Shown one piece after another: positions 1 through 64,000 of a stretch of 64,000 nt of DNA; position 1 is the first letter of the stretch, and each line of letters opens with the position of its first letter. Position numbers and translations under genes: made by a program. This stretch comes from Janibacter indicus. Its GTDB lineage: Bacteria; Actinomycetota; Actinomycetes; Actinomycetales; Dermatophilaceae. The notes under the pieces were generated by a model, which was not told the origin of the DNA, did not search any database, and worked only from the letters and a program-made list of their open reading frames with translations. Location of the stretch: the NCBI RefSeq assembly GCF_900176385.1, contig NZ_FWXN01000001.1, positions 186,001 through 250,000 of the forward strand. Direction: 5' to 3'.

Positions 1-3000
1 GGAGGACCTCGCGTCGTCCCGTGGCCAGCACCTCGCCGGTGATGACGTCCACACCTGCGGCGACGAGCTCGTCGACGAGCGACGGGGCGAGCGCACCGAT
101 CGCGCGGACGCGCACGTCGCCGGCGCGGGAGGCGCGCGCGACGAAGGCCGCGTCGTCCTCGCGCACGACCTGCACGTGGCCGATGCTCGACGGGAGGTCG
201 AGGCCTGTCGCCGCCGAGACGACGACGTGGGCACCGGTGAGCGTGGCCGCGGCGACGAGGCGCAGCAGCTCGACGACACGCGTGCCGTCACCGGCGCGCA
301 CGAGCACCCGCGGGTGCGGGCGGTAGCGGAAGACATTGGACTCCACGACGAGGGCGCTCTCGTCGTGCTCGACGCCGAGCTCGTCGGCCCAGGCGGCCGC
401 GTCGCTGGCGAGTGCCGCGTCGAGCCACGCCCGCTCGTCGTCGCCGACCGAGGAGCCGAGGGTGGCCAGCTGGGCGTCGACGGTGGCGCGGACCGCGGTG
501 GCGACGGGTGCCCCCTTCGTCGGCAGGCCGGCTGCCGACCACGTGCCGAGCTGCGCGACGTAATTGGGGCCGCCGGCCTTGGCGCCGGGACCGATGGAGC
601 TGGCCTTCCACCCACCGAAGGACTGGCGGCGCACGATGGCGCCGGTGATGTGCCGGTTGACGTAGGCATTGCCGACGGCGACCGTCTCGGTCCAGTGGGC
701 GATCTCGCCCTCGTCGAGGCTGTGCAGGCCTCCGGTGAGGCCGAAGTCGGTGGCGTTCTGCAGCTCGATCGCCTCGTCGAGCGAGTCGGCGCGCATCAGG
801 CCGAGGACCGGGCCGAAGACCTCGGTGAGGTGGAAGAAGGACCCCTGGCGCACGCCGTCCTTGACGCCCGGCGACCAGAGCCGGCCGGTGTCGTCGAGCT
901 GGCGCGGCTCGACGAGCCACGACTCGCCCGGCTCGAGGGTGGTGAGGGCGCGACGCAGCTTGCCGGTCGGCTCCTCGATGACCGGACCCATGCGGGTGCC
1001 CAGGTCGGCGGGCCAGCCGACGGCGATCGACTCGACGGCGTCCACGAGCTGGCGGCGGAAGCGCTCCGACGTGCCGATCGAGCCGACGAGGATGCCGAGG
1101 GAGGCGGCCGAGCACTTCTGGCCGGCGTGGCCGAAGGCCGAGCTGACGAGGTCGGCGACCGCGAGGTCGATGTCGGCGGAGGGGGTGATGACCAGGGCGT
1201 TCTTGCCGGAGGTCTCGCCGAGGACGCGGGCGCCGTGCTCGCGCCCGGCACGCCAGCCGGCGAAGAGTCGCGCGGTCTCGCTCGCGCCGGTGAGCACGAC
1301 GGCGTCGACGTCCGCGTGCGCGACGAGGTGCTGACCCACCTCGTCCTCGTCGGTGCGCACGACGTGCAGCACCTCGCGGGGGATGCCGGCGTCGTGCAGC
1401 GCGGCGACGGTGACCTCGACGCAGACGGGGGTCTGCGGGGCGGGCTTGATGACGACCGCGGACCCGGCGGCAAGCGCCGCGAGGACGCCACCGATCGGGA
1501 TGGCGACGGGGAAGTTCCACGGCGGCGTCACGAGCGTCAGGGCGAAGGGGGTGAAGCTCGCCCCGTCGACCATGGCCCCGTCCTCGAGCTCGAGGGCCCG
1601 GTCGGCGTAGTAGCGGGCGAAGTCGACCGCCTCGGAGATCTCGGGGTCGGCCTCGGCGACGGTCTTGCCGGCCTCGGCGGCCATGACCGCGAGGATCTGC
1701 TCGCGGCGGGAGTCGATCTCGCGAGCAGCCTTGCGCAGCAGGTCTGCTCGCTCGGCGACGGGGCGGGCCGCCCAGCCCTCGTGCGCGGTGCGCGCCGTGG
1801 CGACGACCTCGTCGACCTGGGCGGTGCTCGTCAGGTGCGGGGAGGTCGGCTCCGGCCGGGGCGCGGCGACGGCGCGAGCGGCCCACGCGCGGTGGCCGGG
1901 CAGGGCGGCGTCGGAGTCGGGCGTGTTGTCGAAGGTGTCACCGATCGGCGGGCGCTCGGCGGAGCGGCGCGGCCCGAGGGGCGTGCTGCCGATGGCCTCG
2001 ACGCTCGCCCGGAAGCGGGCCTCCTGGTCGGGGATCGCCGCGGCGTCCTCGGAGAAGAAGGCGTGGATGTAGTTCTCGGGGGAGGCGCTCTCCTCGAGAC
2101 GCCGCACGAGGTAGGAGACCGCGGCGTCGAAGTCCTCGGGGGCGACGACCGGGGTGTAGAGGATGACCGTGCCGACCTCGTCGCGCACGGCGCGCGCCTG
2201 TGCGGGCGACATGCCTTGGAGCATCTCGATGTCGAGGCTGTCCTGGGCCCCGCGGTCGGTCGCGAGCAGGTGCGCCGCGGCGACGTCGTAGAGGTTGTGC
2301 GAGGCGACACCGATGCGCAGGGCGCCGACGGCGTCGGGCCGCAGCGCCCGCTCGACGCAGCGCAGGTAGTTGGCGTCGACGTCGGCCTTGGTCGTGTAGG
2401 GGGCCTGCTCCCAGCCGTGCATGACGGCCTCGACGCGCTCCATTGCGAGGTTGGCGCCCTTGACGAGGCGCACCTTGATCGGGGCGCCGCCGGCGGCGCG
2501 ACGGGCGACGGCGAAGTCGATGAGCCGCTCGAGGGCGGGCAGGGCGTCGGGCAGGTAGGCCTGCAGGACGATGCCGGCCTCGAGGTCGTGGAACTGCGGC
2601 TCGGAGAGCATCCGGGTGAAGACCTCGATGGTCATCTCGAGGTCGCGGTACTCCTCCATGTCGAGGTTGACGAAGGAGTGCGGGGTCGACGCCTTGGCGG
2701 TCTCGTAGAGCGGACGCAGCCGGGTCAGGCAGCGCTCGACGGTGCCCTCGGTGTCCCACGTGCTGATCTGGCTGACGAGCGAGGAGACCTTGATCGAGAC
2801 GTAGTCGACGTCGGGTCGCTCGAGCAGCTCGCGGGTGCGCTCGGTGCGGCTGGCGGCCTCGCCCTCGCCGAGCACGGCCTCGCCGAGGAGGTTGATGTTG
2901 AGGCGGAAGCCGTCCTCGCGAGCCGCGGCCAGGTGCTTGCCGAGCCTGGGGTCGCGGGCGTCGACGAGCAGGTGGCCGACCATCTGCTTCATCCGGGCGC

Positions 3001-3358
3001 GGGCGGCGGGCACGACGACCTTGGGCGCGATGCGCGCGGCGCGGGCGCCCAGCCCGAGCAGGCCACGGTCGACCCGGCCGAGGAAGGAGGCCGAGTCCGA
3101 GGCGGTGATCCGGCTGAGGGCATTGGCCGCGACCCGGTCGTCCTCCGGCCGGGCGACGCGGTCGACGAAGAAGACGGCCATGTCGAGGCCGGCGTGGTCG
3201 GACAACAGCGCGGCGAGCTGACCGGTCGACTGCGCCTCACGCATGGTCTGACCGGCGTGGGCGGCGGCGGCCCAGCGGTCCGCGAGCCGCACCGCGTCCT
3301 CGACGAAGGGGGCGAAGGCGGCAGTGGCCGGGTCGGTGTGCGTGGGGGTGGTCGTCAT
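1..3358 (-). CDS. putA: Bifunctional proline dehydrogenase / glutamate-semialdehyde dehydrogenase, 3' end beyond the window
   Basis: Oxidises proline to glutamate in two steps: an FAD-dependent proline dehydrogenase and an NAD-dependent semialdehyde (P5C) dehydrogenase. 1119 codons are in the window with no stop before the left edge, so only a short C-terminal piece is missing by family length (about 1150). The first half carries the PRODH barrel, with a stretch reading LRLVKGANLAMERVEAV. The second half is an aldehyde dehydrogenase with the catalytic cysteine in AGQKCSAA (around 1100-1125). The ATG at 3358 has a -10-like TACCGT 6 nt upstream and no Shine-Dalgarno, so a leaderless start is likely. 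It is divergent from a PucR-type regulator. The long plus-strand ORF opposite is a shadow. Confidence 0.93.
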   Translation of the reverse strand, partial: MTTTPTHTDPATAAFAPFVEDAVRLADRWAAAAHAGQTMREAQSTGQLAALLSDHAGLDMAVFFVDRVARPEDDRVAANALSRITASDSASFLGRVDRGLLGLGARAARIAPKVVVPAARARMKQMVGHLLVDARDPRLGKHLAAAREDGFRLNINLLGEAVLGEGEAASRTERTRELLERPDVDYVSIKVSSLVSQISTWDTEGTVERCLTRLRPLYETAKASTPHSFVNLDMEEYRDLEMTIEVFTRMLSEPQFHDLEAGIVLQAYLPDALPALERLIDFAVARRAAGGAPIKVRLVKGANLAMERVEAVMHGWEQAPYTTKADVDANYLRCVERALRPDAVGALRIGVASHNLYDVAAAHLLATDRGAQDSLDIEMLQGMSPAQARAVRDEVGTVILYTPVVAPEDFDAAVSYLVRRLEESASPENYIHAFFSEDAAAIPDQEARFRASVEAIGSTPLGPRRSAERPPIGDTFDNTPDSDAALPGHRAWAARAVAAPRPEPTSPHLTSTAQVDEVVATARTAHEGWAARPVAERADLLRKAAREIDSRREQILAVMAAEAGKTVAEADPEISEAVDFARYYADRALELEDGAMVDGASFTPFALTLVTPPWNFPVAIPIGGVLAALAAGSAVVIKPAPQTPVCVEVTVAALHDAGIPREVLHVVRTDEDEVGQHLVAHADVDAVVLTGASETARLFAGWRAGREHGARVLGETSGKNALVITPSADIDLAVADLVSSAFGHAGQKCSAASLGILVGSIGTSERFRRQLVDAVESIAVGWPADLGTRMGPVIEEPTGKLRRALTTLEPGESWLVEPRQLDDTGRLWSPGVKDGVRQGSFFHLTEVFGPVLGLMRADSLDEAIELQNATDFGLTGGLHSLDEGEIAHWTETVAVGNAYVNRHITGAIVRRQSFGGWKASSIGPGAKAGGPNYVAQLGTWSAAGLPTKGAPVATAVRATVDAQLATLGSSVGDDERAWLDAALASDAAAWADELGVEHDESALVVESNVFRYRPHPRVLVRAGDGTRVVELLRLVAAATLTGAHVVVSAATGLDLPSSIGHVQVVREDDAAFVARASRAGDVRVRAIGALAPSLVDELVAAGVDVITGEVLATGRREVL

Positions 3359-3364
3359 CCTTCG

Positions 3365-3370
3365 ACGGTA
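3365..3370 (-). promoter_or_regulatory. Leaderless -10 element of putA
   Basis: On the minus strand TACCGT lies 6 nt before the putA ATG, the spacing at which transcription begins on the start codon. The same arrangement recurs at many genes in this window. No transcript data support it. Confidence 0.5.
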
Positions 3371-3392
3371 GGACGCCGCGGTGGTCGGTGCC

Positions 3393-3404
3393 ACAGACAT
3401 CTGT
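3393..3404. promoter_or_regulatory. Palindrome in the putA/regulator divergent promoter, candidate operator
   Basis: ACAGA-CA-TCTGT is a perfect 5-bp inverted repeat with a 2-bp spacer. The hexamer CAGACA inside it is echoed as TGTCTG at 3434-3439. It sits between two divergent genes, one of which is a PucR-type activator, so it may be that regulator's site. The binding protein is inferred. Confidence 0.4.
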
Positions 3405-3483
3405 CGCGCATGGTCGGCTAGAGGGCATACATTTGTCTGACACCTCGGTGGTCGAGGTGCGACGCAGGAGCCTCGAGACCCAC

Positions 3484-4632
3484 ATGCCCCCTGTCCAGGA
3501 CCTCGTCGACGAGGCCTCCGCGATCCTGCGTGCCCCGGTGACCCTCGAGGACCGGCGCTTCCGACTGCTCGCCTTCGCGGCCCACGAGGGGGACGCGGAC
3601 AGCGTGCGCGTCGAGACCGTCCTCTCCCGCGGGGCGCACCCGCGCACTCGCGAGTGGTTCGAGAGCTTCGGCATCGCGCGGGCGACCGGCCCGGTGCACG
3701 TGCCCGCCGACCCCGAGCGCGGCACGGCTGCCCGACTCTGCCTGCCCGCGCGTTGGCACGGCGTGGTGCAGGGCTACCTGTGGGCGGTCGAGCCCCCCGC
3801 CGGGCTGTCGGCCGAGCGGGTGCGCGCGGCGGGTGTCGTCGCCGAGCAGGCGGGGGAGCACCTCGCCCGCCTGACGTCACGGCGGCGCGAGACCGAGCGT
3901 CTCGTCCTCGACCTGCTCGACGCCGCGCCCGATGCCCGGATCGGCCCGGCCCGCGAGCTCGCCGACCAGCTGGCCGTCGACCCCGGCGCCCGGGCCGCCG
4001 TCGTCATGCTCGGGGCGGCCCCCGGCGTGCGGCTGCGCTCCGACGAGGTCCTCGGCCCCGGGGGCCTCCCGCGCCGGATCGGGGTCGCCGAGCGCTCGGG
4101 TGACCTCGTCCTCGTCGTCCCGGCGCGGTCCGATGCGGAGGTGCACGACGCCGCCGAGACGGCGCTCCTCGGCATCGCCAGGGTGTCGGACGCGCACGTC
4201 GTCGCCGGGGTCGGGGCCCTGCTGCCGCTCACCAGCACGGCGACGTCGCTGCGGGAGGCGCGCGCCGCCCTTCGCGTGGTGCGTCCGGCGACCCCCGACC
4301 TGCCGCGCCCGCCCGCGGCCGCCCGGGTCCACCCGTGGGCCGCGCTGGGCATCGAGCGGCTCCTCGGCGGCAGCGCCGGTGACGAGCTGGTGGAGGCCGT
4401 GCGCACGCCGGCGGTGGCCGAGCTGCTCTCTGCCGCAACGGAGCTCGTCGAGACCGCCTGGGTGCACCTCGAGGAGGGGTGCTCCGTCGGGGCCACCTCG
4501 ACCCGCCTCGGCCTGCACCGCCAGAGCGTCTACGCGCGGCTGCGGCGGATCGAGTCCGTGACCGGACTCGACCTCTCCCGTGGTCGCGACCGCCTCGAGC
4601 TCCACCTCGGCCTGCTCGTCCTGCGCCCCTGA
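3484..4632 (+). CDS. PucR-type helix-turn-helix transcriptional regulator, probable proline-utilisation activator
   Basis: 382 aa. The C-terminus carries the PucR/CdaR helix-turn-helix: LGLHRQSVYARLRRIE followed by GLDLSRGRDRLELHLGL, at about residues 340-375. The middle is a degenerate GGDEF-like region (KAG-type REARAALRV at about 260). The N-terminus is a short sensory part. Divergent position next to putA suggests it controls proline catabolism, as PucR-family regulators do in other actinobacteria. The start is uncertain: ATG 3484 has AGGAG 13 nt upstream; GTG 3388 would overlap the candidate operator; TTG 3433 is another option. The stop codon lies inside the first palindromic repeat unit downstream. 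Confidence 0.82.
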   Translation: MPPVQDLVDEASAILRAPVTLEDRRFRLLAFAAHEGDADSVRVETVLSRGAHPRTREWFESFGIARATGPVHVPADPERGTAARLCLPARWHGVVQGYLWAVEPPAGLSAERVRAAGVVAEQAGEHLARLTSRRRETERLVLDLLDAAPDARIGPARELADQLAVDPGARAAVVMLGAAPGVRLRSDEVLGPGGLPRRIGVAERSGDLVLVVPARSDAEVHDAAETALLGIARVSDAHVVAGVGALLPLTSTATSLREARAALRVVRPATPDLPRPPAAARVHPWAALGIERLLGGSAGDELVEAVRTPAVAELLSAATELVETAWVHLEEGCSVGATSTRLGLHRQSVYARLRRIESVTGLDLSRGRDRLELHLGLLVLRP

Positions 4633-4729
4633 GGCTGCATTGCCCTACGGCAATGCGCACCTGAGGCTGCATTGCCCTACGGCTATGCGCACCTGAGGCT
4701 GCATTGCCGTAGGGCAATGCAGCCTCAGG
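4628..4729. repeat. Three tandem palindromic (REP-like) units between convergent genes
   Basis: Units at 4628-4659, 4660-4691 and 4692-4729 have an exact 32-nt period. Each begins CCTGAGGCTGCATTGCC and folds into an 8-bp stem, GCATTGCC/GGCAATGC, with a 4-nt loop; unit 2 has one stem mismatch. Unit 3 extends to a perfect 17-bp stem with loop GTAG. The stop codons of both flanking convergent genes (TGA at 4630-4632 plus, 4725-4727 minus) lie within the outer units. The element can act as a bidirectional terminator. A related cluster lies at 19475-19558. Confidence 0.85.
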
Positions 4730-5537
4730 GGGTCGTCGCGCGGGTGACGAGGCGTTCGGCGACCTGGTAGACGCCGGTGAGCAGGGCGACGGCCGCCGTC
4801 ACGTGGAGCAGCAGGGCCAGGGCGACGCCGGCGATGATGCCCGCGGCCCGCAGCCGCCCCCACGTGAGGCCGAGCAGCACAGGGACGACGACGGCGCCGG
4901 CGGCACCGGTGAGCAGCTCGACCCACCAGGCCCGCTCGCCCATCCACGGCACGCCGCCGACGAGCGGCACCGCGACGTCGAAGAGGTCGAGCGTGGCCAG
5001 CACCCCCAGCACGGCGACGAGCCCCAGGGTCACCACGGCCGTGACCTGCCGGCGCAGCCGCTCGCCCGCCGACCGCGTCCCGCTGCGGTCCTGGAAGATC
5101 GTCCCGAGGGTCACCGCGGTCCACATCAGCCACCGCCGGATCAGTCCGGTCCCGGTGTCCGCCATGGCCGCCCGGAAGACGAGGTCGGCGCGCTCGCGGT
5201 CGATCCGCACGCCCGGCGCCGCGGCGAAGGAACCGCGCACCAGTCCGTCGTGCAGCAAGGCCGCGGGCAGGTGTCGGCCGGTGCGCGGCACGAGCCAGAG
5301 GAAGACCGACGGCACCGAGGTCAGGTCGGTCGTGAAGGTCGTCGGGTCGACGGGCACGAGCAGCTGCCCCAGCTCGCGGTCGCGGTAGCCCAGCCGTCGC
5401 CCCATGCGGAACTCCTCGACCGACATGTCGAGGGTGCGCTCGAGGACGATGAGCGGCGGCGACGTGGGGTCGGGCTGCCCGTCGGGCGGCCCGCCGTCGT
5501 AGAAGCGTCTCGCCTGGGTCTCCAGCGGCCGGTCCAT
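4725..5537 (-). CDS. DUF1353 domain protein with C-terminal membrane helices
   Basis: 270 aa, function unknown. Residues about 50-130 match the DUF1353 pattern: FTTDLTSVPSVFLWLVPRTG, then AALLHDGLVRG, a family often seen in phages with a conserved HD pair. From about residue 150 there are three or four hydrophobic segments (VTAVVTLGLVAVLGVLATL, AGAVVVPVLLGLTWG, AGIIAGVALALLL), so the protein is likely membrane-anchored. It follows the glycosylase-like gene upstream by 25 bp and is probably cotranscribed. The stop falls inside a palindromic repeat. Confidence 0.72.
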   Translation of the reverse strand: MDRPLETQARRFYDGGPPDGQPDPTSPPLIVLERTLDMSVEEFRMGRRLGYRDRELGQLLVPVDPTTFTTDLTSVPSVFLWLVPRTGRHLPAALLHDGLVRGSFAAAPGVRIDRERADLVFRAAMADTGTGLIRRWLMWTAVTLGTIFQDRSGTRSAGERLRRQVTAVVTLGLVAVLGVLATLDLFDVAVPLVGGVPWMGERAWWVELLTGAAGAVVVPVLLGLTWGRLRAAGIIAGVALALLLHVTAAVALLTGVYQVAERLVTRATTP

Positions 5538-5562
5538 GACCCCAGCGTGGCAGCGCGCGGTG

Positions 5563-6429
5563 TCAGCGGGGGAGCAGTCGGTCGCAGACCTCGACGATCC
5601 GACGACGAAGGGAGTTGGACGTCACCATGAGCTCTCGCTGGCGGGCGACGTACTCGGCCTTGCCCTCGGGCGTCTCGATGGTCACCGGGTCCAGCCCGAG
5701 CCCCGACACGTCGTAGGGCGAGGCCTGCATGTCCAGCCGTCGCACCCGCAGGGCGTGCCGGAAGGCGTCGAGGGTCACCTCCGACGGCATCGCCGGCGCG
5801 AGCTTGAAGGCCCACTTGTAGGTGTCCATGCCCGCGTGCAGGCAGGCCGGCTGCTCGTGGTCGGCTTGGTCCTCACGCGTCGGGCGAAGGGTGTTGCGCC
5901 CCACCGCATCCGGCGTGAAGAAGCGGTAGGCGTCGTAGTGGCTGCAGCGGATGCGGTGACCCTCGACGACCGCATCGGTCGCCTCCTGCGCCAGGCGAAG
6001 GGGGAGCTGCTCGTGCCGCTGCTCGCCGGGCTGGAGGCGGTAGACCATCGCCCACTCGTGCAGGCCGAAGCAGTCGTGGGTGCCGGGGCGCGACAGGGTC
6101 GCCGTGAGCAGGTCCCTGACGAAGGTGACGGTCCGCCCCCTTCGCCCGACGAAGTCGTCGACGTCGAGGCGGGCGCTGCCGTCCGAATCCACCGTGTAGC
6201 CGGAGCGCCCGGTGTAGACGTCGGCGGCGTCGAGCAGGGTCATGTCGGGTCCCGGGTGCCAGCGGCGCAGGTGCGACGGGCGGTGGGCGTAGTACTCGAA
6301 GAGGAAGTCCTCGACCGCGTGGCGCTCGCCGCGTCCCCGCCGGTCACGGTGGGCGGCCGTCAGCTCGTCGACCGCCGCTTCGTGGGCCCGCGCACGAGCA
6401 CGCCACTCGTCACGGGTCAGGGTCGTCAT
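5563..6429 (-). CDS. Protein of the actinobacterial family labelled 3-methyladenine DNA glycosylase
   Basis: 288 aa. The sequence (ERHAVEDFLFEYYAHRPS, LRRWHPGPD, CFGLHEWAMVYR, RCSHYDAYRFFTPDA) fits a conserved actinobacterial family that databases commonly call 3-methyladenine DNA glycosylase. No helix-hairpin-helix or other classic glycosylase motif is obvious, so the function is weakly supported. The start is ATG 6429, preceded by TAGCCT at 8 nt (leaderless type). It is divergent from the FAH-family gene with only 35 bp between starts, and probably heads an operon with the DUF1353 gene. Confidence 0.65.
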   Translation of the reverse strand: MTTLTRDEWRARARAHEAAVDELTAAHRDRRGRGERHAVEDFLFEYYAHRPSHLRRWHPGPDMTLLDAADVYTGRSGYTVDSDGSARLDVDDFVGRRGRTVTFVRDLLTATLSRPGTHDCFGLHEWAMVYRLQPGEQRHEQLPLRLAQEATDAVVEGHRIRCSHYDAYRFFTPDAVGRNTLRPTREDQADHEQPACLHAGMDTYKWAFKLAPAMPSEVTLDAFRHALRVRRLDMQASPYDVSGLGLDPVTIETPEGKAEYVARQRELMVTSNSLRRRIVEVCDRLLPR

Positions 6430-6437
6430 CGGGGGCA

Positions 6438-6458
6438 AGGCTAGATGGTCACTAGGGT
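6438..6458. promoter_or_regulatory. Back-to-back leaderless promoters between the glycosylase-like and FAH genes
   Basis: On the minus strand TAGCCT (6443-6438) lies 8 nt before ATG 6429. On the plus strand TAGGGT (6453-6458) lies 6 nt before GTG 6465. Both starts lack a ribosome-binding site. The two -10 boxes are 9 bp apart, so polymerases probably compete. Confidence 0.5.
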
Positions 6459-6464
6459 GGTGCC

Positions 6465-7241
6465 GTGCGCATCGCGAGATACACCGAAGGTGACGACCCC
6501 GTCTACGGGCTCGTCGACGCAGACGGCAAGAAGATCGCCGAGGTGACCGGCGACCCGCTCTACCAGCGGATCGAGCTGACCGGTCGCACGACGACGGTCG
6601 ACGAGGTGCGACTGCTCGCACCCGTCATCCCCCGCAGCAAGATCATCGGCATCGGCCGCAACTACGCCGACCACGCGGCCGAGATGGGCAACGAGGTCCC
6701 GGCCGAGCCGATGATGTTCCTCGTGCCCAACACCGCGGTCGTCGGCCCCGGCGACCCGGTCGTCATCCCGACGGAGCTGACGTCCAAGGTCAGCTTCGAG
6801 GGCGAGCTCGCGGTGATCATCGGGCGCATGTGCAAGGACATCGAGCCCGAGGAGGCCAAGAAGGTCATCTTCGGCTACACGATCGCCAACGACGTCACGG
6901 CTCGCGACCTCCAGCGCGGCGACGGCCAGTGGGCCCGCGCCAAGGGCATGGACACCTTCTGCCCGCTCGGCCCGTGGATCGAGACCGACCTCGACCCGCA
7001 GGACGTCTCGATCGTCACCCGCCTCGACGGCGAGGTGGCCCAGGACGGCCACAGCTCCGACATGGTCCACGGCGTCGCGGCCCTCATCAGCCACGCGTCG
7101 AAGTCCTTCACCCTCCTGCCCGGCGACGTCATCCTCACCGGCACCCCGGCGGGCGTCGGCCTCGTCGACCCCGGGCAGCGGGTCGAGATCGACATCGACG
7201 CGATCGGGACCTTGTCCAACCCCTTCGTCGCCTCCGAGTGA
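6465..7241 (+). CDS. Fumarylacetoacetate hydrolase family protein
   Basis: 258 aa, the size of single-domain FAH-family hydrolases or decarboxylases of aromatic-catabolism type (acylpyruvate hydrolase, fumarylpyruvate hydrolase). Visible motifs are IIGIGRNYADHAAEMG (about 65-80), the metal-binding FEGELAVIIG (about 112-121), YTIANDVTARDLQ and the terminal TGTPAGVGL (about 225-233). The substrate cannot be told, since no other aromatic-degradation gene is nearby. GTG 6465 is chosen from the leaderless -10 box. This gene is often found upstream of gltX in actinobacteria. Confidence 0.88.
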   Translation: MRIARYTEGDDPVYGLVDADGKKIAEVTGDPLYQRIELTGRTTTVDEVRLLAPVIPRSKIIGIGRNYADHAAEMGNEVPAEPMMFLVPNTAVVGPGDPVVIPTELTSKVSFEGELAVIIGRMCKDIEPEEAKKVIFGYTIANDVTARDLQRGDGQWARAKGMDTFCPLGPWIETDLDPQDVSIVTRLDGEVAQDGHSSDMVHGVAALISHASKSFTLLPGDVILTGTPAGVGLVDPGQRVEIDIDAIGTLSNPFVASE

Positions 7242-7253
7242 CGCGGGTCTGAC

Positions 7254-7589
7254 GTGGACGTCGCCCGCTCGGTCCCGCTCTTCGTCCTCGCCGCACTCCT
7301 CGAGATCGGTGGGGCCTGGCTGGTGTGGCAGGGGCTGCGCGAGCACCGCGGCTGGCTGTGGGTCGGCGCAGGCGTCGTCGCGCTCGGCCTCTACGGCGCG
7401 GTGGCGACGCTACAGCCGGACGCGAACTTCGGTCGCATCCTCGCCGCCTACGGCGGCGTGTTCGTCGCCGGGTCGCTGCTGTGGGGCATGGCGCTCGACG
7501 GCTTCCGTCCCGACCGCTGGGACGTCGCCGGCGCCTTGATCTGCCTGGTCGGCGTCGCCGTGATCATGTACGCACCCCGGTCCGCCTGA
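7254..7589 (+). CDS. ynfA: YnfA-family small inner-membrane protein (UPF0060)
   Basis: 111 aa and four hydrophobic helices, as in the YnfA/UPF0060 family, which is distantly related to small multidrug-resistance transporters. Recognisable segments are [16 protein letters not shown] near the N-terminus, [24 protein letters not shown] in the middle (split across two helices) and a C-terminal helix after [13 protein letters not shown] 7254 follows the FAH stop by 12 bp, so the two are probably cotranscribed. The transported substrate is unknown. A CGAAGGG-type hairpin follows the stop. Confidence 0.88.
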
Positions 7590-7590
7590 C

Positions 7591-7620
7591 CTCCCTTCGT
7601 CACAGCGGCGAAGGGGGGAG
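7591..7620 (+). terminator. Hairpin terminator after ynfA
   Basis: CCCTTCG and CGAAGGG arms (7 bp) flank a 9-nt loop directly after the ynfA stop. No T-tract follows, as is usual in high-GC actinobacteria. Confidence 0.55.
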
Positions 7621-7683
7621 TCCTCCCCATGTCCGGCACCGGTCGGGGTGGCTAGGGTCACGGCAAACGGATCGGGAGACCTC

Positions 7684-9000
7684 ATGACCCTCACCCACGG
7701 CGCCGACGCCGCGCGCCTTCGCCAGATCGCCGCACAGCTGCGCGGTCAGGCCAAGCTGACCAGTCGGATCGGCGCCGAGGGCGGCGCTCGCACCAGCGTG
7801 ATCTCGGCGGTGTGGGAGGGGCCCGACCGCGACGACTTCGTGCGGGACTGGCGCGTGGCCGAGCGCTCGCTCGACGACTGCGCGGCGATGCTCACGACGA
7901 TGGCCGACCGGATGATCGAGCAGGCCGAGCAGCAGCTCGACGCGAGCAACGAGATGGGCGGCCCGGCGCCTGCGGCACCGCCGACGCCCTCGCCCGAGCA
8001 GCCCACCGACCCGCGACCTCCGGGGATGCCCGGCCCGACCGGCCCGCCCGAGGGGGTCGACGTCGACCAGCTGCCCTACCACACGAGATCACCCGAGGGC
8101 TCGACCTTCGACGACGAGGTGCGCGGGACGGAGGGCAAGCCGGTCGACAAGGAACTGTGGGACCTCGCCTTCTACGCCCAGGGCACCGAGCACCCGCTCT
8201 GGGGCATCCCGGTCGTCGGCTACACGCAGCCGCCGCTGCCCGAGGGCTACGAGATCGCCGACCCGGAGGCGCTGGGGCTGGACCCCAACAAGTTCGGGCC
8301 CAACTCCAACCCGCAGGCCTACCTTTTCCAGACGCCCGACGGCGGTCTCGTCGTCGCCTTCCAGGGGTCGGTCGAGGGCGGCGACTGGGTGACCAACGGT
8401 CGTCAGGCCCTCGGGCACGACGACCCCCAGTACCAGCGGGCCATGGAGCTGGCGGTCGAGGTCAACGAGGCGAGCGGGGGCAATGTCACCTTCACCGGGC
8501 ACAGCCTCGGCGGCGGGTTCGCCGCAGCCGCAGCGATGGCGACCGGCCAGCCGGCGGTGACCTTCGACGCGTCGGGCGTCCACGACAACACCGCGGCCGC
8601 TGCCGCGGAGATGCGGGGCGACGGGTCCACCGCCGCCAGCGTGCAGGCCGAAGCCAGCCAGGGGCAGATGCGTGCCTACCGGATGGAGACCGACGGGCTG
8701 ACCAACGTGCAGGAGGCGACGGGCCTGCCCGACGCCCCCGGCACCCCGATCACCCTCGAGACCCCGCCGAGCCTCGGCCGCGACATCACGGTGGGCGCGA
8801 CCGGCGCCGGCGGCGCCCTCGTCGGTGGCGCCGTGGGCGGGGTCACCGGGCTCTTCGACGGCAACCCCTTCGACGTCGGTGACGACATCGCCGAGGGTGC
8901 CCAGGCCGGCGCCCGGACCGGCGTCGCGGTCGGCGAGGGCGTCTGGGGCCACAGCTGGTCGCCGATGGACGACGCCATGGAGGAGCGCTACCCCGACTAG
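7684..9000 (+). CDS. WXG100-like N-terminal module fused to a lipase-like alpha/beta-hydrolase domain
   Basis: 438 aa. Residues 1-95 form a helical hairpin with WEG at 44-46, the position of the WxG turn in WXG100 proteins; helix two is RVAERSLDDCAAMLTTMADRM. A Pro-rich linker follows (about 98-128). Residues about 150-345 look like a class-3 lipase/DUF2974-type hydrolase, with VVAFQGSVEGGDWV and the nucleophile elbow FTGHSLGGGF (Ser274). A Gly/Ala stretch, GATGAGGALVGGAVGGVTG, lies near 365-383. WXG modules usually route proteins to type VII secretion, so an exported lipase is plausible. No immunity or ESX gene is adjacent. ATG 7684 has a GGGAG ribosome-binding site. Confidence 0.78.
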   Translation: MTLTHGADAARLRQIAAQLRGQAKLTSRIGAEGGARTSVISAVWEGPDRDDFVRDWRVAERSLDDCAAMLTTMADRMIEQAEQQLDASNEMGGPAPAAPPTPSPEQPTDPRPPGMPGPTGPPEGVDVDQLPYHTRSPEGSTFDDEVRGTEGKPVDKELWDLAFYAQGTEHPLWGIPVVGYTQPPLPEGYEIADPEALGLDPNKFGPNSNPQAYLFQTPDGGLVVAFQGSVEGGDWVTNGRQALGHDDPQYQRAMELAVEVNEASGGNVTFTGHSLGGGFAAAAAMATGQPAVTFDASGVHDNTAAAAAEMRGDGSTAASVQAEASQGQMRAYRMETDGLTNVQEATGLPDAPGTPITLETPPSLGRDITVGATGAGGALVGGAVGGVTGLFDGNPFDVGDDIAEGAQAGARTGVAVGEGVWGHSWSPMDDAMEERYPD

Positions 9001-9043
9001 GTGACGGGTACCCCCTTCGTCGCGGCGATACGATCGGCGCATC

Positions 9044-10588
9044 ATGAGCCACTCCTCTGCACCGACCGAGCCCACCGCCCCTCGCCTGCGCGTCGCGCCG
9101 TCGCCCACCGGCGACCCGCACGTCGGCACCGCCTACATGGCCCTGTTCAACCTCGCCTTCGCGCGACAGCAGGGTGGCCAGTTCGTCCTGCGCATCGAGG
9201 ACACCGACCGGGCGCGGTTCAACGAGACGAGCGAGCAGCAGCTCTACGACACCCTCGGCTGGCTCGGGCTGCGGTGGGACGAGGGGCCCGACGTCGGCGG
9301 CCCCTACGCGCCCTACCGGCAGAGCGAGCGCCTCGAGACCTATCGGCCCTACGTCGACAAGCTCATCGAGGACGGCCACGCCTACTACTGCTGGTGCTCC
9401 ACCGAGCGCCTCACCGCGATGCGCGAGAAGCAGCAGAAGCTCAAGCTGCCCACCGGCTACGACCGCCTGTGCGTGGGCAAGACGCGTGAGGAGCGGGCCG
9501 AGCTCGAGGGCTTCAACGAGACCCCGGTCGTGCGCATGCTCGTGCCCGACGACGCGCCGACGACCTTCGAGGACGTCATCCGCGGCACCGTCTCCGCGCC
9601 GCGTCCCGACGACCAGGTGATCCTCAAGGCCGACGGCTTCCCGACCTATCACATGGCCGTCGTCGTCGACGACCACGAGATGGGCATCACCCACGTCGTC
9701 CGCGGCGAGGAGTGGATCTCCTCGACGCCCAAGCACGTGCTGCTCTACCAGTGGCTCGGGCTGACGCCGCCGCAGTTCGCGCACATGCCGTTGCTGCGCA
9801 ACACCAACAAGTCGAAGATCTCCAAGCGCAAGAACCCCGAGGCCCGCCTCACGTGGTTCCAGGAGCAGGGCTACCTGCCCGAGGCCGTCGTCAACTTCCT
9901 CGGCCTGCTGGCCTACCCGCCGGCGAAGGGGGAGGACGGTCAGGACGTCGAGAAGTTCACCTTCGCGGAGTTCAGCCGCGACTTCGCCTGGAGCAAGGTC
10001 AACACCGTCGGCCCGATCTTCGACCTCAAGAAGCTCGAGTGGCTCAACGGCGCGTGGATCCGCGACCTCGAGCTCGAGGACTTCACCTCGCGCCTGCTGC
10101 CCTACCTGCAGGCCGACGGCGTCCTCGGCGACAACCCCTCGCTGGGGGAGCTGGCCCGGCTGAAGTCGGTCGCCGAGCTGATCCAGACGCGCATCGCGCT
10201 GCTCACCGAGGCGAGCGCCCTCGTGCGGCCCTTCTACACCGCCGACGCCGACCTGCAGATCGACGAGGACGCGCGAGCAGGCCTGAAGGACAACGCTGCC
10301 GAGGTACTCGACGCGGCGATCACCGCCCTCGAGGCGCTGCAGGTGCCGGCCGGGGTCCTCTCGCAGGAGAGCCGCGACGGCAACGAGTGGCACGCCGAGC
10401 AGATCGAGGCCACGCTGCGCGAGGTCATCGTCGATGGTCTGGGCATCAAGCCGCGCTTCGCCTTCGGCCCGCTGCGCACCGCCGTCTCGGGGGCGCGGGT
10501 CAGCCCGCCGCTCTTCGAGTCGATGGAGATCCTGGGGCAGGCGTCGACGCTCGAGCGGCTGCGCTCGCTGCGCGCCTCGCTGGCCTGA
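9044..10588 (+). CDS. gltX: Glutamyl-tRNA synthetase
   Basis: 514 aa class I synthetase that charges tRNA-Glu. It shows the HIGH-type motif HVGT (residues 26-29) in PSPTGDPHVGTAYMA, the FVLRIEDTDRAR block, a cysteine pair in YYCWCST, the GEEWISSTPKH segment and the KMSKS-equivalent SKISKRK (about 258-264). The C-terminal anticodon-binding domain covers about 340-514. ATG 9044 is used. It lies 95 bp upstream of tRNA-Gln and about 265 bp upstream of tRNA-Glu(CTC), its cognate tRNA. Confidence 0.97.
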   Translation: MSHSSAPTEPTAPRLRVAPSPTGDPHVGTAYMALFNLAFARQQGGQFVLRIEDTDRARFNETSEQQLYDTLGWLGLRWDEGPDVGGPYAPYRQSERLETYRPYVDKLIEDGHAYYCWCSTERLTAMREKQQKLKLPTGYDRLCVGKTREERAELEGFNETPVVRMLVPDDAPTTFEDVIRGTVSAPRPDDQVILKADGFPTYHMAVVVDDHEMGITHVVRGEEWISSTPKHVLLYQWLGLTPPQFAHMPLLRNTNKSKISKRKNPEARLTWFQEQGYLPEAVVNFLGLLAYPPAKGEDGQDVEKFTFAEFSRDFAWSKVNTVGPIFDLKKLEWLNGAWIRDLELEDFTSRLLPYLQADGVLGDNPSLGELARLKSVAELIQTRIALLTEASALVRPFYTADADLQIDEDARAGLKDNAAEVLDAAITALEALQVPAGVLSQESRDGNEWHAEQIEATLREVIVDGLGIKPRFAFGPLRTAVSGARVSPPLFESMEILGQASTLERLRSLRASLA

Positions 10589-10682
10589 GGCGCGATTTGG
10601 GGAGTCGCCGATCGGCGGGTAGCATCGTCTCTCGGTTCACAGGCCGCGCGGACTTCGGTCCGAAGGGTCGGTGATACCCCCT

Positions 10683-10754
10683 TGGGGTATGGTGTAATTG
10701 GCAACACGGCTGATTCTGGTTCAGTTGTTCTAGGTTCGAGTCCTGGTACCCCAG
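10683..10754 (+). tRNA. tRNA-Gln (anticodon CTG)
   Basis: 72 nt with full cloverleaf. The acceptor pairs TGGGGTA with TACCCCA and the discriminator is G. The anticodon stem GCTGA/TCAGT encloses the loop TTCTGGT, giving CTG. The T-arm contains GGTTCGAGTCC. CCA is not encoded. The sequence just upstream (10674-10680) is complementary to the 5' acceptor strand. Confidence 0.95.
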
Positions 10755-10760
10755 CGCTGA

Positions 10761-10776
10761 GAGCGGTTCGCCGCTC
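10761..10776 (+). terminator. Small hairpin after tRNA-Gln
   Basis: GAGCGG-TTCG-CCGCTC, a 6-bp stem with a stable UUCG tetraloop, starts 7 nt after the tRNA and is followed by GATTTCGG. It is probably a terminator or 3'-end processing signal. Confidence 0.45.
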
Positions 10777-10853
10777 GATTTCGGAAAGAGCCCCCCTCGG
10801 GGTTAAGGTTCTCTCCGTTGCCCAGCCGGTCCGCCGGCCCGGGAAGCACACAT

Positions 10854-10926
10854 GGCCCCGTTGTGTAGTGGCCTAGCACGCCGCCCTCTCAAGGCGGTAG
10901 CGCGGGTTCGAATCCCGTCGGGGCTA
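10854..10926 (+). tRNA. tRNA-Glu (anticodon CTC)
   Basis: 73 nt cloverleaf. The acceptor GGCCCCG pairs with CGGGGCT (one G-U pair) and the discriminator is A. The anticodon stem CCGCC/GGCGG encloses CTCTCAA, giving CTC. The T-arm is CGGGTTCGAATCCCG. CCA is not encoded. It lies downstream of its synthetase gene gltX. Confidence 0.96.
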
Positions 10927-10933
10927 CATCGGT

Positions 10934-10967
10934 CGAAGGCCCCCGCTCATCCGAGCGGGGGTCTTCG
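10934..10967 (+). terminator. Strong terminator after tRNA-Glu
   Basis: A 15-bp GC-rich stem (10934-10948 with 10953-10967, one G-U wobble) and ATCC loop start 7 nt after the tRNA. The outer pairs are CGAAG/CTTCG. Confidence 0.8.
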
Positions 10968-11020
10968 TCGTGTTCTGGGACGCGGTACGAGCCCCGAGAC
11001 CCCGTTCGCTCCGAGCCTGA

Positions 11021-11096
11021 CGTCGTTGATGCCACCTGGTTGCCCGTCTCTGGTCAGCCAGGTGGCGTGAACGCTGCCGGGTGGCGTCAACGACGA
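11021..11096. repeat. Nested inverted repeat between tRNA-Glu and ndgR
   Basis: The arm at 11021-11039 (CGTCGTTGATGCCACCTGG) pairs with 11078-11096 over 19 bp with two G-U wobbles. A second copy of the right-hand motif, CCAGGTGGCGTGAACG at 11059-11074, can pair with the same left arm instead. The two pairings exclude each other. It lies in a 230-bp gene-free stretch between convergent units. Whether it is a terminator, attenuator or decayed mobile repeat cannot be told. Confidence 0.55.
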
Positions 11097-11100
11097 CAGG

Positions 11101-11132
11101 CAGGGCGAAGGGGGGAGCCCCCCTTCGCCCTG
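11101..11132. terminator. Bidirectional hairpin terminator 3' of ndgR
   Basis: A perfect 15-bp stem (CAGGGCGAAGGGGGG with its complement) and 2-nt loop, 21 bp beyond the ndgR stop. It contains an inverted pair of the CGAAGGG word. Confidence 0.7.
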
Positions 11133-11153
11133 TGGTCCCGTCGCGACTCGTCG

Positions 11154-11903
11154 TCACTCGGTGTCGCGGTCGGCGGCCTCGGCCGCCTTGGCGTGCTTCT
11201 CCAGGACCTCGGTGAGCTTGTTGGCGCCGGCGATGACGGTCGCGGCGTGCAGGCGACCGGGCTGGCGGGACAGTCGCTCGATCGGGCCCGAGATCGACAC
11301 GGCCGCGATGACCCGGCCGGAGGGGGAGCGGACCGGGGCCGAGACCGACGCGACGCCGGCCTCGCGCTCGCCGACGCTCTGCGCCCACCCGCGACGGCGC
11401 ACCGCCGAGAGCATGGTCGCGGTGAATGCCGCCTCCTGCAGGCCGCGGTGCAGGCGGTCGGGCTCCTCCCACGCGAGCAGCACCTGGGCGGCTGAGCCGG
11501 CGTGCATCGACAGCGTCGCGCCGACGGGGATCGAGTCGCGCAGGCCGACGGGGCGCTCGGCGGCCGACACGCAGACGCGGTGCTCGCCCTGGCGGCGGAA
11601 GAGCTGGGCCGACTCGTTGGTGTGGTCACGCAGCGCGCCGAGCACGGGCCCGGCGGCGACGAGGAGCTTGTCCTCGCCGGCAGAGGCGGCGAGCTCGCCC
11701 AGGCGCGGGCCGAGGACGAAGCGTCCCTGCATGTCGCGCGCGACGAGTCGGTGGTGCTCGAGGGCGACTGCGAGCCGATGCGCCGTGGGGCGTGCCAGAC
11801 CTGTCGCCGCGACGAGCTGGGCGAGGGTCGAGGGACCTGCCTCGAGAGCGCCCAGCACGACTGCGGCCTTGTCCAGAACGCCGACTCCGCTACCGTTGTC
11901 CAT
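11154..11903 (-). CDS. ndgR: IclR-family regulator divergent from leuCD (NdgR/LtbR type)
   Basis: 249 aa. The N-terminal winged helix-turn-helix is at about 5-65 (TLAQLVAATGLARPTAHRLA) and an IclR effector domain covers about 75-240 (GWAQSVGEREAGVASVSAPV). Such regulators, divergent from leuCD and called NdgR in Streptomyces or LtbR in Corynebacterium, repress leucine and other amino-acid genes; the role here is assigned from that context. ATG 11903 gives the usual N-terminus MDNGSGVGVLDKAA. A candidate operator lies 12-30 bp upstream. The much longer ORF in this frame that reads antisense through leuCD is an artefact. Confidence 0.9.
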   Translation of the reverse strand: MDNGSGVGVLDKAAVVLGALEAGPSTLAQLVAATGLARPTAHRLAVALEHHRLVARDMQGRFVLGPRLGELAASAGEDKLLVAAGPVLGALRDHTNESAQLFRRQGEHRVCVSAAERPVGLRDSIPVGATLSMHAGSAAQVLLAWEEPDRLHRGLQEAAFTATMLSAVRRRGWAQSVGEREAGVASVSAPVRSPSGRVIAAVSISGPIERLSRQPGRLHAATVIAGANKLTEVLEKHAKAAEAADRDTE

Positions 11904-11914
11904 GGAGTGATACT

Positions 11915-11933
11915 GACATCTCATGTCGTGAGA
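11915..11933. promoter_or_regulatory. Overlapping palindromes between ndgR and leuC, candidate NdgR operator
   Basis: GACAT-CTC-ATGTC (11915-11927) overlaps TCTCA-TGTCG-TGAGA (11919-11933). Both are perfect 5-bp inverted repeats just upstream of ndgR and about 90-110 bp upstream of leuC, as expected for a site controlling both directions. Confidence 0.5.
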
Positions 11934-12023
11934 CGCAAGATCCGGGGCCCCGGGGACGTGCGAATCTCGAGGTGAGGGACCGTCCACACACCGTGGCACC
12001 ACCGCTGGGATGGGAAGAGAGAG

Positions 12024-13454
12024 ATGGCTGGAACGCTGGCCGAGAAGGTCTGGGACGCACACGTCGTCCGACGCAACGACGGGGAGCCCGACCTCCTCTA
12101 CATCGACCTGCACCTCCTGCACGAGGTGACGAGCCCGCAGGCCTTCGAGGGACTGCGCATCGCCGGCCGGCCGGTCCGCCGCCCCGACCTCACGCTCGCG
12201 ACCGAGGACCACAACGTCCCGACGACGCCGGGCCCGATCACCGACCCGGTGAGCAAGGTCCAGGTCGAGACGCTGCGGGACAACTGCGCCGAGTTCGGCG
12301 TGCAGATCTATCCCATGGGTGACGCCGAGCAGGGCATCGTCCACGTCGTCGGCCCGCAGCTCGGGCTGACCCAGCCGGGCACCACCGTCGTCTGCGGCGA
12401 CAGCCACACGAGCACCCACGGCGCCTTCGGTGCGCTCGCCTTCGGCATCGGCACGAGCGAGGTCGAGCACGTGCTCGCCACGCAGACCCTCTCGCTCAAC
12501 CCCTTCAAGACCATGGCGATCAACGTCACCGGTCAGCTGCAGCCGGGCGTCACGGCCAAGGACATCATCCTCGCCGTCATCGCCAAGATCGGCACGGGTG
12601 GCGGTCAGGGCTACGTCCTCGAGTACCGCGGCGAGGCCATCGAGGCACTGTCGATGGAAGCCCGCATGACGGTGTGCAACATGTCGATCGAGGCCGGCGC
12701 CCGCGCCGGCATGATCGCGCCCGACGAGACGACCTTCGAGTACCTCAAGGGCCGTGACCACGCGCCGACGGGCGCCGACTGGGACGCCGCCGTCGAGGCC
12801 TGGCGCGAGCTGCGCACCGACGACGACGCGGTCTTCGACGCCGAGGTCGACATCGACGCCTCGACACTCACCCCCTTCGTCACGTGGGGCACCAACCCCG
12901 GCCAGGGCTCGCCCCTCGGCGAGGCCGTGCCCGACCCGGAGGCCATGGGCGACGACAACGAGCGCGTCGCTGCGGCAAAGGCACTCGAGTACATGGGGCT
13001 GACCGCCGGCACCCCGCTGCGCGAGGTCGCCGTCGACACCGTCTTCGTCGGCTCGTGCACCAACGGTCGCATCGAGGACCTGCGCGCCGCGGCCGAGGTC
13101 ATCAAGGGCCGCCACGTCGCCGAGTCCGTCCGCATGCTCGTCGTGCCCGGCTCCGCCCGCGTGCGACTGCAGGCCGAGGGGGAGGGCCTGGACAAGGTCT
13201 TCACCGAAGCCGGCGCCGAGTGGCGCCTGCCCGGCTGCTCGATGTGCCTGGGGATGAACCCCGACACCCTCGCGCCCGGCGAGCGCTCCGCCTCGACGAG
13301 CAACCGCAACTTCGAGGGCCGCCAGGGCAAGGGCGGGCGCACCCACCTCGTCAGCCCGCTCGTCGCCGCGGCCACTGCCGTGCTCGGCACGCTGTCGAGC
13401 CCGGCCGACCTCGACGCCCTGCCCGCCACCGACCTCGTCACCGAAGGGGCCTGA
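12024..13454 (+). CDS. leuC: 3-isopropylmalate dehydratase, large subunit
   Basis: 476 aa. With LeuD it isomerises 2-isopropylmalate to 3-isopropylmalate in leucine synthesis, using a [4Fe-4S] cluster. The three cluster cysteines are visible: [15 protein letters not shown] (about residues 340-354) and [12 protein letters not shown] (about 402-413). The N-terminal [15 protein letters not shown] and TEDHNVPT blocks are typical. ATG 12024 follows a purine-rich GAAGAGAGAG tract. leuD follows after 3 bp. The roughly 120-bp leader from ndgR holds the operator. Confidence 0.97.
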
Positions 13455-13457
13455 GCC

Positions 13458-14051
13458 ATGGACGCATTCACCACGCACACCGGCACCGGTGTCCCGCTGC
13501 GCCGCAGCAATGTCGACACCGACCAGATCATCCCGGCGGTCTACCTCAAGCGCGTCTCCCGCACGGGCTTCGAGGACGGGCTCTTCGCGGCCTGGCGCGG
13601 TGACGAGACCTTCGTGCTCAACCAGCCCGCCTACCGCGACGGCTCCGTGCTCGTCGCCGGCCCCGACTTCGGCACCGGCTCCTCGCGAGAGCACGCCGTG
13701 TGGGCGCTCAAGGACTACGGCTTCCGCGTCGTCATCTCCTCGCGCTTCGCCGACATCTTCCGCGGCAACTCGAGCAAGCAGGGTCTGCTCGCCGCCCAGG
13801 TGAGCCAGGACGACGTCGAGCTGCTGTGGAAGTACCTCGAGAACACCCCCGGTGCCGAGATCACCGTCGACCTCACCGCGCGGACCGTCACCGCCGGCGA
13901 CATCGTCTGTGCCTTCCACGTCGACGACTACACGCGCTGGCGCCTGCTCGAGGGTCTCGACGACATCGGCCTCACCCTGCGTCACGAGCAGGACATCACC
14001 GATTTCGAGTCGACCCGGCCGAGCTGGAAGCCGACGACGACGCCTGTCTGA
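13458..14051 (+). CDS. leuD: 3-isopropylmalate dehydratase, small subunit
   Basis: 197 aa, the usual LeuD length. It provides the swivelling domain that completes the LeuC active site. Motifs include [20 protein letters not shown] (about 18-37), [20 protein letters not shown] (about 72-91) and [19 protein letters not shown] 13458 starts 3 bp after leuC, so the two are translationally coupled. A perfect palindromic hairpin follows. Confidence 0.97.
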
Positions 14052-14072
14052 CCGGCGTGTCGGTGCCGCGAT

Positions 14073-14104
14073 GACGAAGGGGGTGCCGCGGCACCCCCTT
14101 CGTC
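14073..14104 (+). terminator. Perfect 32-nt palindrome after leuD
   Basis: Two 16-nt arms, GACGAAGGGGGTGCCG and its exact complement, abut 21 bp after the leuD stop. The outer ends are an inverted pair of the CGAAGGG word. No T-tract follows. Confidence 0.75.
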
Positions 14105-14218
14105 GTGCCGTCCTCGTGCGGCTGCGGTCGTGACGTCACACCTTGATCCAATCCCGTTGTGCTGCAGGTCAACCCATCGCACGACGAAGGGAGGGTCACG
14201 CACCCGGCGCGGTGGGCC

Positions 14219-14351
14219 GACGTCGAAAGCGCTTGTGCGGCAAGAAAAGGCGACGTCGAAATGACCCACTGGGGCTTCCGACGCCAATACCGTCGGAACA
14301 GGTCGGGTGTACGGCTCGGCCTTCCCAGCCGGGGGACGACCGGCGCCGTAC
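14219..14351 (+). promoter_or_regulatory. hup upstream region: direct repeats, inverted repeat and leader hairpin
   Basis: GACGTCGAAA occurs at 14219-14228 and 14252-14261, 33 bp apart (about three helical turns). TTCCGAC (14276-14282) and GTCGGAA (14292-14298) form a perfect inverted repeat with a 9-bp spacer. GTACGGC (14309-14315) pairs with GCCGTAC (14345-14351) just before the ribosome-binding site and encloses a smaller CGGC/GCCG stem. The gene-free stretch from leuD to hup is about 315 bp, and these are the only structures seen in it. Autoregulation by HU or control by another factor is inference. Confidence 0.45.
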
Positions 14352-14367
14352 CGCTACGGGAGTGACC

Positions 14368-15075
14368 GTGAACAAGGCAGAACTCGTCAAGGCTCTCGAG
14401 GAGAGGCTCGGCAGCCGGAAGGCCGCCCAGGAAGCGCTGGAGGTCGTGCTCGACACGATCGTCCGTGAGGTCGCCAAGGGGGGCCGCGTCGCCATCACCG
14501 GATTCGGCACCTTCGAGAAGGCGGCGCGCGCTGCCCGTACCGGCCGCAACCCCCGCACGGGTGAGGTCGTCAAGATCAAGAAGACCTCCGTCCCGCGCTT
14601 CAAGGCCGGCACGAGCTTCAAGGGCTATGTGGCCGACCCGCGTTCGCTGCCCAAGGCGGCGCCGGCCGCGGCTCGTGCTGCCGCCGGCACCGTGACGAGC
14701 GCGGCCGCGGCTGCGAGCGGCACGGCGATGTCGATCGCCGAGGGAGCCCTCTCCGCCGGACGCAAGCCGAAGAAGGCCTCGACCACCAAGAGCACGGCGA
14801 AGAAGTCCACGCCGGCGAAGAAGTCGGCTCCGGCCAAGAAGTCGGCTCCGGCCAAGAAGGCCTCGACCGCCAAGAAGAGCACGGCGAAGAAGGCCTCGAC
14901 CACGACCAAGAAGGCCACGCCCGCGAAGAAGTCCACCGCCAAGAAGTCCACGGCGAAGAAGTCGACCCCCGCCAAGAAGACCACGGCGAAGAAGACGACC
15001 CCCGCCAAGAAGACCACGGCGAAGAAGACCACGGCAGCCAAGAAGACGGCGAGCTCCTCCGGCAGCGACAGCTGA
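14368..15075 (+). CDS. hup: Histone-like HU protein with long Lys/Ala/Pro C-terminal tail
   Basis: 235 aa. Residues 1-90 are a standard HU fold that bends DNA (NKAELVKALEERLGS, GFGTFEKAARAARTGRNPRT, VPRFKAGTSFKGYV). Residues about 125-230 are a repetitive KKSTPAKK/KKSAPAKK/KKTTAKK tail resembling histone H1 and mycobacterial HupB, which compacts the nucleoid. An Ala-rich linker separates the two. GTG 14368 is chosen because GGGAG sits 5 nt upstream and the protein then begins MNKAEL as in other HUs; GTG 14362 is in frame. A terminator follows. Confidence 0.95.
   Translation: MNKAELVKALEERLGSRKAAQEALEVVLDTIVREVAKGGRVAITGFGTFEKAARAARTGRNPRTGEVVKIKKTSVPRFKAGTSFKGYVADPRSLPKAAPAAARAAAGTVTSAAAAASGTAMSIAEGALSAGRKPKKASTTKSTAKKSTPAKKSAPAKKSAPAKKASTAKKSTAKKASTTTKKATPAKKSTAKKSTAKKSTPAKKTTAKKTTPAKKTTAKKTTAAKKTASSSGSDS
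14777..15050 (+). repeat. Imperfect tandem repeats encoding the HU tail
   Basis: Short units of the form GCCAAGAAGTCGGCTCCG, encoding (P/T)AKK(S/T) blocks, recur through this stretch, including two exact adjacent copies near 14820-14855. Such coding repeats are prone to length change between strains. Confidence 0.75.
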
Positions 15076-15082
15076 CCACGTG

Positions 15083-15123
15083 CGACGAGGGCCGGCGACC
15101 ACCACGATCGTCGGCCCTCGTCG
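15083..15123 (+). terminator. Hairpin terminator after hup
   Basis: A perfect 12-bp stem (CGACGAGGGCCG with its complement) and 17-nt loop start 7 bp after the hup stop. Confidence 0.7.
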
Positions 15124-15154
15124 TACCGGCGCTGCTCGCGCCGAGCGGTCAGGG

Positions 15155-15364
15155 TCAGCCGATCGTCTCGCCGTCGCCGATGCCGACGATCCACAGCCGG
15201 GTGACGACTCCCTCCGACACCGTGATGCTCACCCGCTGGCCCGGGCGCAGGAAGCGCAGCGAGCTCGCGGCGAAGACCTCGGACGTGGCCTGGAGGCGCA
15301 CGCCCTCGTCGGTGACGACGACGGTGCCGTCGTCGGGGCTGTGGGAGAAGACCGTCGCTTGCAC
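15155..15364 (-). CDS. Small beta-rich, possibly OB-fold protein
   Basis: 69 aa, not firmly recognised. It starts QATVFSHSPDDGTVVVTDEG and continues RFLRPGQRVSITVSEG, a pattern reminiscent of short cold-shock/OB-fold domains, but the RNP1 and RNP2 aromatic motifs are missing. GTG 15364 is preceded by TACGCT at 6 nt, the leaderless arrangement used elsewhere here, which supports a real gene. It is convergent with hup and divergent from plsC. No terminator is evident on its 3' side other than the shared hup hairpin. Confidence 0.55.
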   Translation of the reverse strand: MQATVFSHSPDDGTVVVTDEGVRLQATSEVFAASSLRFLRPGQRVSITVSEGVVTRLWIVGIGDGETIG

Positions 15365-15442
15365 ATGCCGAGCGTATCCGTGGCCTAGGGTGATCACGCC
15401 GCGAGAGCGTCGCACCGAGGCCGCACAGCAAGAAGAGGTGAC

Positions 15443-16198
15443 ATGGTCGTCCACCGCACGCACACGCCCGTGATGTACCGGGTGGCCGCCGGGCTGCTGC
15501 GTGGCGCGATGCGCGTCGTGGCCCGCTACGAGGTGAGCGGTCTGGAGCACGTGCCCGAGCAGGGCGGCTTCCTCATCACCCCCAACCACATCTCGCACGT
15601 CGACCCCTTCCCGTGGGCGCACGTGCTCTACAACCGCGGCTACAGCCCGGTCTACCTGGCCAAGAGCACGCTCTTCGACACCCCGGTCGTCGGCTGGGTG
15701 CTGCGCCACGCCAAGCAGGTGCGCGTCGACCGCGAGACCTCCACCGCCGGCGCCGCCCTCGTCCATGCCGTCCGCGCCCTCGACGAAGGGGAGTGCGTCG
15801 TCGTCTATCCCGAGGGGTCGCTCACCCGCGACCCCGACCTGTGGCCCATGCGCGGCAAGACGGGGGCCGCGCGCCTGGCGCTGCAGTCCGGTGCGCCAGT
15901 GATCCCGGTCGCGCAGTGGGGCCCGCAGGAACTGTTGCCGCGCTACGCCAAGCGGCCTCGGCTGTCGCGTCACCGCCGACTCATGCGGGTGCGCTTCGGG
16001 CCGCCCGTCGACCTGGGCGACCTGCGTGACCAACCGCTGAACGCCCCGACGGTCACCGCTGCCACGGCGCGCATCATGGCGGCGATCACCACCGAGCTCG
16101 AGGTGCTGCGCGGTGAGCGTGCGCCCGCCGAGCGCTTCGACCCGAAAGCCCATGGCCTGCGCGTCACGGGCGACTACCGATCAGGAGAGCAGTCGTGA
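15443..16198 (+). CDS. plsC: 1-acyl-sn-glycerol-3-phosphate acyltransferase
   Basis: 251 aa. Transfers an acyl chain to lysophosphatidate to make phosphatidate at the membrane. It carries the acyltransferase box NHISHVDPF (residues about 51-59; the catalytic pair is H and D of the HxxxxD pattern) and the substrate-binding VYPEGSLTRDP (about 130-140). ATG 15443 has an AAGAGGTG ribosome-binding site. Its last codons overlap gpsA by 4 bp. Pairing with gpsA, which makes the glycerol-3-phosphate backbone, supports a phospholipid-synthesis role. Confidence 0.93.
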   Translation: MVVHRTHTPVMYRVAAGLLRGAMRVVARYEVSGLEHVPEQGGFLITPNHISHVDPFPWAHVLYNRGYSPVYLAKSTLFDTPVVGWVLRHAKQVRVDRETSTAGAALVHAVRALDEGECVVVYPEGSLTRDPDLWPMRGKTGAARLALQSGAPVIPVAQWGPQELLPRYAKRPRLSRHRRLMRVRFGPPVDLGDLRDQPLNAPTVTAATARIMAAITTELEVLRGERAPAERFDPKAHGLRVTGDYRSGEQS

Positions 16199-17190
16199 GC
16201 CACATCGCAGTCTTCGGAGCCGGCAGCTGGGGCACCGCCTTCGCCTCGATCCTCGCCGACGGCGGCAACGACGTGCGGGTCTGGGGTCGACGCCCCGAGC
16301 TCGTCGAGCAGCTCAACCGCGGGGTCAACGACGACTACCTGCCGGGCGTGCAACTCCCGGATGGCATCAGCGCGTCGACGGACCCGGCCGAGGTCACCGA
16401 GGGCGCCGAGATCGTCATCCTGTCGGTGCCGTCGCAGTCGCTGCGCACCAACCTCACCGAGTGGGCGCCGCTCCTCGGCGACAAGATCGTCGTCTCGCTG
16501 ATGAAGGGCATCGAGCTCGGCACGACGAAGCGGATGAGCGAGGTCATCCACGAGGTCGCCGGGGTCCCGGCCGAGCGGATCGGGGTCGTGAGCGGACCCA
16601 ACCTCGCCCGAGAGATCGTCCAGCGCCAGCCCGCCGCCACGGTCGTCGCCTGCCCCGACGTCTCCGCCGCCGACCGGGTCGCCGCGGCCTGCTCGACGAG
16701 CTACTTCCGCCCCTACACGAGCCAGGACGTCGTCGGTGCCGAGCTCGGGGGAGCGGTCAAGAACGTCATCGCCCTCGCCGTCGGCATGGCCGCCGGCCTC
16801 GGCTTCGGCGACAACACCAAGGCCACGCTCATCACCCGGGGCCTGGCCGAGACCACCCGCCTGGCGATGGCCCTCGGCGCCGACCCCCGCACGATGGCCG
16901 GGCTGGCCGGCGTCGGTGACCTCATCGCGACGTGCATGTCGCCGCTCTCGCGCAACCACTCCTTCGGCGTCAAGCTCGGCGAGGGCCTGTCCGTCGCCGA
17001 GGTCACCGAGGTCACCAAGCAGACCGCCGAGGGTGTGAAGTCCTGCGCCTCGATCCTCGACCTCGCCCGCGCCCACGGCGTCGACGTGCCCATCACCGAG
17101 ATGGTCAACCGCGTCGTCCACGAGGGCTTCGCCCCCGCCGACATGGTCGAGGTCCTGCTCGCCCGCGCCCGCAAGCACGAGACCGAGTAA
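16195..17190 (+). CDS. gpsA: Glycerol-3-phosphate dehydrogenase [NAD(P)+]
   Basis: 331 aa. Reduces dihydroxyacetone phosphate to sn-glycerol-3-phosphate for phospholipids. The N-terminal Rossmann motif is AVFGAGSWGTAFA (residues 4-16). The conserved catalytic lysine block is GAELGGAVKNVIALAVG (about 181-197), and DNTKATLITRGLAE and GVGDLIATCMSPLSRNH follow. GTG 16195 overlaps the plsC stop by 4 bp, which indicates translational coupling. Confidence 0.97.
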   Translation: MSHIAVFGAGSWGTAFASILADGGNDVRVWGRRPELVEQLNRGVNDDYLPGVQLPDGISASTDPAEVTEGAEIVILSVPSQSLRTNLTEWAPLLGDKIVVSLMKGIELGTTKRMSEVIHEVAGVPAERIGVVSGPNLAREIVQRQPAATVVACPDVSAADRVAAACSTSYFRPYTSQDVVGAELGGAVKNVIALAVGMAAGLGFGDNTKATLITRGLAETTRLAMALGADPRTMAGLAGVGDLIATCMSPLSRNHSFGVKLGEGLSVAEVTEVTKQTAEGVKSCASILDLARAHGVDVPITEMVNRVVHEGFAPADMVEVLLARARKHETE

Positions 17191-17203
17191 CCCCCCGGTC
17201 CCC

Positions 17204-18301
17204 TCAGATCTGGTCGAGGGCCTGCTGCAGGTCGGCCCAGAGGTCGTCGACGTCCTCGACGCCGACCGACAGGCGCACCAGGCCGACGGGCACGGCCTCG
17301 GGCTCGCCGGGCTGGCGGCGGCGGCGCTCGAGCTGGGACTCGACGCCGCCCAGGCTCGTCGAGGGCGACCAGATGCGGGTGCCGGCCGCGAGGGCCTCGG
17401 CCGCGGCGGCGTCGTCGCCGTCACCGGCGACCTCGACCGAGACGATCGCTCCCCAGCCGGGGTAGCGCACCCGCGAGATCCGCGGGTGGGTGGCCAGACG
17501 CTCGGCGAGGTCGGCCGCATTGGCGCACGCCCGCTCCAGACGAAGGGAGAGCGTGCGCAGCCCGCGCAGGGCGAGCCAGGCCTCCATCGGTCCGGCGATC
17601 GCCCCACCGAGGGTGCGGTGGCGGGTGAGCCGGGCGTGCAGCTTCCGACCCGCGTCGGTGCCGGGGGTGACGGTCAGGCCGAGGATGACGTCGGAGTGCC
17701 CGGAGAGGTACTTCGTCGCCGAGTGCACGACGACGTCGACACCGTCCTCGAGCGGCCGCTGCAGCAGCGGCGTGGCGAAGGTGTTGTCGACGACGACGAG
17801 CGCCCCCGCCGCGTGCGCGGCCGCGGTCAGGCCGGCGATGTCGGCGACCTCGAGCAGCGGGTTGGACGGTGACTCCAGCCACAGCAGGTCCGCGCCGGGC
17901 AGGGCCGCGATCGTCGCGGCGCTGTCGGTGACGTCGACCCACCGCACGGCGAGCCGACCGTCGCGCTGCGCCTCGGTGAGCGTGACGACGACGCCGTTGT
18001 AGGCGGCCGCCGGTGCGACGACCGTGCCCCCCACGGGGACGAGCGAGAGCGCCGCCTGCACCGCGGCCATGCCGGAGGAGTAGAGGAGCGCGTCGCCCCC
18101 TTCGAGCTCGCCGACGGCCTCCTCGAAGGGGGTCCACGTCGGGTTGTCGACCCGCGCGTAGTTGACCGGCCCGTCCTGGATGTAGGTCGAGGTGAAGGTC
18201 ACCGGCGGGTTGAGCGGCGCGCCCGGCACCCGCTCGGGCCGGCCGAGGGCGACGACCCGGGTGCGGGGGGAGAGGGGCTGCGCGGCGTCATGGTGCTCCA
18301 T
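17204..18301 (-). CDS. PLP-dependent trans-sulfuration enzyme, probably cystathionine gamma-synthase
   Basis: 365 aa, Cys/Met-metabolism PLP family (cystathionine gamma-synthase, gamma-lyase or O-acetylhomoserine sulfhydrylase). The PLP lysine lies in VVHSATKYLSGHSDVILG (about residue 190); the phosphate-binding YSSGMAAVQAAL (about 70-81) and the substrate loop YARVDNPT (about 43-50) are seen. Specificity cannot be decided by eye. ATG 18301 has TAGCCT 7 nt upstream, so it is probably leaderless. It is divergent from ddl with 31 bp between starts. Confidence 0.88.
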   Translation of the reverse strand: MEHHDAAQPLSPRTRVVALGRPERVPGAPLNPPVTFTSTYIQDGPVNYARVDNPTWTPFEEAVGELEGGDALLYSSGMAAVQAALSLVPVGGTVVAPAAAYNGVVVTLTEAQRDGRLAVRWVDVTDSAATIAALPGADLLWLESPSNPLLEVADIAGLTAAAHAAGALVVVDNTFATPLLQRPLEDGVDVVVHSATKYLSGHSDVILGLTVTPGTDAGRKLHARLTRHRTLGGAIAGPMEAWLALRGLRTLSLRLERACANAADLAERLATHPRISRVRYPGWGAIVSVEVAGDGDDAAAAEALAAGTRIWSPSTSLGGVESQLERRRRQPGEPEAVPVGLVRLSVGVEDVDDLWADLQQALDQI

Positions 18302-18308
18302 GGTGGCG

Positions 18309-18325
18309 AGGCTAGACGTTAGTCT
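18309..18325. promoter_or_regulatory. Mirror-image leaderless promoters of cystathionine gamma-synthase and ddl
   Basis: The minus -10 is TAGCCT (18314-18309), 7 nt before ATG 18301. The plus -10 is TAGTCT (18320-18325), 7 nt before ATG 18333. The -10 boxes are 5 bp apart and overlap the palindrome AGAC-GTTA-GTCT (18314-18325). The two promoters can hardly be occupied together. Confidence 0.55.
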
Positions 18326-18332
18326 CTCCCCG

Positions 18333-19460
18333 ATGAGCAGCCAGTCCAGCCGCAAGCCCCGCGTCGCCGTCGTCTTCGGCGGGCGCTCCTCCGAGCACGC
18401 CGTCTCGTGCGCCACGGCCGCGGGCGTGCTGCGCGCGATCGACCGTGACGCCTACGACGTCGTGCCCGTCGGCATCACCCGCGAGGGCGCCTGGGTCCTG
18501 GCGAGCGACGACCCCGAGGCCCTGGCGCTCACGCCGGGCCACACCCCCGAGGTCACCGACACCGGCGCCGCCGTCATCCTCCCGACCCGCGTCGGCGACT
18601 CGACCCTCACGGTGCACCGCACCGGTCAGGCGCTCGAGGCGCTCGGCGAGGTCGACGTCGTCTTCCCGCTGCTGCACGGTCCCTACGGCGAGGACGGCAC
18701 CCTCCAGGGCATGCTCGAGCTCGCCGACATCCGCTACGTCGGGTCCGGGGTCCTGGCCTCGGCGGCCGGCATGGACAAGCACTACATGAAGGTCGTCTTC
18801 GCGGGTGCCGGCCTGCCGGTCGGTCCCTACACGGTCATCACCGACGCCCAGTGGCGCCGGGACAAGGCCGCCGCGATGGACGCGGTCAACGCGCTGACCT
18901 TCCCCGTCTTCGTCAAGCCCTGCCGGGCCGGCTCGTCCATGGGCGTGTCCAAGGTCGACACCCCCGAGGGGCTCGAGGCAGCCATCGAGGCCGCCCGCGA
19001 GCACGACCTCAAGGTCATCGTCGAGTCCGGCATCGTCGGACGCGAGATCGAGTGCGCCGTCCTCCAGGGGCGGGGGCTCGATGCGCCGCGCACCTCGCTG
19101 CCGGGCGAGATCGTCGTCGAGGCCGGGCACGGGCACGACTTCTACGACTTCGAGGCCAAGTACCTCGACGAGGCCTCGGTCGTCCTCTCCTGCCCCGCCG
19201 ACCTGCCCGCTGGTGCGGCCGACGAGGTCCGTCGCCTGGCCGCGGCCGCCTTCGAGTCGCTCGCCTGCGAGGGTCTGGCCCGTGTCGACTGCTTCGTCAC
19301 CGAGCGCGGCGAGGTCGTCATCAACGAGATCAACACGATGCCCGGCTTCACGCCGCACTCGATGTACCCGCGCATGTGGGACGCCAGCGGCGTGGCCTAC
19401 CCGCAGCTCGTCGACGAGCTCATCCAGCTCGCCCTCGAGCGGCCCGTCGGCCTGCGCTGA
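18333..19460 (+). CDS. ddl: D-alanine--D-alanine ligase
   Basis: 375 aa ATP-grasp enzyme making the D-Ala-D-Ala end of peptidoglycan precursors. Motifs: VAVVFGGRSSEHAVSC at the N-terminus; PLLHGPYGEDGTLQGMLEL (about 113-131); VKPCRAGSSMGVSKV (about 193-207), the ATP loop; and the terminal INEINTMPGFTPHSMYPRMW (about 330-349), with the Mg ligands and substrate contacts. ATG 18333 is preferred over upstream in-frame starts because of the leaderless -10 box; the longer reading runs antisense through the neighbour. Confidence 0.96.
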   Translation: MSSQSSRKPRVAVVFGGRSSEHAVSCATAAGVLRAIDRDAYDVVPVGITREGAWVLASDDPEALALTPGHTPEVTDTGAAVILPTRVGDSTLTVHRTGQALEALGEVDVVFPLLHGPYGEDGTLQGMLELADIRYVGSGVLASAAGMDKHYMKVVFAGAGLPVGPYTVITDAQWRRDKAAAMDAVNALTFPVFVKPCRAGSSMGVSKVDTPEGLEAAIEAAREHDLKVIVESGIVGREIECAVLQGRGLDAPRTSLPGEIVVEAGHGHDFYDFEAKYLDEASVVLSCPADLPAGAADEVRRLAAAAFESLACEGLARVDCFVTERGEVVINEINTMPGFTPHSMYPRMWDASGVAYPQLVDELIQLALERPVGLR

Positions 19461-19474
19461 CCCTCCCTTCTCCC

Positions 19475-19558
19475 GCATTGCCGTAGGACATTCACGGTTG
19501 AGGCTGCATTGCCCTACGGCAATGCGCGGGGAGGCCGCATTGCCGTAGGGCAATGCGG
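19475..19558. repeat. Second cluster of palindromic (REP-like) units
   Basis: A degenerate unit begins at 19475 (GCATTGCCGTAGG, right arm decayed). A unit beginning TTGAGGCTGCATTGCC covers 19498-19525. A third, CCGCATTGCC-GTAG-GGCAATGCGG, covers 19535-19558 with a 10-bp stem. The core hairpin is identical to the cluster at 4628-4729. It again lies between the 3' ends of convergent genes (ddl and the DUF3515 lipoprotein), so it probably also stops transcription. Confidence 0.85.
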
Positions 19559-19572
19559 AGCGAGGAGGTGGC

Positions 19573-20031
19573 TCAGGCGCACTCGCGGCCGTTGGTCGGC
19601 AGCTCCTCGACGGCGTCGCTGAAGGCCGGCAGCAGCAGCGGCCCCGGGCCGTGCTCGTCGGGCACGATGACCTCGATCGCCGGGTCGTGCCCGTAGGTCG
19701 TCAGACGGGTCCCGTCGCCGAGCTCCTCGGCCACCCACCCGATCTCGTCCACGACGACGCACTGGTCCTGCGTCGGTCCCAGGGCGGGCATCCCGCACCG
19801 CGCGACGATCGCCGGGTCGCCCCACGCCCGCACGCCGGGGTCGGCCGGGTCGGTCTCGCGGACCTCGAGGTCGTTGAGCGTGGACGGCCAGTGCTTCGCC
19901 GCGGCGACGCACGGCGGGTTGTCGGCGGCGTCGGGCACGGCCACCTCGACCGCGCCGCCGCACCCGGCGAGCAGCAGGGGCACGGTGCAGCCCAGCGCGA
20001 GGAGGGCAGGAGGTCGGCGGGTGGTGGGCAC
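19573..20031 (-). CDS. DUF3515 family lipoprotein
   Basis: 152 aa. The N-terminus is a lipoprotein signal: PTTRRPPALLAL, a hydrophobic core, then the lipobox LLAGC with the acylated Cys at about 24. The remainder (CGMPALGPTQDQCVVVDEIG, RLTTYGHDPAIEVIVP) matches DUF3515, an actinobacterial family of unknown function that commonly lies between ddl and thiL, as here. GTG 20031 has TAGCCT 7 nt upstream (leaderless). The stop faces the palindromic-repeat cluster. Confidence 0.87.
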   Translation of the reverse strand: MPTTRRPPALLALGCTVPLLLAGCGGAVEVAVPDAADNPPCVAAAKHWPSTLNDLEVRETDPADPGVRAWGDPAIVARCGMPALGPTQDQCVVVDEIGWVAEELGDGTRLTTYGHDPAIEVIVPDEHGPGPLLLPAFSDAVEELPTNGRECA

Positions 20032-20038
20032 GGCCGGG

Positions 20039-20044
20039 AGGCTA
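20039..20044 (-). promoter_or_regulatory. Leaderless -10 element of the DUF3515 lipoprotein
   Basis: TAGCCT on the minus strand, 7 nt before GTG 20031. Confidence 0.5.
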
Positions 20045-20087
20045 CCGTGCGGTGCTGACCCCCCTTCGCCTCGATGGAGCGTGACCG

Positions 20088-21095
20088 ATGCCCGCGACCC
20101 GCCTGTCCGACCTGTCCGAGGCGGACCTCCTCGCCCGCCTCTTCCCGGTCTACGCAGGGGCGAAGGGCGGCGACGCCGACGTGGTCATCGGGCCGGGGGA
20201 CGACGCCGCGGTGCTGGCCGCGCCGGGTGGTTCGGTGGTCCTCACGACCGACACGATGGTCCGGGGCCGTGACTGGCGTGACGACTGGTCGTCGCCGCAC
20301 GAGGTCGGCCACAAGGCCGTCGTGCAGAACGTCGCCGACATCGCGGCGATGGGTGCCACGCCCACGGGGCTGCTCGTCGCGCTCGCCGCCGACCCGGCCA
20401 CCGAGGTCGACTGGGCGCTCGGTCTGGCCGAGGGCATCGCCGCGGCCGCGCGCGAGGCTTCGGCGCCGGTCCTCGGCGGTGACCTGTCCTCTGCCGGCCC
20501 GGGCACGGTCATGGTGGCGATCACCGCGGTCGGCGACCTCGGCGGTCGCGCCGCGGTCCGTCGCGACGGTGCCCGCCCCGGCGATGTCGTCGCGGTCTGC
20601 GGCACGCTCGGCCGCTCCGGGGGTGGGCTGCAGCTCCTCCTCGCCGATCGGGGGCTCCCTCACGACGCCCCTGACCCGACTCCTGCCGACCGTGTCGTCC
20701 ACGACCTGTGCCTGGCCCACCGGACCGCCGGTCGACCGCCGTGGGAGCAGGGCCCGGTCGCCGCCGACGCCGGCGCGACCTCGATGATCGACCTGTCCGA
20801 CGGGCTCGTGCGCGACCTGGGTCGCATCGCCCGGGCGAGCGGGGTGGGTGTCGAGCTGGACGGCGAGGCTCTGCGGGAGCACGCGGCCGGGCCGCTCACC
20901 GAGGCGCTCGGCGCCGACGAGGCGATGCGCCAGGTGCTGTCCGGGGGAGAGGAGCACTCGCTCGTGGCGACCTTCGCGCCGGGCGAGGTGCCGGCGGGCT
21001 GGCACCTGCTCGGTCGGTGCACGGCCGGGGCGCCGGCGGTCCTCGTCGACGGGGCGGTGCCCGAGGTCACCGGGTGGGACCACTTCCGGGGGTGA
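20088..21095 (+). CDS. thiL: Thiamine-monophosphate kinase
   Basis: 335 aa. Phosphorylates thiamine phosphate to the active cofactor thiamine diphosphate. The AIR-synthase-like fold shows GPGDDAAVLAAPGGSVVLTT (about 43-62), GHKAVVQNVADIAAMGATPT (about 79-98), GGDLSSAGPG and SMIDLSDGLVRDLGRIARAS (about 229-248). ATG 20088 is used. It is convergent with rpmB, whose terminator lies between them. Confidence 0.95.
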   Translation: MPATRLSDLSEADLLARLFPVYAGAKGGDADVVIGPGDDAAVLAAPGGSVVLTTDTMVRGRDWRDDWSSPHEVGHKAVVQNVADIAAMGATPTGLLVALAADPATEVDWALGLAEGIAAAAREASAPVLGGDLSSAGPGTVMVAITAVGDLGGRAAVRRDGARPGDVVAVCGTLGRSGGGLQLLLADRGLPHDAPDPTPADRVVHDLCLAHRTAGRPPWEQGPVAADAGATSMIDLSDGLVRDLGRIARASGVGVELDGEALREHAAGPLTEALGADEAMRQVLSGGEEHSLVATFAPGEVPAGWHLLGRCTAGAPAVLVDGAVPEVTGWDHFRG

Positions 21096-21130
21096 CCCCC
21101 TTCGTCCCGACGGCATCGGCCTCGGGAACG

Positions 21131-21165
21131 AAAAAGCCGCCGTCCCCGTGAAGGGGAGCGGCGGC
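21131..21165 (-). terminator. Rho-independent terminator of rpmB
   Basis: Read on the minus strand: a GCCGCCG...CGGCGGC stem with an inner TCCCC/GGGGA stem, ending in TTTTT. It is one of the few terminators here with a real U-tract, 19 bp past the rpmB stop. Confidence 0.85.
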
Positions 21166-21183
21166 GATGTCGTCAGGCTCGGG

Positions 21184-21378
21184 TCAGCGCTTGACCTTGC
21201 CGGCCTTGAGGCACGAGGTGCAGACGTTGAGACGCTTCGGGGTCACCCCGGCGTCGCCCACCTTGGCCCGAACGCGCTGGATGTTCGGGTTCCAGCGACG
21301 CTTGGTGCGGCGGTGCGAGTGCGAGATGGAGTGTCCGAAGGACGGTCCCTTGCCGCAGACGTCGCAGTTGGCAGCCAC
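21184..21378 (-). CDS. rpmB: 50S ribosomal protein L28
   Basis: 64 aa. A large-subunit protein of the zinc-ribbon (C+) type, with cysteine pairs CDVC (residues 5-8) and CTSC (about 53-56). [20 protein letters not shown] and WNPNIQRVR are typical L28 blocks. Paralogues lacking the cysteines replace this form under zinc limitation in actinobacteria; this is the zinc-binding version. It is divergent from the fakA-like gene and has its own terminator. Confidence 0.96.
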
Positions 21379-21565
21379 GGGTATCTCCTGTGTTCGTCAG
21401 TCAGTGAGTGGTGCGCCCGGGCTGTCCACCACGAAGGGGGGACCCGTCACCGGGCAACCGGTACAGAGTAGCCGAGGTGGGACCGCAGAGACAAAACGGC
21501 GTCACCCGGCCGTCTCGGTCCGTGCCACATCGTGCCGCACGCCCCGCCGTGGCGCACGTCTCCAC

Positions 21566-21571
21566 TAACGT
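21566..21571 (+). promoter_or_regulatory. Leaderless -10 element of the fakA-like gene
   Basis: TAACGT lies 7 nt before GTG 21579 and decides between that start and GTG 21570, which would overlap the box. Confidence 0.5.
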
Positions 21572-21578
21572 GACCGAC

Positions 21579-23234
21579 GTGCTGGAGGTACTCGACGTCG
21601 ACTCTGTCCGCCGGTGGGTCGTCATGACCCGCGCGGCCCTTGCGGCGCGCCGCACCGAGATCGACGCGCTCAACGTCTACCCGGTGCCCGACGGCGACAC
21701 CGGCACCAACATGTACCTCACCCTCGACGAGGCCCTCGCGGGTGCGATGCGCGAGCAGGAGGCCCTCGGGGTCGTCGGCGAGGCGCCGCTCGCGGTGGAG
21801 GCCGCGGTGATGTCGCGCTCCGCGCTGATGTCGGCCCGGGGCAACTCCGGCGTGATCCTCAGCCAGCTCGTGCGCGGCGTGAGCGAGGTCGTCTCCTCGG
21901 AGAGCCTCGACGAGGTCGACGCGGCTGCCGTCGGCCGGGCCGTGCGCCAAGGGGCACGACGGGCCCGCGAGAGCGTCGTGCGCCCGCAGGAGGGCACGAT
22001 CCTCACCGTCGCCGATGCCACCGCCGACGCGGTCGAGGCGGTCCTCGTCGGGGGCGCCACCCTCGGTGAGGTGACCCGTGCCGCGGTCGAGGCCGCCCGG
22101 GCCGCACTGGCCCGCACCCCCGACCAGCTGCAGGTGCTGCGCGACGCCGGGGTCGTCGACGCCGGGGGAGCGGGCTACCTGCTCTTCGTCGAGGCGCTCG
22201 ACCAGGTCGTCCACGAGCAGGGTGCGCCCACGCAGTACGCCGTCGACGACTTCACCCTCAACCCCTCGCTCGAGCGGCGGCCCGACTGGTCCTCCTCCGG
22301 TGCCGGGGCGGTCACCGAGCCGCGGCGGCACGAGGGGCCGGCCTACGAGGTGATGTACCTCCTGCACGACGTCGCCGATGACGACGTGGCACGGCTGCGG
22401 CAGCGCCTGGACGAGATCGGCGACAGCGTCGTCGTCTCGACCGCGTGGGACCTCACCAACGTCCACGTCCACACCGACGACATCGGCGCCGCGCTCGAGG
22501 CCGGCCTGCTGCACGCCGCGCCGCAGCGCGTCGCGGTGACCCTCCTCGAGACCGTCGACCGGGCGCCGCGGGCGGGCGTGTCGATCGTCGCGTGCGCCGC
22601 GGGCCCCGGCATCGCCCGGGTGCTCGAGGCCGCGGGCGCCGTCACGGTGCCATCGGGCCCCGGGCGACGGGCCTCGGCGGGGGAGATCGTCACCGCGGTG
22701 CGCGAGGCGGGCACCGACGAGGTCATCCTCCTGCCCAACGACCGCGACACCCGCCTGGCCGCCGATGCCGCGGCCCATGCCGCCGAGCAGGAGGGGCGCC
22801 GGGTGCACGTCATCGGCTCGGGCACTGCCGTGCAGGGGCTGGCCGCCGTCGCCGTGCACGACCCCACGCTGCCCACGCACCACAACGTCCTCGCGATGAC
22901 CCATGCCGCCGCGGCGACCCGGCACGGCGCGCTGACGATCGCCGCCAAGGCCGGGCTGACGAGCGGCGGCATGTGTGCCGTCGGCGACGTCCTCGGCGTC
23001 GTGAGCGGCGACATCACGATCGTCGGGTCCGACGTCGACGAGGTCGCCCACGAGGTGCTCGACGGCATCCTCGCCCCCGGCACCGAGCTGGTGACGCTCG
23101 TCGTCGGTGCCGACGCGCCCGACGGTCTCGTCGGCCGGCTCGAGCGGTGGATCGAGGAGCGCCGTGACGGCATCGAGGTCCAAGTCGTCGACGGGGGGCA
23201 GCCGCACTACCTGCTCCTGCTCGGGGCCGAGTAG
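21579..23234 (+). CDS. fakA: DAK2-domain fatty-acid kinase-like protein (FakA/YloV family)
   Basis: 551 aa. The N-terminal DAK2 ATP-binding domain has NVYPVPDGDTGTNMYLTLDE (about residues 29-48) and SARGNSGVILSQLVRG (about 86-101). The C-terminal half (VVSTAWDLTNVHVHTDD, GLTSGGMCAVGDVLGVVSGD, EVQVVDGGQPHYLLLLGAE) is the YloV/FakA-type region. FakA homologues phosphorylate fatty acids bound by a FakB (DegV-like) partner; no fakB is in this window. It overlaps recG by 1 nt, so the two are coupled, which is the usual actinobacterial order. Confidence 0.86.
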   Translation: MLEVLDVDSVRRWVVMTRAALAARRTEIDALNVYPVPDGDTGTNMYLTLDEALAGAMREQEALGVVGEAPLAVEAAVMSRSALMSARGNSGVILSQLVRGVSEVVSSESLDEVDAAAVGRAVRQGARRARESVVRPQEGTILTVADATADAVEAVLVGGATLGEVTRAAVEAARAALARTPDQLQVLRDAGVVDAGGAGYLLFVEALDQVVHEQGAPTQYAVDDFTLNPSLERRPDWSSSGAGAVTEPRRHEGPAYEVMYLLHDVADDDVARLRQRLDEIGDSVVVSTAWDLTNVHVHTDDIGAALEAGLLHAAPQRVAVTLLETVDRAPRAGVSIVACAAGPGIARVLEAAGAVTVPSGPGRRASAGEIVTAVREAGTDEVILLPNDRDTRLAADAAAHAAEQEGRRVHVIGSGTAVQGLAAVAVHDPTLPTHHNVLAMTHAAAATRHGALTIAAKAGLTSGGMCAVGDVLGVVSGDITIVGSDVDEVAHEVLDGILAPGTELVTLVVGADAPDGLVGRLERWIEERRDGIEVQVVDGGQPHYLLLLGAE

Positions 23235-25450
23235 TGGCGACCGAGGAGACCAGGCTCAAGGGCCTGCTCGGAGGCCAGGCGGCGAGCAAGCTGGCCAAGC
23301 ACCGCGACATCGAGACCGTCGGCGACCTGCTCGCCTTCGCGCCGCGTCGCTACCGCACCGCCGAGGCCGACCTCGGCCACCCCGCGGTCGGCGACTTCCT
23401 CGTGGCGGTCGCGAGGGTCGAGTCGGCGAGCACGCGGCAGATGGCCAAGCGCCGCGGGCGCATGCTCGAGGCGACGATCACCGACGGTCGTTCGCACATG
23501 AGGGTGACCTTCTTCGACGCGCGCGGTCACGAGCACAAGCTCGTCGCCGGCCGCGAGCTGCTCTTCGCGGGGACGGTCTCGCAGTTCCGCGGGCAGACGC
23601 AGCTGGCCCACCCCGGCTACGCCACGCTCGAGGAGGCGGCCGCCCTCGGCGAGCTCGGCGACGCCGACCACACCGGGCTCATCCCGATCTACCGGCACGT
23701 CCCCGGCGTCCACCCGTGGACCATCACCCGCTGCGTGCGGCTCGTCCTCGGCCAGCTCGACGGGGTCGTCGACACGATCCCTGAGATCCTGCGGAGCAAG
23801 CGCGATCTGCTCGACCGGGCCGGCGCCCTTCGCGCCCTGCACGCCCCACGCGACCACGGTGAGGTCGACGCGGCCCGTCGCCACCTGCGCTACGAGGAGG
23901 CCCTCGTCCTGCAGAGCCTGCTCGGGCAGCGTCGGATCGCCGCCGCGGCGGTGGCGACCCGGGGCCGCTCGGCGCGCGACGGCGGACTGCTCGCCGAGTT
24001 CGACGCGCGCCTGCCCTTCGAGCTGACCGCTGGCCAGCAGCAGGTGAGCGCCGAGATCCTCGGCGAGATGGCGCGGCCGACCCCGATGCAGCGGCTGCTG
24101 CAGGGCGAGGTCGGCTCCGGCAAGACCGTCGTCGCCCTGCGCGCCATGCTCGCCGCGGTCGACTCCGGCGGGCAGGCGGCCCTGCTCGCGCCCACCGAGG
24201 TGCTCGCGGCGCAGCACGCCGGCTCGATCCGCGCCATGCTCGGCGACCTCGCCGAGGCCGGGATGCTCGGCGGCGCCGAGCAGGCCACCCGGGTCACGCT
24301 GCTCACCGGCTCGATGTCGGCCGCCAGGCGCAAGCAGGCGATGCTCGACATCGCCTCCGGCGACGCCGGCATCGTCATCGGCACCCACGCCCTGCTCGAG
24401 GACAAGGTGACCTTCGCCGACCTCGCGCTCGTCGTCGTGGACGAGCAGCACCGCTTCGGTGTCGAGCAGCGCGACGCGCTGCGGGCGAAGGGGAGGACGC
24501 CTCCCCACGTGCTCGTCATGACCGCGACCCCGATCCCGCGCACCGTCGCGATGACCGTCTTCGGCGACATGGAGACCTCGACGCTGCGCGAGCTGCCACG
24601 AGGCCGGCAGCCGATCACGACGCACGTCGTCCCGACGCAGAAGCCCGGGTGGGTCGACCGGACGTGGCAGCGCGTCGCCGAGGAGGTCGCCGCCGGCCGG
24701 CAGGCCTATGTCGTCTGCCCGCGCATCGGCGGCGACGGCCCCGACGACCTCGACGGCATCGACCTCGTCGACGAGCACGGACCGGCCGACGACGAGGCCG
24801 ACGGCGAGCGGGTCGAGGAGCCGGAGGCGCCCCAACGACCGCTCGCCGCCGTCGAGGAGGTCATCGAGACGCTGCGTGCCCACCCCGCCCTCGAGGGTCT
24901 GACCCTGGCCGCGCTCCACGGGCGGATGGCACCGGACGACAAGGACGCCGTCATGGCCGCCTTCAGCTCCGGCGGCATCGACGTGCTCGTCTCGACGACG
25001 GTCATCGAGGTCGGCGTCGACGTGCCCAATGCCTCGACGATGGTCATCCTCGACGCCGATCGCTTCGGCGTCTCGCAGCTGCACCAGCTGCGTGGCCGCG
25101 TCGGTCGCGGTGGCGACCCCGGCGTGTGCCTGCTCATGACGGCCACCGAGAGCGACGTGGCCGGGGAGCGTCTCGCGGCGGTCGCCCGCAGCTCCGACGG
25201 CTTCGAGCTGGCGCGGCTCGACCTCGAGCTGCGGCGGGAGGGTGATGTGCTCGGGCGGGCCCAGCACGGCGCTCGCAACCACCTGCAGCACCTGTCCGTG
25301 CTGCGCGACGAGGCGATCATCGAGCTGGCCCGTGAGGACGCCCAGGCGCTCCTCGCCGACGACCCCGAGCTCTCGGCCCACCCGCAGCTGCGTGCCCGGG
25401 TCGACGACTGGGCCGACGAGGAGCAGGCCGCCTACCTCGAAAAGGGGTGA
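23234..25450 (+). CDS. recG: ATP-dependent DNA helicase RecG
   Basis: 738 aa. Remodels stalled replication forks and Holliday junctions. The N-terminal wedge (OB) domain covers about 1-250. Helicase motifs follow: QGEVGSGKTVVALRAML (Walker A, about 288-304), the DEQH box in VVVDEQHRFGVEQRDAL (about 403-419), VMTATPIPRTVAMT (about 431-444) and DRFGVSQLHQLRGRVGRGGD (about 613-632). GTG 23234 shares its first base with the upstream stop codon. Confidence 0.97.
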   Translation: MATEETRLKGLLGGQAASKLAKHRDIETVGDLLAFAPRRYRTAEADLGHPAVGDFLVAVARVESASTRQMAKRRGRMLEATITDGRSHMRVTFFDARGHEHKLVAGRELLFAGTVSQFRGQTQLAHPGYATLEEAAALGELGDADHTGLIPIYRHVPGVHPWTITRCVRLVLGQLDGVVDTIPEILRSKRDLLDRAGALRALHAPRDHGEVDAARRHLRYEEALVLQSLLGQRRIAAAAVATRGRSARDGGLLAEFDARLPFELTAGQQQVSAEILGEMARPTPMQRLLQGEVGSGKTVVALRAMLAAVDSGGQAALLAPTEVLAAQHAGSIRAMLGDLAEAGMLGGAEQATRVTLLTGSMSAARRKQAMLDIASGDAGIVIGTHALLEDKVTFADLALVVVDEQHRFGVEQRDALRAKGRTPPHVLVMTATPIPRTVAMTVFGDMETSTLRELPRGRQPITTHVVPTQKPGWVDRTWQRVAEEVAAGRQAYVVCPRIGGDGPDDLDGIDLVDEHGPADDEADGERVEEPEAPQRPLAAVEEVIETLRAHPALEGLTLAALHGRMAPDDKDAVMAAFSSGGIDVLVSTTVIEVGVDVPNASTMVILDADRFGVSQLHQLRGRVGRGGDPGVCLLMTATESDVAGERLAAVARSSDGFELARLDLELRREGDVLGRAQHGARNHLQHLSVLRDEAIIELAREDAQALLADDPELSAHPQLRARVDDWADEEQAAYLEKG

Positions 25451-25514
25451 GTCACCCCCCTTCGTCCTCGCGGGTGGTTGGTCCCCACTGCCGGCGATGG
25501 CGCATCATGGGTGC

Positions 25515-26090
25515 GTGACTCGGATCATCAGCGGCGAGGCCGGCGGGCGGCGACTGCGCACGCCCGCGGGCGACGGCACCCGGCCCACCACCGACCGTGT
25601 GCGCGAGGCGCTCTTCTCCTCGCTCGAGGCGCGCGGCGTCATCGACGGCGCCCATGTCATGGACCTCTACGCCGGCTCCGGGGCCCTCGGCCTCGAGGCC
25701 GCCAGCCGCGGCGCCGCGAGCGTGCTGCTCGTCGAGTCCGACCGCGGGGCGTCCGCGACGATCCGCGCCAACATCTCCGACCTCGGCGTCGCCGGGGCGC
25801 GGCTGCAGTCCTGCTCCGTCGAGCAGGCGCTCGACCGGCCGGCCTCGCTGATGTACGACCTCGTCCTCGCCGACCCGCCCTACGACGTCACCGAGGAGTC
25901 GCTCGGCGCGGTCCTCGAGATGCTCCTCGCCCACCAGTGGCTCGCGCAGGAGCCGGTCATCGTCATCGAGCGCTCGTCGCGCTCGCCGGAGCCGACCTGG
26001 CCCGACGGGATCGTCACCGAGGGGTCGAAGTCCTACGGCGAGACGACCCTGTGGTTCGCGACCCGGGTCGCGCCCGACTACCAGATCTGA
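25515..26090 (+). CDS. rsmD: 16S rRNA (guanine-966-N2)-methyltransferase
   Basis: 191 aa SAM-dependent methyltransferase acting on 16S rRNA during 30S assembly. It shows TRIISGEAGGRRLRTPAG at the N-terminus, RPTTDRVREALFSSL, the SAM-binding VMDLYAGSGALGLEAASRGA (about 54-73) and the catalytic DPPY in VLADPPYDV (about 116-124). GTG 25515 gives the usual N-terminus. It precedes coaD, with a hemerythrin-like gene inserted between. Confidence 0.95.
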   Translation: MTRIISGEAGGRRLRTPAGDGTRPTTDRVREALFSSLEARGVIDGAHVMDLYAGSGALGLEAASRGAASVLLVESDRGASATIRANISDLGVAGARLQSCSVEQALDRPASLMYDLVLADPPYDVTEESLGAVLEMLLAHQWLAQEPVIVIERSSRSPEPTWPDGIVTEGSKSYGETTLWFATRVAPDYQI

Positions 26091-26125
26091 GCGCCCCGCA
26101 TCCCACCGCGGGCCCGTGCATCCGG

Positions 26126-26131
26126 TAGGAA
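26126..26131 (+). promoter_or_regulatory. Leaderless -10 element of the hemerythrin gene
   Basis: TAGGAA lies 7 nt before ATG 26139. The sixth base is A rather than T, so it is a weaker match. Confidence 0.4.
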
Positions 26132-26138
26132 TGGGGCC

Positions 26139-26693
26139 ATGAGCGACTACACGATCCCGCGCCCGGCCGCTGGGGACATCACCGACCTCATCGCCGACGA
26201 CCACCGGCTCTTCGAGGACCTCATGCGCGACATGCGTGATGTCAGCGCCGACCGCGACGGGGCCCGCAGCGCATTCGCCGCGCTGCTCATCGCGCACAGC
26301 GAGGCCGAGGAGGAGGTCGTCTACCCCAAGCTCGTCCGACGCGATGTCATCGAGGGCGAGGAGGAGCACCACGGGGAAAAGGAGCACGCCGCGACCAACG
26401 AGGCGCTGCTCCACCTGCTGCAGGCCAAGGGCACCGACACCCAGAAGTTCGACGACGCCGTGGAGGCGGTCGCCGAGGTGCTGAACCACCACATCGGCGA
26501 GGAGGAGCAGACCATCCTCAACCCGGCGCGCGAGGACGCCTCCGAGGAGCTGCGCCAGCAGCTGGGTGCCGACTGGGCCGCCCGACGCAACGAGCTGCTC
26601 GAGGACGGCGCCGGGTCGCTCGAGCAGGTCGAGTCGCTGGTGAAGCAGGCCTACGAGGACGGGCTCCTGCCCAACGACGACCAGCCGTCATGA
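26139..26693 (+). CDS. Hemerythrin-like HHE-domain protein
   Basis: 184 aa. Metal-binding motifs of the hemerythrin/HHE four-helix bundle are visible: ADDHRLFEDLM (about 25-35), AHSEAEEEVVYPKL (about 53-66), EEHHGEKEHAATNEAL (about 75-90) and NHHIGEEEQTIL (about 117-128). It probably binds a di-iron centre and senses or stores oxygen, NO or iron; the ligand is unknown. It overlaps coaD by 4 bp, so they are cotranscribed. In most relatives rsmD and coaD are adjacent, so this looks like an insertion into that pair. Confidence 0.87.
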   Translation: MSDYTIPRPAAGDITDLIADDHRLFEDLMRDMRDVSADRDGARSAFAALLIAHSEAEEEVVYPKLVRRDVIEGEEEHHGEKEHAATNEALLHLLQAKGTDTQKFDDAVEAVAEVLNHHIGEEEQTILNPAREDASEELRQQLGADWAARRNELLEDGAGSLEQVESLVKQAYEDGLLPNDDQPS

Positions 26694-27172
26694 CGCGCGC
26701 TGTCTGCCCGGGCTCCTACGACCCGGTCACCGTCGGCCACGTCGACGTCTTCCGCCGGGCCGCCACGCTCTTCGACGAGGTCGTCGTGGCGATCCTGCAC
26801 AACCCCGCCAAGCAGGGGACCTTCACCGTCGACGAGCGGGTCGCCCTCATCGAGGCGCAGGTGGCCGACCTCGACAACGTGCGGGTGCAAGCCTTCGCCA
26901 ACCGGCTGATCGTCGACGTGTGCACCGAGCTCGAGGCCCGGGTGCTGCTCAAGGGCCTGCGCGGGGAGACCGACTTCTCCTACGAGTGGCCGATGGCGCT
27001 CATGAACCGTCATCTCACCGGTGTCGAGACCCTCTTCATCCCCGGCGACCCGCGCCACGAGCACGTCTCCTCCTCGCTGGTCAAGGAGGTCGCGCGCTTC
27101 GGCGGCGACGTCACCGGTCTCGTCTCCGACGAGGTGCGCGACGCCCTCGTCGAGCGTCTGCCCCGGCCCTGA
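26690..27172 (+). CDS. coaD: Pantetheine-phosphate adenylyltransferase
   Basis: 160 aa. Adenylates 4'-phosphopantetheine in coenzyme A synthesis. The nucleotidyltransferase TxGH motif is in CPGSYDPVTVGHVDVFRRAA (residues 4-23). LKGLRGETDFSYEWPMALMN (about 85-104) and the C-terminal SSSLVKEVARFGGDV (about 124-138) are diagnostic. ATG 26690 overlaps the upstream stop by 4 bp. A CGAAGGG-type hairpin follows. Confidence 0.97.
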   Translation: MTRAVCPGSYDPVTVGHVDVFRRAATLFDEVVVAILHNPAKQGTFTVDERVALIEAQVADLDNVRVQAFANRLIVDVCTELEARVLLKGLRGETDFSYEWPMALMNRHLTGVETLFIPGDPRHEHVSSSLVKEVARFGGDVTGLVSDEVRDALVERLPRP

Positions 27173-27178
27173 GGCCCA

Positions 27179-27207
27179 CTCCCTTCGTCGGTTTGGGACG
27201 AAGGGGG
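27179..27207 (+). terminator. Hairpin terminator after coaD
   Basis: CCCTTCGTC and GACGAAGGG arms (9 bp) flank a 7-nt loop 8 bp past the coaD stop. Confidence 0.65.
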
Positions 27208-27276
27208 GATCGCCGGTAGTCTGGTGCGTCGGTCTACGTCGTCGTGTCGTGGACCGTTCTGTCGGAGACTGGAGCC

Positions 27277-27873
27277 ATGAACCGCAACGCCCCCGCCTCG
27301 CCCTTGGTGCTCGACGCCAAGAACGTGGGCCGACGACCCGGGTCGATGCACGAAGTGTCGCTCCAGGCCGACGCACCCGCCGACTTCGGCACGGACGTGC
27401 TCACCGTCCCGCAGGGCCAGCCCATGGACCTGCAGGCGCGCATGGAGTCCGTGCACGAGGGCGTGCTGGTGAGCGGAACGGTCTCTGCCACGGCGACGGG
27501 TGCCTGCGTGCGGTGCCTGGACGAGATCGACCTGCCGGTCGACAGTTCGTTCCAGGAGCTGTTCGTCTGGCCCGATCGGGCGAAGCACCACCGCGAGGTG
27601 GACGCGGAGGCCGACGAGGAGGAAGAGCACCGGATCGAGGACGACATGATCGATCTCGAGCCGGTGCTGCGGGACGCGGTTCTGCCGAACCTGCCGTTCC
27701 AACCGGTGTGCCGGGACGACTGCCCGGGACTGTGCTCCGAGTGCGGAGCCAGGCTCGAGGACGACCCGGAGCACCACCACGAGCTGATCGACCCCCGGTG
27801 GGCGGCACTCGAGGCGCTTGCGCCTCTGGCCACCACGCCGGGGGATGAGGACAACGAAGAGAAGAGGAACTGA
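27277..27873 (+). CDS. yceD: YceD/DUF177 family protein
   Basis: 198 aa. DUF177 proteins lie upstream of rpmF in most bacteria and have been linked to 23S rRNA accumulation in E. coli and plants. Visible features are a [12 protein letters not shown] segment (about 75-86), an acidic stretch ([20 protein letters not shown], about 109-128) and the conserved C-terminal [20 protein letters not shown] (about 148-167), with a possible metal-binding cysteine cluster. ATG 27277 follows GGAG. The stop lies 1 bp before rpmF. Confidence 0.9.
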
Positions 27874-27874
27874 C

Positions 27875-28069
27875 GTGGCCGTCCCGAAGCGGAAGATGTC
27901 GCGCTCCAACACCCGTAGCCGTCGGGCCAACTGGAAGGCGACGCCCACCGCGCTGTCGACCTGCCCGCAGTGCAAGTCGCCGGCGCCGGCCCACCAGGCC
28001 TGCCCGAGCTGCGGTACCTACAAGGGTCGCTACTACGCGACCGCGGACCGCACCGAGCACCAGGCCTGA
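27875..28069 (+). CDS. rpmF: 50S ribosomal protein L32
   Basis: 64 aa. It starts [20 protein letters not shown], the usual L32 N-terminus, and has the zinc-ribbon cysteines CPQC (about 30-33) and CPSC (about 43-46), so it is the zinc-binding form. GTG 27875 is 1 bp after yceD. yceD-rpmF-rnc-mutM form a compact unit with gaps of 13 bp or less. Confidence 0.97.
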
Positions 28070-28082
28070 GCCACCTGTCGCA

Positions 28083-28820
28083 ATGAGCGACAGGACCTCA
28101 CCGGAGCAGCGGCCCGCCGAGGAGCTCTCCCGATACCTCGTCGAGGTGACCGGAGAGCCCGTCGACGAGCCGCTGCTCACGCGTGCCCTCACCCACCGTT
28201 CCTACTCCTACGAGAACGGCGGACTGCCGCACAACGAGCGCCTGGAGTTCCTCGGCGACTCGGTGCTCGGCCTCGTCGTCACCGACCACCTGCACGGCGC
28301 TCACCCCGACCTCAGCGAGGGTGAGCTGGCCAAGCTGCGGGCGGCGGTGGTCAACATGCGTGCCCTCGCCGACGTCGGGCGCACCATCGGCCTGGGCGAC
28401 TTCGTCATGCTCGGCAAGGGCGAGGAGAGCACCGGCGGTCGCGACAAGGACTCGATCCTCGCGGACACCGTCGAGGCGGTCATCGGCGCGGTCTACCTCT
28501 CCACGGCCAAACCCGGCGGTCTCGATGCCGCGAGCCGGCTGGTCCACTCCCTCCTGGACCCGCTGATGAAGCACTCCGCGACCCTCGGCGCGGGACTCGA
28601 CTGGAAGACCTCGCTGCAGGAGGTCGCGGCGGCGCAGGACCTCGGCGCGGTCCAGTACCGCACGAGCGACGAGGGTCCCGACCACGACAAGACCTTCACC
28701 GCCGAGGTCCTCGTCGGTGAGCAGGTGCGCGGGCGTGGTGCCGGCCGCACCAAGAAGGTCGCCGAGCAGAAGGCAGCCGCCGACGCCTACGCGGCGCTCA
28801 CGGCCGACCAGCCGGCCTGA
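28083..28820 (+). CDS. rnc: Ribonuclease III
   Basis: 245 aa. Cleaves double-stranded RNA in rRNA processing and mRNA decay. The catalytic domain carries the signature [20 protein letters not shown] (about 51-70; the Glu and Asp bind Mg) and a second acidic site, [17 protein letters not shown] (about 123-139). The double-stranded RNA-binding domain covers about 172-241 ([12 protein letters not shown] to [16 protein letters not shown]). The gene order with rpmF and mutM is standard. Confidence 0.97.
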
Positions 28821-28821
28821 C

Positions 28822-29694
28822 GTGCCGGAGCTGCCCGAGGTCGAGGTCGTCCGTCGCGGCCTGGCCGACCACGTGAGTGGCCGCACCCTCGAGCACGTCG
28901 TCCTCACGGGGGAGCGGGTCGCGCGACGTCACGTGCCCGGGCCGCGTGACCTCGAGGACCGCCTCGCCGGGCGGGCGATCACCGGCGCCCACCGCCGGGG
29001 CAAGTACCTGTGGCTCTCCCTGGCCGACGCCCCCGACGCCGTCCCCGACGAGGGGCTGATCGTCCACCTCGGCATGAGCGGGCAGATGCTCGTCACCGAT
29101 CCTGTCGACCCGCTGGCCAAGCACACGCACGGGCGTCTGGTCTTCACCGACGGCGGGCACGAGCTGCGCTTCGTCGACCAGCGCACCTTCGGCGGCTTCG
29201 CCCTGGCCGATCTCGTCGACGGAGTGCCGAGCACCGTCGCCCACATCGCGCTCGACCCCTTCGACCCGGGCTACGACCGCGACGCCGTCGTGCGCGACAT
29301 CAAGCGCCGACGCAGCGGCATCAAGCGGGTCCTGCTCAACCAGACGGTCGTGTCGGGCATCGGCAACATCTACGCCGACGAGGCCCTGTGGCGGGCGGGG
29401 GTCCACGGGGAGCGGCTGGCCTCCTCGCTGACCAAGCCGGCCATCGCCCGGCTGCTCGACCATGCCCGCGACGTCATGGCGCAGGCACTCGACCAGGGCG
29501 GCACGAGCTTCGATGCGCTCTACGTCAACGTCAACGGCGCCTCGGGCTACTTCGACCGGTCGCTCGCCGCCTACGGCCAGGAGGGCCGCCCCTGTCCACG
29601 GTGTGGCACGACGATGCGTCGCGAGCAGTTCATGAACCGCAGCTCGACCAGCTGCCCCCGCTGCCAGGTGCGGCCGCGGGCGGCCCGGGGCTGA
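28822..29694 (+). CDS. mutM: Formamidopyrimidine-DNA glycosylase
   Basis: 290 aa. Excises 8-oxoguanine and ring-opened purines. After loss of the initiator, Pro1 is the catalytic amine ([13 protein letters not shown]). The conserved lysine is in HRRGKYLWL (about 55-63), the helix-two-turn-helix in [20 protein letters not shown] (about 173-192), and the zinc finger is CPRC...CPRC (about 257-280). GTG 28822 is 1 bp after rnc. The last residues run into a CCCTTCG motif. Confidence 0.96.
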
Positions 29695-29727
29695 CCCCCT
29701 TCGTCATGACCTGGGGGACATGCGACG

Positions 29728-31644
29728 TCAGGGGCGGGGAAGCTCCTTGAGCTGCACGGCCTTGCCGGTGTGCTTCTCGGAGAGGTCGGCGAAGGCCTGC
29801 CGGATCGTGGCGGCGTAGGTGTGCGCACCGCCGAGCGAGGGGTGGATGCCGTCGGACTGGAGGTCCTCGGCGCTCACCGCGGCGTCCCAGTCGGCGAGGG
29901 CGACGTTGGGGTGCTCGTCGGCGATCCGCTCGAGCGCGGCGTTGTCGTCGTCGATGCGGGAGAGGCGGTCGGCGTGGAGGTTGACGATGACGACCATGCG
30001 GTCGTCGCCGATCTCCTCGAGGATCTGCTCGACGGTGTCGGGATCGGTGCCGGCATTGGTGCCGAAGGCCAGGACCACGGCGCGGCGCAGCGAGTCGCCG
30101 GCGGACTCGACGGCTGACAGCCCCGCGGACCACTGGCGGTTGGAGCGGGCGTCGATCTGGATGCCGGGGAAGTAGTACTCGAGCGCGGGGACCGAGCCGA
30201 CGACCATCGAGTCGCCGAAGACGTCGATCTCGTCGCCCTCGGGCATCGTGAAGCTCTTGGTCCCGGAGAAGGTCGGGGCCGGCTCGGTCTTGCGCGGGGC
30301 GGCCGCCTTGGCCTGGTTGGCCTCGATCGTGCGCTGCGTGCTCGTGCGGTCGGGGGCCGTGACGAGCACGACGGTGAGCACGAGCGCGGCGGCCAGGGCG
30401 GCGCCGGCGACGACCCGGCGCACTCGCACGGAGCGCAGGTGGGCGAAGGCGCCGAGGACGCGTCGCCCGCTCTCGCGGAAACCGAGCCGCCGCACCGGCG
30501 TCTCGACGAAGCGGTAGGACAGGTCGGCGAGGGCGAGCGTCACGACGACGGCCCACACCCGGGTCCAGACGAAGGGGGCGGTGCCGGCGTTGGTCGGGAT
30601 GTCCTGGGCGATGATGAGGATGACCGGCCAGTGCCACAGGTAGATGCCGTAGGACCGCTGTCCGATCCACGTCAGCGGCGGCAGCTCGAGCACGGTCCGC
30701 AGGCGGCCGGGGCGCTCGACTGCCGCGAGCAGCAGTGCGGCCGTGGCCAGGGAGACGAGCGGGATCCCGAGCGAGAAGGTCCAGGCGTGCTCCTCGCCGG
30801 CCAGGAAGAACAGGGCGGCGATCGTCACGGCCGAGCCACCGATGACCCAACGCCGGCGGGAGCACCACACCGAGGAGGTCGTGTAGGCCCGCAGCGGGCC
30901 GGCCCAGACGATGGCCAGGGCGGCGCCGAGCATCAGCCCGAAGAGGTGGGTGTCAGTGCCGTAGTAGGCCCGGGTGGGGTTGGCCGCGTCGTAGGTCAGG
31001 GCCATCTTCAGCGCGGAGGCGACACCGACGCCGAGGACGAGGCTCGCGAGGACCCCCTCGGTGAGCGCGAAGCGCCGGTGCAGCGCGAGCAGGCCGAGCA
31101 TCGCGAGGGGCCAGACGAGGTAGAACTGCTCCTCGACCGCGAGGCTCCAGAAGTTCATGAACAGCTGCGGGGAGGTCGCCGCGAAGTAGTTGGAGCCGCC
31201 GGCGATCTCGAGCCAGTTGGTCGAGAAGGTCAGCGCGCCGAGCGCCTGCCGGCGGATGCCGACGAGCAGGTCGGCCTCGACGGTGCGCGCGATGAGGACC
31301 GCGGCCGGCACGACGAGGAGCAGGGCGGGCAGCAGGCGGCGGGCCCGCCGGGTCCAGAAGCCGCGCAGGTCCACGCCGCCGGTCGAGCGGCGCTCGCGGA
31401 CGAGCAGGGTCGTGATGAGGAAGCCGGAGATGACGAAGAAGACGTCGACCCCGAGGAAGCCGCCGGGTAGCCACGCGGGGTCGAGGTGGAAGACGACGAC
31501 GGCGACGATCGCCAGGGCGCGCAGACCGTCGAGGCCCGCCAGGTGGCCACGCAGAGGCCGCCCCTGCGCCGACGTGGCGGCGGCGGGGGCGAGCGCGTCG
31601 GGCGCGGACGGGGCGTCGACGGTGGCGGAAGGCTGCTGACCCAC
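29728..31644 (-). CDS. Membrane acyltransferase (OafA/OatA type) with C-terminal SGNH domain
   Basis: 638 aa. Residues about 25-380 hold around ten membrane helices of the acyltransferase-3 family, with the conserved block LDGLRALAIVAVVVFHL and FFVISGFLITTLL near the N-terminus. After a helix at about 400, residues 450-638 form an extracytoplasmic SGNH hydrolase domain: DVFGDSMVVGSVPAL (catalytic Ser), GTNAG, and DGIHPSLGGAHTYAAT (catalytic Asp/His). Such proteins O-acetylate surface sugars or peptidoglycan; the acceptor is unknown. GTG 31644 is chosen because TAGCGT lies 7 nt upstream; GTG 31662 is in frame. It is inserted between mutM and acyP. Confidence 0.87.
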   Translation of the reverse strand: MGQQPSATVDAPSAPDALAPAAATSAQGRPLRGHLAGLDGLRALAIVAVVVFHLDPAWLPGGFLGVDVFFVISGFLITTLLVRERRSTGGVDLRGFWTRRARRLLPALLLVVPAAVLIARTVEADLLVGIRRQALGALTFSTNWLEIAGGSNYFAATSPQLFMNFWSLAVEEQFYLVWPLAMLGLLALHRRFALTEGVLASLVLGVGVASALKMALTYDAANPTRAYYGTDTHLFGLMLGAALAIVWAGPLRAYTTSSVWCSRRRWVIGGSAVTIAALFFLAGEEHAWTFSLGIPLVSLATAALLLAAVERPGRLRTVLELPPLTWIGQRSYGIYLWHWPVILIIAQDIPTNAGTAPFVWTRVWAVVVTLALADLSYRFVETPVRRLGFRESGRRVLGAFAHLRSVRVRRVVAGAALAAALVLTVVLVTAPDRTSTQRTIEANQAKAAAPRKTEPAPTFSGTKSFTMPEGDEIDVFGDSMVVGSVPALEYYFPGIQIDARSNRQWSAGLSAVESAGDSLRRAVVLAFGTNAGTDPDTVEQILEEIGDDRMVVIVNLHADRLSRIDDDNAALERIADEHPNVALADWDAAVSAEDLQSDGIHPSLGGAHTYAATIRQAFADLSEKHTGKAVQLKELPRP

Positions 31645-31702
31645 GGGCACGACGCTAGGCACAAGCGGCGCCCGGGTGGGGGAGGCGCACCGTGCGGCCG
31701 GG

Positions 31703-31708
31703 TAGTTT
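31703..31708 (+). promoter_or_regulatory. Leaderless -10 element of acyP
   Basis: TAGTTT lies 7 nt before ATG 31716. Confidence 0.5.
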
Positions 31709-31715
31709 CGCCCGC

Positions 31716-32006
31716 ATGAGCAGCACGCAGCGCGCCACGTGGTTCGTCCGCGGTCGGGTCCAGGGGGTCGGCTTCCGCTGGTGGACCCGCTCCCGGGCCC
31801 TCGAGCTGGGCCTCGTCGGGCACGCCCGCAACACCGACGACGGGCGGGTCGAGGTCGTGGGGGAGGGTCCCCCTTCGTCCCTGGAGGGGCTCGACCGGCT
31901 GCTGCGGGAGGAGCCGTCGACGACGCGGCGCCCCGGCCACGTCACCTCGGTGGTGCGCCAGGACGCTCCGGCGAAGGGAGGGATCGCCGGCTTCGTCGAG
32001 AAGTGA
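31716..32006 (+). CDS. acyP: Acylphosphatase
   Basis: 96 aa. Hydrolyses acyl phosphates. The phosphate-binding signature VRGRVQGVGFRWWTRSRALE (about 11-30, with catalytic Arg) and GHARNTDDGRVEVVGEG (about 35-51, with catalytic Asn) are intact. It usually lies between mutM and smc in actinobacteria; here three extra genes separate it from smc. ATG 31716 follows a leaderless -10 box. Confidence 0.94.
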   Translation: MSSTQRATWFVRGRVQGVGFRWWTRSRALELGLVGHARNTDDGRVEVVGEGPPSSLEGLDRLLREEPSTTRRPGHVTSVVRQDAPAKGGIAGFVEK

Positions 32007-32038
32007 GACGGCCCGTCGGGCGCCTGCCAGCGGTGACC

Positions 32039-32044
32039 TAACCT
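32039..32044 (+). promoter_or_regulatory. Leaderless -10 element of the chorismate mutase gene
   Basis: TAACCT lies 7 nt before GTG 32052. The same hexamer and spacing occur at ffh. Confidence 0.5.
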
Positions 32045-32051
32045 TGAGCGG

Positions 32052-32369
32052 GTGAGCGAGACACCCCCCGAGCTGCTGCGCCTGCGCCAGTCGATCGACA
32101 ACATCGACGCGGCCCTGATCCACCTGCTGGCCGAGCGCTTCAAGGCAACCCAGAGCGTCGGGGTGCTCAAGGCGCGGATGGACCTGCCGCCCGCCGACCC
32201 GGCCCGCGAGGAGCGGCAGATCGCGCGGCTGCGCGACCTCGCCGACACCGCCGGTCTCGACCCGGTCTTCGCGGAGAAGTTCCTCACCTTCGTCATCGCC
32301 GAGGTCATCCACCACCACGAGCAGATCGCCCACGAGCAGGCCGCCGGCGAGCAGGGGGAGACCCGATGA
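32052..32369 (+). CDS. AroQ-class chorismate mutase
   Basis: 105 aa helical protein. Converts chorismate to prephenate for Phe and Tyr synthesis. The start LLRLRQSIDNIDAALIHLLA (about 8-27), ERFKATQSVGVLKA (about 29-42, with active-site Arg/Lys) and the C-terminal helices match the standalone AroQ type with no secretion signal. Actinobacterial enzymes of this kind often depend on the DAHP synthase partner for activity; this is family knowledge. It overlaps map by 4 bp, an unusual partner. Confidence 0.9.
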   Translation: MSETPPELLRLRQSIDNIDAALIHLLAERFKATQSVGVLKARMDLPPADPAREERQIARLRDLADTAGLDPVFAEKFLTFVIAEVIHHHEQIAHEQAAGEQGETR

Positions 32370-33127
32370 TCGAGCTGAAGACGCCCACCGAGATCGAGGC
32401 GATGCGCCCGGCCGGTCGGCTCGTGCGCGACGTGCTCGCCGCCCTCACCGAGGCCGCCGACGTCGGCGTCAACCTCCTCGAGCTCGACGCCCTCGCGCAC
32501 CGCATGATCGACGCGGCCGGCGGGACCTCCTGCTACATCGACTACCACCCCTCCTTCGGGGCCAGCCCCTTCGGCAAGGTGCTGTGCACCTCGGTCAACG
32601 ACGCCGTGCTGCACGGGCTGCCGCACGACTACCGGCTGCGTGACGGCGACCTGCTGTCGGTCGACTTCGCCGTCTCCGTCGGCGGCTGGGTCTGCGACGC
32701 GGCGAAGTCCTTCGTCGTCGGCACCCCCGACCCGCAGGACCTGCGGATCATCGACACGACCGAGCGCGCCCTGGCAGCCGGCATCGCGCAGGCCCGCGGC
32801 GGCAACAAGATGGGCGACATCAGCGCCGCCATCGCCGCCGTCGCGCGCGGCGAGGGCTACTCGATCAACACCCAGTTCGGCGGTCACGGCGTCGGCCGGG
32901 AGATGCACGGTGACCCGCACGTGTCCAACGACGGGCGCGCGGGCCGGGGCATCCCCCTTCGTCCCGGTCTCGTCATCGCCATCGAGCCGTGGTTCATGGC
33001 CGGCACCGACGAGATCCTCACCGATCCCGACGGGTGGACCCTGCGCAGCGCCGACGGCTCCCGCGGGGCGCACAGCGAGCACACGGTCGCCATCACCGAC
33101 GGCGACCCGCTCATCCTCACAGCCTGA
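32366..33127 (+). CDS. map: Type I methionine aminopeptidase
   Basis: 253 aa. Removes the N-terminal Met from new proteins. The dimetal site is intact: VDFAVSVGGWVCDAAKSF (Asp ligands at about 96 and 107), GGHGVGREMHGDPHV (His at about 173), AIEPWFMAG (Glu at about 207) and the final GAHSEHTVAIT (Glu at about 239). Most actinobacteria have another map near adk/infA in the ribosomal cluster, so this may be a second copy. The 3' end overlaps the convergent GNAT gene by 11 bp. Confidence 0.94.
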   Translation: MIELKTPTEIEAMRPAGRLVRDVLAALTEAADVGVNLLELDALAHRMIDAAGGTSCYIDYHPSFGASPFGKVLCTSVNDAVLHGLPHDYRLRDGDLLSVDFAVSVGGWVCDAAKSFVVGTPDPQDLRIIDTTERALAAGIAQARGGNKMGDISAAIAAVARGEGYSINTQFGGHGVGREMHGDPHVSNDGRAGRGIPLRPGLVIAIEPWFMAGTDEILTDPDGWTLRSADGSRGAHSEHTVAITDGDPLILTA

Positions 33128-33590
33128 CGGCCAGCTCAAGCGTCATGAAGACGCTGTTGGGGTCCTCCCGGTACCTACCGAAGGGAGGGCACGGGCCGAA
33201 TCCGTGCCGCCCGTACAGCGCACGCGCCGGGGCGAAGAAGTCCATGCTCCCCGTCTCGAGGGAGACCCGGGTGACCTCGCGCGCCCGCGCGTCGGCGAGG
33301 GCATGCTGCAGGAGCGCACCGGCGACCCCGTGACCGCGCAGGTCGGGTGCGGTGCGCATGCTCTTCAGCTCCTCGTGCCCGGGCGTCAGCGGCGCGAGGG
33401 CTACCGTCCCGGCGAGCGCGCTGCCGAGGTGCCCGATCCACACGCGCACCCCACCGGTCTGCAACCCCGAGAGGTCCAGGGCGTGACGGCTTTCCGGAGG
33501 GGCGGTGGGCTCCATCTCGCGCAGGTGCTCGGAGAGGAAGGCCGGGAGCCGAGGGTCGTCCCAGTCGGCCGGGGAGATGGTGAGGTTCAC
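33117..33590 (-). CDS. GNAT-family N-acetyltransferase
   Basis: 157 aa single GNAT domain with the acetyl-CoA-binding motif RTAPDLRGHGVAGALLQHAL (about 86-105; pattern R/Q-x-x-G-x-A/G). A C-terminal FFAPARALYGRHGFGPCPPF block resembles the YitI/ElaA-like subgroup. The substrate cannot be named. GTG 33590 is used; no clear ribosome-binding site is seen. Tail-to-tail overlap with map means transcripts from the two strands collide here. Confidence 0.87.
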   Translation of the reverse strand: MNLTISPADWDDPRLPAFLSEHLREMEPTAPPESRHALDLSGLQTGGVRVWIGHLGSALAGTVALAPLTPGHEELKSMRTAPDLRGHGVAGALLQHALADARAREVTRVSLETGSMDFFAPARALYGRHGFGPCPPFGRYREDPNSVFMTLELAVRL

Positions 33591-33716
33591 CTGGGCGAGT
33601 CAACCACCGTGCGCGCTTTCCCTGGGTGTGATGCGGCCGGAAAGTAGAGTGGCCCGCACTGGCCGGCCCACACCCGCCCCAACCCGACCACCGTCTGCCC
33701 GAGGAGCGCCCCGCTC

Positions 33717-36700
33717 GTGTACGTCAAGAGCCTCACCCTCAAGGGCTTCAAGTCGTTCGCCTCGGCGACCCACATGCGGCTCGAGCCGGGCATCACGTGC
33801 ATCGTCGGGCCCAACGGCTCGGGCAAGTCCAATGTCGTCGACGCGCTCGCCTGGGTCATGGGGGAGCAGGGGGCCAAGTCCCTGCGCGGCGGCAAGATGG
33901 AGGACGTCATCTTCGCCGGCACCACGGGTCGTGCGGCCCTGGGCCGCGCCGAGGTGACGATGACGATCGACAACTCCGACGGCGCGCTGCCGATCGACTA
34001 CACCGAGGTGACGATCAGCCGCACGATGTTCCGCAACGGCGGCTCGGAGTACGCGATCAACGGCACCTCGTGCCGGCTGCTCGACATCCAGGAGCTGCTC
34101 TCCGACTCCGGCATCGGTCGCGAGATGCACGTCATCGTCGGGCAGGGGCAGCTCGACGCCGTGCTGCGCGCGACGCCCGAGGAGCGACGTGGCTTCATCG
34201 AGGAGGCCGCCGGCGTCCTCAAGCACCGCAAGCGCAAGGAAAAGGCGATCCGCAAGCTCGAGGGGATGGAGGCCAACCTCTCGCGCGTCGCCGACCTGAC
34301 GACCGAGATCCGTCGCCAGCTCGGGCCCCTCGGCCGTCAGGCCGAGACCGCGCGCAAGGCCGCCGTCATCCAGGCCGACGCCCGCGACGCCCGCCACCGC
34401 CTCCTTGCCGATGACCTCGTGCGCATGACCTCCGCCCTCCAGCAGGAGGTGGCCGACGAGCAGGCGATGCTCGAGCGCCGCAAGGTCCTCGAGCAGGCGG
34501 TGCTCGCCGCCCGCACCCGCATCACCGAGCACGAGGAGGCCGGTGCCTCGGCGGCCGCCGAGCTGGCCGCCGCCCAGCAGCGGGCCGTGCGCCTGGCCTC
34601 GCTCACCGACAAGCTGACCGCGACCGCGTCGCTCGCCGCCGAGCGCGTGCGCCTGCTCGGGCAGGACGAGGAGGTCGAGACGACGAGCGGCCGTGACCCG
34701 GAGGCGCTGCGCGAGCAGGCCGCCCGGGCCCGCGCCGACGAGGAGGAGCTGCGCGCCGACATCGCCCGCGTCGGCGAGGAGCTCGCCGCGGCCGTCGCCG
34801 CCCGCGAGGCCGCCGAGCGCGCGCACGCGGCGGAGCAGCAGCGCATCGCCGCCCTGGCCCAGCGCGCCGCCGACCGCCGCGAGGGCCTGGCCCGGCTCGC
34901 CGGGCAGGTCGGGGCCCGACGCTCCCGCATCGAGGCGCGCGAGGCCGAGGTCGGCCGCCTCGAGGAGGTCGTGGCCACCGCTCTCGCCCGAGCCGACGAG
35001 GCCGACCGTGAGTTCACCCGGCTCGAGGGCACCATCGCCGACGAGGAGGGCAGCGAGGAGGGGCTCGACGAGGTCTACGAGCGCGCTGCCGAGGCCCATG
35101 ACGCCGCCGAGGCCGAGGTCGAGCGGATCGTCGAGGCCGGCCGGGTCGCCGACCGCGACCGACAGTCCGCGCAGGCCCGTCTCGAGGCGCTCGAGCTCAG
35201 CCTGCGCCGCAAGGACGGCGTCGAGGCCCTGCGCGAGGCCGCCGAGGACGAGCACGAGATCCTCGGCTCGGTCGCCGAGCTGGTCACGGTGACCGGGGGC
35301 CACGAGGCCGCCGTCGCCGCCGCACTCGATCAGGCCGGCAATGCCCTCGCCCTCGGCAGCATCGATGCCGCTGCCCGGGCCGTCGAGCGGCTGCGCACCG
35401 ACGACGCCGGCCGCGCGACGCTCGTCGTCGGGGCAACCGCACGCCCCTCCGACCGGACCGCGTGGCCCTCGCTGCCGGCAGGCGCCGTGTGGGCGCTCGA
35501 CGTCGTCACCGCACCCGAGAGCGTGCGACCCGCCGTCGAGCAGGTGCTCGAGCGGGTCGCCCTCGTGGCCGACACCCCGGCCGCCCTGGCCCTGCTCGAC
35601 GAGGTCGGCGACCTCACGGCGGTGACGGAGGAGGGCGACGTCTACGGGCCGGGCTTCGTGCGCGGTGGCTCGAGTGCCGCACCGAGCCTGCTCGAGCTGC
35701 AGGCCGCCGTCGACGAGACCCGCGAGGTGCTGCTCGACGCCACCCGGCGCAGCGAGGAGTCGACCTTTGCGCTGACCTCCGCCCGGGCGACCCTCGCCGA
35801 GCGGGTCGAGGCCCGTGACGCGGCCATGGAGGCCCTCCACGAGTCCGACGCGCGGATGGCCGCGGTCGCGGAGCAGCTCGGGGGTCTGGGCACGACCACG
35901 CGCACGGCCCGGGCCGAGGCCGAGCGCACCCGCGCCAAGATCGCCGACGTCACCACCGCGCTCGATGCCGATCGCACCGAGCTCGCCGAGCTCGAGCAGC
36001 GGCTCGAGGACGCCTCGTCCGAGCCCACCGACGACGATGGCGACGACGCGACCGACGACCGCGAGCGGCTGGAGCTCGAGGCCAGCTCGGCCCGCACCGC
36101 CGAGACCGAGGTGCGTCTCTCCCTTCGCACCAAGGAGGAGCGCGCCCGCTCCCTGCACGGTCGCGCCGAGTCCCTCGAGGGTGCCGCCCGCAACGAGATC
36201 GCCGCCCGCGAGCGCCTGCGCGCCCGTCGTGAGCGTCGGCGTCGTGAGGCCGAGGTCGCTGCCACCGTCGAGACCGCGGCGACGTGGTCGGCCGAGCGGA
36301 CGGCAGCGGCCGCGACGGTCGCTGCGCAGCAGCGTGACGCGGGCGAGGCCGCGCGCGCCGAGCGCGACGAGGCCCTGCGCGGCCTGCGCACCGAGCTCAC
36401 CGAGCAGCAGGACGCCCTGCGCGAGCTCACCGACGAGGTCCACCGTGACGAGGTGGCCCGGGCCCAGCAGATCGCGAAGATCGAGCAGCTGCAGACCAAG
36501 GCCATCGAGGAGCTCGGGATGGACCCCGACGTCCTCATGGAGGAGTACGGCCCGCACCAGCTCGTGCCGCACGTCGCGGGCCCCGACGAGGACCCGGAGG
36601 CCGAGGACTTCCCCGAGCCGCAGCCCTACGTGCGTGAGCTGCAGGAAAAGCGCCTGCGGACCGCGGAGCGGGGGCTGAAGTCCCTGGGCAAGGTCAACCC

Positions 36701-37313
36701 CCTGGCGCTCGAGGAGTTCGCGGCGCTCGAGGAGCGGCACACCTTCCTCACCACGCAGCTGGAGGACCTGCGCCAGTCGAAGAAGGACCTGCTCGACATC
36801 GTCGCCGAGATCGACGAGCGGGTCGAGCAGGTCTTCTCCGAGGCCTTCGCCGACACCGCCGAGCAGTTCGAAGGGGTGTTCTCGCGCCTCTTCCCCGGCG
36901 GCGAGGGGCGCCTCGTGCTCACCGACCCCGGCAACATGCTCACCACGGGCATCGAGGTCGAGGCCCGCCCCCCGGGTAAGAAGGTCAAGCGCCTGTCGCT
37001 GCTCTCCGGTGGCGAGCGCTCGCTCGTGGCCGTCGCCCTGCTCGTGTCGATCTTCAAGGCACGGCCCTCGCCCTTCTACATCATGGACGAGGTCGAGGCC
37101 GCCCTCGACGACACCAACCTCGGGCGCCTGATCATGCTCTTCGAGGAGCTGCGCGACTCCAGCCAGCTCATCGTCATCACGCACCAGAAGAAGACGATGG
37201 AGGTGGCCGACGCCCTCTACGGCGTCTCGATGCGCAGCGACGGCATCACCACCGTCGTCAGCCAGCGGCTGCGTGACGTGGCCCCCGCCGACGAGCAGGC
37301 CCAGCCGGCCTGA
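33717..37313 (+). CDS. smc: Chromosome partition protein SMC
   Basis: 1198 aa. The condensin ATPase that compacts and separates chromosomes with ScpA and ScpB. The N-terminal head has LKGFKSFASATHMRLEPG and Walker A GPNGSGKSNVVDALAWVMG (about 32-50). Two long Ala/Glu/Arg coiled coils (about 170-500 and 680-1000) flank a hinge (about 510-660). The C-terminal head has the signature LSGGERSLVAVALL (about 1097-1110) and Walker B FYIMDEVEAALDD (about 1121-1133). GTG 33717 gives the canonical start MYVKSLTLKGFKSF. Confidence 0.98.
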   Translation: MYVKSLTLKGFKSFASATHMRLEPGITCIVGPNGSGKSNVVDALAWVMGEQGAKSLRGGKMEDVIFAGTTGRAALGRAEVTMTIDNSDGALPIDYTEVTISRTMFRNGGSEYAINGTSCRLLDIQELLSDSGIGREMHVIVGQGQLDAVLRATPEERRGFIEEAAGVLKHRKRKEKAIRKLEGMEANLSRVADLTTEIRRQLGPLGRQAETARKAAVIQADARDARHRLLADDLVRMTSALQQEVADEQAMLERRKVLEQAVLAARTRITEHEEAGASAAAELAAAQQRAVRLASLTDKLTATASLAAERVRLLGQDEEVETTSGRDPEALREQAARARADEEELRADIARVGEELAAAVAAREAAERAHAAEQQRIAALAQRAADRREGLARLAGQVGARRSRIEAREAEVGRLEEVVATALARADEADREFTRLEGTIADEEGSEEGLDEVYERAAEAHDAAEAEVERIVEAGRVADRDRQSAQARLEALELSLRRKDGVEALREAAEDEHEILGSVAELVTVTGGHEAAVAAALDQAGNALALGSIDAAARAVERLRTDDAGRATLVVGATARPSDRTAWPSLPAGAVWALDVVTAPESVRPAVEQVLERVALVADTPAALALLDEVGDLTAVTEEGDVYGPGFVRGGSSAAPSLLELQAAVDETREVLLDATRRSEESTFALTSARATLAERVEARDAAMEALHESDARMAAVAEQLGGLGTTTRTARAEAERTRAKIADVTTALDADRTELAELEQRLEDASSEPTDDDGDDATDDRERLELEASSARTAETEVRLSLRTKEERARSLHGRAESLEGAARNEIAARERLRARRERRRREAEVAATVETAATWSAERTAAAATVAAQQRDAGEAARAERDEALRGLRTELTEQQDALRELTDEVHRDEVARAQQIAKIEQLQTKAIEELGMDPDVLMEEYGPHQLVPHVAGPDEDPEAEDFPEPQPYVRELQEKRLRTAERGLKSLGKVNPLALEEFAALEERHTFLTTQLEDLRQSKKDLLDIVAEIDERVEQVFSEAFADTAEQFEGVFSRLFPGGEGRLVLTDPGNMLTTGIEVEARPPGKKVKRLSLLSGGERSLVAVALLVSIFKARPSPFYIMDEVEAALDDTNLGRLIMLFEELRDSSQLIVITHQKKTMEVADALYGVSMRSDGITTVVSQRLRDVAPADEQAQPA

Positions 37314-37408
37314 AGCGGATGCTGCCCGGTTCCTGACGCCGGATTCAGCCTTCGGGACTCCCGGCGGGTCGAGTTGAGCCGGTCGCCCGCACGGGGGAGC
37401 ATGGGGCC

Positions 37409-37624
37409 ATGACCGCCATGATCGTGGGCCTGCTGGTCTGCCTCGCCCTGTCCGTCGCCGTGATGGGGCTCGTCGCAGTGCCCGCCCGCCGTGAGGGGCG
37501 CGAGATCCTCACCGCCCGCGGGGAGCGCGTCGTGGTCAAGGTCCGTGAGAGCGCCGACGGCGCCGCGAGCCGCACGTCCGGCCTGATCTCGAGCGCGAGC
37601 CCCGGCAAGCGCAAGGCCTCATGA
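37409..37624 (+). CDS. Small single-helix membrane protein, unknown
   Basis: 71 aa. It is not recognised. Residues 1-26 form one hydrophobic helix (MIVGLLVCLALSVAVMGLVA), followed by a basic, cytoplasm-type tail (ARREGREILTARGERVVVKV) and a Ser/Gly/Lys-rich end. ATG 37409 has GGGGGAG upstream. The stop overlaps the start of the M13 peptidase gene by 4 bp, so the two are translated together and may cooperate. Codon use matches its neighbours. Confidence 0.72.
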   Translation: MTAMIVGLLVCLALSVAVMGLVAVPARREGREILTARGERVVVKVRESADGAASRTSGLISSASPGKRKAS

Positions 37625-39603
37625 GCGGCGACCTCGACCAGCTGAGCATCCGCGGGGCCGTCGACGAGGAGGTCCGTCCCCAGGACGACCTCTTCGGCCA
37701 CGTCAACAACCACTGGCTGCGGTCGGTGGAGATCCCGGCCGACCGGGGCCGCTACGGCGTCTTCGACGTGCTGCGCGAGCGCGCCGAGCGCGATGTGCGC
37801 GTCCTCATCGACGAGGTCGCGGCGTCCGTCGAGTCCGGCGAGGCCGATGTCCCGGTGTCCGCCAAGGTGGGCGGCCTCTACCGCTCCTTCATGGACGAGG
37901 CCCGTGCCGACGAGCTGGGCGTCGAGCCGATCCGCGACCTGCTCGCCGCCGTCGACGCGGTGACGAGCGTGCCCGACCTCGTCGGGCTCACAGGACGGCT
38001 GGCCCGCGACGGGGTGAGCGGCTTCGTCCTCCCCTTCGTCAACACCGACGACAAGGACTCCTCCCGCTACGTGCTCTACCTCGAGCAGGGTGGTCTGGGG
38101 CTGCCCGACGAGTCCTACTACCGCGAGGAGCAGCACGAGGCGGCCCTTGCGGCCTACCGCGAGCACGTCGCGCGCCTGCTCGTCCTGGCCCTGGAGCTCG
38201 ACGAGGAGGCCGCGGCCGAGACCGCGGGCCGCGTCGTCGAGCTCGAGACCCGTCTGGCCGGGGAGCACTGGGACCGCGTCACCAACCGCGACCCGCTCAA
38301 GACCTACACCCTCGTCGACGCCGCCGGGCTCACCGAGCTCGCCCCGGCCGTCGACTGGAGCGCCTGGGCCAGCGGCCTGGGGGCGGCGACCCCCTTCGCC
38401 GAGGTCGTCGTGCGCCAGCCCGACTTCCTGCGCGGGCTCTCGACCGCCCTCGACACGGTCGACCTCGCGACCTGGCAGGACTGGCTGCGGCTGCGCATCG
38501 TCCAGGCGCACGCGGCCTACCTCGACGCCGACATCGTCGCCGCCGAGTTCGACTTCGTCGGTCGCACGCTCTCCGGCATCCCCGACCAGCGTGCCCGCTG
38601 GAAGCGCGGCGTCTCGCTCGTCGACGCCTCCCTCGGCGAGGCCGTCGGCCGGCTCTACGTCGAGCGGCACTTCCCGCCGGCGGCGCGCGAGCGGATGGGG
38701 GAGCTCGTCGACAACCTCGTCGAGGCCTTCCACCGCTCCTTCGCGCAGTCCTCGTGGATGAGCGAGGCGACGCAGACCGAGGCCGCCGCCAAGCTCGAGG
38801 CCTTCACCCCCAAGATCGGGCACCCGCAGTCGTGGCGCGACTACTCGCAGCTCGAGATCGCCGCCGACGACCTCGTCGGCAACGTTCGCCGCGTCGCGGC
38901 CTTCGAGGTGGACCGCGCGCTGGGCAAGCTCGGCGGCCCGGTCGACCGCGACGAGTGGTTCCTCACCCCGCAGACGGTCAACGCCTACTACAACCCCGGG
39001 CTCAACGAGATCGTCTTCCCGGCGGCCATCCTGCAACCGCCCTTCTTCGACGCCGACGGCGACGACGCCGACAACTACGGCGGTATCGGCGCGGTCATCG
39101 GCCACGAGATCGGGCACGGGTTCGACGACGCCGGCTCGACCTTCGACGGGCAGGGCAACCTCCGCGACTGGTGGACCGAGGCCGACCGAGCGGCCTTCGA
39201 GGAGCGTCGAGACGCGCTCATCGCGCAGTTCGACCGCTACTCGACGCGCCACGCACCCGGCCACACGGTCAACGGCGCGCTGACCGTCGGCGAGAACATC
39301 GGCGACATCGGCGGTCTGGCCATCGGCCACGCTGCCTACCGGATCGCCGTCGGCGACGCGGCCGAGCAGGTCGGCGACGACGGGCTGACCGGCGACCAGC
39401 GCTTCTTCAGCAACTGGGCCCGGGTCTGGTGCGGTGACGCCCGGCCCGAGGAGGCCGTGCGGCTGCTCTCGATCGACCCGCACAGCCCGCAGGACGTCCG
39501 CGCCAACGCCGTGCGCAACATCGACGCCTTCCACGAGGCCTTCGGCACCGCCGAGGGCGACGAGATGTGGCTCGACCCGCAGCAGCGGGTCTCGCTCTTC
39601 TGA
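37621..39603 (+). CDS. pepO: M13-family (neprilysin-like) zinc metallopeptidase
   Basis: 660 aa. An oligopeptidase of the PepO type. The zinc motif is VIGHEIGHGFDDAGSTFDG (HExxH at about 496-500) with the third ligand Glu in VGENIGDIGG (about 557-566). NAYYNPGLNEIVFPAAILQP (about 457-476) is the substrate-binding block. No signal peptide or membrane anchor is visible, unlike neprilysin, so a cytoplasmic role is likely. It is coupled to the small membrane gene upstream. Confidence 0.94.
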   Translation: MSGDLDQLSIRGAVDEEVRPQDDLFGHVNNHWLRSVEIPADRGRYGVFDVLRERAERDVRVLIDEVAASVESGEADVPVSAKVGGLYRSFMDEARADELGVEPIRDLLAAVDAVTSVPDLVGLTGRLARDGVSGFVLPFVNTDDKDSSRYVLYLEQGGLGLPDESYYREEQHEAALAAYREHVARLLVLALELDEEAAAETAGRVVELETRLAGEHWDRVTNRDPLKTYTLVDAAGLTELAPAVDWSAWASGLGAATPFAEVVVRQPDFLRGLSTALDTVDLATWQDWLRLRIVQAHAAYLDADIVAAEFDFVGRTLSGIPDQRARWKRGVSLVDASLGEAVGRLYVERHFPPAARERMGELVDNLVEAFHRSFAQSSWMSEATQTEAAAKLEAFTPKIGHPQSWRDYSQLEIAADDLVGNVRRVAAFEVDRALGKLGGPVDRDEWFLTPQTVNAYYNPGLNEIVFPAAILQPPFFDADGDDADNYGGIGAVIGHEIGHGFDDAGSTFDGQGNLRDWWTEADRAAFEERRDALIAQFDRYSTRHAPGHTVNGALTVGENIGDIGGLAIGHAAYRIAVGDAAEQVGDDGLTGDQRFFSNWARVWCGDARPEEAVRLLSIDPHSPQDVRANAVRNIDAFHEAFGTAEGDEMWLDPQQRVSLF

Positions 39604-39610
39604 GGTCGTG

Positions 39611-40075
39611 GTGACGTCGTCCGGTGCCGACCGTGACCGGGACGCGCACGGCCGCGCCGAAAATGCCCGGCCCCGCGACGGTCTGGGCCGGCCGCTGCCG
39701 CACGGCAGCCCCGGCGTCGAACGCGTCGAGGCGCGCGATCGCACCCCTGACGAGGCGCTGGCCGAGGCGCAGGAGTACCTCGACCACGAGATGCCCTTCC
39801 ACGCCCACGAGGTCCTCGAGGAGCAGTGGAAGTCCGCCCCCGACCCTGAGCGGGCCCTGTGGCAGGGGCTGGCCCAGCTTGCCGTCGGGCTGACCCACCA
39901 GCGACGCGGCAACACCCGCGGCGCGGCGAGCGTCGCCTCGCGCGGGGCCGATGCCATCGAGCGCTACGTGGCGATCGCGCCCCACGGGATCGACGTCGCC
40001 GGGCTGGTCGCCTGGGCGCGGGCGATGACGGGCGACCCGTCGGCCGAGGTGCCGGTGCCCTCCCTTCGCTCCTGA
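39611..40075 (+). CDS. DUF309 domain protein
   Basis: 154 aa. Residues about 50-115 match DUF309, a small helical family of unknown function: EAQEYLDHEMPFHAHEVLEE, then LWQGLAQLAVGLTHQRRGN. The N-terminal 45 residues are polar and look disordered. GTG 39611 (or 39608) lies 7 bp after the peptidase stop, so cotranscription is likely. A CCCTTCG motif sits in the last codons. Confidence 0.82.
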   Translation: MTSSGADRDRDAHGRAENARPRDGLGRPLPHGSPGVERVEARDRTPDEALAEAQEYLDHEMPFHAHEVLEEQWKSAPDPERALWQGLAQLAVGLTHQRRGNTRGAASVASRGADAIERYVAIAPHGIDVAGLVAWARAMTGDPSAEVPVPSLRS

Positions 40076-40140
40076 GGCACGGGTGACCGCGGGCGGCGAC
40101 CAGGTTCGTCGCGGCCCGCTCACCCTGAGAAGATGACCGG

Positions 40141-41601
40141 GTGATGGGTATCGACACGCTGACCGAGTACATCGTCGTCGCCGTCGGGCTGCTGGTCCTC
40201 CTCGGCGGGCTCGCCGTCGGGCTCCTGCGCGGCGGCCGCGGCACGACCAAGGAGCTGCCGCCGCAGCAGCGACCGCCGGAGCGGCCCAAGGGCACGACCG
40301 ACCACCGCAGCGGCACGATCGTCCTCGACCGGCCGAGCGAGCACGCCCAGCCCCAGGCTCCGCCGGCCGAGGCGAAGGGGGGGGACCAGCCCCCGGCCGA
40401 TGAGACCCCTGTGGCGAAGCCTGCCGCGGAGAAGCCGGTCACCGAGACGCCGGACGAGAGCGCACCGGCCGAGGACTTCACCCCCGTGGAGTCCGACGCC
40501 GACGTCGATCGGGCGCGCACCGTCCCGCCCGTCACCCCGCAGGACGAGACCGCCGAGACGCCGGCCCCGGCCGAGCCGGAGACCACCGAGCCGGAGACCA
40601 CCGAGCCGGAGGTCACCGAGCCGACCCCCGCCGAGCCCGAGGCCCCCGCCGAGCCCGAGCCGGAGCTCGACACCCCCGCACCCACCCGCGACCGGATGCG
40701 TGCGCTGCGCAGCCGCCTGGCCCGCTCCAACGGCGCCATCGGCAAGGGTCTGCTCGCGCTGCTGTCGCAGGGCAAGCTCTCCGAGGAGGACTGGGAGGAG
40801 GTCGAGGACACCCTGCTCGTCGCCGACCTGGGCATGGAGCCGACGACCGAGCTCGTCGACTCGCTGCGCAACCACGTCTCTGTCGACGGCACGACCGACC
40901 CCGAGGTGGCCAAGGACTGGCTCTACGCCGACCTCCTCCAGCTCGTCGACCCGACGATGGACCGCGGCCTGGCGGCCTCGCGCGTCGACGGTCGCCCCGC
41001 GTGCATCCTCGTCGTGGGCGTCAACGGCACCGGCAAGACGACGACCGTCGGCAAGCTGGCGCGCGTCCTCGTCGCCAACGACCGCGACGTCGTGCTGGGG
41101 GCGGCCGACACCTTCCGCGCGGCGGCCGCCGACCAGCTGGAGACCTGGGGTGCCCGCGTCGGCGTGCCCACGATCCGCAGCGACCGCGAGGGCGCGGACC
41201 CGGCGGCCGTCGCCTTCGACGCGGTCAAGGCCGCGGCCGAGATGGAGTCCGACGCGGTGATCATCGACACCGCCGGCCGGCTGCACAACAAGGTTGGCCT
41301 CATGGACGAGCTGTCCAAGGTCAAGCGGGTCATCGAGAAGCAGACCCCCATCGACGAGGTCCTGCTCGTCCTCGACGCGACGACGGGGCAGAACGGCCTG
41401 GCCCAGGCCAAGGTCTTCGCCGAGGCGGTCGACGTCACCGGCGTCGTACTCACCAAGCTCGACGGCACCGCCAAGGGCGGCATCGTCGTGGCCGTGCAGC
41501 GCACTCTCGGCGTCCCGGTCAAGCTCGTCGGCCTCGGTGAGGGACCCGACGACCTGGCGCCCTTCGTGCCGGAGGCCTTCGTCGACGCGATCGTCGGCTG
41601 A
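40141..41601 (+). CDS. ftsY: Signal recognition particle receptor FtsY
   Basis: 486 aa. GTPase receptor that docks SRP-bound ribosomes at the membrane. Residues about 8-32 are an N-terminal membrane helix (YIVVAVGLLVLLGGLAVGLL), as in actinobacterial FtsY, then a 150-residue acidic Pro/Glu/Thr linker with EPETTEPETTEPE repeats. The NG domain has GVNGTGKTTTVGKLA (G1, about 295), ADTFRAAAADQL, DTAGRLHNK (about 378) and TKLDGTAKGGI (about 440). GTG 40141 or ATG 40144 could be the start. A perfect palindromic terminator follows. Confidence 0.96.
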   Translation: MMGIDTLTEYIVVAVGLLVLLGGLAVGLLRGGRGTTKELPPQQRPPERPKGTTDHRSGTIVLDRPSEHAQPQAPPAEAKGGDQPPADETPVAKPAAEKPVTETPDESAPAEDFTPVESDADVDRARTVPPVTPQDETAETPAPAEPETTEPETTEPEVTEPTPAEPEAPAEPEPELDTPAPTRDRMRALRSRLARSNGAIGKGLLALLSQGKLSEEDWEEVEDTLLVADLGMEPTTELVDSLRNHVSVDGTTDPEVAKDWLYADLLQLVDPTMDRGLAASRVDGRPACILVVGVNGTGKTTTVGKLARVLVANDRDVVLGAADTFRAAAADQLETWGARVGVPTIRSDREGADPAAVAFDAVKAAAEMESDAVIIDTAGRLHNKVGLMDELSKVKRVIEKQTPIDEVLLVLDATTGQNGLAQAKVFAEAVDVTGVVLTKLDGTAKGGIVVAVQRTLGVPVKLVGLGEGPDDLAPFVPEAFVDAIVG

Positions 41602-41635
41602 CCCGCTCGCGCCACCGCGGCGCAGGCAGGGACGG

Positions 41636-41671
41636 CGAAGGGGGCGCCGGTCGCGACCGGCGCCCCCTTCG
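41636..41671. terminator. Perfect 36-nt palindrome after ftsY
   Basis: Two 18-nt arms (CGAAGGGGGCGCCGGTCG and its complement) abut 34 bp past the ftsY stop and 40 bp past the convergent gene's stop. It can terminate both. The ends are an inverted pair of the CGAAGGG word. Confidence 0.78.
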
Positions 41672-41710
41672 ATCTGCCCACCGGGCCCTGACGGCACCCG
41701 GCGGCACGGA

Positions 41711-42427
41711 TCAGGTGCGCTGGTTGAAGGTCAGGTAGTAGCGCAGCTGGGTCGAGGTGTTGACCGCCCAGGCGACCTTGACGTTGACCGTCGAGGTGCG
41801 GCTGGAGTCGCCCGGGACGGGCGCGGTGCACGTGGCGGTGCGGCCCTCGATGAGGACGATCCCGCCGATGCAGTTGATGTCGGACTTGGTGTGGCCGTAC
41901 TGGCTCATGCCGCGCGCGATCTGGCCCTCGAGCTCGTCGGCGCTCAGCTGGTGCCTGCTGCTCGTGTTGGGCGTGCCGGAGGGGGCCGGCGGGACCGACT
42001 GCGTCGTCGAGGAGGGCGGCGTGTACGTCGACGAGGGCGTCGTCGGCTCGGTCGTCGTCGTGGGCTCGGTCGTCGTCGTGGGCTCGGTGGTCGGGTCCTC
42101 GGTGGTGGGGTCCTCGGTGGGGTCCTCGGTCGACGACGCGCTCGTCGTCTCCTCGTCACTGTCGTTGAGGGCGACCAGGCCGATGCCGCCGGCGCAGACG
42201 AGGGCGAGCACGAGGCCGATGGCGCCGACGACCCAGGCCCACACGGGGACGCCGCCCTTGGCCGGGGGAGTGCCGCCGGGGCCGCCGGGCTGACCGCCGT
42301 AGGGGTTGGTCGCCTGCTGACCGTAGGGCTGCTGGCCGTAACCGGGCTGCTGGCCGTAGGGCTGCTGCTGCCCGTAGGGCTGCTGGTGCGGACCGGGCTG
42401 TCCCGGAGGGGTGGGGGGCTGCGTCAT
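41711..42427 (-). CDS. DUF4333-type membrane-anchored protein with PYGQQ repeats
   Basis: 238 aa. The cytoplasmic N-terminus is Gln/Pro/Gly/Tyr-rich (PYGQQQPYGQQPGYGQQPYG). One membrane helix follows (VWAWVVGAIGLVLALVCAGG, about 64-83), then a Thr/Glu/Pro linker and a C-terminal extracellular DUF4333-like domain with INCIGGIVLIEGRTATCTAP (two Cys, probably a disulfide). The function is unknown. ATG 42427 overlaps the stop of the DCC oxidoreductase gene by 4 bp, so they form an operon. The longer in-frame extension upstream runs antisense over that gene and is not used. Confidence 0.82.
   Translation of the reverse strand: MTQPPTPPGQPGPHQQPYGQQQPYGQQPGYGQQPYGQQATNPYGGQPGGPGGTPPAKGGVPVWAWVVGAIGLVLALVCAGGIGLVALNDSDEETTSASSTEDPTEDPTTEDPTTEPTTTTEPTTTTEPTTPSSTYTPPSSTTQSVPPAPSGTPNTSSRHQLSADELEGQIARGMSQYGHTKSDINCIGGIVLIEGRTATCTAPVPGDSSRTSTVNVKVAWAVNTSTQLRYYLTFNQRT
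42036..42135. repeat. Low-complexity coding repeat in the DUF4333 protein linker
   Basis: Short units such as GTCGTCGTCGTGGGCTCGGT and GGTCCTCGGTGG repeat in tandem, encoding Thr/Glu/Pro blocks (TTTTEPTTTTEP, STEDPTEDPTTEDP). It is a likely site of length variation. Confidence 0.65.
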
Positions 42428-42819
42428 GACTCTCCCTGCTCGCGATGCGCCGGGAGGCTGCATGCTGGCGTTCCCCCCGGAAATACCTGTCTGTGTCCTG
42501 CAACCCAACGGTATCCAACACCTGCCAGTGCGTGCAGACCGGGCAGGCGCAGCAGCAGCGCCACCGGCCTGACCCACCACCGGGAGGCGGCGAGGAGGTC
42601 GGCCACCGCGTCGTGCCCAGAGCTGGTCCGCCCGTCGGCGGCCACCCACTGCAGGGCCTCGTCGCACTGCTCCTGCGTCAGGCCGAGCGAAGGGAGGTCC
42701 AGCCGCTGGCTCGGGGCGACGTCGTAGTCGTCGGGGGAGCGGCGCAGGCGACGCTGCACGAGGTCGGCGCACGTGGTGCACATGCCGCAGTCGCCGTCGA
42801 AGACGAGGATCGGTCGCAT
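42424..42819 (-). CDS. DCC-family thiol-disulfide oxidoreductase (DUF393)
   Basis: 131 aa. The N-terminal PILVFDGDCGMCTTCADLVQ carries the DxxCxxC signature of the DCC family (D8, G, C11, C14 region), a thioredoxin-like group of uncertain substrate. A hydrophobic segment near the C-terminus (VRPVALLLRLPGLHALAG) is typical. ATG 42819 is used. Its end is coupled to the DUF4333 membrane gene, whose extracellular domain has a cysteine pair; a functional link is speculative. It is divergent from amt. Confidence 0.87.
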   Translation of the reverse strand: MRPILVFDGDCGMCTTCADLVQRRLRRSPDDYDVAPSQRLDLPSLGLTQEQCDEALQWVAADGRTSSGHDAVADLLAASRWWVRPVALLLRLPGLHALAGVGYRWVAGHRQVFPGGTPACSLPAHREQGES

Positions 42820-42888
42820 GGACCGATCGTCCCACCCAGTGGGACGCACCCGCTCGCGACACAGAGGATTAACACGTACGGGTGAGGG

Positions 42889-42926
42889 GAAACACCACCG
42901 AAACATCTCGCGCGCCGTGGTGAAAC
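42889..42926 (+). promoter_or_regulatory. GlnR-like box array upstream of amt
   Basis: GAAAC occurs at 42889-42893, 42900-42904 and 42922-42926. Starts are 11 and 22 bp apart, matching the GlnR spacing of 5-mers separated by 6 bp. It lies 24-60 bp before the amt start. GlnR activates amt-glnK-glnD on nitrogen limitation in other actinobacteria. Confidence 0.6.
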
Positions 42927-42949
42927 TGCGGCGCACGAGTCTTCCACCT

Positions 42950-44724
<1,775 letters not shown>

Positions 44725-44736
44725 GCCTCGGACACC

Positions 44737-47109
44737 ATGACCCGCACCGGAAGCGACATGCGATCCGCGCGGCTCGATCTCGCCGGCACCCGGGAGTTCA
44801 CGCTCCCGGGTGCCGGCGAGGCCCGCCGCGCCGCGATCAGCGAGGCGACCCGCAGCTGGCTGACCGATCTCCACCTCGACGCCGTGGGGGAGCGCCCCGG
44901 CATCGCGCTCGCTGCGGTGGGCTCCCTGGGGCGTGGCTGGTCCGGCCCGCTCAGCGACCTCGACCTCGTCCTCGTCCACGACGGCCGCAGCATCCGCGCC
45001 GACGACCTCACGGCCATGGCCGACCGGCTCTGGTACCCGATCTGGGACTCCGGGCTCGCGCTCGACCACTCGGTCCGCTCCGCGGCCGAGTGCCGCAGCG
45101 TCGCCCGGGAGGACCTTTCAGCGGCGGTCGGCCTGCTCGACCTCTCCCTCGTCGCCGGCGACGAGGAGCTCGTCGCGGGGGTCCGCTCCACCGTCTCCCA
45201 CGACTGGCGCTCGGGTGCCCGCACCCGGCTGCCGCAGTTCGTCGAGTCCGTGCGCGCCCGCCACCACCGGCACGGCGACCTCAGCCAGCAGATCGAGCCG
45301 GACCTCAAGGAGGCCCTCGGCGGCCTGCGGGACGTCACCGTGCTCGACGCCCTCACCCGGGCCTGGCTCACCGACCGACCGCACGGTGCCGTCGGACCGG
45401 CCCTGACCCGGCTGCTCGACGTGCGTGACGCCCTGCACGTCGTGAGCGGGCGCGGCCGCGACCGGCTGCTGCGCGAGGAGCACGACGCCGTCGCCGCACT
45501 GCTCGGCCACGCCGACGCCGACGAGCTGCTCACGAGCGTCTCGAGCAGCGCCCGCACCATCGCCTGGGCCCTCGAGTCGACGATGCGCCGTGCCGGTCAG
45601 AGCCAGCGTGCCCGCGTCCTGCGGGTCGGCCCGCGCCGCCCGTCGATGACCCCGCTCGGGCACGGACTCTTCGCGCACGACGGCGAGGCCGTCCTCGGTA
45701 CAACCCGGCTCGTCGGCGTCGACCCGACCCTCCCCCTTCGCGCCGGTGTCGTCGCCGCACGCCACCGCCTGCCGCTCGCGCCGCAGACCCTGACCAACCT
45801 CGCCGACTGCCCGGACCTGCCGACACCGTGGGACCGTCAGTCCCGCGACCTGCTCACCGACCTGCTCGCCGCCGGACCCGGGCTCGAGGCCGTCTGGGAG
45901 GGGCTCGACCAGGTCGGCGTCGTCGAGCGCTGGCTGCCGGAGTGGGCCGCTGTGCGGTGCCGCCCGCAGCACAACCCCGTGCACCGGCACACCGTCGACC
46001 GGCACCTGCTCGAGACCGTCGCGCAAGCCACGGCGCTCGCCCGCGATGTCGCCCGCCCGGACCTGCTGCTGCTCGCCGCGCTCCTCCACGACATCGGCAA
46101 GATCGCCGGGGCCCGTGACCACTCCCGCACCGGTGCCGACATCGCCGACACCGTCCTGCGGCGCTGGGGACTGGCCGACGCCGACCGCGAGCTCGTCGTG
46201 CTCCTCGTGCGCGAGCACCTGACGCTCATCGAGATGGCCACGCGCCGTGACCTCTCCGACCCGGCGACGTCGGCCGCCGTGTGCGACCTCGTGGGCCAGG
46301 ACCCGCAGGCCTTCGAGCTGCTGCGGGCGCTCACCGTCGCCGACGCCCGGGCCGCCGGCCCCACCGCGTGGACCGACTGGCGCGCCAGCCTGCTCGACAC
46401 GTTGACCGGGCAGGTTCGCGACCGGCTCACCGGGGTGGCGCCGCCGGTGCCGCCGCTCGCCCCTGACCCGCAGGTCGACGAGGAGGCCCTCGGCGACGTC
46501 GTCGCCGGCCGGCCGCACGTGCGCGTCGACCCGGGGCCGGGTGGCTGGACGCTGACGATCCACGGCCGCGACCGCACGGGGCTCTTCGCCGACACCGCCG
46601 GCCTGCTCGCGGCCCACGGCATGACCGTGCGCCGCGCCCGGCTGGCGACGGTCGACGGCATCGCCGTCGACGAGTGGTTCGTCGAGTCGCCAGGGGGAGA
46701 CCCTCCGGAGCCGCTGCGGATCACGGCCGGGCTGACCCGGCTCGAGGCCGGTGACCGCGCGGCACTCGGCTCGCTCGCGCGCCGTCGCCGCGGCCCGGAG
46801 CGTCCGGGGACGGCCGGCGGCACGCGGGCCTTCGTGCTGCCCAGCGCCGGGAGCGGGGCGACGGTCATCGAGGTGCGCTCGCAGGACCGCCCCGGGCTGC
46901 TGCACGACCTCGGTCTGGTCCTCGCCGCCGAGGGGATCAGCGTGCGCTCCGCGCACATCTCAACCCACGCGGGGCAGACCCTGGACACCTTCTACGTCAC
47001 CGACCGGGACGGTCGGGAGCTCGGTCCGGCGGCCGTGGCGCGGGCCGTGTCGGCCGTCATCGACGGGTGTGACGGGGAGGTGGACGAAGGGAGCGCCGCG
47101 GGCAGATAA
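44737..47109 (+). CDS. glnD: [Protein-PII] uridylyl/adenylyltransferase
   Basis: 790 aa. Modifies and demodifies P-II in response to nitrogen status; in actinobacteria the modification of GlnK is adenylylation. The nucleotidyltransferase motif is LGRGWSGPLSDLDLVLVHDG (about 64-83). The HD domain has HRHTVDRHLLE and LLLAALLHDIGKIAG (about 445-459). Two C-terminal ACT domains start near 600 (GGWTLTIHGRDRTGLFADTA) and 710 (VIEVRSQDRPGLLHDLGLVL). ATG 44737 is 12 bp after glnK. Its stop codon TAA overlaps the ffh -10 box. Confidence 0.95.
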   Translation: MTRTGSDMRSARLDLAGTREFTLPGAGEARRAAISEATRSWLTDLHLDAVGERPGIALAAVGSLGRGWSGPLSDLDLVLVHDGRSIRADDLTAMADRLWYPIWDSGLALDHSVRSAAECRSVAREDLSAAVGLLDLSLVAGDEELVAGVRSTVSHDWRSGARTRLPQFVESVRARHHRHGDLSQQIEPDLKEALGGLRDVTVLDALTRAWLTDRPHGAVGPALTRLLDVRDALHVVSGRGRDRLLREEHDAVAALLGHADADELLTSVSSSARTIAWALESTMRRAGQSQRARVLRVGPRRPSMTPLGHGLFAHDGEAVLGTTRLVGVDPTLPLRAGVVAARHRLPLAPQTLTNLADCPDLPTPWDRQSRDLLTDLLAAGPGLEAVWEGLDQVGVVERWLPEWAAVRCRPQHNPVHRHTVDRHLLETVAQATALARDVARPDLLLLAALLHDIGKIAGARDHSRTGADIADTVLRRWGLADADRELVVLLVREHLTLIEMATRRDLSDPATSAAVCDLVGQDPQAFELLRALTVADARAAGPTAWTDWRASLLDTLTGQVRDRLTGVAPPVPPLAPDPQVDEEALGDVVAGRPHVRVDPGPGGWTLTIHGRDRTGLFADTAGLLAAHGMTVRRARLATVDGIAVDEWFVESPGGDPPEPLRITAGLTRLEAGDRAALGSLARRRRGPERPGTAGGTRAFVLPSAGSGATVIEVRSQDRPGLLHDLGLVLAAEGISVRSAHISTHAGQTLDTFYVTDRDGRELGPAAVARAVSAVIDGCDGEVDEGSAAGR

Positions 47110-47112
47110 CCT
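47107..47112 (+). promoter_or_regulatory. Leaderless -10 element of ffh, overlapping the glnD stop codon
   Basis: TAACCT lies 7 nt before GTG 47120. Its first three bases are the glnD stop TAA. ffh probably has its own promoter in addition to read-through. Confidence 0.5.
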
Positions 47113-47119
47113 TGGCCGG

Positions 47120-48742
47120 GTGTTCACCAGCCTGTCCGACCGCCTGACCGCGACCTTCAAGAACCTCCGCGGCAAGGGGCGCCTGTCCGAGTCCGACGTC
47201 AACAAGACCGTCCGTGACATCCGCATGGCGCTCATCGACGCCGATGTGGCGCTGCCCGTCGTCAAGGAGTTCACCGCCGCCGTCCGCGAGCGGGCCACCG
47301 GCGCGGAGGTGAGCCAGGCGCTCAACCCCGCCCAGCAGGTCATCAAGATCGTCAACGACGAGCTCGTGACGATCCTCGGTGGCAACACCCGCACGATCCA
47401 GTTCGCCAAGCGGCCGCCGACGGTCATCATGCTCGCGGGCCTCCAGGGCTCCGGCAAGACGACCTTCGCCGGCAAGCTGGGCGCCTGGCTCAAGGAGCAG
47501 GGGCACACCCCGCTGCTCGTCGCGGCCGACCTGCAGCGCCCCAATGCCGTCACCCAGCTCGAGGTGACCGGTCAGCGCGCCGGGGTCCCGGTCTTCGCGC
47601 CCGAGCGCGGCAACACCGGCGGCCACGACGCGGTCCTCGAGTCGGGGGAGGGCACCCGCTCCTTCGGTGACCCGGTCGGCGTGAGCCGCGCCGGCATCGC
47701 GCACGCGCAGGCCCAGCAGCACGACGTCGTCATCGTCGACACCGCCGGCCGCCTCGCCGTCGACGCCGAGCTGATGCAGCAGGCCGCCGACATCCGCGCC
47801 GCGATCGAGCCTGACGAGGTCCTCTTCGTCATCGACTCGATGATCGGCCAGGCCGCGGTCGAGACCGCGCGTGCCTTCGCCGAGGGCGTCGACTTCACCG
47901 GTGTCGTCCTGTCGAAGCTCGACGGTGACGCCCGAGGTGGTGCCGCGCTGTCCGTCGCGGGCACGACGGGGCGGCCGATCATGTTCGCCTCCACCGGCGA
48001 GCAGACCAAGGACATCGAGGTCTTCCACCCCGACCGCATGGCCGGTCGGATCCTCGACATGGGTGACGTCCTCACGCTCATCGAGCAGGCCGAGCGCGCC
48101 TTCGAGCGTGGCGAGGCCGAGGAGATGCAGCGCAAGTTCCTCGCCGAGGAGGACTTCACCTTCGACGACTTCCTCCAGCAGATGTCCGCGATCAAGCGGA
48201 TGGGCTCGCTGAAGTCGATGCTCAAGATGATGCCGGGCATGGGCCAGATGTCGGCCCAGCTCGACGCCCTCGACGAGCGGGAGTTCGACCGGGTCGAGGC
48301 GATGGTCCGCTCGATGACCCCCTTCGAGCGCACCCACCCCAAGCAGATCAACGGCTCGCGCCGCTCGCGCATCGCCAAGGGCTCAGGCGTCACGGTCTCC
48401 GAGGTCAACCAGCTGCTCGAGCGCTTCACCGAGGCGCAGAAGATGATGAAGCAGATGGCCCGCGGTGGCGGCATGCCGGGCATGCCCGGCGTCCCCGGCA
48501 TGGGCGGCGGGGGCCGCAAGAAGCAGACCAAGCAGCCGCAGAAGAAGGGCAAGTCCGGCAATCCCGCCAAGCGCGCCCAGCAGGAGCGCGAGGCAGCCGA
48601 GCGGGCTGCTGGCCGCGGGCCTGCCGGGTCCTCCTTCGGTGGCGGCGGCGGTGCACAGGGCGGACCGGGCGGCCTCCCGGCCGACCTCGACCCGAGCCAG
48701 CTGCCGAAGGGTTTCGACAAGTTCCTGGGCGGGGGCAGCTGA
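47120..48742 (+). CDS. ffh: Signal recognition particle protein (SRP54)
   Basis: 540 aa. Binds signal sequences and 4.5S RNA, and partners with FtsY. The N domain covers about 1-85. The GTPase has LAGLQGSGKTTFAGKLGAWL (G1, about 105-124), DTAGRLAVDAELMQ (about 208-221) and LSKLDGDARGGAALSVAGTT (about 267-286). The M domain from about 325 is Met-rich (GSLKSMLKMMPGMGQMSAQL) with the RNA-binding GSRRSRIAKGSG. A Gly/Lys-rich tail follows. GTG 47120 is set by the canonical start and the -10 box. Confidence 0.97.
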   Translation: MFTSLSDRLTATFKNLRGKGRLSESDVNKTVRDIRMALIDADVALPVVKEFTAAVRERATGAEVSQALNPAQQVIKIVNDELVTILGGNTRTIQFAKRPPTVIMLAGLQGSGKTTFAGKLGAWLKEQGHTPLLVAADLQRPNAVTQLEVTGQRAGVPVFAPERGNTGGHDAVLESGEGTRSFGDPVGVSRAGIAHAQAQQHDVVIVDTAGRLAVDAELMQQAADIRAAIEPDEVLFVIDSMIGQAAVETARAFAEGVDFTGVVLSKLDGDARGGAALSVAGTTGRPIMFASTGEQTKDIEVFHPDRMAGRILDMGDVLTLIEQAERAFERGEAEEMQRKFLAEEDFTFDDFLQQMSAIKRMGSLKSMLKMMPGMGQMSAQLDALDEREFDRVEAMVRSMTPFERTHPKQINGSRRSRIAKGSGVTVSEVNQLLERFTEAQKMMKQMARGGGMPGMPGVPGMGGGGRKKQTKQPQKKGKSGNPAKRAQQEREAAERAAGRGPAGSSFGGGGGAQGGPGGLPADLDPSQLPKGFDKFLGGGS

Positions 48743-48749
48743 GCCCGGC

Positions 48750-49550
48750 ATGAGCACGCCGATGCTGCACGCCGTGACCTCGGGGGAGTCCGGTCCCCGG
48801 GTCGCCTTCTGCCACGGCCTCTTCGGGCAGGGCCGCAACTGGACCCAGATCGCCAAGGGCCTGGTGGACATCTGCCGCCCGACGCTGCTCGACATGCCTG
48901 ACCACGGGCGCTCGCCGTGGACCGAGCGCTTCGACTACGCCGGGGCGGCCGACCTCGTCGCCGACTCCCTTCGTGCGATCGACGACACCGAGCCGTGGAT
49001 CGTCGTCGGGCACTCCATGGGCGGCAAGATCGCCATGCTCGTGGCCCTGCGCCACCCCGAGCTCGTCGACCGGCTGTGCGTCGTCGACATCTCTCCGGCC
49101 GCGACGACGAGCTTCAGCGAGTTCGAGACGTACATCGCCGCGATGCAGGCGATGGACCTCGGCAGCATCACCACCCGTGAGCAGGCCGACGCGGCGATGC
49201 GCGAGGCCGCACCCGATCCGGGGGTGCGGGCCTTCCTCCTGCAGAACCTGCGCCGGGAGGGCGACGGCTGGCGCTGGCAGCCCAACCTCGAGGTGATCGG
49301 CCGCGACATCGCCACCATCGGCGGCTGGCCCACCGACGAGGTGGCGGGTCTCGCCCCCTTCGACAAGACGGTGCTGTGGCTCGCCGGCGAGCGATCGCTC
49401 TACGTCACCGACGACGACCTCGCCGAGATGCGACGGCTCTTCCCCCGGGTGCGGCTCGTGACCGTCAAGGGTGTCGGGCACTGGGTGCACTCCGAGGCGC
49501 CCGAGGTGACGCTCCAGGCGCTGCGGGCGCTCATCACCTCGTCGCGCTGA
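48750..49550 (+). CDS. Alpha/beta-hydrolase
   Basis: 266 aa. A YbfF/epoxide-hydrolase-like fold: VAFCHGLFGQGRNWTQIAKG (oxyanion region, about 17-36), DMPDHGRSPW, the nucleophile elbow VVGHSMGGKIAM (Ser at about 90) and the catalytic His in GVGHWVHSEAP (about 243-253). The cap covers about 120-190. The substrate is unknown. ATG 48750 lies 7 bp after ffh, so it may be cotranscribed. Confidence 0.9.
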   Translation: MSTPMLHAVTSGESGPRVAFCHGLFGQGRNWTQIAKGLVDICRPTLLDMPDHGRSPWTERFDYAGAADLVADSLRAIDDTEPWIVVGHSMGGKIAMLVALRHPELVDRLCVVDISPAATTSFSEFETYIAAMQAMDLGSITTREQADAAMREAAPDPGVRAFLLQNLRREGDGWRWQPNLEVIGRDIATIGGWPTDEVAGLAPFDKTVLWLAGERSLYVTDDDLAEMRRLFPRVRLVTVKGVGHWVHSEAPEVTLQALRALITSSR

Positions 49551-49618
49551 CGCCGGAGTGTGATGGAGTAGAGGGGTCCGGCGGACCAGCCGGGCACCCC
49601 GACCGAGAGGACCCGATC

Positions 49619-50263
49619 ATGTCCCGCATCGTCGTCATCGGTGGCCACGGCAAGGTGGCTCTGCTGCTCACCCCGATCCTCGCCGAACTCGGGCACTCGG
49701 TGACCTCCGTCATCCGCAACTCCGATCACGCCGCCGACGTCGAGGCGGCAGGGGCGACCCCGCACGTCGCCGATGTCGAGATGCTCGACACCGACGGCAT
49801 CGCCGAGGTCCTCGCGGGCCACGACGCGGTCGTGTGGTCCGCCGGCGCCGGCGGGGGAGACCCCGAGCGCACCCGGGCCGTGGACCAGGACGCGGCGATC
49901 CGCTCGATGGAGGCCGCGCGACAGGCCGGCGTGCGGCGCTACGTCATGCTGAGCTACTGCGGCGCCGGGCCCGACCACGGCGTCGACCCGAGCAACCCCT
50001 TCCACGCATATGCCGAGGCCAAGGCCGCGGCCGACGAGCACCTGCGCGGCACCGACCTCGACTGGACCGTCCTCGGGCCGAGCAGCCTGACCCTTGACCC
50101 GCCGACCGGCAAGATCCAGGTCGGCCGGGAGGGGAGCGGCCAGGTCTCGCGAGCCAATGTCGCCCGGGTCATCGCGGCGACCCTCGAGGCCAACGGCACC
50201 GTGCGGCGCACCATCGAGTTCCACGACGGGGAGACCCCGATCGACGAGGCGATCTCGGGCTAG
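49619..50263 (+). CDS. Atypical short-chain dehydrogenase/reductase (NAD(P)-binding)
   Basis: 214 aa Rossmann protein of the YwnB/SDR-a5 type. The dinucleotide motif is IVVIGGHGKVALLLTPIL (residues 4-21; GGxGxxA pattern). VMLSYCGAGPD (about 110-120) and FHAYAEAKAAADEHLRGTDL (about 128-147) carry the shortened YxxxK-like region. It probably binds NADPH; the substrate is unknown. ATG 49619 has GAGAGGA upstream. Its TAG stop forms part of the -10 box of the next gene. Confidence 0.9.
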   Translation: MSRIVVIGGHGKVALLLTPILAELGHSVTSVIRNSDHAADVEAAGATPHVADVEMLDTDGIAEVLAGHDAVVWSAGAGGGDPERTRAVDQDAAIRSMEAARQAGVRRYVMLSYCGAGPDHGVDPSNPFHAYAEAKAAADEHLRGTDLDWTVLGPSSLTLDPPTGKIQVGREGSGQVSRANVARVIAATLEANGTVRRTIEFHDGETPIDEAISG

Positions 50264-50266
50264 CCT
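50261..50266 (+). promoter_or_regulatory. Leaderless -10 element of the amidohydrolase gene
   Basis: TAGCCT lies 6 nt before ATG 50273 and includes the TAG stop of the upstream gene. Confidence 0.5.
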
Positions 50267-50272
50267 CGGGTC

Positions 50273-51361
50273 ATGGCTGAAGTGCTGCACGTCAAGGGCG
50301 AGGTGCTGGTCTCCGAGCAGGAGAGCGTGCCCGAGCTGTGGATCATCGACGGCAAGGTCTCCTTCACGCCGCCGACCAGCGGTGACGTCGAGACGGTGAC
50401 CGGCTACGTCCTGCCGGGCTTCGTCGACGCGCACTGCCACGTCGGTCTCGACGCCCACGGGGCGGCCGACGAGGCGACGAGCGAGCAGCAGGCGCTCACC
50501 GACCGAAACGCCGGGACGCTGCTCATCCGTGACGCCGGCTCCCCGGCCGACACCCGCTGGATCGACGAGCGCGACGACCTGCCCAAGATCATCCGCGCCG
50601 GCCGGCACATCGCCCGGACCAAGCGCTACATCCGCAACTACGCGCACGAGGTCGAGCCCGAGCAGCTCGTCTCGCGTGTGCGGGCCGAGGCCCGTGCCGG
50701 CGACGGCTGGGTCAAGCTCGTCGGCGACTGGATCGACCGCGGAGTCGGCGACCTGGCTCCCTGCTGGCCCCGCGAGGTGCTCGTCGAGGCGATCGCCGCC
50801 GCCCACGAGGAGGGGGCGCGGGTGACCGCCCACTGCTTCGGCGAGGAGTCGCTCGCCGACTTCGCCGCCGCGGGCACCGACTGCATCGAGCACGCCACGG
50901 GGCTGGTGCCGGAGACGATCTCGACCTTCGCCGAGCAGGGCATCGCGATCGTGCCGACCCTGGTCAACATCGAGACCTTCCCGCAGATCGCGGCCCCCGC
51001 CGCGGAGAAGTTCCCCGACTACCACCGGCACATGCTGCAGCTGCACGAACGGCGCTTCGAGACGATCGCCGCGGCACACGACGCCGGCATCGACGTCTTC
51101 GTCGGCACCGACGCCGGGGGCTCGCTGCCGCACGGCCTCGTCGCGCAGGAGATGGAGCTGCTCACCCGCGCGGGCTTCTCCACCCGCGAGGCCCTGGCGG
51201 CCGGCACGTGGCGCTCCCGTGAGTGGCTGGGCCAGCCCGCCATCGTCGAGGGCGAGGACGCCGACCTCGTCGTCCTCGCCGACGACCCCCGCGAGGACGT
51301 GCGCGCCTGCGGCACACCGGCACACGTCATCCTGCGGGGCGCTCGCGTGGGCGGTCGCTGA
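50273..51361 (+). CDS. Amidohydrolase-family protein
   Basis: 362 aa. Metal-dependent hydrolase of the amidohydrolase superfamily (imidazolonepropionase/prolidase-like branch). The N-terminal beta-sandwich is followed by GYVLPGFVDAHCHVGLDAHG (HxH metal site, about 44-63). A carboxylated-Lys candidate lies in GWVKLVGDWIDRG, metal His residues in VTAHCFGEES and CIEHATGL, and the Asp in VFVGTDAGGSLPHG (about 277-290). The C-terminal EGEDADLVVLADDPREDVRA is standard. The substrate is unknown. Confidence 0.9.
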   Translation: MAEVLHVKGEVLVSEQESVPELWIIDGKVSFTPPTSGDVETVTGYVLPGFVDAHCHVGLDAHGAADEATSEQQALTDRNAGTLLIRDAGSPADTRWIDERDDLPKIIRAGRHIARTKRYIRNYAHEVEPEQLVSRVRAEARAGDGWVKLVGDWIDRGVGDLAPCWPREVLVEAIAAAHEEGARVTAHCFGEESLADFAAAGTDCIEHATGLVPETISTFAEQGIAIVPTLVNIETFPQIAAPAAEKFPDYHRHMLQLHERRFETIAAAHDAGIDVFVGTDAGGSLPHGLVAQEMELLTRAGFSTREALAAGTWRSREWLGQPAIVEGEDADLVVLADDPREDVRACGTPAHVILRGARVGGR

Positions 51362-51394
51362 CGACCTTCGACCCGTGGGGTCGGCGGGCGGGGG

Positions 51395-52315
51395 TCAGGC
51401 CGGCTCGCCGACGAGCTCGCGCTCGGTCTCGCCGTCGGTGGCTGCCGCGTCGGCGGCGACCTCCGCGCGGTGCGCGCGGATGCTCCAGGCCACGGCACCG
51501 ATCCACAGGGCGAGGATCAGGACGTAGGCGGTCACGGTGGGGGTGCCGGTGATGCCAACGCTCTCGAGGATCGTCTTGGAGTTGGTGAGGACGATGATCC
51601 CGCCGACGGCGGACCCGAGGACGCGCGGGGGGATGGTGCGCACGAGCCACGCGGCGATCGGAGCGGCGATGACGCCACCGAGCAGCAGCATGGCCACCCA
51701 CGAGAAGTTGATCCCCTGGGAGCCGAGCGCGGCGAGGAAGCCGATGCTCGCGGAGAGGGAGATGAGGAACTCGCTGGTGTCGATGGAGCCGATGACCTTG
51801 CGCGGCTCCAGGCGGCCGCTGGCGAGGATCGCCGGGGTGCCGACGGGACCCCAGCCACCGCCACCGGTCGCGTCCACGAAGCCACCGAAGAGCCCCAGGG
51901 GAGCGAGGAAGCGCTTGCGCAGCGGGGTGCCGAGGCGATCCTTGCGCAGCCCCTTGAAGGTGAAGCGCAGCAGGACGTAGAGACCCAGGGCCAGCAGGAT
52001 GCCGGACATGATCGGCTGGGCCGTCGACGTGTCGAGGCTGGCGAGGAAGGTCGCGCCGGCGAAGGCGCCCACCGCGCCGGGGACGCCGATCTTGAGCACG
52101 ACCGGCCAGTCGACGTTGCCGAAGCGCCAGTGCGAGGCGCCCGAGACGAGCGTCGTGCCGATCTCGGCGAGGTGGACCGTGGCGGAGGCAGCGACGGGGT
52201 TGGTGCCGATGGCCAGGAGCAGGGTGGTCGTCGTGACGCCGTAGGCCATGCCGAGCGATCCGTCGACGAGCTGGGCGAGGAGGCCGACGACGGCCAGGAG
52301 GACGAGCTTGCGCAT
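51395..52315 (-). CDS. TauE/SafE-family sulfite/organosulfonate exporter
   Basis: 306 aa with about eight membrane helices. TauE/SafE repeats are visible: LVDGSLGMAYGVTTTTLLLA (about 16-35) and GGFVDATGGGGWGPVGTPAIL (about 141-161), plus ATVHLAEIGTTLVSG. These permeases export small sulfur or organic anions. The reverse-strand promoter at 52388-52416 and the divergent Rrf2 regulator suggest sulfur-responsive control, which is inferred. The C-terminus is a charged cytoplasmic tail. Confidence 0.92.
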   Translation of the reverse strand: MRKLVLLAVVGLLAQLVDGSLGMAYGVTTTTLLLAIGTNPVAASATVHLAEIGTTLVSGASHWRFGNVDWPVVLKIGVPGAVGAFAGATFLASLDTSTAQPIMSGILLALGLYVLLRFTFKGLRKDRLGTPLRKRFLAPLGLFGGFVDATGGGGWGPVGTPAILASGRLEPRKVIGSIDTSEFLISLSASIGFLAALGSQGINFSWVAMLLLGGVIAAPIAAWLVRTIPPRVLGSAVGGIIVLTNSKTILESVGITGTPTVTAYVLILALWIGAVAWSIRAHRAEVAADAAATDGETERELVGEPA

Positions 52316-52368
52316 ACGGAGGACTCTTTCCGTGAGGAGTGTGCGACGGCCCGGGAAGTCAGGACATC

Positions 52369-52378
52369 TCCCATGGGA
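52369..52378. promoter_or_regulatory. Palindrome TCCCATGGGA between tauE and the Rrf2 gene
   Basis: A perfect 10-bp palindrome lies just downstream of the tauE -10 box. It is a possible Rrf2-regulator operator. Confidence 0.35.
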
Positions 52379-52387
52379 CTAGAGGGA

Positions 52388-52416
52388 GTTTTACCTACGG
52401 CTCGCTTATGGGTCAA
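52388..52416 (-). promoter_or_regulatory. Sigma-70-type promoter of the TauE exporter gene
   Basis: On the minus strand TTGACC (-35) and TAAAAC (-10) are separated by exactly 17 bp, in a local AT-rich patch unusual for this window. The leader to ATG 52315 is about 70 nt. Confidence 0.55.
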
Positions 52417-52469
52417 GTAACGGTCAGTTATGTCTCAGGGTGTGGTCCGGGCGTCGGTGGGCGAGCGGC

Positions 52470-52475
52470 GATACT
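52470..52475 (+). promoter_or_regulatory. Leaderless -10 element of the Rrf2 gene
   Basis: GATACT lies 6 nt before ATG 52482. Confidence 0.45.
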
Positions 52476-52481
52476 GGGGGC

Positions 52482-52943
52482 ATGGACATCTCGGCCCGAT
52501 CGGACTACGCCGTCCGCGCGATGCTCACCCTGGCCGCCTCGGGCGAAGGGGGGACACCCGTCTCCGTCGTCCGGCTGGCTGCGGAGCAGGAGCTGCCGCG
52601 CAAGTTCCTCGAGGCGATCCTCGCCGACCTGCGCCGCTCGGGGCTCGTCTCCAGCCGCATGGGCGCCAACGGCGGCTACCTCCTCGCCCGGGCCTCCGCC
52701 GACATCACCGTCGGTGATGTCATCCGCGCCGTCGACGGCCCGCTCGCCGAGGTTCGCGGGGAGCGGCCGCAGGCGACGAGCTACGAGGGGGCGGCGACCC
52801 ACCTGCGCACCGTCTGGGTGGCCGTGCGCTCGAGCGTGCGCTCCGTCCTCGACGGCACGAGCCTCGCCGACGTGCTGAGCGGTGACTTCCCCGACGCGGT
52901 CACCGAGGCGGTGGCGGCCCCCGGGGCCTGGGAGAACCGCTGA
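52482..52943 (+). CDS. Rrf2-family transcriptional regulator without cluster cysteines
   Basis: 153 aa. The N-terminal winged helix is typical of Rrf2: MDISARSDYAVRAMLTLAAS, LPRKFLEAILADLRRSGLV, SRMGANGGYLLARASADIT. The protein contains no cysteine at all, so it cannot hold an IscR/NsrR-type Fe-S cluster; it may sense a metabolite or partner protein, as the sulfur regulator CymR does. It is divergent from the TauE exporter, its likely target. The rpsP promoter begins directly after its stop. Confidence 0.9.
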   Translation: MDISARSDYAVRAMLTLAASGEGGTPVSVVRLAAEQELPRKFLEAILADLRRSGLVSSRMGANGGYLLARASADITVGDVIRAVDGPLAEVRGERPQATSYEGAATHLRTVWVAVRSSVRSVLDGTSLADVLSGDFPDAVTEAVAAPGAWENR

Positions 52944-52950
52944 CCGGTTT

Positions 52951-52979
52951 TTGCCGGGGGTGGCTCCTCGTGGAAGAAT
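52951..52979 (+). promoter_or_regulatory. Promoter of the rpsP operon
   Basis: TTGCCG (-35) and AAGAAT (-10) are separated by 17 bp, beginning 8 bp after the Rrf2 stop. It leaves an untranslated leader of about 120 nt before rpsP. Confidence 0.5.
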
Positions 52980-53051
52980 CCCCCTTCGTACCCGTCCGCG
53001 CCGGGGATCCCTCCTGCGTGCGCCGGATGCCTACACCCCGAGCTCGATACC

Positions 53052-53070
53052 CCGTGCGATCCGCGCACGG
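53052..53070 (+). promoter_or_regulatory. Hairpin in the rpsP leader
   Basis: CCGTGCG-ATCCG-CGCACGG, a perfect 7-bp stem, lies 39 nt before the rpsP start. It might be part of a ribosomal-protein leader; no known leader family was recognised. Confidence 0.35.
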
Positions 53071-53108
53071 TCTCGCCGTGCTCATGAACTCGAAGGAGAC
53101 CACGCACC

Positions 53109-53621
53109 GTGGCCGTCAAGATTCGTCTCAAGCGGATGGGCAAGATCCGCGCCCCCTTCTACCGCGTCGTCATCATGGACTCCCGTGCCAAGCGGGACGG
53201 CCGGGCGATCGAGGAGATCGGCAAGTACCACCCCACCGAGGAGCCCTCGGTCATCGACATCGACAGCGAGCGCGCGCAGTACTGGCTCTCCCAGGGCGCC
53301 CAGCCCACCGAGGCCGTCGCCGCCCTGCTGAAGGTCACCGGTGACTGGCAGAAGTTCAAGGGTGAGGCCGGCGCCGAGGGCACCCTCAAGGTCAAGGAGC
53401 CCAAGACCTCCAAGAAGGACCTCTACGAGGCCGCCCTCGCCTCCTCCGACAAGGAGGGCGCGGAGCACGAGGCCATCACCGCGAAGAAGAAGGCCGACAA
53501 GGAGGCCGCCGACAAGAAGGCTGCCGAGGAGAAGGCCGCTGCGGAGAAGGCCGAGGCCGAGGCTGCCGAGGCCCCCGCCGAGGAGACCCCGGCCGAGGCC
53601 GAGACCACCACCGAGGCCTGA
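53109..53621 (+). CDS. rpsP: 30S ribosomal protein S16 with long acidic/basic C-terminal extension
   Basis: 170 aa, about twice the bacterial core length. Residues 1-80 are S16 ([37 protein letters not shown]). Residues about 100-170 are a Lys/Glu/Ala-rich, probably helical then disordered tail ([20 protein letters not shown]), common in actinobacteria. GTG 53109 follows AAGGAGACC. It is the first gene of the operon rpsP-khpA, followed by rimM-trmD. Confidence 0.96.
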
Positions 53622-53622
53622 C

Positions 53623-53865
53623 ATGCTCGACGAGGCGCTCGAGCACCTGGTCACCGGCATCGTCGACCACAAGGACGACGTCGTCGTCCGGAGCAAGCAG
53701 CTGCGTCGCGGCCAGATCCTCGAGGTGCGCGTGCACCCCGACGACCTGGGCCGCGTCATCGGTCGCTCCGGCCGCACCGCCTCCGCCCTGCGCACCGTCC
53801 TCGGCGCGCTCTCCGGCGGGGAGAACGTGCGGATCGACATCGTCGACACCGACCGCGAGCGCTGA
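53623..53865 (+). CDS. khpA: KH-domain RNA-binding protein KhpA
   Basis: 80 aa single KH domain with the GxxG loop in VIGRSGRTASALRTVLGALS (about 47-66). KhpA binds RNA, often with KhpB, and affects small-RNA function and cell elongation in other bacteria. ATG 53623 overlaps the region just after the rpsP stop (1 bp gap), so the two are translationally coupled. A hairpin follows. Confidence 0.95.
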   Translation: MLDEALEHLVTGIVDHKDDVVVRSKQLRRGQILEVRVHPDDLGRVIGRSGRTASALRTVLGALSGGENVRIDIVDTDRER

Positions 53866-53888
53866 GGGCAGCGCCCACGTCATGACGG

Positions 53889-53918
53889 ATGGCCGTCACC
53901 CTGCGGGGTGGCGGCCAT
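53889..53918 (+). terminator. Hairpin between khpA and rimM
   Basis: ATGGCCGTCACCC pairs with 53906-53918 (13 bp, one G-U wobble) around a TGCG loop. It has no U-tract. With the rimM -10 box just downstream, it may separate rpsP-khpA from rimM-trmD transcription. Confidence 0.5.
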
Positions 53919-53942
53919 TCGCCATGTCGGGGCGCGGGTACA

Positions 53943-53948
53943 TATCTT
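53943..53948 (+). promoter_or_regulatory. Possible leaderless -10 element of rimM
   Basis: TATCTT lies 7 nt before ATG 53956 in the only AT-rich patch of this interval. Confidence 0.45.
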
Positions 53949-53955
53949 GTCCGGC

Positions 53956-54504
53956 ATGACTTCCACGCAGGGCCACGTCGTCGCCCGCATCGGCAAGCCG
54001 CACGCGCTGCGCGGCGAGGTGACCGTCCAGCTGCACACGGACGACCCCGAGAGCCGGCTGGTGCCCGGCGCCGTCTTCGAGACGCGGGCCGAGCCCGGGT
54101 CCGGCGTGCCGCGTCGCCTCACCCTGGCGACGACGCGTGTGCACCGCGGCATCTGGCTGCTCGGGTTCGAGGAGATCCCCGACCGCACGGGCGCCGAGTC
54201 GCTGCGCGGGACCCGGCTCGTGCTGTCGGCCGACGAGCCGGACCCGACAGCCGACGACGAGGGCTGGTACGAGGCGGACCTCGTGGGCCTGACCGCGGTC
54301 GCGCCCGACGGCACCACGGTCGGCGAGGTGGTCGCGCTCGAGCTCGGCGCCGCCCAGGACCGGCTGCGACTGCGGCGACCCGACGGCAGCGAGGCGCTCG
54401 TCCCCTTCGTCGAGGTGCTCGTCCCGGAGGTCGACCCCGAGGCCGGCCGACTCGTCGTCGACGCGCCCCCCGGTCTGCTCGACATCGACGCGAAGGGGGA
54501 GTGA
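53956..54504 (+). CDS. rimM: Ribosome maturation factor RimM
   Basis: 182 aa. Assists assembly of the 30S head by binding S19. The N-terminal barrel starts VVARIGKPHALRGEVTVQLH (about 8-27) and the C-terminal PRC-like domain has EGWYEADLVGLTAVAPDGTT and ALVPFVEVLVPEVD. ATG 53956 is favoured over an upstream in-frame ATG by the -10 box and typical length. It lies 3 bp before trmD. Confidence 0.95.
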   Translation: MTSTQGHVVARIGKPHALRGEVTVQLHTDDPESRLVPGAVFETRAEPGSGVPRRLTLATTRVHRGIWLLGFEEIPDRTGAESLRGTRLVLSADEPDPTADDEGWYEADLVGLTAVAPDGTTVGEVVALELGAAQDRLRLRRPDGSEALVPFVEVLVPEVDPEAGRLVVDAPPGLLDIDAKGE

Positions 54505-54507
54505 GCC

Positions 54508-55707
54508 GTGCGCATCGACGCCGTCTCGATCTTCCCCGACTACCTCGCGGCCCTCGACATCTCCCTCATCGGCAAGGCCCGTCGCGAGGGGATCATCGAC
54601 CTGCGGGTCCACGACCTGCGCGACTTCGCCCACGACCGGCACCGCACCGTCGACGACACCCCCTACGGCGGGGGAGCGGGCATGGTCATGAAGCCGCAGC
54701 CGTGGAGCGAGGCCCTCACGCACGTCCTCGACTCGGCGGACGAGACGACCGGCCCGGCGCCGGTGCTCGTCGTGCCCGGGCCCGGCGGTGAGCGCTTCAC
54801 CCAGGCGACCGCGCGCGAGCTCGCGCAGGCGCCCTGGCTGGCCTTTGCCTGCGGCCGCTACGAGGGCATCGACGAGCGGGTCTACGAGTGGGCGGCCGAG
54901 CGGATGCCCGTGCGGGTGGTCTCGCTCGGCGACTACGTGCTCAACGGCGGCGAGGTCGCCGTCCTGGCGATGGTCGAGGCCATCGGTCGGCTCCTGCCGG
55001 GCGTCGTCGGCAATGCCGAGTCGCTCGTCGAGGAGTCGCACGAAGGGGGTCTGCTCGAGTACCCGATCTACACCAAGCCCGCGGTGTGGGACGGCGGTGA
55101 CGGGGTCGAGCGCACCGTGCCCGACGTCCTGCTCGGCGGCAACCACGCGGCCATCGCGCAGTGGCGCCATGAGCAGCGGCTCGCCCGCACCGCCGCCCGT
55201 CGTCCCGACCTGCTGCACGTGGCGGCGACGACGGAGGAGCTCGCCGGGCTCGAGCACTCGGTCGCCACCCGGGCGGATGCCGCGGAGCTGACCGTGCTGC
55301 AGAAGGCCTGCTGGATCGAGATGGTCACGCCCGAGCAGCACTGGTGGGGCGCGCCCGCCGAGGACGCCGCGACCGTCGCCGACGACCTCGAGCACTGGAC
55401 GACGCACCTCTTCCGCTCGCAGGGGCGTCTCGTCGGATCGGTCCGGGTGCGGCGCGACCCGCAGGAGCCGACGACCTGGCAGATCGGGCGGCTCATGGTC
55501 GCGCCCGATCTGCAGGGACGCGGGCTGGGACGGGCGCTGCTCGCGCACGCCGAGGCCCTCGCCCCGGCCGACGTGCGGGCCTACTGGCTCAACACCGGGG
55601 CCGACCAGTCGCGTCTGCTGCGGCTGTACAAGAAGGCCGGGTACCGGGTGTGCGGTCCCGGCGAGTGCCCGGGCACGGTCGACCTCAGCCGTCCCGTGCA
55701 CAGGTGA
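54508..55707 (+). CDS. trmD: tRNA (guanine-37-N1)-methyltransferase fused to a GNAT acetyltransferase
   Basis: 399 aa, versus about 230-270 for TrmD alone. Residues 1-230 are a complete Trm[52 protein letters not shown] and the SAM trefoil knot [20 protein letters not shown] (about 139-158). Residues about 250-399 are a GNAT domain: [20 protein letters not shown], then [20 protein letters not shown] with the acetyl-CoA loop QGRGLG. The reading frame is continuous with no internal start with a good ribosome-binding site, so this looks like a true fusion. GTG 54508 is 3 bp after rimM. Confidence 0.93.
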
Positions 55708-55708
55708 G

Positions 55709-55738
55709 TCACCCCCTTCGTCACGAAGGGAGGGGTCA
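55709..55738. terminator. Hairpin between trmD and the convergent membrane gene
   Basis: CCCTTCGT and ACGAAGGG arms meet over a C, extended by TCACCCC/GGGGTCA-type ends. The minus-strand gene's stop codon (55736-55738) lies inside it. It serves both directions. Confidence 0.65.
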
Positions 55739-56095
55739 CAGGCAGGCCGGGAGCCAGACGCGCAGGGCGACCTCGAGCGCGGCGGTGCCCACGAGGGCCG
55801 CGAACAGCCAGACCCACCCACGCGCCCGGTGACCCAGCGAGAGCAGGGCGACCGGGATCGCCAGCACGAGGAAGACCACGGGCAGGCTGGTCCGCAGGGC
55901 CGGGCCGAGGGCGTCGATGCCACCGCACTGCGACCCGAGCCCGGCCTCGAGGTCGATGAGCCCGCGCAGCCGCGAGGTGAGGACGGCAGCCGCCGGCGCG
56001 AGGAGGGTCACGGTGAGCACGGCACCGACGGCACGGCCGAGACGCGTGCCGCCGACGGACGTCGCCTCGTCGGCGGTCGGTCGATTTCTGGTCAC
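55736..56095 (-). CDS. Small three-helix membrane protein, unknown
   Basis: 119 aa. Not recognised. Three hydrophobic segments are visible: [18 protein letters not shown] (about 24-41), [18 protein letters not shown] (about 70-87) and [19 protein letters not shown] (about 93-111). One Cys lies in a loop ([11 protein letters not shown]). GTG 56095 has GGGAG 4 nt upstream. It is antisense to, and breaks, the otherwise collinear trmD-rplS operon seen in related bacteria, so it is probably an insertion. Confidence 0.72.
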
Positions 56096-56277
56096 GCGCT
56101 CCCTCTGGCAGACTTGGACATCGCGCTCATGGACACCGCCCCTGCCACAGGGGGAGTGCCGGGAGCGACGAGGCCGACAGGCATCGTCACCCGCTGCACG
56201 CGGCGGTGGGCGCGACACCTCACACAGTACTGACGAGGGCGGACGACCTGTGGCGTCTGCAAGAAAGCGACAGCGCC

Positions 56278-56634
56278 ATGCAGCGTTTCGACGAGATCGA
56301 CAAGGCGTCCCTGCGGGACGACGTCCCCGAGTTCCGGGCCGGCGACACCGTCAAGGTCCACGTCAAGGTCATCGAGGGCAACCGCTCCCGTGTCCAGGTC
56401 TTCCAGGGCGTCGTCATCCGCCGCCACGGCGGCGGCGTGGGCGAGACCTTCACCGTCCGCAAGGTCTCCTTCGGCGTCGGTGTCGAGCGCACCTTCCCGC
56501 TCCACACGCCGGTCATCGAGAAGATCGAGGTCGCCACCCGTGGTGACGTCCGCCGCGCGAAGCTGTACTACCTGCGCAACCTGCGCGGCAAGGCGGCCCG
56601 CATCCGCGAGCGTCGCGAGACCCCCGCGAGCTGA
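56278..56634 (+). CDS. rplS: 50S ribosomal protein L19
   Basis: 118 aa. Sits at the 30S-50S interface. [20 protein letters not shown] (about 21-40), [20 protein letters not shown] (about 45-64) and the terminal [17 protein letters not shown] are diagnostic. ATG 56278 gives the usual N-terminus ([19 protein letters not shown]). The 180-bp region back to the divergent membrane gene must hold the rplS promoter; no clear -10/-35 pair was found. Confidence 0.96.
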
Positions 56635-56655
56635 CCCTCGCCCTGCTGCGGGCTC

Positions 56656-56661
56656 TAGGCT
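56656..56661 (+). promoter_or_regulatory. Leaderless -10 element of the first lepB
   Basis: TAGGCT lies 7 nt before ATG 56669. Confidence 0.5.
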
Positions 56662-56668
56662 GACCCCG

Positions 56669-57361
56669 ATGTCGACCGAGCCCACCCAGGACACCAGCGC
56701 CTCGACCCCCGCCGGAGACCCGGCGGGGGTCGACGCGCGTCCGGCCCGCCGGCTCCTGCTCGAGATCGGCATCGCCGTGCTCCTCGTCGTGCTGCTGCGA
56801 GCCTTCGTCATGCAGTCCTTCCACGTCCCGAGCGGGTCGATGGAGCCGACGATCATGCCGGGCGACCGGGTCGTCGTCACCAAGATCGGCGCGGGCGAGG
56901 TGGAGCGCGGTGACGTCATCGTCTTCGACGGCACCGACACCTTCGCGGCCGCCGACCGCACCCCCTTCGCCTCCGACGGGGTCATCGGGCGCACGCTGTC
57001 CGCGATCGCCTCGACCCTGTCGATCGACCTGGGCGAGCAGGACTTCCTCAAGCGGGTCGCCGGGGTCGGGGGAGACCGGGTGACGTGCACGCCCGACGAC
57101 GGTCTGCAGGTCGACGGCCAACCCGTCGACGAGCCCTGGCTGGAGCCGGGGACGACCGCCTGCGACACCCCCTTCGACGTCACCGTCCCGCAGGGGCGCC
57201 TCTTCGTCCTCGGCGACAACCGAGGCGACTCCGCCGACTCCCGTGCCCACCTCGGTGACCCCGGCGGTGGCATGGTCCCCGTCGACGACGTCGTCGGCCA
57301 CGTGGCGTGGCGCTACTGGCCGCTGGACCGGATCGGTGGCCTCGGGGACCACGCCGGGTGA
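56669..57361 (+). CDS. lepB: Signal peptidase I (first of two)
   Basis: 230 aa. Cleaves signal peptides from exported proteins at the outer face of the membrane. One N-terminal helix (LLLEIGIAVLLVVLLRAFVM, about 31-50) precedes the catalytic Ser in FHVPSGSMEPTIMPGDRVVV (Ser at about 57) and the catalytic Lys in DFLKRVAGVGGDRVTC (about 127-142). GDNRGDSADSRAHLG (about 184-198) is the C-terminal box. ATG 56669 follows a leaderless -10 box. A second lepB follows. Confidence 0.95.
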   Translation: MSTEPTQDTSASTPAGDPAGVDARPARRLLLEIGIAVLLVVLLRAFVMQSFHVPSGSMEPTIMPGDRVVVTKIGAGEVERGDVIVFDGTDTFAAADRTPFASDGVIGRTLSAIASTLSIDLGEQDFLKRVAGVGGDRVTCTPDDGLQVDGQPVDEPWLEPGTTACDTPFDVTVPQGRLFVLGDNRGDSADSRAHLGDPGGGMVPVDDVVGHVAWRYWPLDRIGGLGDHAG

Positions 57362-57470
57362 GCGACCGGCTGCCGGGACACGGCGGTCACGGATGCGCCG
57401 AAGCGGGCGTCGAGCAGCAATACTGGAGCGGATGACGCCCGAACCCGGGGCGCGGTAGAGGAAGAGACCT

Positions 57471-58292
57471 GTGGCACACGATCCTGATTCGGCCCACGCA
57501 GAGGCCGAGGACGCCGAGCGGGAGCGGGCCCGGGACGAGCGGACGACCAACGAGCGCGGCTTCGGCGCCCGGCTCGGCGCGGTGGTCAAGGAGATCGTCG
57601 TCGTGCTGGCGATGGCCCTGACCCTGTCCTTCATCGTCAAGACCTTCCTCGTCCAGGCCTTCTTCATCCCCAGCGAGTCGATGCAGGACACCCTCCTCGT
57701 CGGCGACCGGGTCGTCGTCTCCAAGCTCACGCCGGGTCCCTTCGACATCAAGCGCGGCGACATCGTCGTCTTCGAGGACCCGGGCGACTGGCTCAGCCCG
57801 ACCCCCGAGACGAGCCGCGGGCCGGTGCTCGACGGGGTGCGTGACGCGCTGATGTTCGTCGGCCTGCTCCCCGACACCTCCGAGGGGCACCTCATCAAGC
57901 GGGTCATCGGCCTGCCGGGTGACCACGTGCAGTGCTGCGACGCCGAGGGGCGCCTGCTCATCAACGGCGAGCCGGTCGACGAGTCGCCCTACCTCAAGCC
58001 CGGGGTCGAGGCGAGCGAGCAGGAGTTCAACATCACCGTGCCGAGCGGGAGCCTGTGGGTCATGGGTGACAACCGCAGCGACTCGAGCGACTCGCGCTTC
58101 CACGACCCGGGCGGCACCGGCGACAAGGGGTCCGTCCCGATCGACCTCGTCGTCGGTCGTGCCGTCGTCACCGTCTGGCCCTTCGACCGCATGACGACGC
58201 TGAGCGACCACAGCGAGGTCTTCTCCGAGGTCCCCGACGCGGGCAGCAACCGCTCGCTCGGCCCGCCCGCGCGCGAGCCGCACACGTCGTGA
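57471..58292 (+). CDS. lepB: Signal peptidase I (second of two)
   Basis: 273 aa paralogue of the preceding gene with a longer, acidic N-terminus ([20 protein letters not shown]). Membrane helix [20 protein letters not shown] (about 44-63). Catalytic Ser in [20 protein letters not shown] (about 65-84). Catalytic Lys in [17 protein letters not shown] (about 139-155). Box [17 protein letters not shown]. The C-terminus extends about 25 residues beyond the fold. GTG 57471 has AGAGG upstream. Its end overlaps rnhB by 4 bp. Confidence 0.95.
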
Positions 58293-59083
58293 CGCCCGCT
58301 CGCCGCGGGCCTCGCTCCGGGCGTGGCCTCTCCGGCAAACCCAGCCTGCGCGTCGAGCGCGAGCTGCAGCGTGCCGGGCACCGGGTGCTCGCCGGCATGG
58401 ACGAGGTGGGGCGCGGTGCGCTCGCCGGGCCGGTGAGCGTCGGGGTCGTCGTCATCGACGAGACCTGCCGCACCGCGCCGGCCGGTGTGCGCGACTCCAA
58501 GCTGCTCACGCCCGCGGCGCGTGAGGCGATGGTGCCGCGGCTGCACCGCTGGGCCCTCGGGCACGCGGTCGGGCACGCCTCGCCGGCGGAGATCGACGAG
58601 ATCGGGATCATCGCCGCGCTGCGCATCGCGGGTCAGCGGGCGCTCGGCCAGCTCGACGTGGTCCCCGACCTCGTCCTGCTCGACGGCAACCACGACTGGC
58701 TCACCGACCCCGACGAGGTGGGGCTCTTCGCCGAGCTGTCGGGTGGTGCCTCGACGCCGCCGGTGCGCACGATGATCAAGGCGGACATGCGGTGCAGCTC
58801 GGTCGCGGCGGCGAGCGTGCTGGCCAAGGTCGAGCGCGACTCCCGCATGGTCGAGCTCGCGCAGACACACCCGCACTACGGCTGGGCCGACAACAAGGGC
58901 TACTCCGCGAGTGCCCATCTCGACGCGCTCGCGGCCCACGGGCCGAGTGAGGAGCATCGCCGCTCGTGGTCCCTGCCGGGGGTGGCGGCCGTCGTGCCGC
59001 AGGCCGTGGGGGATGATGAGGTCGGACCGGGCGAGGGCCACGAGCTGCTCGCCGGCACGGTGAGCGAAGGGAGGTCCCGGTGA
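58289..59083 (+). CDS. rnhB: Ribonuclease HII
   Basis: 264 aa. Removes RNA from RNA-DNA hybrids and single ribonucleotides. The catalytic acidic residues are in [20 protein letters not shown] (about 32-51; Asp and Glu) and [11 protein letters not shown] (about 129-139), and [20 protein letters not shown] (about 164-183) is diagnostic. GTG 58289 overlaps lepB by 4 bp; the stop overlaps the DUF2469 gene by 4 bp. Confidence 0.96.
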
Positions 59084-59394
59084 GCTCTGAGGACCTGGAG
59101 AAGTACGAGACCGAGATGGAGCTCGCGCTCTATCGCGAGTACCGCGACGTGGTGCACCTCTTCAGCCACGTCGTCGAGACCGAGCGGCGCTTCTACCTCG
59201 CCAACAGCGTCGACGTCACGGTCCGCGGCGAGGGAGCCGAGGTCTACTTCGAGGTGACGATGCAGGACGCGTGGGTGTGGGACATCTACCGTCCCGCGCG
59301 CTTCGCCAAGCAGGTGCGAGTCGTCACCTTCAAGGACGTCAACGTCGAGGAGCTCGCCAAGTCCGAGCTCGAGATGCCCGACGGCGGCTTCTAG
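59080..59394 (+). CDS. DUF2469 family protein
   Basis: 104 aa, highly conserved in actinobacteria, function unknown: [59 protein letters not shown]. It almost always lies between rnhB and yraN, as here. GTG 59080 overlaps rnhB by 4 bp. The last Asp/Gly residues match family ends, so it is complete. Confidence 0.93.
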
Positions 59395-59511
59395 CCGAGT
59401 CGGGACCCCGTCCCCAGACCCGGTGCGGCGAGCGGCGGTGTCCACAGCCGCGAGGTGATGGCCTCGTCGGAGCCACCGGCCACCTTGACTGGAGGTCGGA
59501 GGTGGTCGCAG

Positions 59512-59883
59512 ATGACCGAGGTGGAGCCCACACGGGCGAGCGTGGGAGCGGACGGCGAGGACTTCGCCGTGACCTTCCTGACCAGGCAGGGCATGCAGCT
59601 GCTCGACCGCAACTGGCGGTGCAGCGAGGGCGAGATCGACCTCGTCATGAGAGACGGCGACGTGGTCGTCGTCTGCGAGGTCAAGACGCGGCGCAGCCGT
59701 GCCTTCGGTGACCCCGTGCACGCGATCACCCGGGCCAAGCTCGCGCGGCTGCGTCGGCTGGCGGGGCGGTGGCTCGCCGAGCACCGGGTCGACGCCCGGG
59801 GCGTGCGGCTGGACTTCGTCGGGCTGGTCCGCGACCCCGACGGCCTCTACGAGGTCGACTTCCGGCCCGGGGTGGGGCAGTGA
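59512..59883 (+). CDS. yraN: YraN/UPF0102 nuclease-like protein
   Basis: 123 aa. The restriction-endonuclease-like core is intact: GEDFAVTFLTRQGMQLLDRN (about 13-32), then EGEIDLVMRDGDVVVVCEVK with the ExD...ExK active-site pattern (about 36-55). Its role is unproven; YraN neighbours comM and dprA in many bacteria and is suspected in DNA processing. ATG 59512 has GGAGG 9 nt upstream; an in-frame ATG at 59455 would add residues not typical of the family. Its stop overlaps comM by 4 bp. Confidence 0.9.
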   Translation: MTEVEPTRASVGADGEDFAVTFLTRQGMQLLDRNWRCSEGEIDLVMRDGDVVVVCEVKTRRSRAFGDPVHAITRAKLARLRRLAGRWLAEHRVDARGVRLDFVGLVRDPDGLYEVDFRPGVGQ

Positions 59884-61421
59884 GCATCGGGGTGACCCGC
59901 GGGGTGGCGCTGCGCGGGATCACCGGTCATCTCGTCGACATCGAGTGCCACGTCGGGCGAGGGCTCCCGGCCTTCGACATCAGCGGCCTGCCCGACGCGG
60001 CGCTGCGTCAGGCACCCCAGCGGGTGCGGGCAGCGTCGATCTCCGCCGGCTTCTCGCTCAACTCCCGCCAGCTGACGGTCAACCTGTCGCCCGCGTCGAT
60101 CCCCAAGCACGGCACGGGCTTCGATCTCGGCATCGCCGTCGCCGTCCTCGCCGCCTGCGAGGAGCTGCCGGCGGCGCTCGTACGACCCGTCGTGCACCTC
60201 GCCGAGCTCGGCCTCGACGGGCGGCTGCGGCACGTCACCGGGGTGCTGCCGGCGGTGCTCGCCGCGCAGGCCGCCGGCTGCGGGCACGTCGTCGTCGCAC
60301 CCGAGGACGTGGCCGAGGCCCGGCTCGTCGAGGGGGTGCGGGTCTCCACGGCCGGCACGCTCGGGGAGCTCGTGCTCGCCTACCGCTCGGCGCAGCGCGA
60401 GGGCGGCGGGCTCCACCCGGCCGACGAGGCATCCGTGGCGCCCAGTGGGCCGGCAGCTCGACGGCTGGACCTGGCCGAGGTGTCCGGCCAGCACGAGGCC
60501 CGCACGGCACTCATGCTCGCAGCGGCGGGCGGGCACCACCTGCTGCTCAACGGTCCACCGGGTTCGGGCAAGACGATGCTCGCCGAGCGACTCGTGACGA
60601 TCCTGCCGCCGCTGACCCGCGAGCAGGCGCTCGAGACCCTGGCCGTGCGCTCCCTCGTCGGGGTGGCACCGCCGACCGGCCTCGACGTCGTGCCCCCCTT
60701 CGTCGCGCCGCACCACTCCGCGAGCGTCGCAGCCCTCGTCGGCGGGGGCTCGGGCGTCGTGCTGCCGGGCGCGCTGTCCCAGGCGCACCACGGCGTGCTC
60801 TTCCTCGACGAGGCGGCTGAGTTCGGCAGCGCGGTGCTCCAGGCCTTGCGGCAACCGCTCGAGTCCGGGCGGGTCGTCATCGCCCGGGCCCGCGAGCGGG
60901 TGACCTACCCGGCCCGGGTCCAGCTGGTCCTCGCGGCCAACCCGTGCCCGTGCGGCGAGGGGCACGGCAAGGGACTGGCCTGCCGGTGCAGACCGACCGA
61001 GCGGCGGGCCTATGCGGCCCGGCTCAGCGGACCGCTGCTCGACCGGGTCGACATCCAAGTGCAGGTCCCCAAGGTCAGCCTGGCCGACCTCAGCGAGGAC
61101 CCACCCGACTCGAGCGAGGCGGTCGCCGCCCGCGTGCTGGCCGCCCGCGAGGTGCAGCGACGCAGGTGGGAGCCGCTCGGCTGGTCGCTCAACAGCCAGG
61201 TCCCCGGGCCGCAGCTGCGCCGCCGACCGTGGCGCCTGCCGTCGGCCACGACTGCCACGCTCGATCGGGCGCTCGACCTGGGGCAGGTGACGGTCCGCGG
61301 CTACGACCGGATCCTGAGGTTGGCGTGGACCTCGGCGGACCTCAACGGCCGTACCGTCCCGAGCCCGACCGATGTGGGTCTGGCGCTGATGTACCGCACG
61401 CAGGGCGCGGTGGCGGCATGA
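59880..61421 (+). CDS. comM: Mg-chelatase-like AAA+ ATPase (ComM/YifB)
   Basis: 513 aa. ComM is a hexameric helicase that drives branch migration during integration of transforming DNA. The N-terminal Lon-protease-like domain is at about 1-170 (HVGRGLPAFDISGLPDAALR, LTVNLSPASIPKHGTGFDL). The AAA+ core has LLLNGPPGSGKTMLAERLVT (Walker A, about 219-238) and GVLFLDEAAEFGSAVLQALR (Walker B, about 305-324). A zinc-type cysteine stretch is NPCPCGEGHGKGLACRC. GTG 59880 overlaps yraN; the stop overlaps dprA by 4 bp. Confidence 0.94.
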   Translation: MSIGVTRGVALRGITGHLVDIECHVGRGLPAFDISGLPDAALRQAPQRVRAASISAGFSLNSRQLTVNLSPASIPKHGTGFDLGIAVAVLAACEELPAALVRPVVHLAELGLDGRLRHVTGVLPAVLAAQAAGCGHVVVAPEDVAEARLVEGVRVSTAGTLGELVLAYRSAQREGGGLHPADEASVAPSGPAARRLDLAEVSGQHEARTALMLAAAGGHHLLLNGPPGSGKTMLAERLVTILPPLTREQALETLAVRSLVGVAPPTGLDVVPPFVAPHHSASVAALVGGGSGVVLPGALSQAHHGVLFLDEAAEFGSAVLQALRQPLESGRVVIARARERVTYPARVQLVLAANPCPCGEGHGKGLACRCRPTERRAYAARLSGPLLDRVDIQVQVPKVSLADLSEDPPDSSEAVAARVLAAREVQRRRWEPLGWSLNSQVPGPQLRRRPWRLPSATTATLDRALDLGQVTVRGYDRILRLAWTSADLNGRTVPSPTDVGLALMYRTQGAVAA

Positions 61422-62611
61422 GCCGGTCCCAGGTCGATGGCATCCCGACGAGTGCCGAGGTCGCTCGCGCCCACGCGATGGTCGGGTCCGACGAGCGGCG
61501 GGCGCGGGTCGCCTGGTCGCGGGTGCTCGAGCTGCGCCGCGAGCGGGTGAGCGATGCACCACACGCCCTGCAGTCCGTCCTCGCAGAGGTCGGTCACGTC
61601 GAGGCCTGGCACCGCCTTGCCGACGGCGACCTGCCCCGCTCGGCGAGTGCCCGCGCGCACGTGGTCGGGGTCGACGTCGACGGCGAGCTGGACCGCGTCG
61701 AGCGCTCGGGGGCCCGGGTCGTGATCCCGGGAGACGCCGACTGGCCCGAGGTCCTCTCGCACCCCCTCGTCTCCCCGCACCTGCTCCACGTGCGGGGGCA
61801 GGGGTCGCTCACCGACCTGTCGACCCGGGCCGTCGCCATCGTCGGTTCGCGCGCGAGCACGGGCTACGGCGAGGCCATCGCCCGGGAGATCGGGGCGGGC
61901 GCCGCGGGTCGGGGCTGGACGGTCGTGTCCGGTGCGGCCTTCGGCATCGATGCCGCGGCCCACCAGGGGGCGCTCGCCGTGCACGGGCCGGCCATCGCCG
62001 TGCTCCCGTGCGGGCCCGACCGGGTATACCCGGAGGGCAACCGGCGGCTCGTCGACGCCGTCGCCGAGCAGGGGGTCGTCATCACGGAGCTGGCCATCGG
62101 GACCGTGGGCATGCGGCACCGCTTCCTCTCGCGCAACCGGATCATCGCTGCCCTGTCGCAGGCGACGCTCGTCGTCGAGGCGGGGCTGCGGTCCGGCTCG
62201 CTCAACACCGCCGGTTGGGCCGAGGCGATGCGCCGCCCCGTCGGGGTCGTGCCCGGTCCGGTGACCCAGATGTCGTCGGCGGGCTGTCACGAGTGGATCC
62301 AGAAGCACCGCGGCAGTCTGGTCACCGACACCGCGGACCTGCTCGCCCTGGCCGGACGCGTGGGCGAGGAGGTCGACCAACCGGTCGAGCTCCTCGGTCC
62401 AGCCCGTGACCTCGACGTGCTCCGGCCGCCGCACCGCCGCATCCACGACCTACTGAGCAGCCGCAGGGGAGTCCCGGTCGGCGAGCTCGCGGTCGAGCTC
62501 GTGGTGCCGCTCGAGGAGGTGCTCGCCGACCTGGCGGAGATGTCGCTCGAGGGGTGGGTGGTGCAGGACGACACCGGCGGCTGGCGTCGCGGCCCCGGCC
62601 CGAGGCGCTGA
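61418..62611 (+). CDS. dprA: DNA-processing protein DprA
   Basis: 397 aa. Loads RecA on incoming single-stranded DNA in natural transformation. The Rossmann-like core has VAIVGSRASTGYGEAIAREI (about 139-158), WTVVSGAAFGIDAAAHQGAL (about 167-186), AVLPCGPDRVYPEGNRRLVD and FLSRNRIIAALSQATLVVEA (about 235-254). A C-terminal winged helix (DLLSSRRGVPVGELAVELVV) covers about 345-397. ATG 61418 overlaps comM. In actinobacteria it is kept even where competence is not shown. Confidence 0.95.
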   Translation: MSRSQVDGIPTSAEVARAHAMVGSDERRARVAWSRVLELRRERVSDAPHALQSVLAEVGHVEAWHRLADGDLPRSASARAHVVGVDVDGELDRVERSGARVVIPGDADWPEVLSHPLVSPHLLHVRGQGSLTDLSTRAVAIVGSRASTGYGEAIAREIGAGAAGRGWTVVSGAAFGIDAAAHQGALAVHGPAIAVLPCGPDRVYPEGNRRLVDAVAEQGVVITELAIGTVGMRHRFLSRNRIIAALSQATLVVEAGLRSGSLNTAGWAEAMRRPVGVVPGPVTQMSSAGCHEWIQKHRGSLVTDTADLLALAGRVGEEVDQPVELLGPARDLDVLRPPHRRIHDLLSSRRGVPVGELAVELVVPLEEVLADLAEMSLEGWVVQDDTGGWRRGPGPRR

Positions 62612-62669
62612 CGATGGAGGACGGCGTGACCTCCGGGACGCGCGGGTCAGACCGTGGCACCGTGGGGGA

Positions 62670-63614
62670 GTGAGCGCTGCGTCGACCTCGGAGCCGGCGC
62701 CGACCCCTGCGTGGGTCGGCGAGGTCGTCGACGCCTATGCCGCGCACCTGCTGCGTGAGCGCGATCGATCGGAGCACACGATCAGGGCCTATGCGGGCGA
62801 CGTGCGCGCCTGCCTCATGTGGTGTGCCCACGACGGCAGCGACGCGCTCGCCGACGTCACGCTGGCGCAGCTGAGGTCCTGGCTCGGCAGCCTCGCCTCG
62901 GGGGGCGCCGCCCGCGCGACCCTCTCCCGCCGGTCGGCCGCGGTACGCACCTTCTTCGCCTGGACGACGCGCACCGGCCGCACCGCCACGGACCCCGCAC
63001 TGCGGCTGGCGTCCCCCAAGCGGCAGCGCACCCTGCCCGACGTCGTCTCCCGCGACGGCATGAGTGCCGTGCTCGACGTCGCGGCAGTCGCCGCGGACGA
63101 CGAGGACCCGATCCACCTGCGCAACCGCGCCGTGCTCGAGCTGCTCTACGCGAGCGGGATCCGGGTCAGCGAGCTCACCGGCCTCGACGTCGACGACCTC
63201 GATCGCGGTCGACGGGTCGTGCGGGTCCTCGGCAAGGGTCGCAAGGAGCGCGTGGTGCCCTATGGCGCGCCCGCCGACGAGGCTCTCGGCGAGTGGCTGG
63301 AGCGTGGACGACCCCGGGTGGTCGTCGAGGGGTCGGGCCCGGCGCTCTTCCTCGGCCGTCGGGGCCGCCGGGTCGACCCGCGCCAGGTCCGAGAGGTCGT
63401 CCACTCCCTGCTCGCCCACGTGCCCGATGCGCCCGATGTGGGGCCGCACGGCCTGCGCCACTCGGCCGCGACGCACCTGCTCGAGGGTGGCGCTGACCTG
63501 CGCATGGTCCAGGAGCTCCTCGGCCACAGCTCGCTCGCGACGACCCAGATCTACACGCACGTCTCGCTCGACCGCCTGCGCCGCAGCTACGAGCAGGCGC
63601 ACCCCCGCGCCTGA
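62670..63614 (+). CDS. xerC: Tyrosine recombinase XerC-like
   Basis: 314 aa. Resolves chromosome dimers at dif with XerD. The N-terminal SAM-like domain covers about 10-105 (LLRERDRSEHTIRAYAGDVR). The catalytic residues are all present: Arg in YASGIRVSELTGLDVDD (about 161), Lys in LGKGRKERVVPYG (about 190), HGLRHSAATHL (His/Arg, about 260-263), GHSSLATTQIYTHVS (His and Tyr, about 286-295). GTG 62670 is used. It lies 58 bp after dprA. Whether it is XerC or XerD cannot be settled by eye. Confidence 0.92.
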   Translation: MSAASTSEPAPTPAWVGEVVDAYAAHLLRERDRSEHTIRAYAGDVRACLMWCAHDGSDALADVTLAQLRSWLGSLASGGAARATLSRRSAAVRTFFAWTTRTGRTATDPALRLASPKRQRTLPDVVSRDGMSAVLDVAAVAADDEDPIHLRNRAVLELLYASGIRVSELTGLDVDDLDRGRRVVRVLGKGRKERVVPYGAPADEALGEWLERGRPRVVVEGSGPALFLGRRGRRVDPRQVREVVHSLLAHVPDAPDVGPHGLRHSAATHLLEGGADLRMVQELLGHSSLATTQIYTHVSLDRLRRSYEQAHPRA

Positions 63615-63629
63615 GCCCTGCGGGCGTCA

Positions 63630-63649
63630 CCGACCGGATGGACGGTCGG
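63630..63649 (+). terminator. Hairpin after xerC
   Basis: CCGACCG-GATGGA-CGGTCGG, a 7-bp stem 15 bp past the stop, followed by GATTCTCTC. Confidence 0.5.
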
Positions 63650-63682
63650 GATTCTCTCGACCCGGCGGCAGGGGAGGGGCGC

Positions 63683-64000
63683 TCAGGGGACGGGCAGGAG
63701 GATCACCCGGCGGGCACCGAAGAAGGTCATCGGGTCGAGGTAGGTCGGCCCGCGACGCGCACCCAGGTGGAGGCAGGCCGCGGGAGCGCAGTGCCCCGAC
63801 TCCGGCCCGATCGTGCCGATCCGCTGGCCACGCGCCACCCGGTCACCCATCGAGACGGCGGCGTCGACCGGCTCGTAGGTGCTGCGCACACCGTCGGCGT
63901 GGGTGACGCTCACCGTGCCCCGACCGGCGATCCGACCCCGATGGGTCACCACCCCGTCGGCGACCGCGGTGACCGGCGCGCCCCGCGCGGTCGACAGGTC
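63683..64000 (-). CDS. M23-family (LytM) peptidase, 5' end beyond the window
   Basis: 106 codons are in the window and the frame is open to the right edge. The sequence is the C-terminal half of an M23 beta-barrel: VTAVADGVVTHRGRIAGRGT, then VRSTYEPVDAAVSMGDRVARGQ and CAPAACLHLGARRGPTYLDP, where the HLHxxx-type metal site reads LHLGAR (His present; the first His of the usual HxH is Leu-flanked). It cuts peptidoglycan cross-bridges or, if degenerate, only binds them. The ATG at 63952 is internal, not the start. Its place between xerC and the expected rpsB is normal for actinobacteria. Confidence 0.85.
   Translation of the reverse strand, partial: DLSTARGAPVTAVADGVVTHRGRIAGRGTVSVTHADGVRSTYEPVDAAVSMGDRVARGQRIGTIGPESGHCAPAACLHLGARRGPTYLDPMTFFGARRVILLPVP

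Follow-up and report, generated by a model that had tools for sequence, protein, structure and literature searches.

Two lineage-specific DNA words as likely DNA-uptake sequences of an actinobacterial family

The analysed window is a stretch of 64,000 nt from a Janibacter chromosome. It carries 74 copies of CGAAGGG, 33 on the + strand and 41 on the − strand, against an expectation of 10.1 ± 3.1 (largest value 18) in 100 dinucleotide shuffles. The original prediction had described a frequent word with more than 60 copies, and a copy indeed lies within 3 bases of each of the 15 coordinates that it listed (15/15). The fuller motif around the word is G-R-CGAAGGG-R-R, and beyond it the bias is weak. 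Among the 57 CGAAGGGRR sites of the window, 36 are located within genes. Single sites are found on the + strand at 1543..1551, 3304..3312, 5606..5614, 5996..6004, 14185..14193, 15784..15792, 17541..17549, 21432..21440, 24486..24494, 30570..30578, 31972..31980, 33179..33187, 40373..40381, 42688..42696, 47085..47093, 52544..52552, 54491..54499 and 59065..59073, and on the − strand at 511..519, 6136..6144, 9011..9019, 20060..20068, 21096..21104, 25456..25464, 29695..29703, 31869..31877, 32953..32961, 36119..36127, 38030..38038, 38390..38398, 40060..40068, 45732..45740, 48318..48326, 48965..48973, 49354..49362, 52980..52988, 56961..56969, 57168..57176 and 60694..60702. The comM and dprA genes announced for this stretch are also present: a YifB family AAA ATPase (59880..61421, +; TIGR00368, 441 bits), which we take to be ComM with its role in transformation, and the DNA-processing protein gene dprA (61418..62611, +; TIGR00732, 205 bits, above cut-off), whose product has a role in transformation.

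Several sites are arranged as inverted pairs. Intergenic hairpins are predicted at 7591..7617 (words at 7591− and 7609+; fold −22.2 kcal/mol), 11106..11127 (11106+ and 11119−; −33.8 kcal/mol), 14075..14102 (14075+ and 14094−; −34.2 kcal/mol), 27179..27207 (27179− and 27199+; −20.6 kcal/mol) and 55712..55732 (55712− and 55724+; −13.6 kcal/mol), with a long one at 41636..41671 (41636+ and 41663−; −39.6 kcal/mol), and a further pair lies within a called gene at 18096..18132 (18096− and 18124+). The six pairs that had been proposed as terminators are thus real, with predicted folds from −13.6 to −39.6 kcal/mol, but their terminator role remains putative, as the printed sequences hold no T-run. Close neighbouring words are inverted in 54 of 57 cases, most close inverted pairs are located between genes, and the word density between genes reaches 5.2 per kb for convergent genes, compared with 1.9 for tandem and 1.7 for divergent ones. 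Such inverted pairs at gene ends are found in the DUS/USS class of uptake sequences as well.

Word sites are conserved, with turnover, among five relatives, whose own word density is 0.61-0.89 per kb. Leaving out for each relative those of the 57 window sites that do not align gap-free, identical sites amounted to 40/48, 31/45, 18/36, 16/34 and 11/35, compared with same-phase flank rates of 0.49, 0.29, 0.22, 0.22 and 0.20, respectively, so that the sites were kept more than their flanks in 5/5 of the comparisons. The sites at 9924..9932 (+), 12871..12879 (−, within leuC), 54401..54409 (−) and 55041..55049 (+, within trmD) are identical in 5/5 relatives compared.

Genome-wide, CGAAGGGGG occurs in 850 + 865 copies on the two strands, compared with 10 + 10 for reversed CGAAGGGGG. 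The motif reaches a density of about 0.9 copies per kb, the word being scattered roughly once per kilobase over the Janibacter chromosome; a short word strongly enriched on both strands is a hallmark of the DUS/USS class. To separate this enrichment from codon choice, 679,596 bases of the same genome (32 stretches including the window, 635 called genes) were compared with 100 synonymous shuffles within genes. In coding DNA, CGAAGGG was counted 232 times in sense and 313 times in antisense, compared with 81 and 107 under this codon-aware model, and CGAAGGGGG 118 and 120 times compared with 11.6 and 30.9 (largest shuffle 18 and 46). As controls, the reversed 9-mer gave 0 and 3 copies compared with 1.7 and 2.5, and the reversed 7-mer 9 and 40 compared with 29 and 29, its antisense count exceeding the largest shuffle (38). 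The excess is also carried by rare codons: GAA accounts for 108 of 258 Glu codons (0.42) in the context NNC-Glu-GGG, compared with 0.032 in NNC-Glu before codons not starting with GG and 0.047 overall. Hence the GAA enrichment claimed inside the word is confirmed, and neither outcome that would have told against the original prediction, a match to codon-shuffled sequence or GAA equally common outside the word, was seen. Within and between genes, an excess over codon use is found for this first word and, in Phycicoccus elongatus, for the second word described below.

The CGAAGGG word marks 16/16 Janibacter genomes and 3/3 genomes of a sister genus, but 0/167 other genomes of the family, each holding about 11-80 CGAAGGGGG copies on both strands together, and 0/139 genomes from other families. 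A second word, CGGCATAC, with the fuller motif C-R-CGGCATAC, is present at 400 copies or more in 106/186 family genomes from 30 genera (hand count from the table), and its coding copies in P. elongatus number 135 compared with 13.5 expected. No genome among the 186 is rich in both words, CGGCATAC being rich in 0/19 first-word genomes; none of the 139 genomes outside the family is rich in CGGCATAC either, and 47/186 family genomes have neither word. Across these 186 family genomes and 139 outside it, the dialects follow lineage by genus, as in the DUS/USS class.

Collectively, the words resemble uptake sequences in density, strand balance, codon-independent excess, enrichment between convergent genes and inverted pairs, in being absent from three small contigs, in site conservation accompanied by turnover, in lineage restriction and in the counterpart word of sister genera, which differs in sequence but behaves alike. 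The proposed likeness to an uptake or processing signal therefore holds as far as sequence features go, and we consider it quite likely that this actinobacterial family uses the words as DNA-uptake sequences. In this view, the competence machine (Flp/tad pilus, ComEA and ComEC, with DprA and RecA inside) would have at the cell surface a DNA receptor that prefers double-stranded DNA carrying G-R-CGAAGGG-R-R. DNA of the same lineage would then be preferentially taken up and recombined, and as a result motif-holding alleles would spread by molecular drive, and the word would build up on either strand at positions where the encoded protein tolerates it. Two opposed words between genes would form hairpins, which probably also end transcription.

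The genes for such a machine are present, since the genome encodes comEA/comEC and a tad-1 Flp cluster. In Micrococcus luteus, which transforms through a Flp pilus and shares the combination of a tad cluster, comEA/comEC and dprA, tad genes of this type and comEC are required for transformation (PMC4322843); that paper never uses the term 'uptake sequence' (0 occurrences). However, the natural transformation machinery is not specific to word bearers. A tad-1-type TadA is found in 182/186 family genomes at E 1e-60 and in 174 at 1e-90 (hand count), and a ComEC match in 180/186, including 47/47 word-less ones; the 6 genomes lacking it are drafts, 58-95% complete, 5 of which bear the second word. 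Almost every family genome has ComEC and the tad-1 ATPase whether or not it bears a word, so that finding comM and dprA counts as weak evidence, and as word-less relatives carry the same Flp-pilus, comEA/comEC and dprA genes, these do not discriminate. Damage to comEC did not separate word-less from word-bearing genomes (5/47 compared with 1/33, p 0.39; with weak or split domain matches about 9/125 for the bearing ones, p 0.53). No gene in the tad-1 neighbourhood was exclusive to genomes bearing either word. The analysis found no receptor, and a literature search found no paper reporting transformation of Janibacter. Observed directly are the word statistics, the dialects, the genes of the machine and the conserved sites with their turnover, whereas we infer that these bacteria can be transformed and that uptake is the step at which the word acts, through a receptor linked to the pilus.

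The words could instead be unrelated to uptake and serve genome-wide as sites of a protein of the chromosome, with a nucleoid-associated, segregation or repair role and a specificity that varies by genus. Their even spread (0.45-1.45 CGAAGGGRR per kb across the 32 stretches, dispersion index 1.07) would fit a chromosome mark, as would their absence from three small low-GC contigs (zero compared with 22.7 expected; elsewhere, the five 5-kb windows below 66% GC in the main sample keep 0.56 words per kb), and word-less genomes do retain the uptake genes. On the other hand, matS, KOPS and parS show a regional or orientation pattern, whereas the 32 stretches show none: CGAAGGGRR is split 299/289 between the strands, every sampled stretch being balanced as predicted, and a heterogeneity chi2 of 12.9 on 31 d.f. 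indicates no local orientation. Furthermore, the replacement of one word by the other between genera and the lack of both in a quarter of the family are hard to square with an essential chromosome protein, and the inverted pairs and raised density between convergent genes also speak against this explanation, which we regard as unlikely. Even less probable is that a modification or repair enzyme maintains the words, in the manner of HIP1 or through methylation. An asymmetric word of 7-9 bp could be a methylation site, and HIP1 of cyanobacteria offers the precedent of a very frequent chromosomal word, but neither word here is palindromic, and the hairpin pairs and dialect pattern fit uptake sequences better. 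A Chi-like word steering RecBCD recombination appears very improbable: RecC (PF04257) was detected in 4/4 CGAAGGG-bearing genomes tested, but it was not found in 3/5 CGGCATAC-bearing ones, including very rich ones (G017, G122, G241), and was present in 4/6 word-less ones, while Chi in E. coli is oriented with replication and the words here, with their inverted pairs, lack orientation bias in 32/32 stretches. Finally, it is hardly credible that codon use, base composition or terminator hairpins produced the words as a side effect. Codons do explain part of the CGAAGGG excess (188 of 545 coding copies expected), and most close inverted pairs lie between genes, but CGAAGGGGG still reaches 238 copies in coding DNA compared with 42.5 under the codon-aware model, which thus fails to reproduce the counts, the other family genomes hold few copies, and most window copies sit inside genes.

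Among short frequent chromosomal words, the ones described here differ from Chi and KOPS, which are oriented, from HIP1, which is palindromic, and from REP units, which are longer with conserved stems; we know of no genus dialects of non-palindromic words for any of these. The CGAAGGG word is G+C-rich and without the flanking A/T tracts typical of Pasteurellaceae USS. Like USS, it is a short motif strongly enriched in the genome, DUS and USS motifs measuring about 9-12 nt, and ComN/PpdA, the candidate receptor for USS, belongs to the type IV minor pilins (PMC12616744). The likeness to Neisseriaceae DUS extends to a motif of about 10 bases in thousands of copies, dialects within one family, genomes without any word and many inverted pairs (PMC3630211). 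A short core common to the dialects is a further similarity: DUS dialects share CTG (PMC3630211), which is absent from both motifs and their complements here, while the present two words have in common an invariant CG preceded by a weakly conserved purine, perhaps by chance. As a whole, the two main words share far less than the DUS dialects do. The present words also differ from DUS in occurring in Actinomycetota with one membrane and a Flp/tad pilus instead of a type IV pilus with ComP, and their role in uptake is putative.

Uptake sequences, the "self" labels that guide some bacteria in choosing DNA to take up, have so far been described only in the Gram-negative Neisseriaceae and Pasteurellaceae. 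If a third family used them, in another phylum and with a single membrane and another type of pilus, self-recognition at uptake would have evolved repeatedly; natural transformation would then be expected in these bacteria, and the tag that lets DNA transform them could be named. As a single family that unites two strongly divergent dialects with numerous word-less genomes, this one would also offer a fresh system for studying why such words arise and how receptor taste changes. Indeed, it seems likely that this Actinomycetota family (Janibacter, Knoellia, Pedococcus and kin) evolved its own uptake sequences independently of the Neisseriaceae and Pasteurellaceae, read by a Flp-pilus machine through a single membrane, with at least two mutually exclusive dialects isolating genera genetically and an outright switch of dialect en route to Janibacter and Marihabitans. 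Receptor taste would have shifted within the family, Janibacter and the Marihabitans clade reading CGAAGGG and 30 other genera C-R-CGGCATAC. In a TadA tree, both first-word clades and J. massiliensis form one supported clade; since the order of these three lineages is not settled by the tree, it does not establish a single origin of the first word. Speaking against this reading, the reversed CGGCATAC control is high in some genera (564/578 compared with 223/230 in g79; about 3 to 1 in three g3 genomes), and genome G247 holds few CGGCATAC copies (36 in 200 kb), with no higher density between genes. In its favour, a variant, CGGCATCC, is found at one MAG locus.

CGAAGGG occurs 74 times in the window, against 10.1 ± 3.1 copies in shuffled sequences, and belongs to a fuller motif, G-R-CGAAGGG-R-R: in 56 of the 74 copies it is directly preceded by A or G, in 51 a G stands two positions ahead of it, and the first and second bases after it are purines in 65 and 63 copies, respectively. 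A 680-kb sample of the own genome (G000, 3.42 Mb in 29 contigs, inside which the window lies) shows these edges again, and outside them the bias is weak. Single-base variants of the core occur about as often as an order-3 model predicts, a prediction that is itself raised by the motif; the highest count is 14 versus 11.5 over the 680 kb. In this sample, the form CGAAGGGRR is present in 588 copies, or 0.87 per kb (range 0.45-1.45 over 32 stretches), with Poisson-like counts per stretch (dispersion 1.07). Its strands are balanced (299/289), uniformly so among the 32 stretches (chi2 12.9, 31 d.f.), which rules out a replication-oriented word for the stretches sampled. Over the whole genome, the 9-mer form CGAAGGGGG is found 850 and 865 times on the two strands and its reversal 10 and 10 times.

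When synonymous codons were shuffled within each of 635 genes of G000 (called by a simple script; 88% coding), CGAAGGGGG fell to 11.6 sense and 30.9 antisense copies, versus 118 and 120 in the real genes. The reversed 9-mer gave 0/3 for 1.7/2.5 after shuffling, and the reversed 7-mer 9/40 for 29/29. GAA makes up 42% of Glu codons in NNC-Glu-GGG versus 3.2% after NNC where the next codon does not start with GG. Thus, the original prediction of a frequent, strand-balanced word, exceeding codon-shuffled genes and enriched in GAA inside it, was borne out, and a codon or composition effect is ruled out by these shuffles together with the family genome counts described below. The density of CGAAGGGGG is 0.40 per kb within genes and 1.21 between them.

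Neighbouring words are mostly inverted: among the 57 pairs of the own-genome sample lying at most 60 bases apart, 54 have this arrangement, 33 facing and 21 back to back, and 14 of the 54 sit within called genes. Gaps between convergent genes are the richest, at 5.2 words per kb, compared with 1.9 for tandem and 1.7 for divergent gaps. Six inverted pairs had been proposed as terminators; their hairpins were recovered, with predicted folds of -13.6 to -39.6 kcal/mol, but the terminator role stays a putative one.

The first word is confined to a narrow lineage. It is rich in 16/16 Janibacter genomes (396-948 per strand, lowest in G197) and in all three genomes of a sister genus (651-985), which takes in Janibacter melonis NBRC 107855 (G066) and Marihabitans asiaticum DSM 18935 (G233); the 167 other family genomes carry about 11-80 copies on both strands together. 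A TadA search of named genomes grouped the genus of G000 with Janibacter terrae, anophelis, limosus, hoylei and corallicola. Among 149 genomes drawn from the order, 139 of them from other families, only G000 and G066 are rich in it.

When named loci were scanned de novo, a second word, CGGCATAC, emerged in Knoellia, Pedococcus and Phycicoccus elongatus, among others. Sorting the 186 family genomes by both-strand copies, it reaches at least 400 in 106 genomes of 30 genera and 150-399 in 14, with at most 41 in the 19 first-word genomes; conversely, the first word has at most 72 copies in the 106 second-word genomes, and 47 genomes have neither. In most family genomes it outnumbers its reversed control by more than fourfold, though just about 2.5- to 3.2-fold in genus g79 and three genomes of genus g3, and none of the 139 genomes outside the family is rich in it. 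In 200 kb of P. elongatus, the motif is C-R-CGGCATAC-S, with 182 copies (strands 84/98), 135 in coding DNA versus 13.5 shuffled, a density of 0.77 per kb within genes and 1.83 between, and five of six close pairs inverted. A further genome, G247, has 36 copies in 200 kb (coding 30 versus 3.2), no denser between genes. At a locus of a Dermatophilaceae MAG (L144), CGGCATCC takes the place of the second word, 36 times in 21 kb versus 3.3 expected, and is a possible variant of it. Both words open with a soft purine and then an invariant CG, which may be chance. Janibacter sp. HTCC2649 (L178) clusters with Knoellia by TadA and has the second word, so its genus name looks wrong.

Nine genomes with neither word, scanned de novo over 40-80 kb apiece, gave no third dialect matching the positive controls. 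The strongest words were CCTGCGCGA in G300 (27 copies versus 3.9 expected in the 80 kb of loci L180-L182 and L114), a weak candidate for the word of a word-less genus, and CGTACGCC in G136 (27 versus 5.0).

Judging from these sequence patterns, the two words are probably DNA-uptake sequences. To our knowledge, uptake sequences with dialects are the sole kind combining these traits. The reference case is the DUS of Neisseriaceae, as described in an excerpt of PMC3630211. Chromosome-organising words and methylation words both fit less well, as does a Chi-like (RecBCD) word. RecC was found in 10 of the 15 family genomes tested, a patchy distribution unrelated to the second word (2 of 5 bearers, 4 of 6 word-less genomes); all 4 first-word genomes tested have it. 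We found no report of such words in Actinobacteria among open-licence PMC papers.

As for uptake machinery, the window encodes the ComM-family ATPase and dprA noticed originally, and G000 also has comEA, comEC and a Flp-pilus cluster, tad-1, with TadZ, A, B, C, Flp, TadE- and TadG-like genes (named by eye and from PMC4322843). In Micrococcus luteus, transformation requires tad genes and comEC, according to an excerpt of that paper. ComEC occurs in 180/186 family genomes and TadA of tad-1 type in 182/186, of which 174 match at E 1e-90; word-less genomes are among them, so these genes allow an uptake role without proving it, and their presence is ruled out as a word marker. Nor did 57 tad-1 loci (11 first-word, 18 second-word, 1 variant, 27 with none) hold a gene confined to bearers of both words, status being scored on one ~16-21 kb locus each, with weak bearers possibly misfiled. 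A fast-changing TadG-like gene was recovered in 8/11, 5/18 and 5/27 first-word, second-word and word-less loci, and some flanking genes, e.g. a biotin-synthase-like one (by eye), accompany first-word loci only. The tad-1 locus of G197 (L112, about 4300-8500), the Janibacter genome of fewest words, has about 4 kb of extra DNA between flp and tadC.

No clear association between a damaged comEC and absence of the word emerged across the genomes compared. J. massiliensis (G211) has neither word, its TadA falls in the clade of first-word genera, and some 27.7 kb of DNA carrying phage-like genes separates the fragments of its comEC (L253, 9114-20000; L254, 1-11153); the species may never have had the word. 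By eye, a serine-recombinase-like gene adjoins one comEC fragment, then come terminase-, tape-measure- and endolysin-like genes. Three other genomes are without the word of their kin: in G226 comEC matches in two frames, in G255 the match spans residues 5-393 only, perhaps an assembly effect, and in G154 (Arsenicicoccus piscis) comEC looks intact. Comparing the four genomes that lack the word with 14 bearing congeners (one broken, G034) gave p 0.019 in a selection without G252, G267 and G276; with these three bearers, whose domain matches are weak or split, counted as broken (4/17), p was 0.088. In word-less G299 (C1, 849902-896120), the comEC match is interrupted by about 44 kb, with stops.

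The window, with its 57 words, was aligned to counterparts in four Janibacter and J. melonis. Among the words that aligned free of gaps, identical ones numbered 40/48, 31/45, 18/36 and 16/34 in the Janibacter genomes, versus 0.49, 0.29, 0.22 and 0.22 for same-phase flanks, and 11/35 versus 0.20 in J. melonis. This excess over flanks, with a density of 0.61-0.89 per kb in the five relatives, indicates that word sites are favoured, yet turn over while density holds. CGAAGGGRR has no copy in three small low-GC contigs of G000, where 22.7 were expected; bare CGAAGGG has five. By eye, two of these contigs have IS-like genes, and the small low-GC contigs L013 and L017, with transposase-like and metal-transport-like genes and no CGAAGGGRR, are probably mobile DNA.
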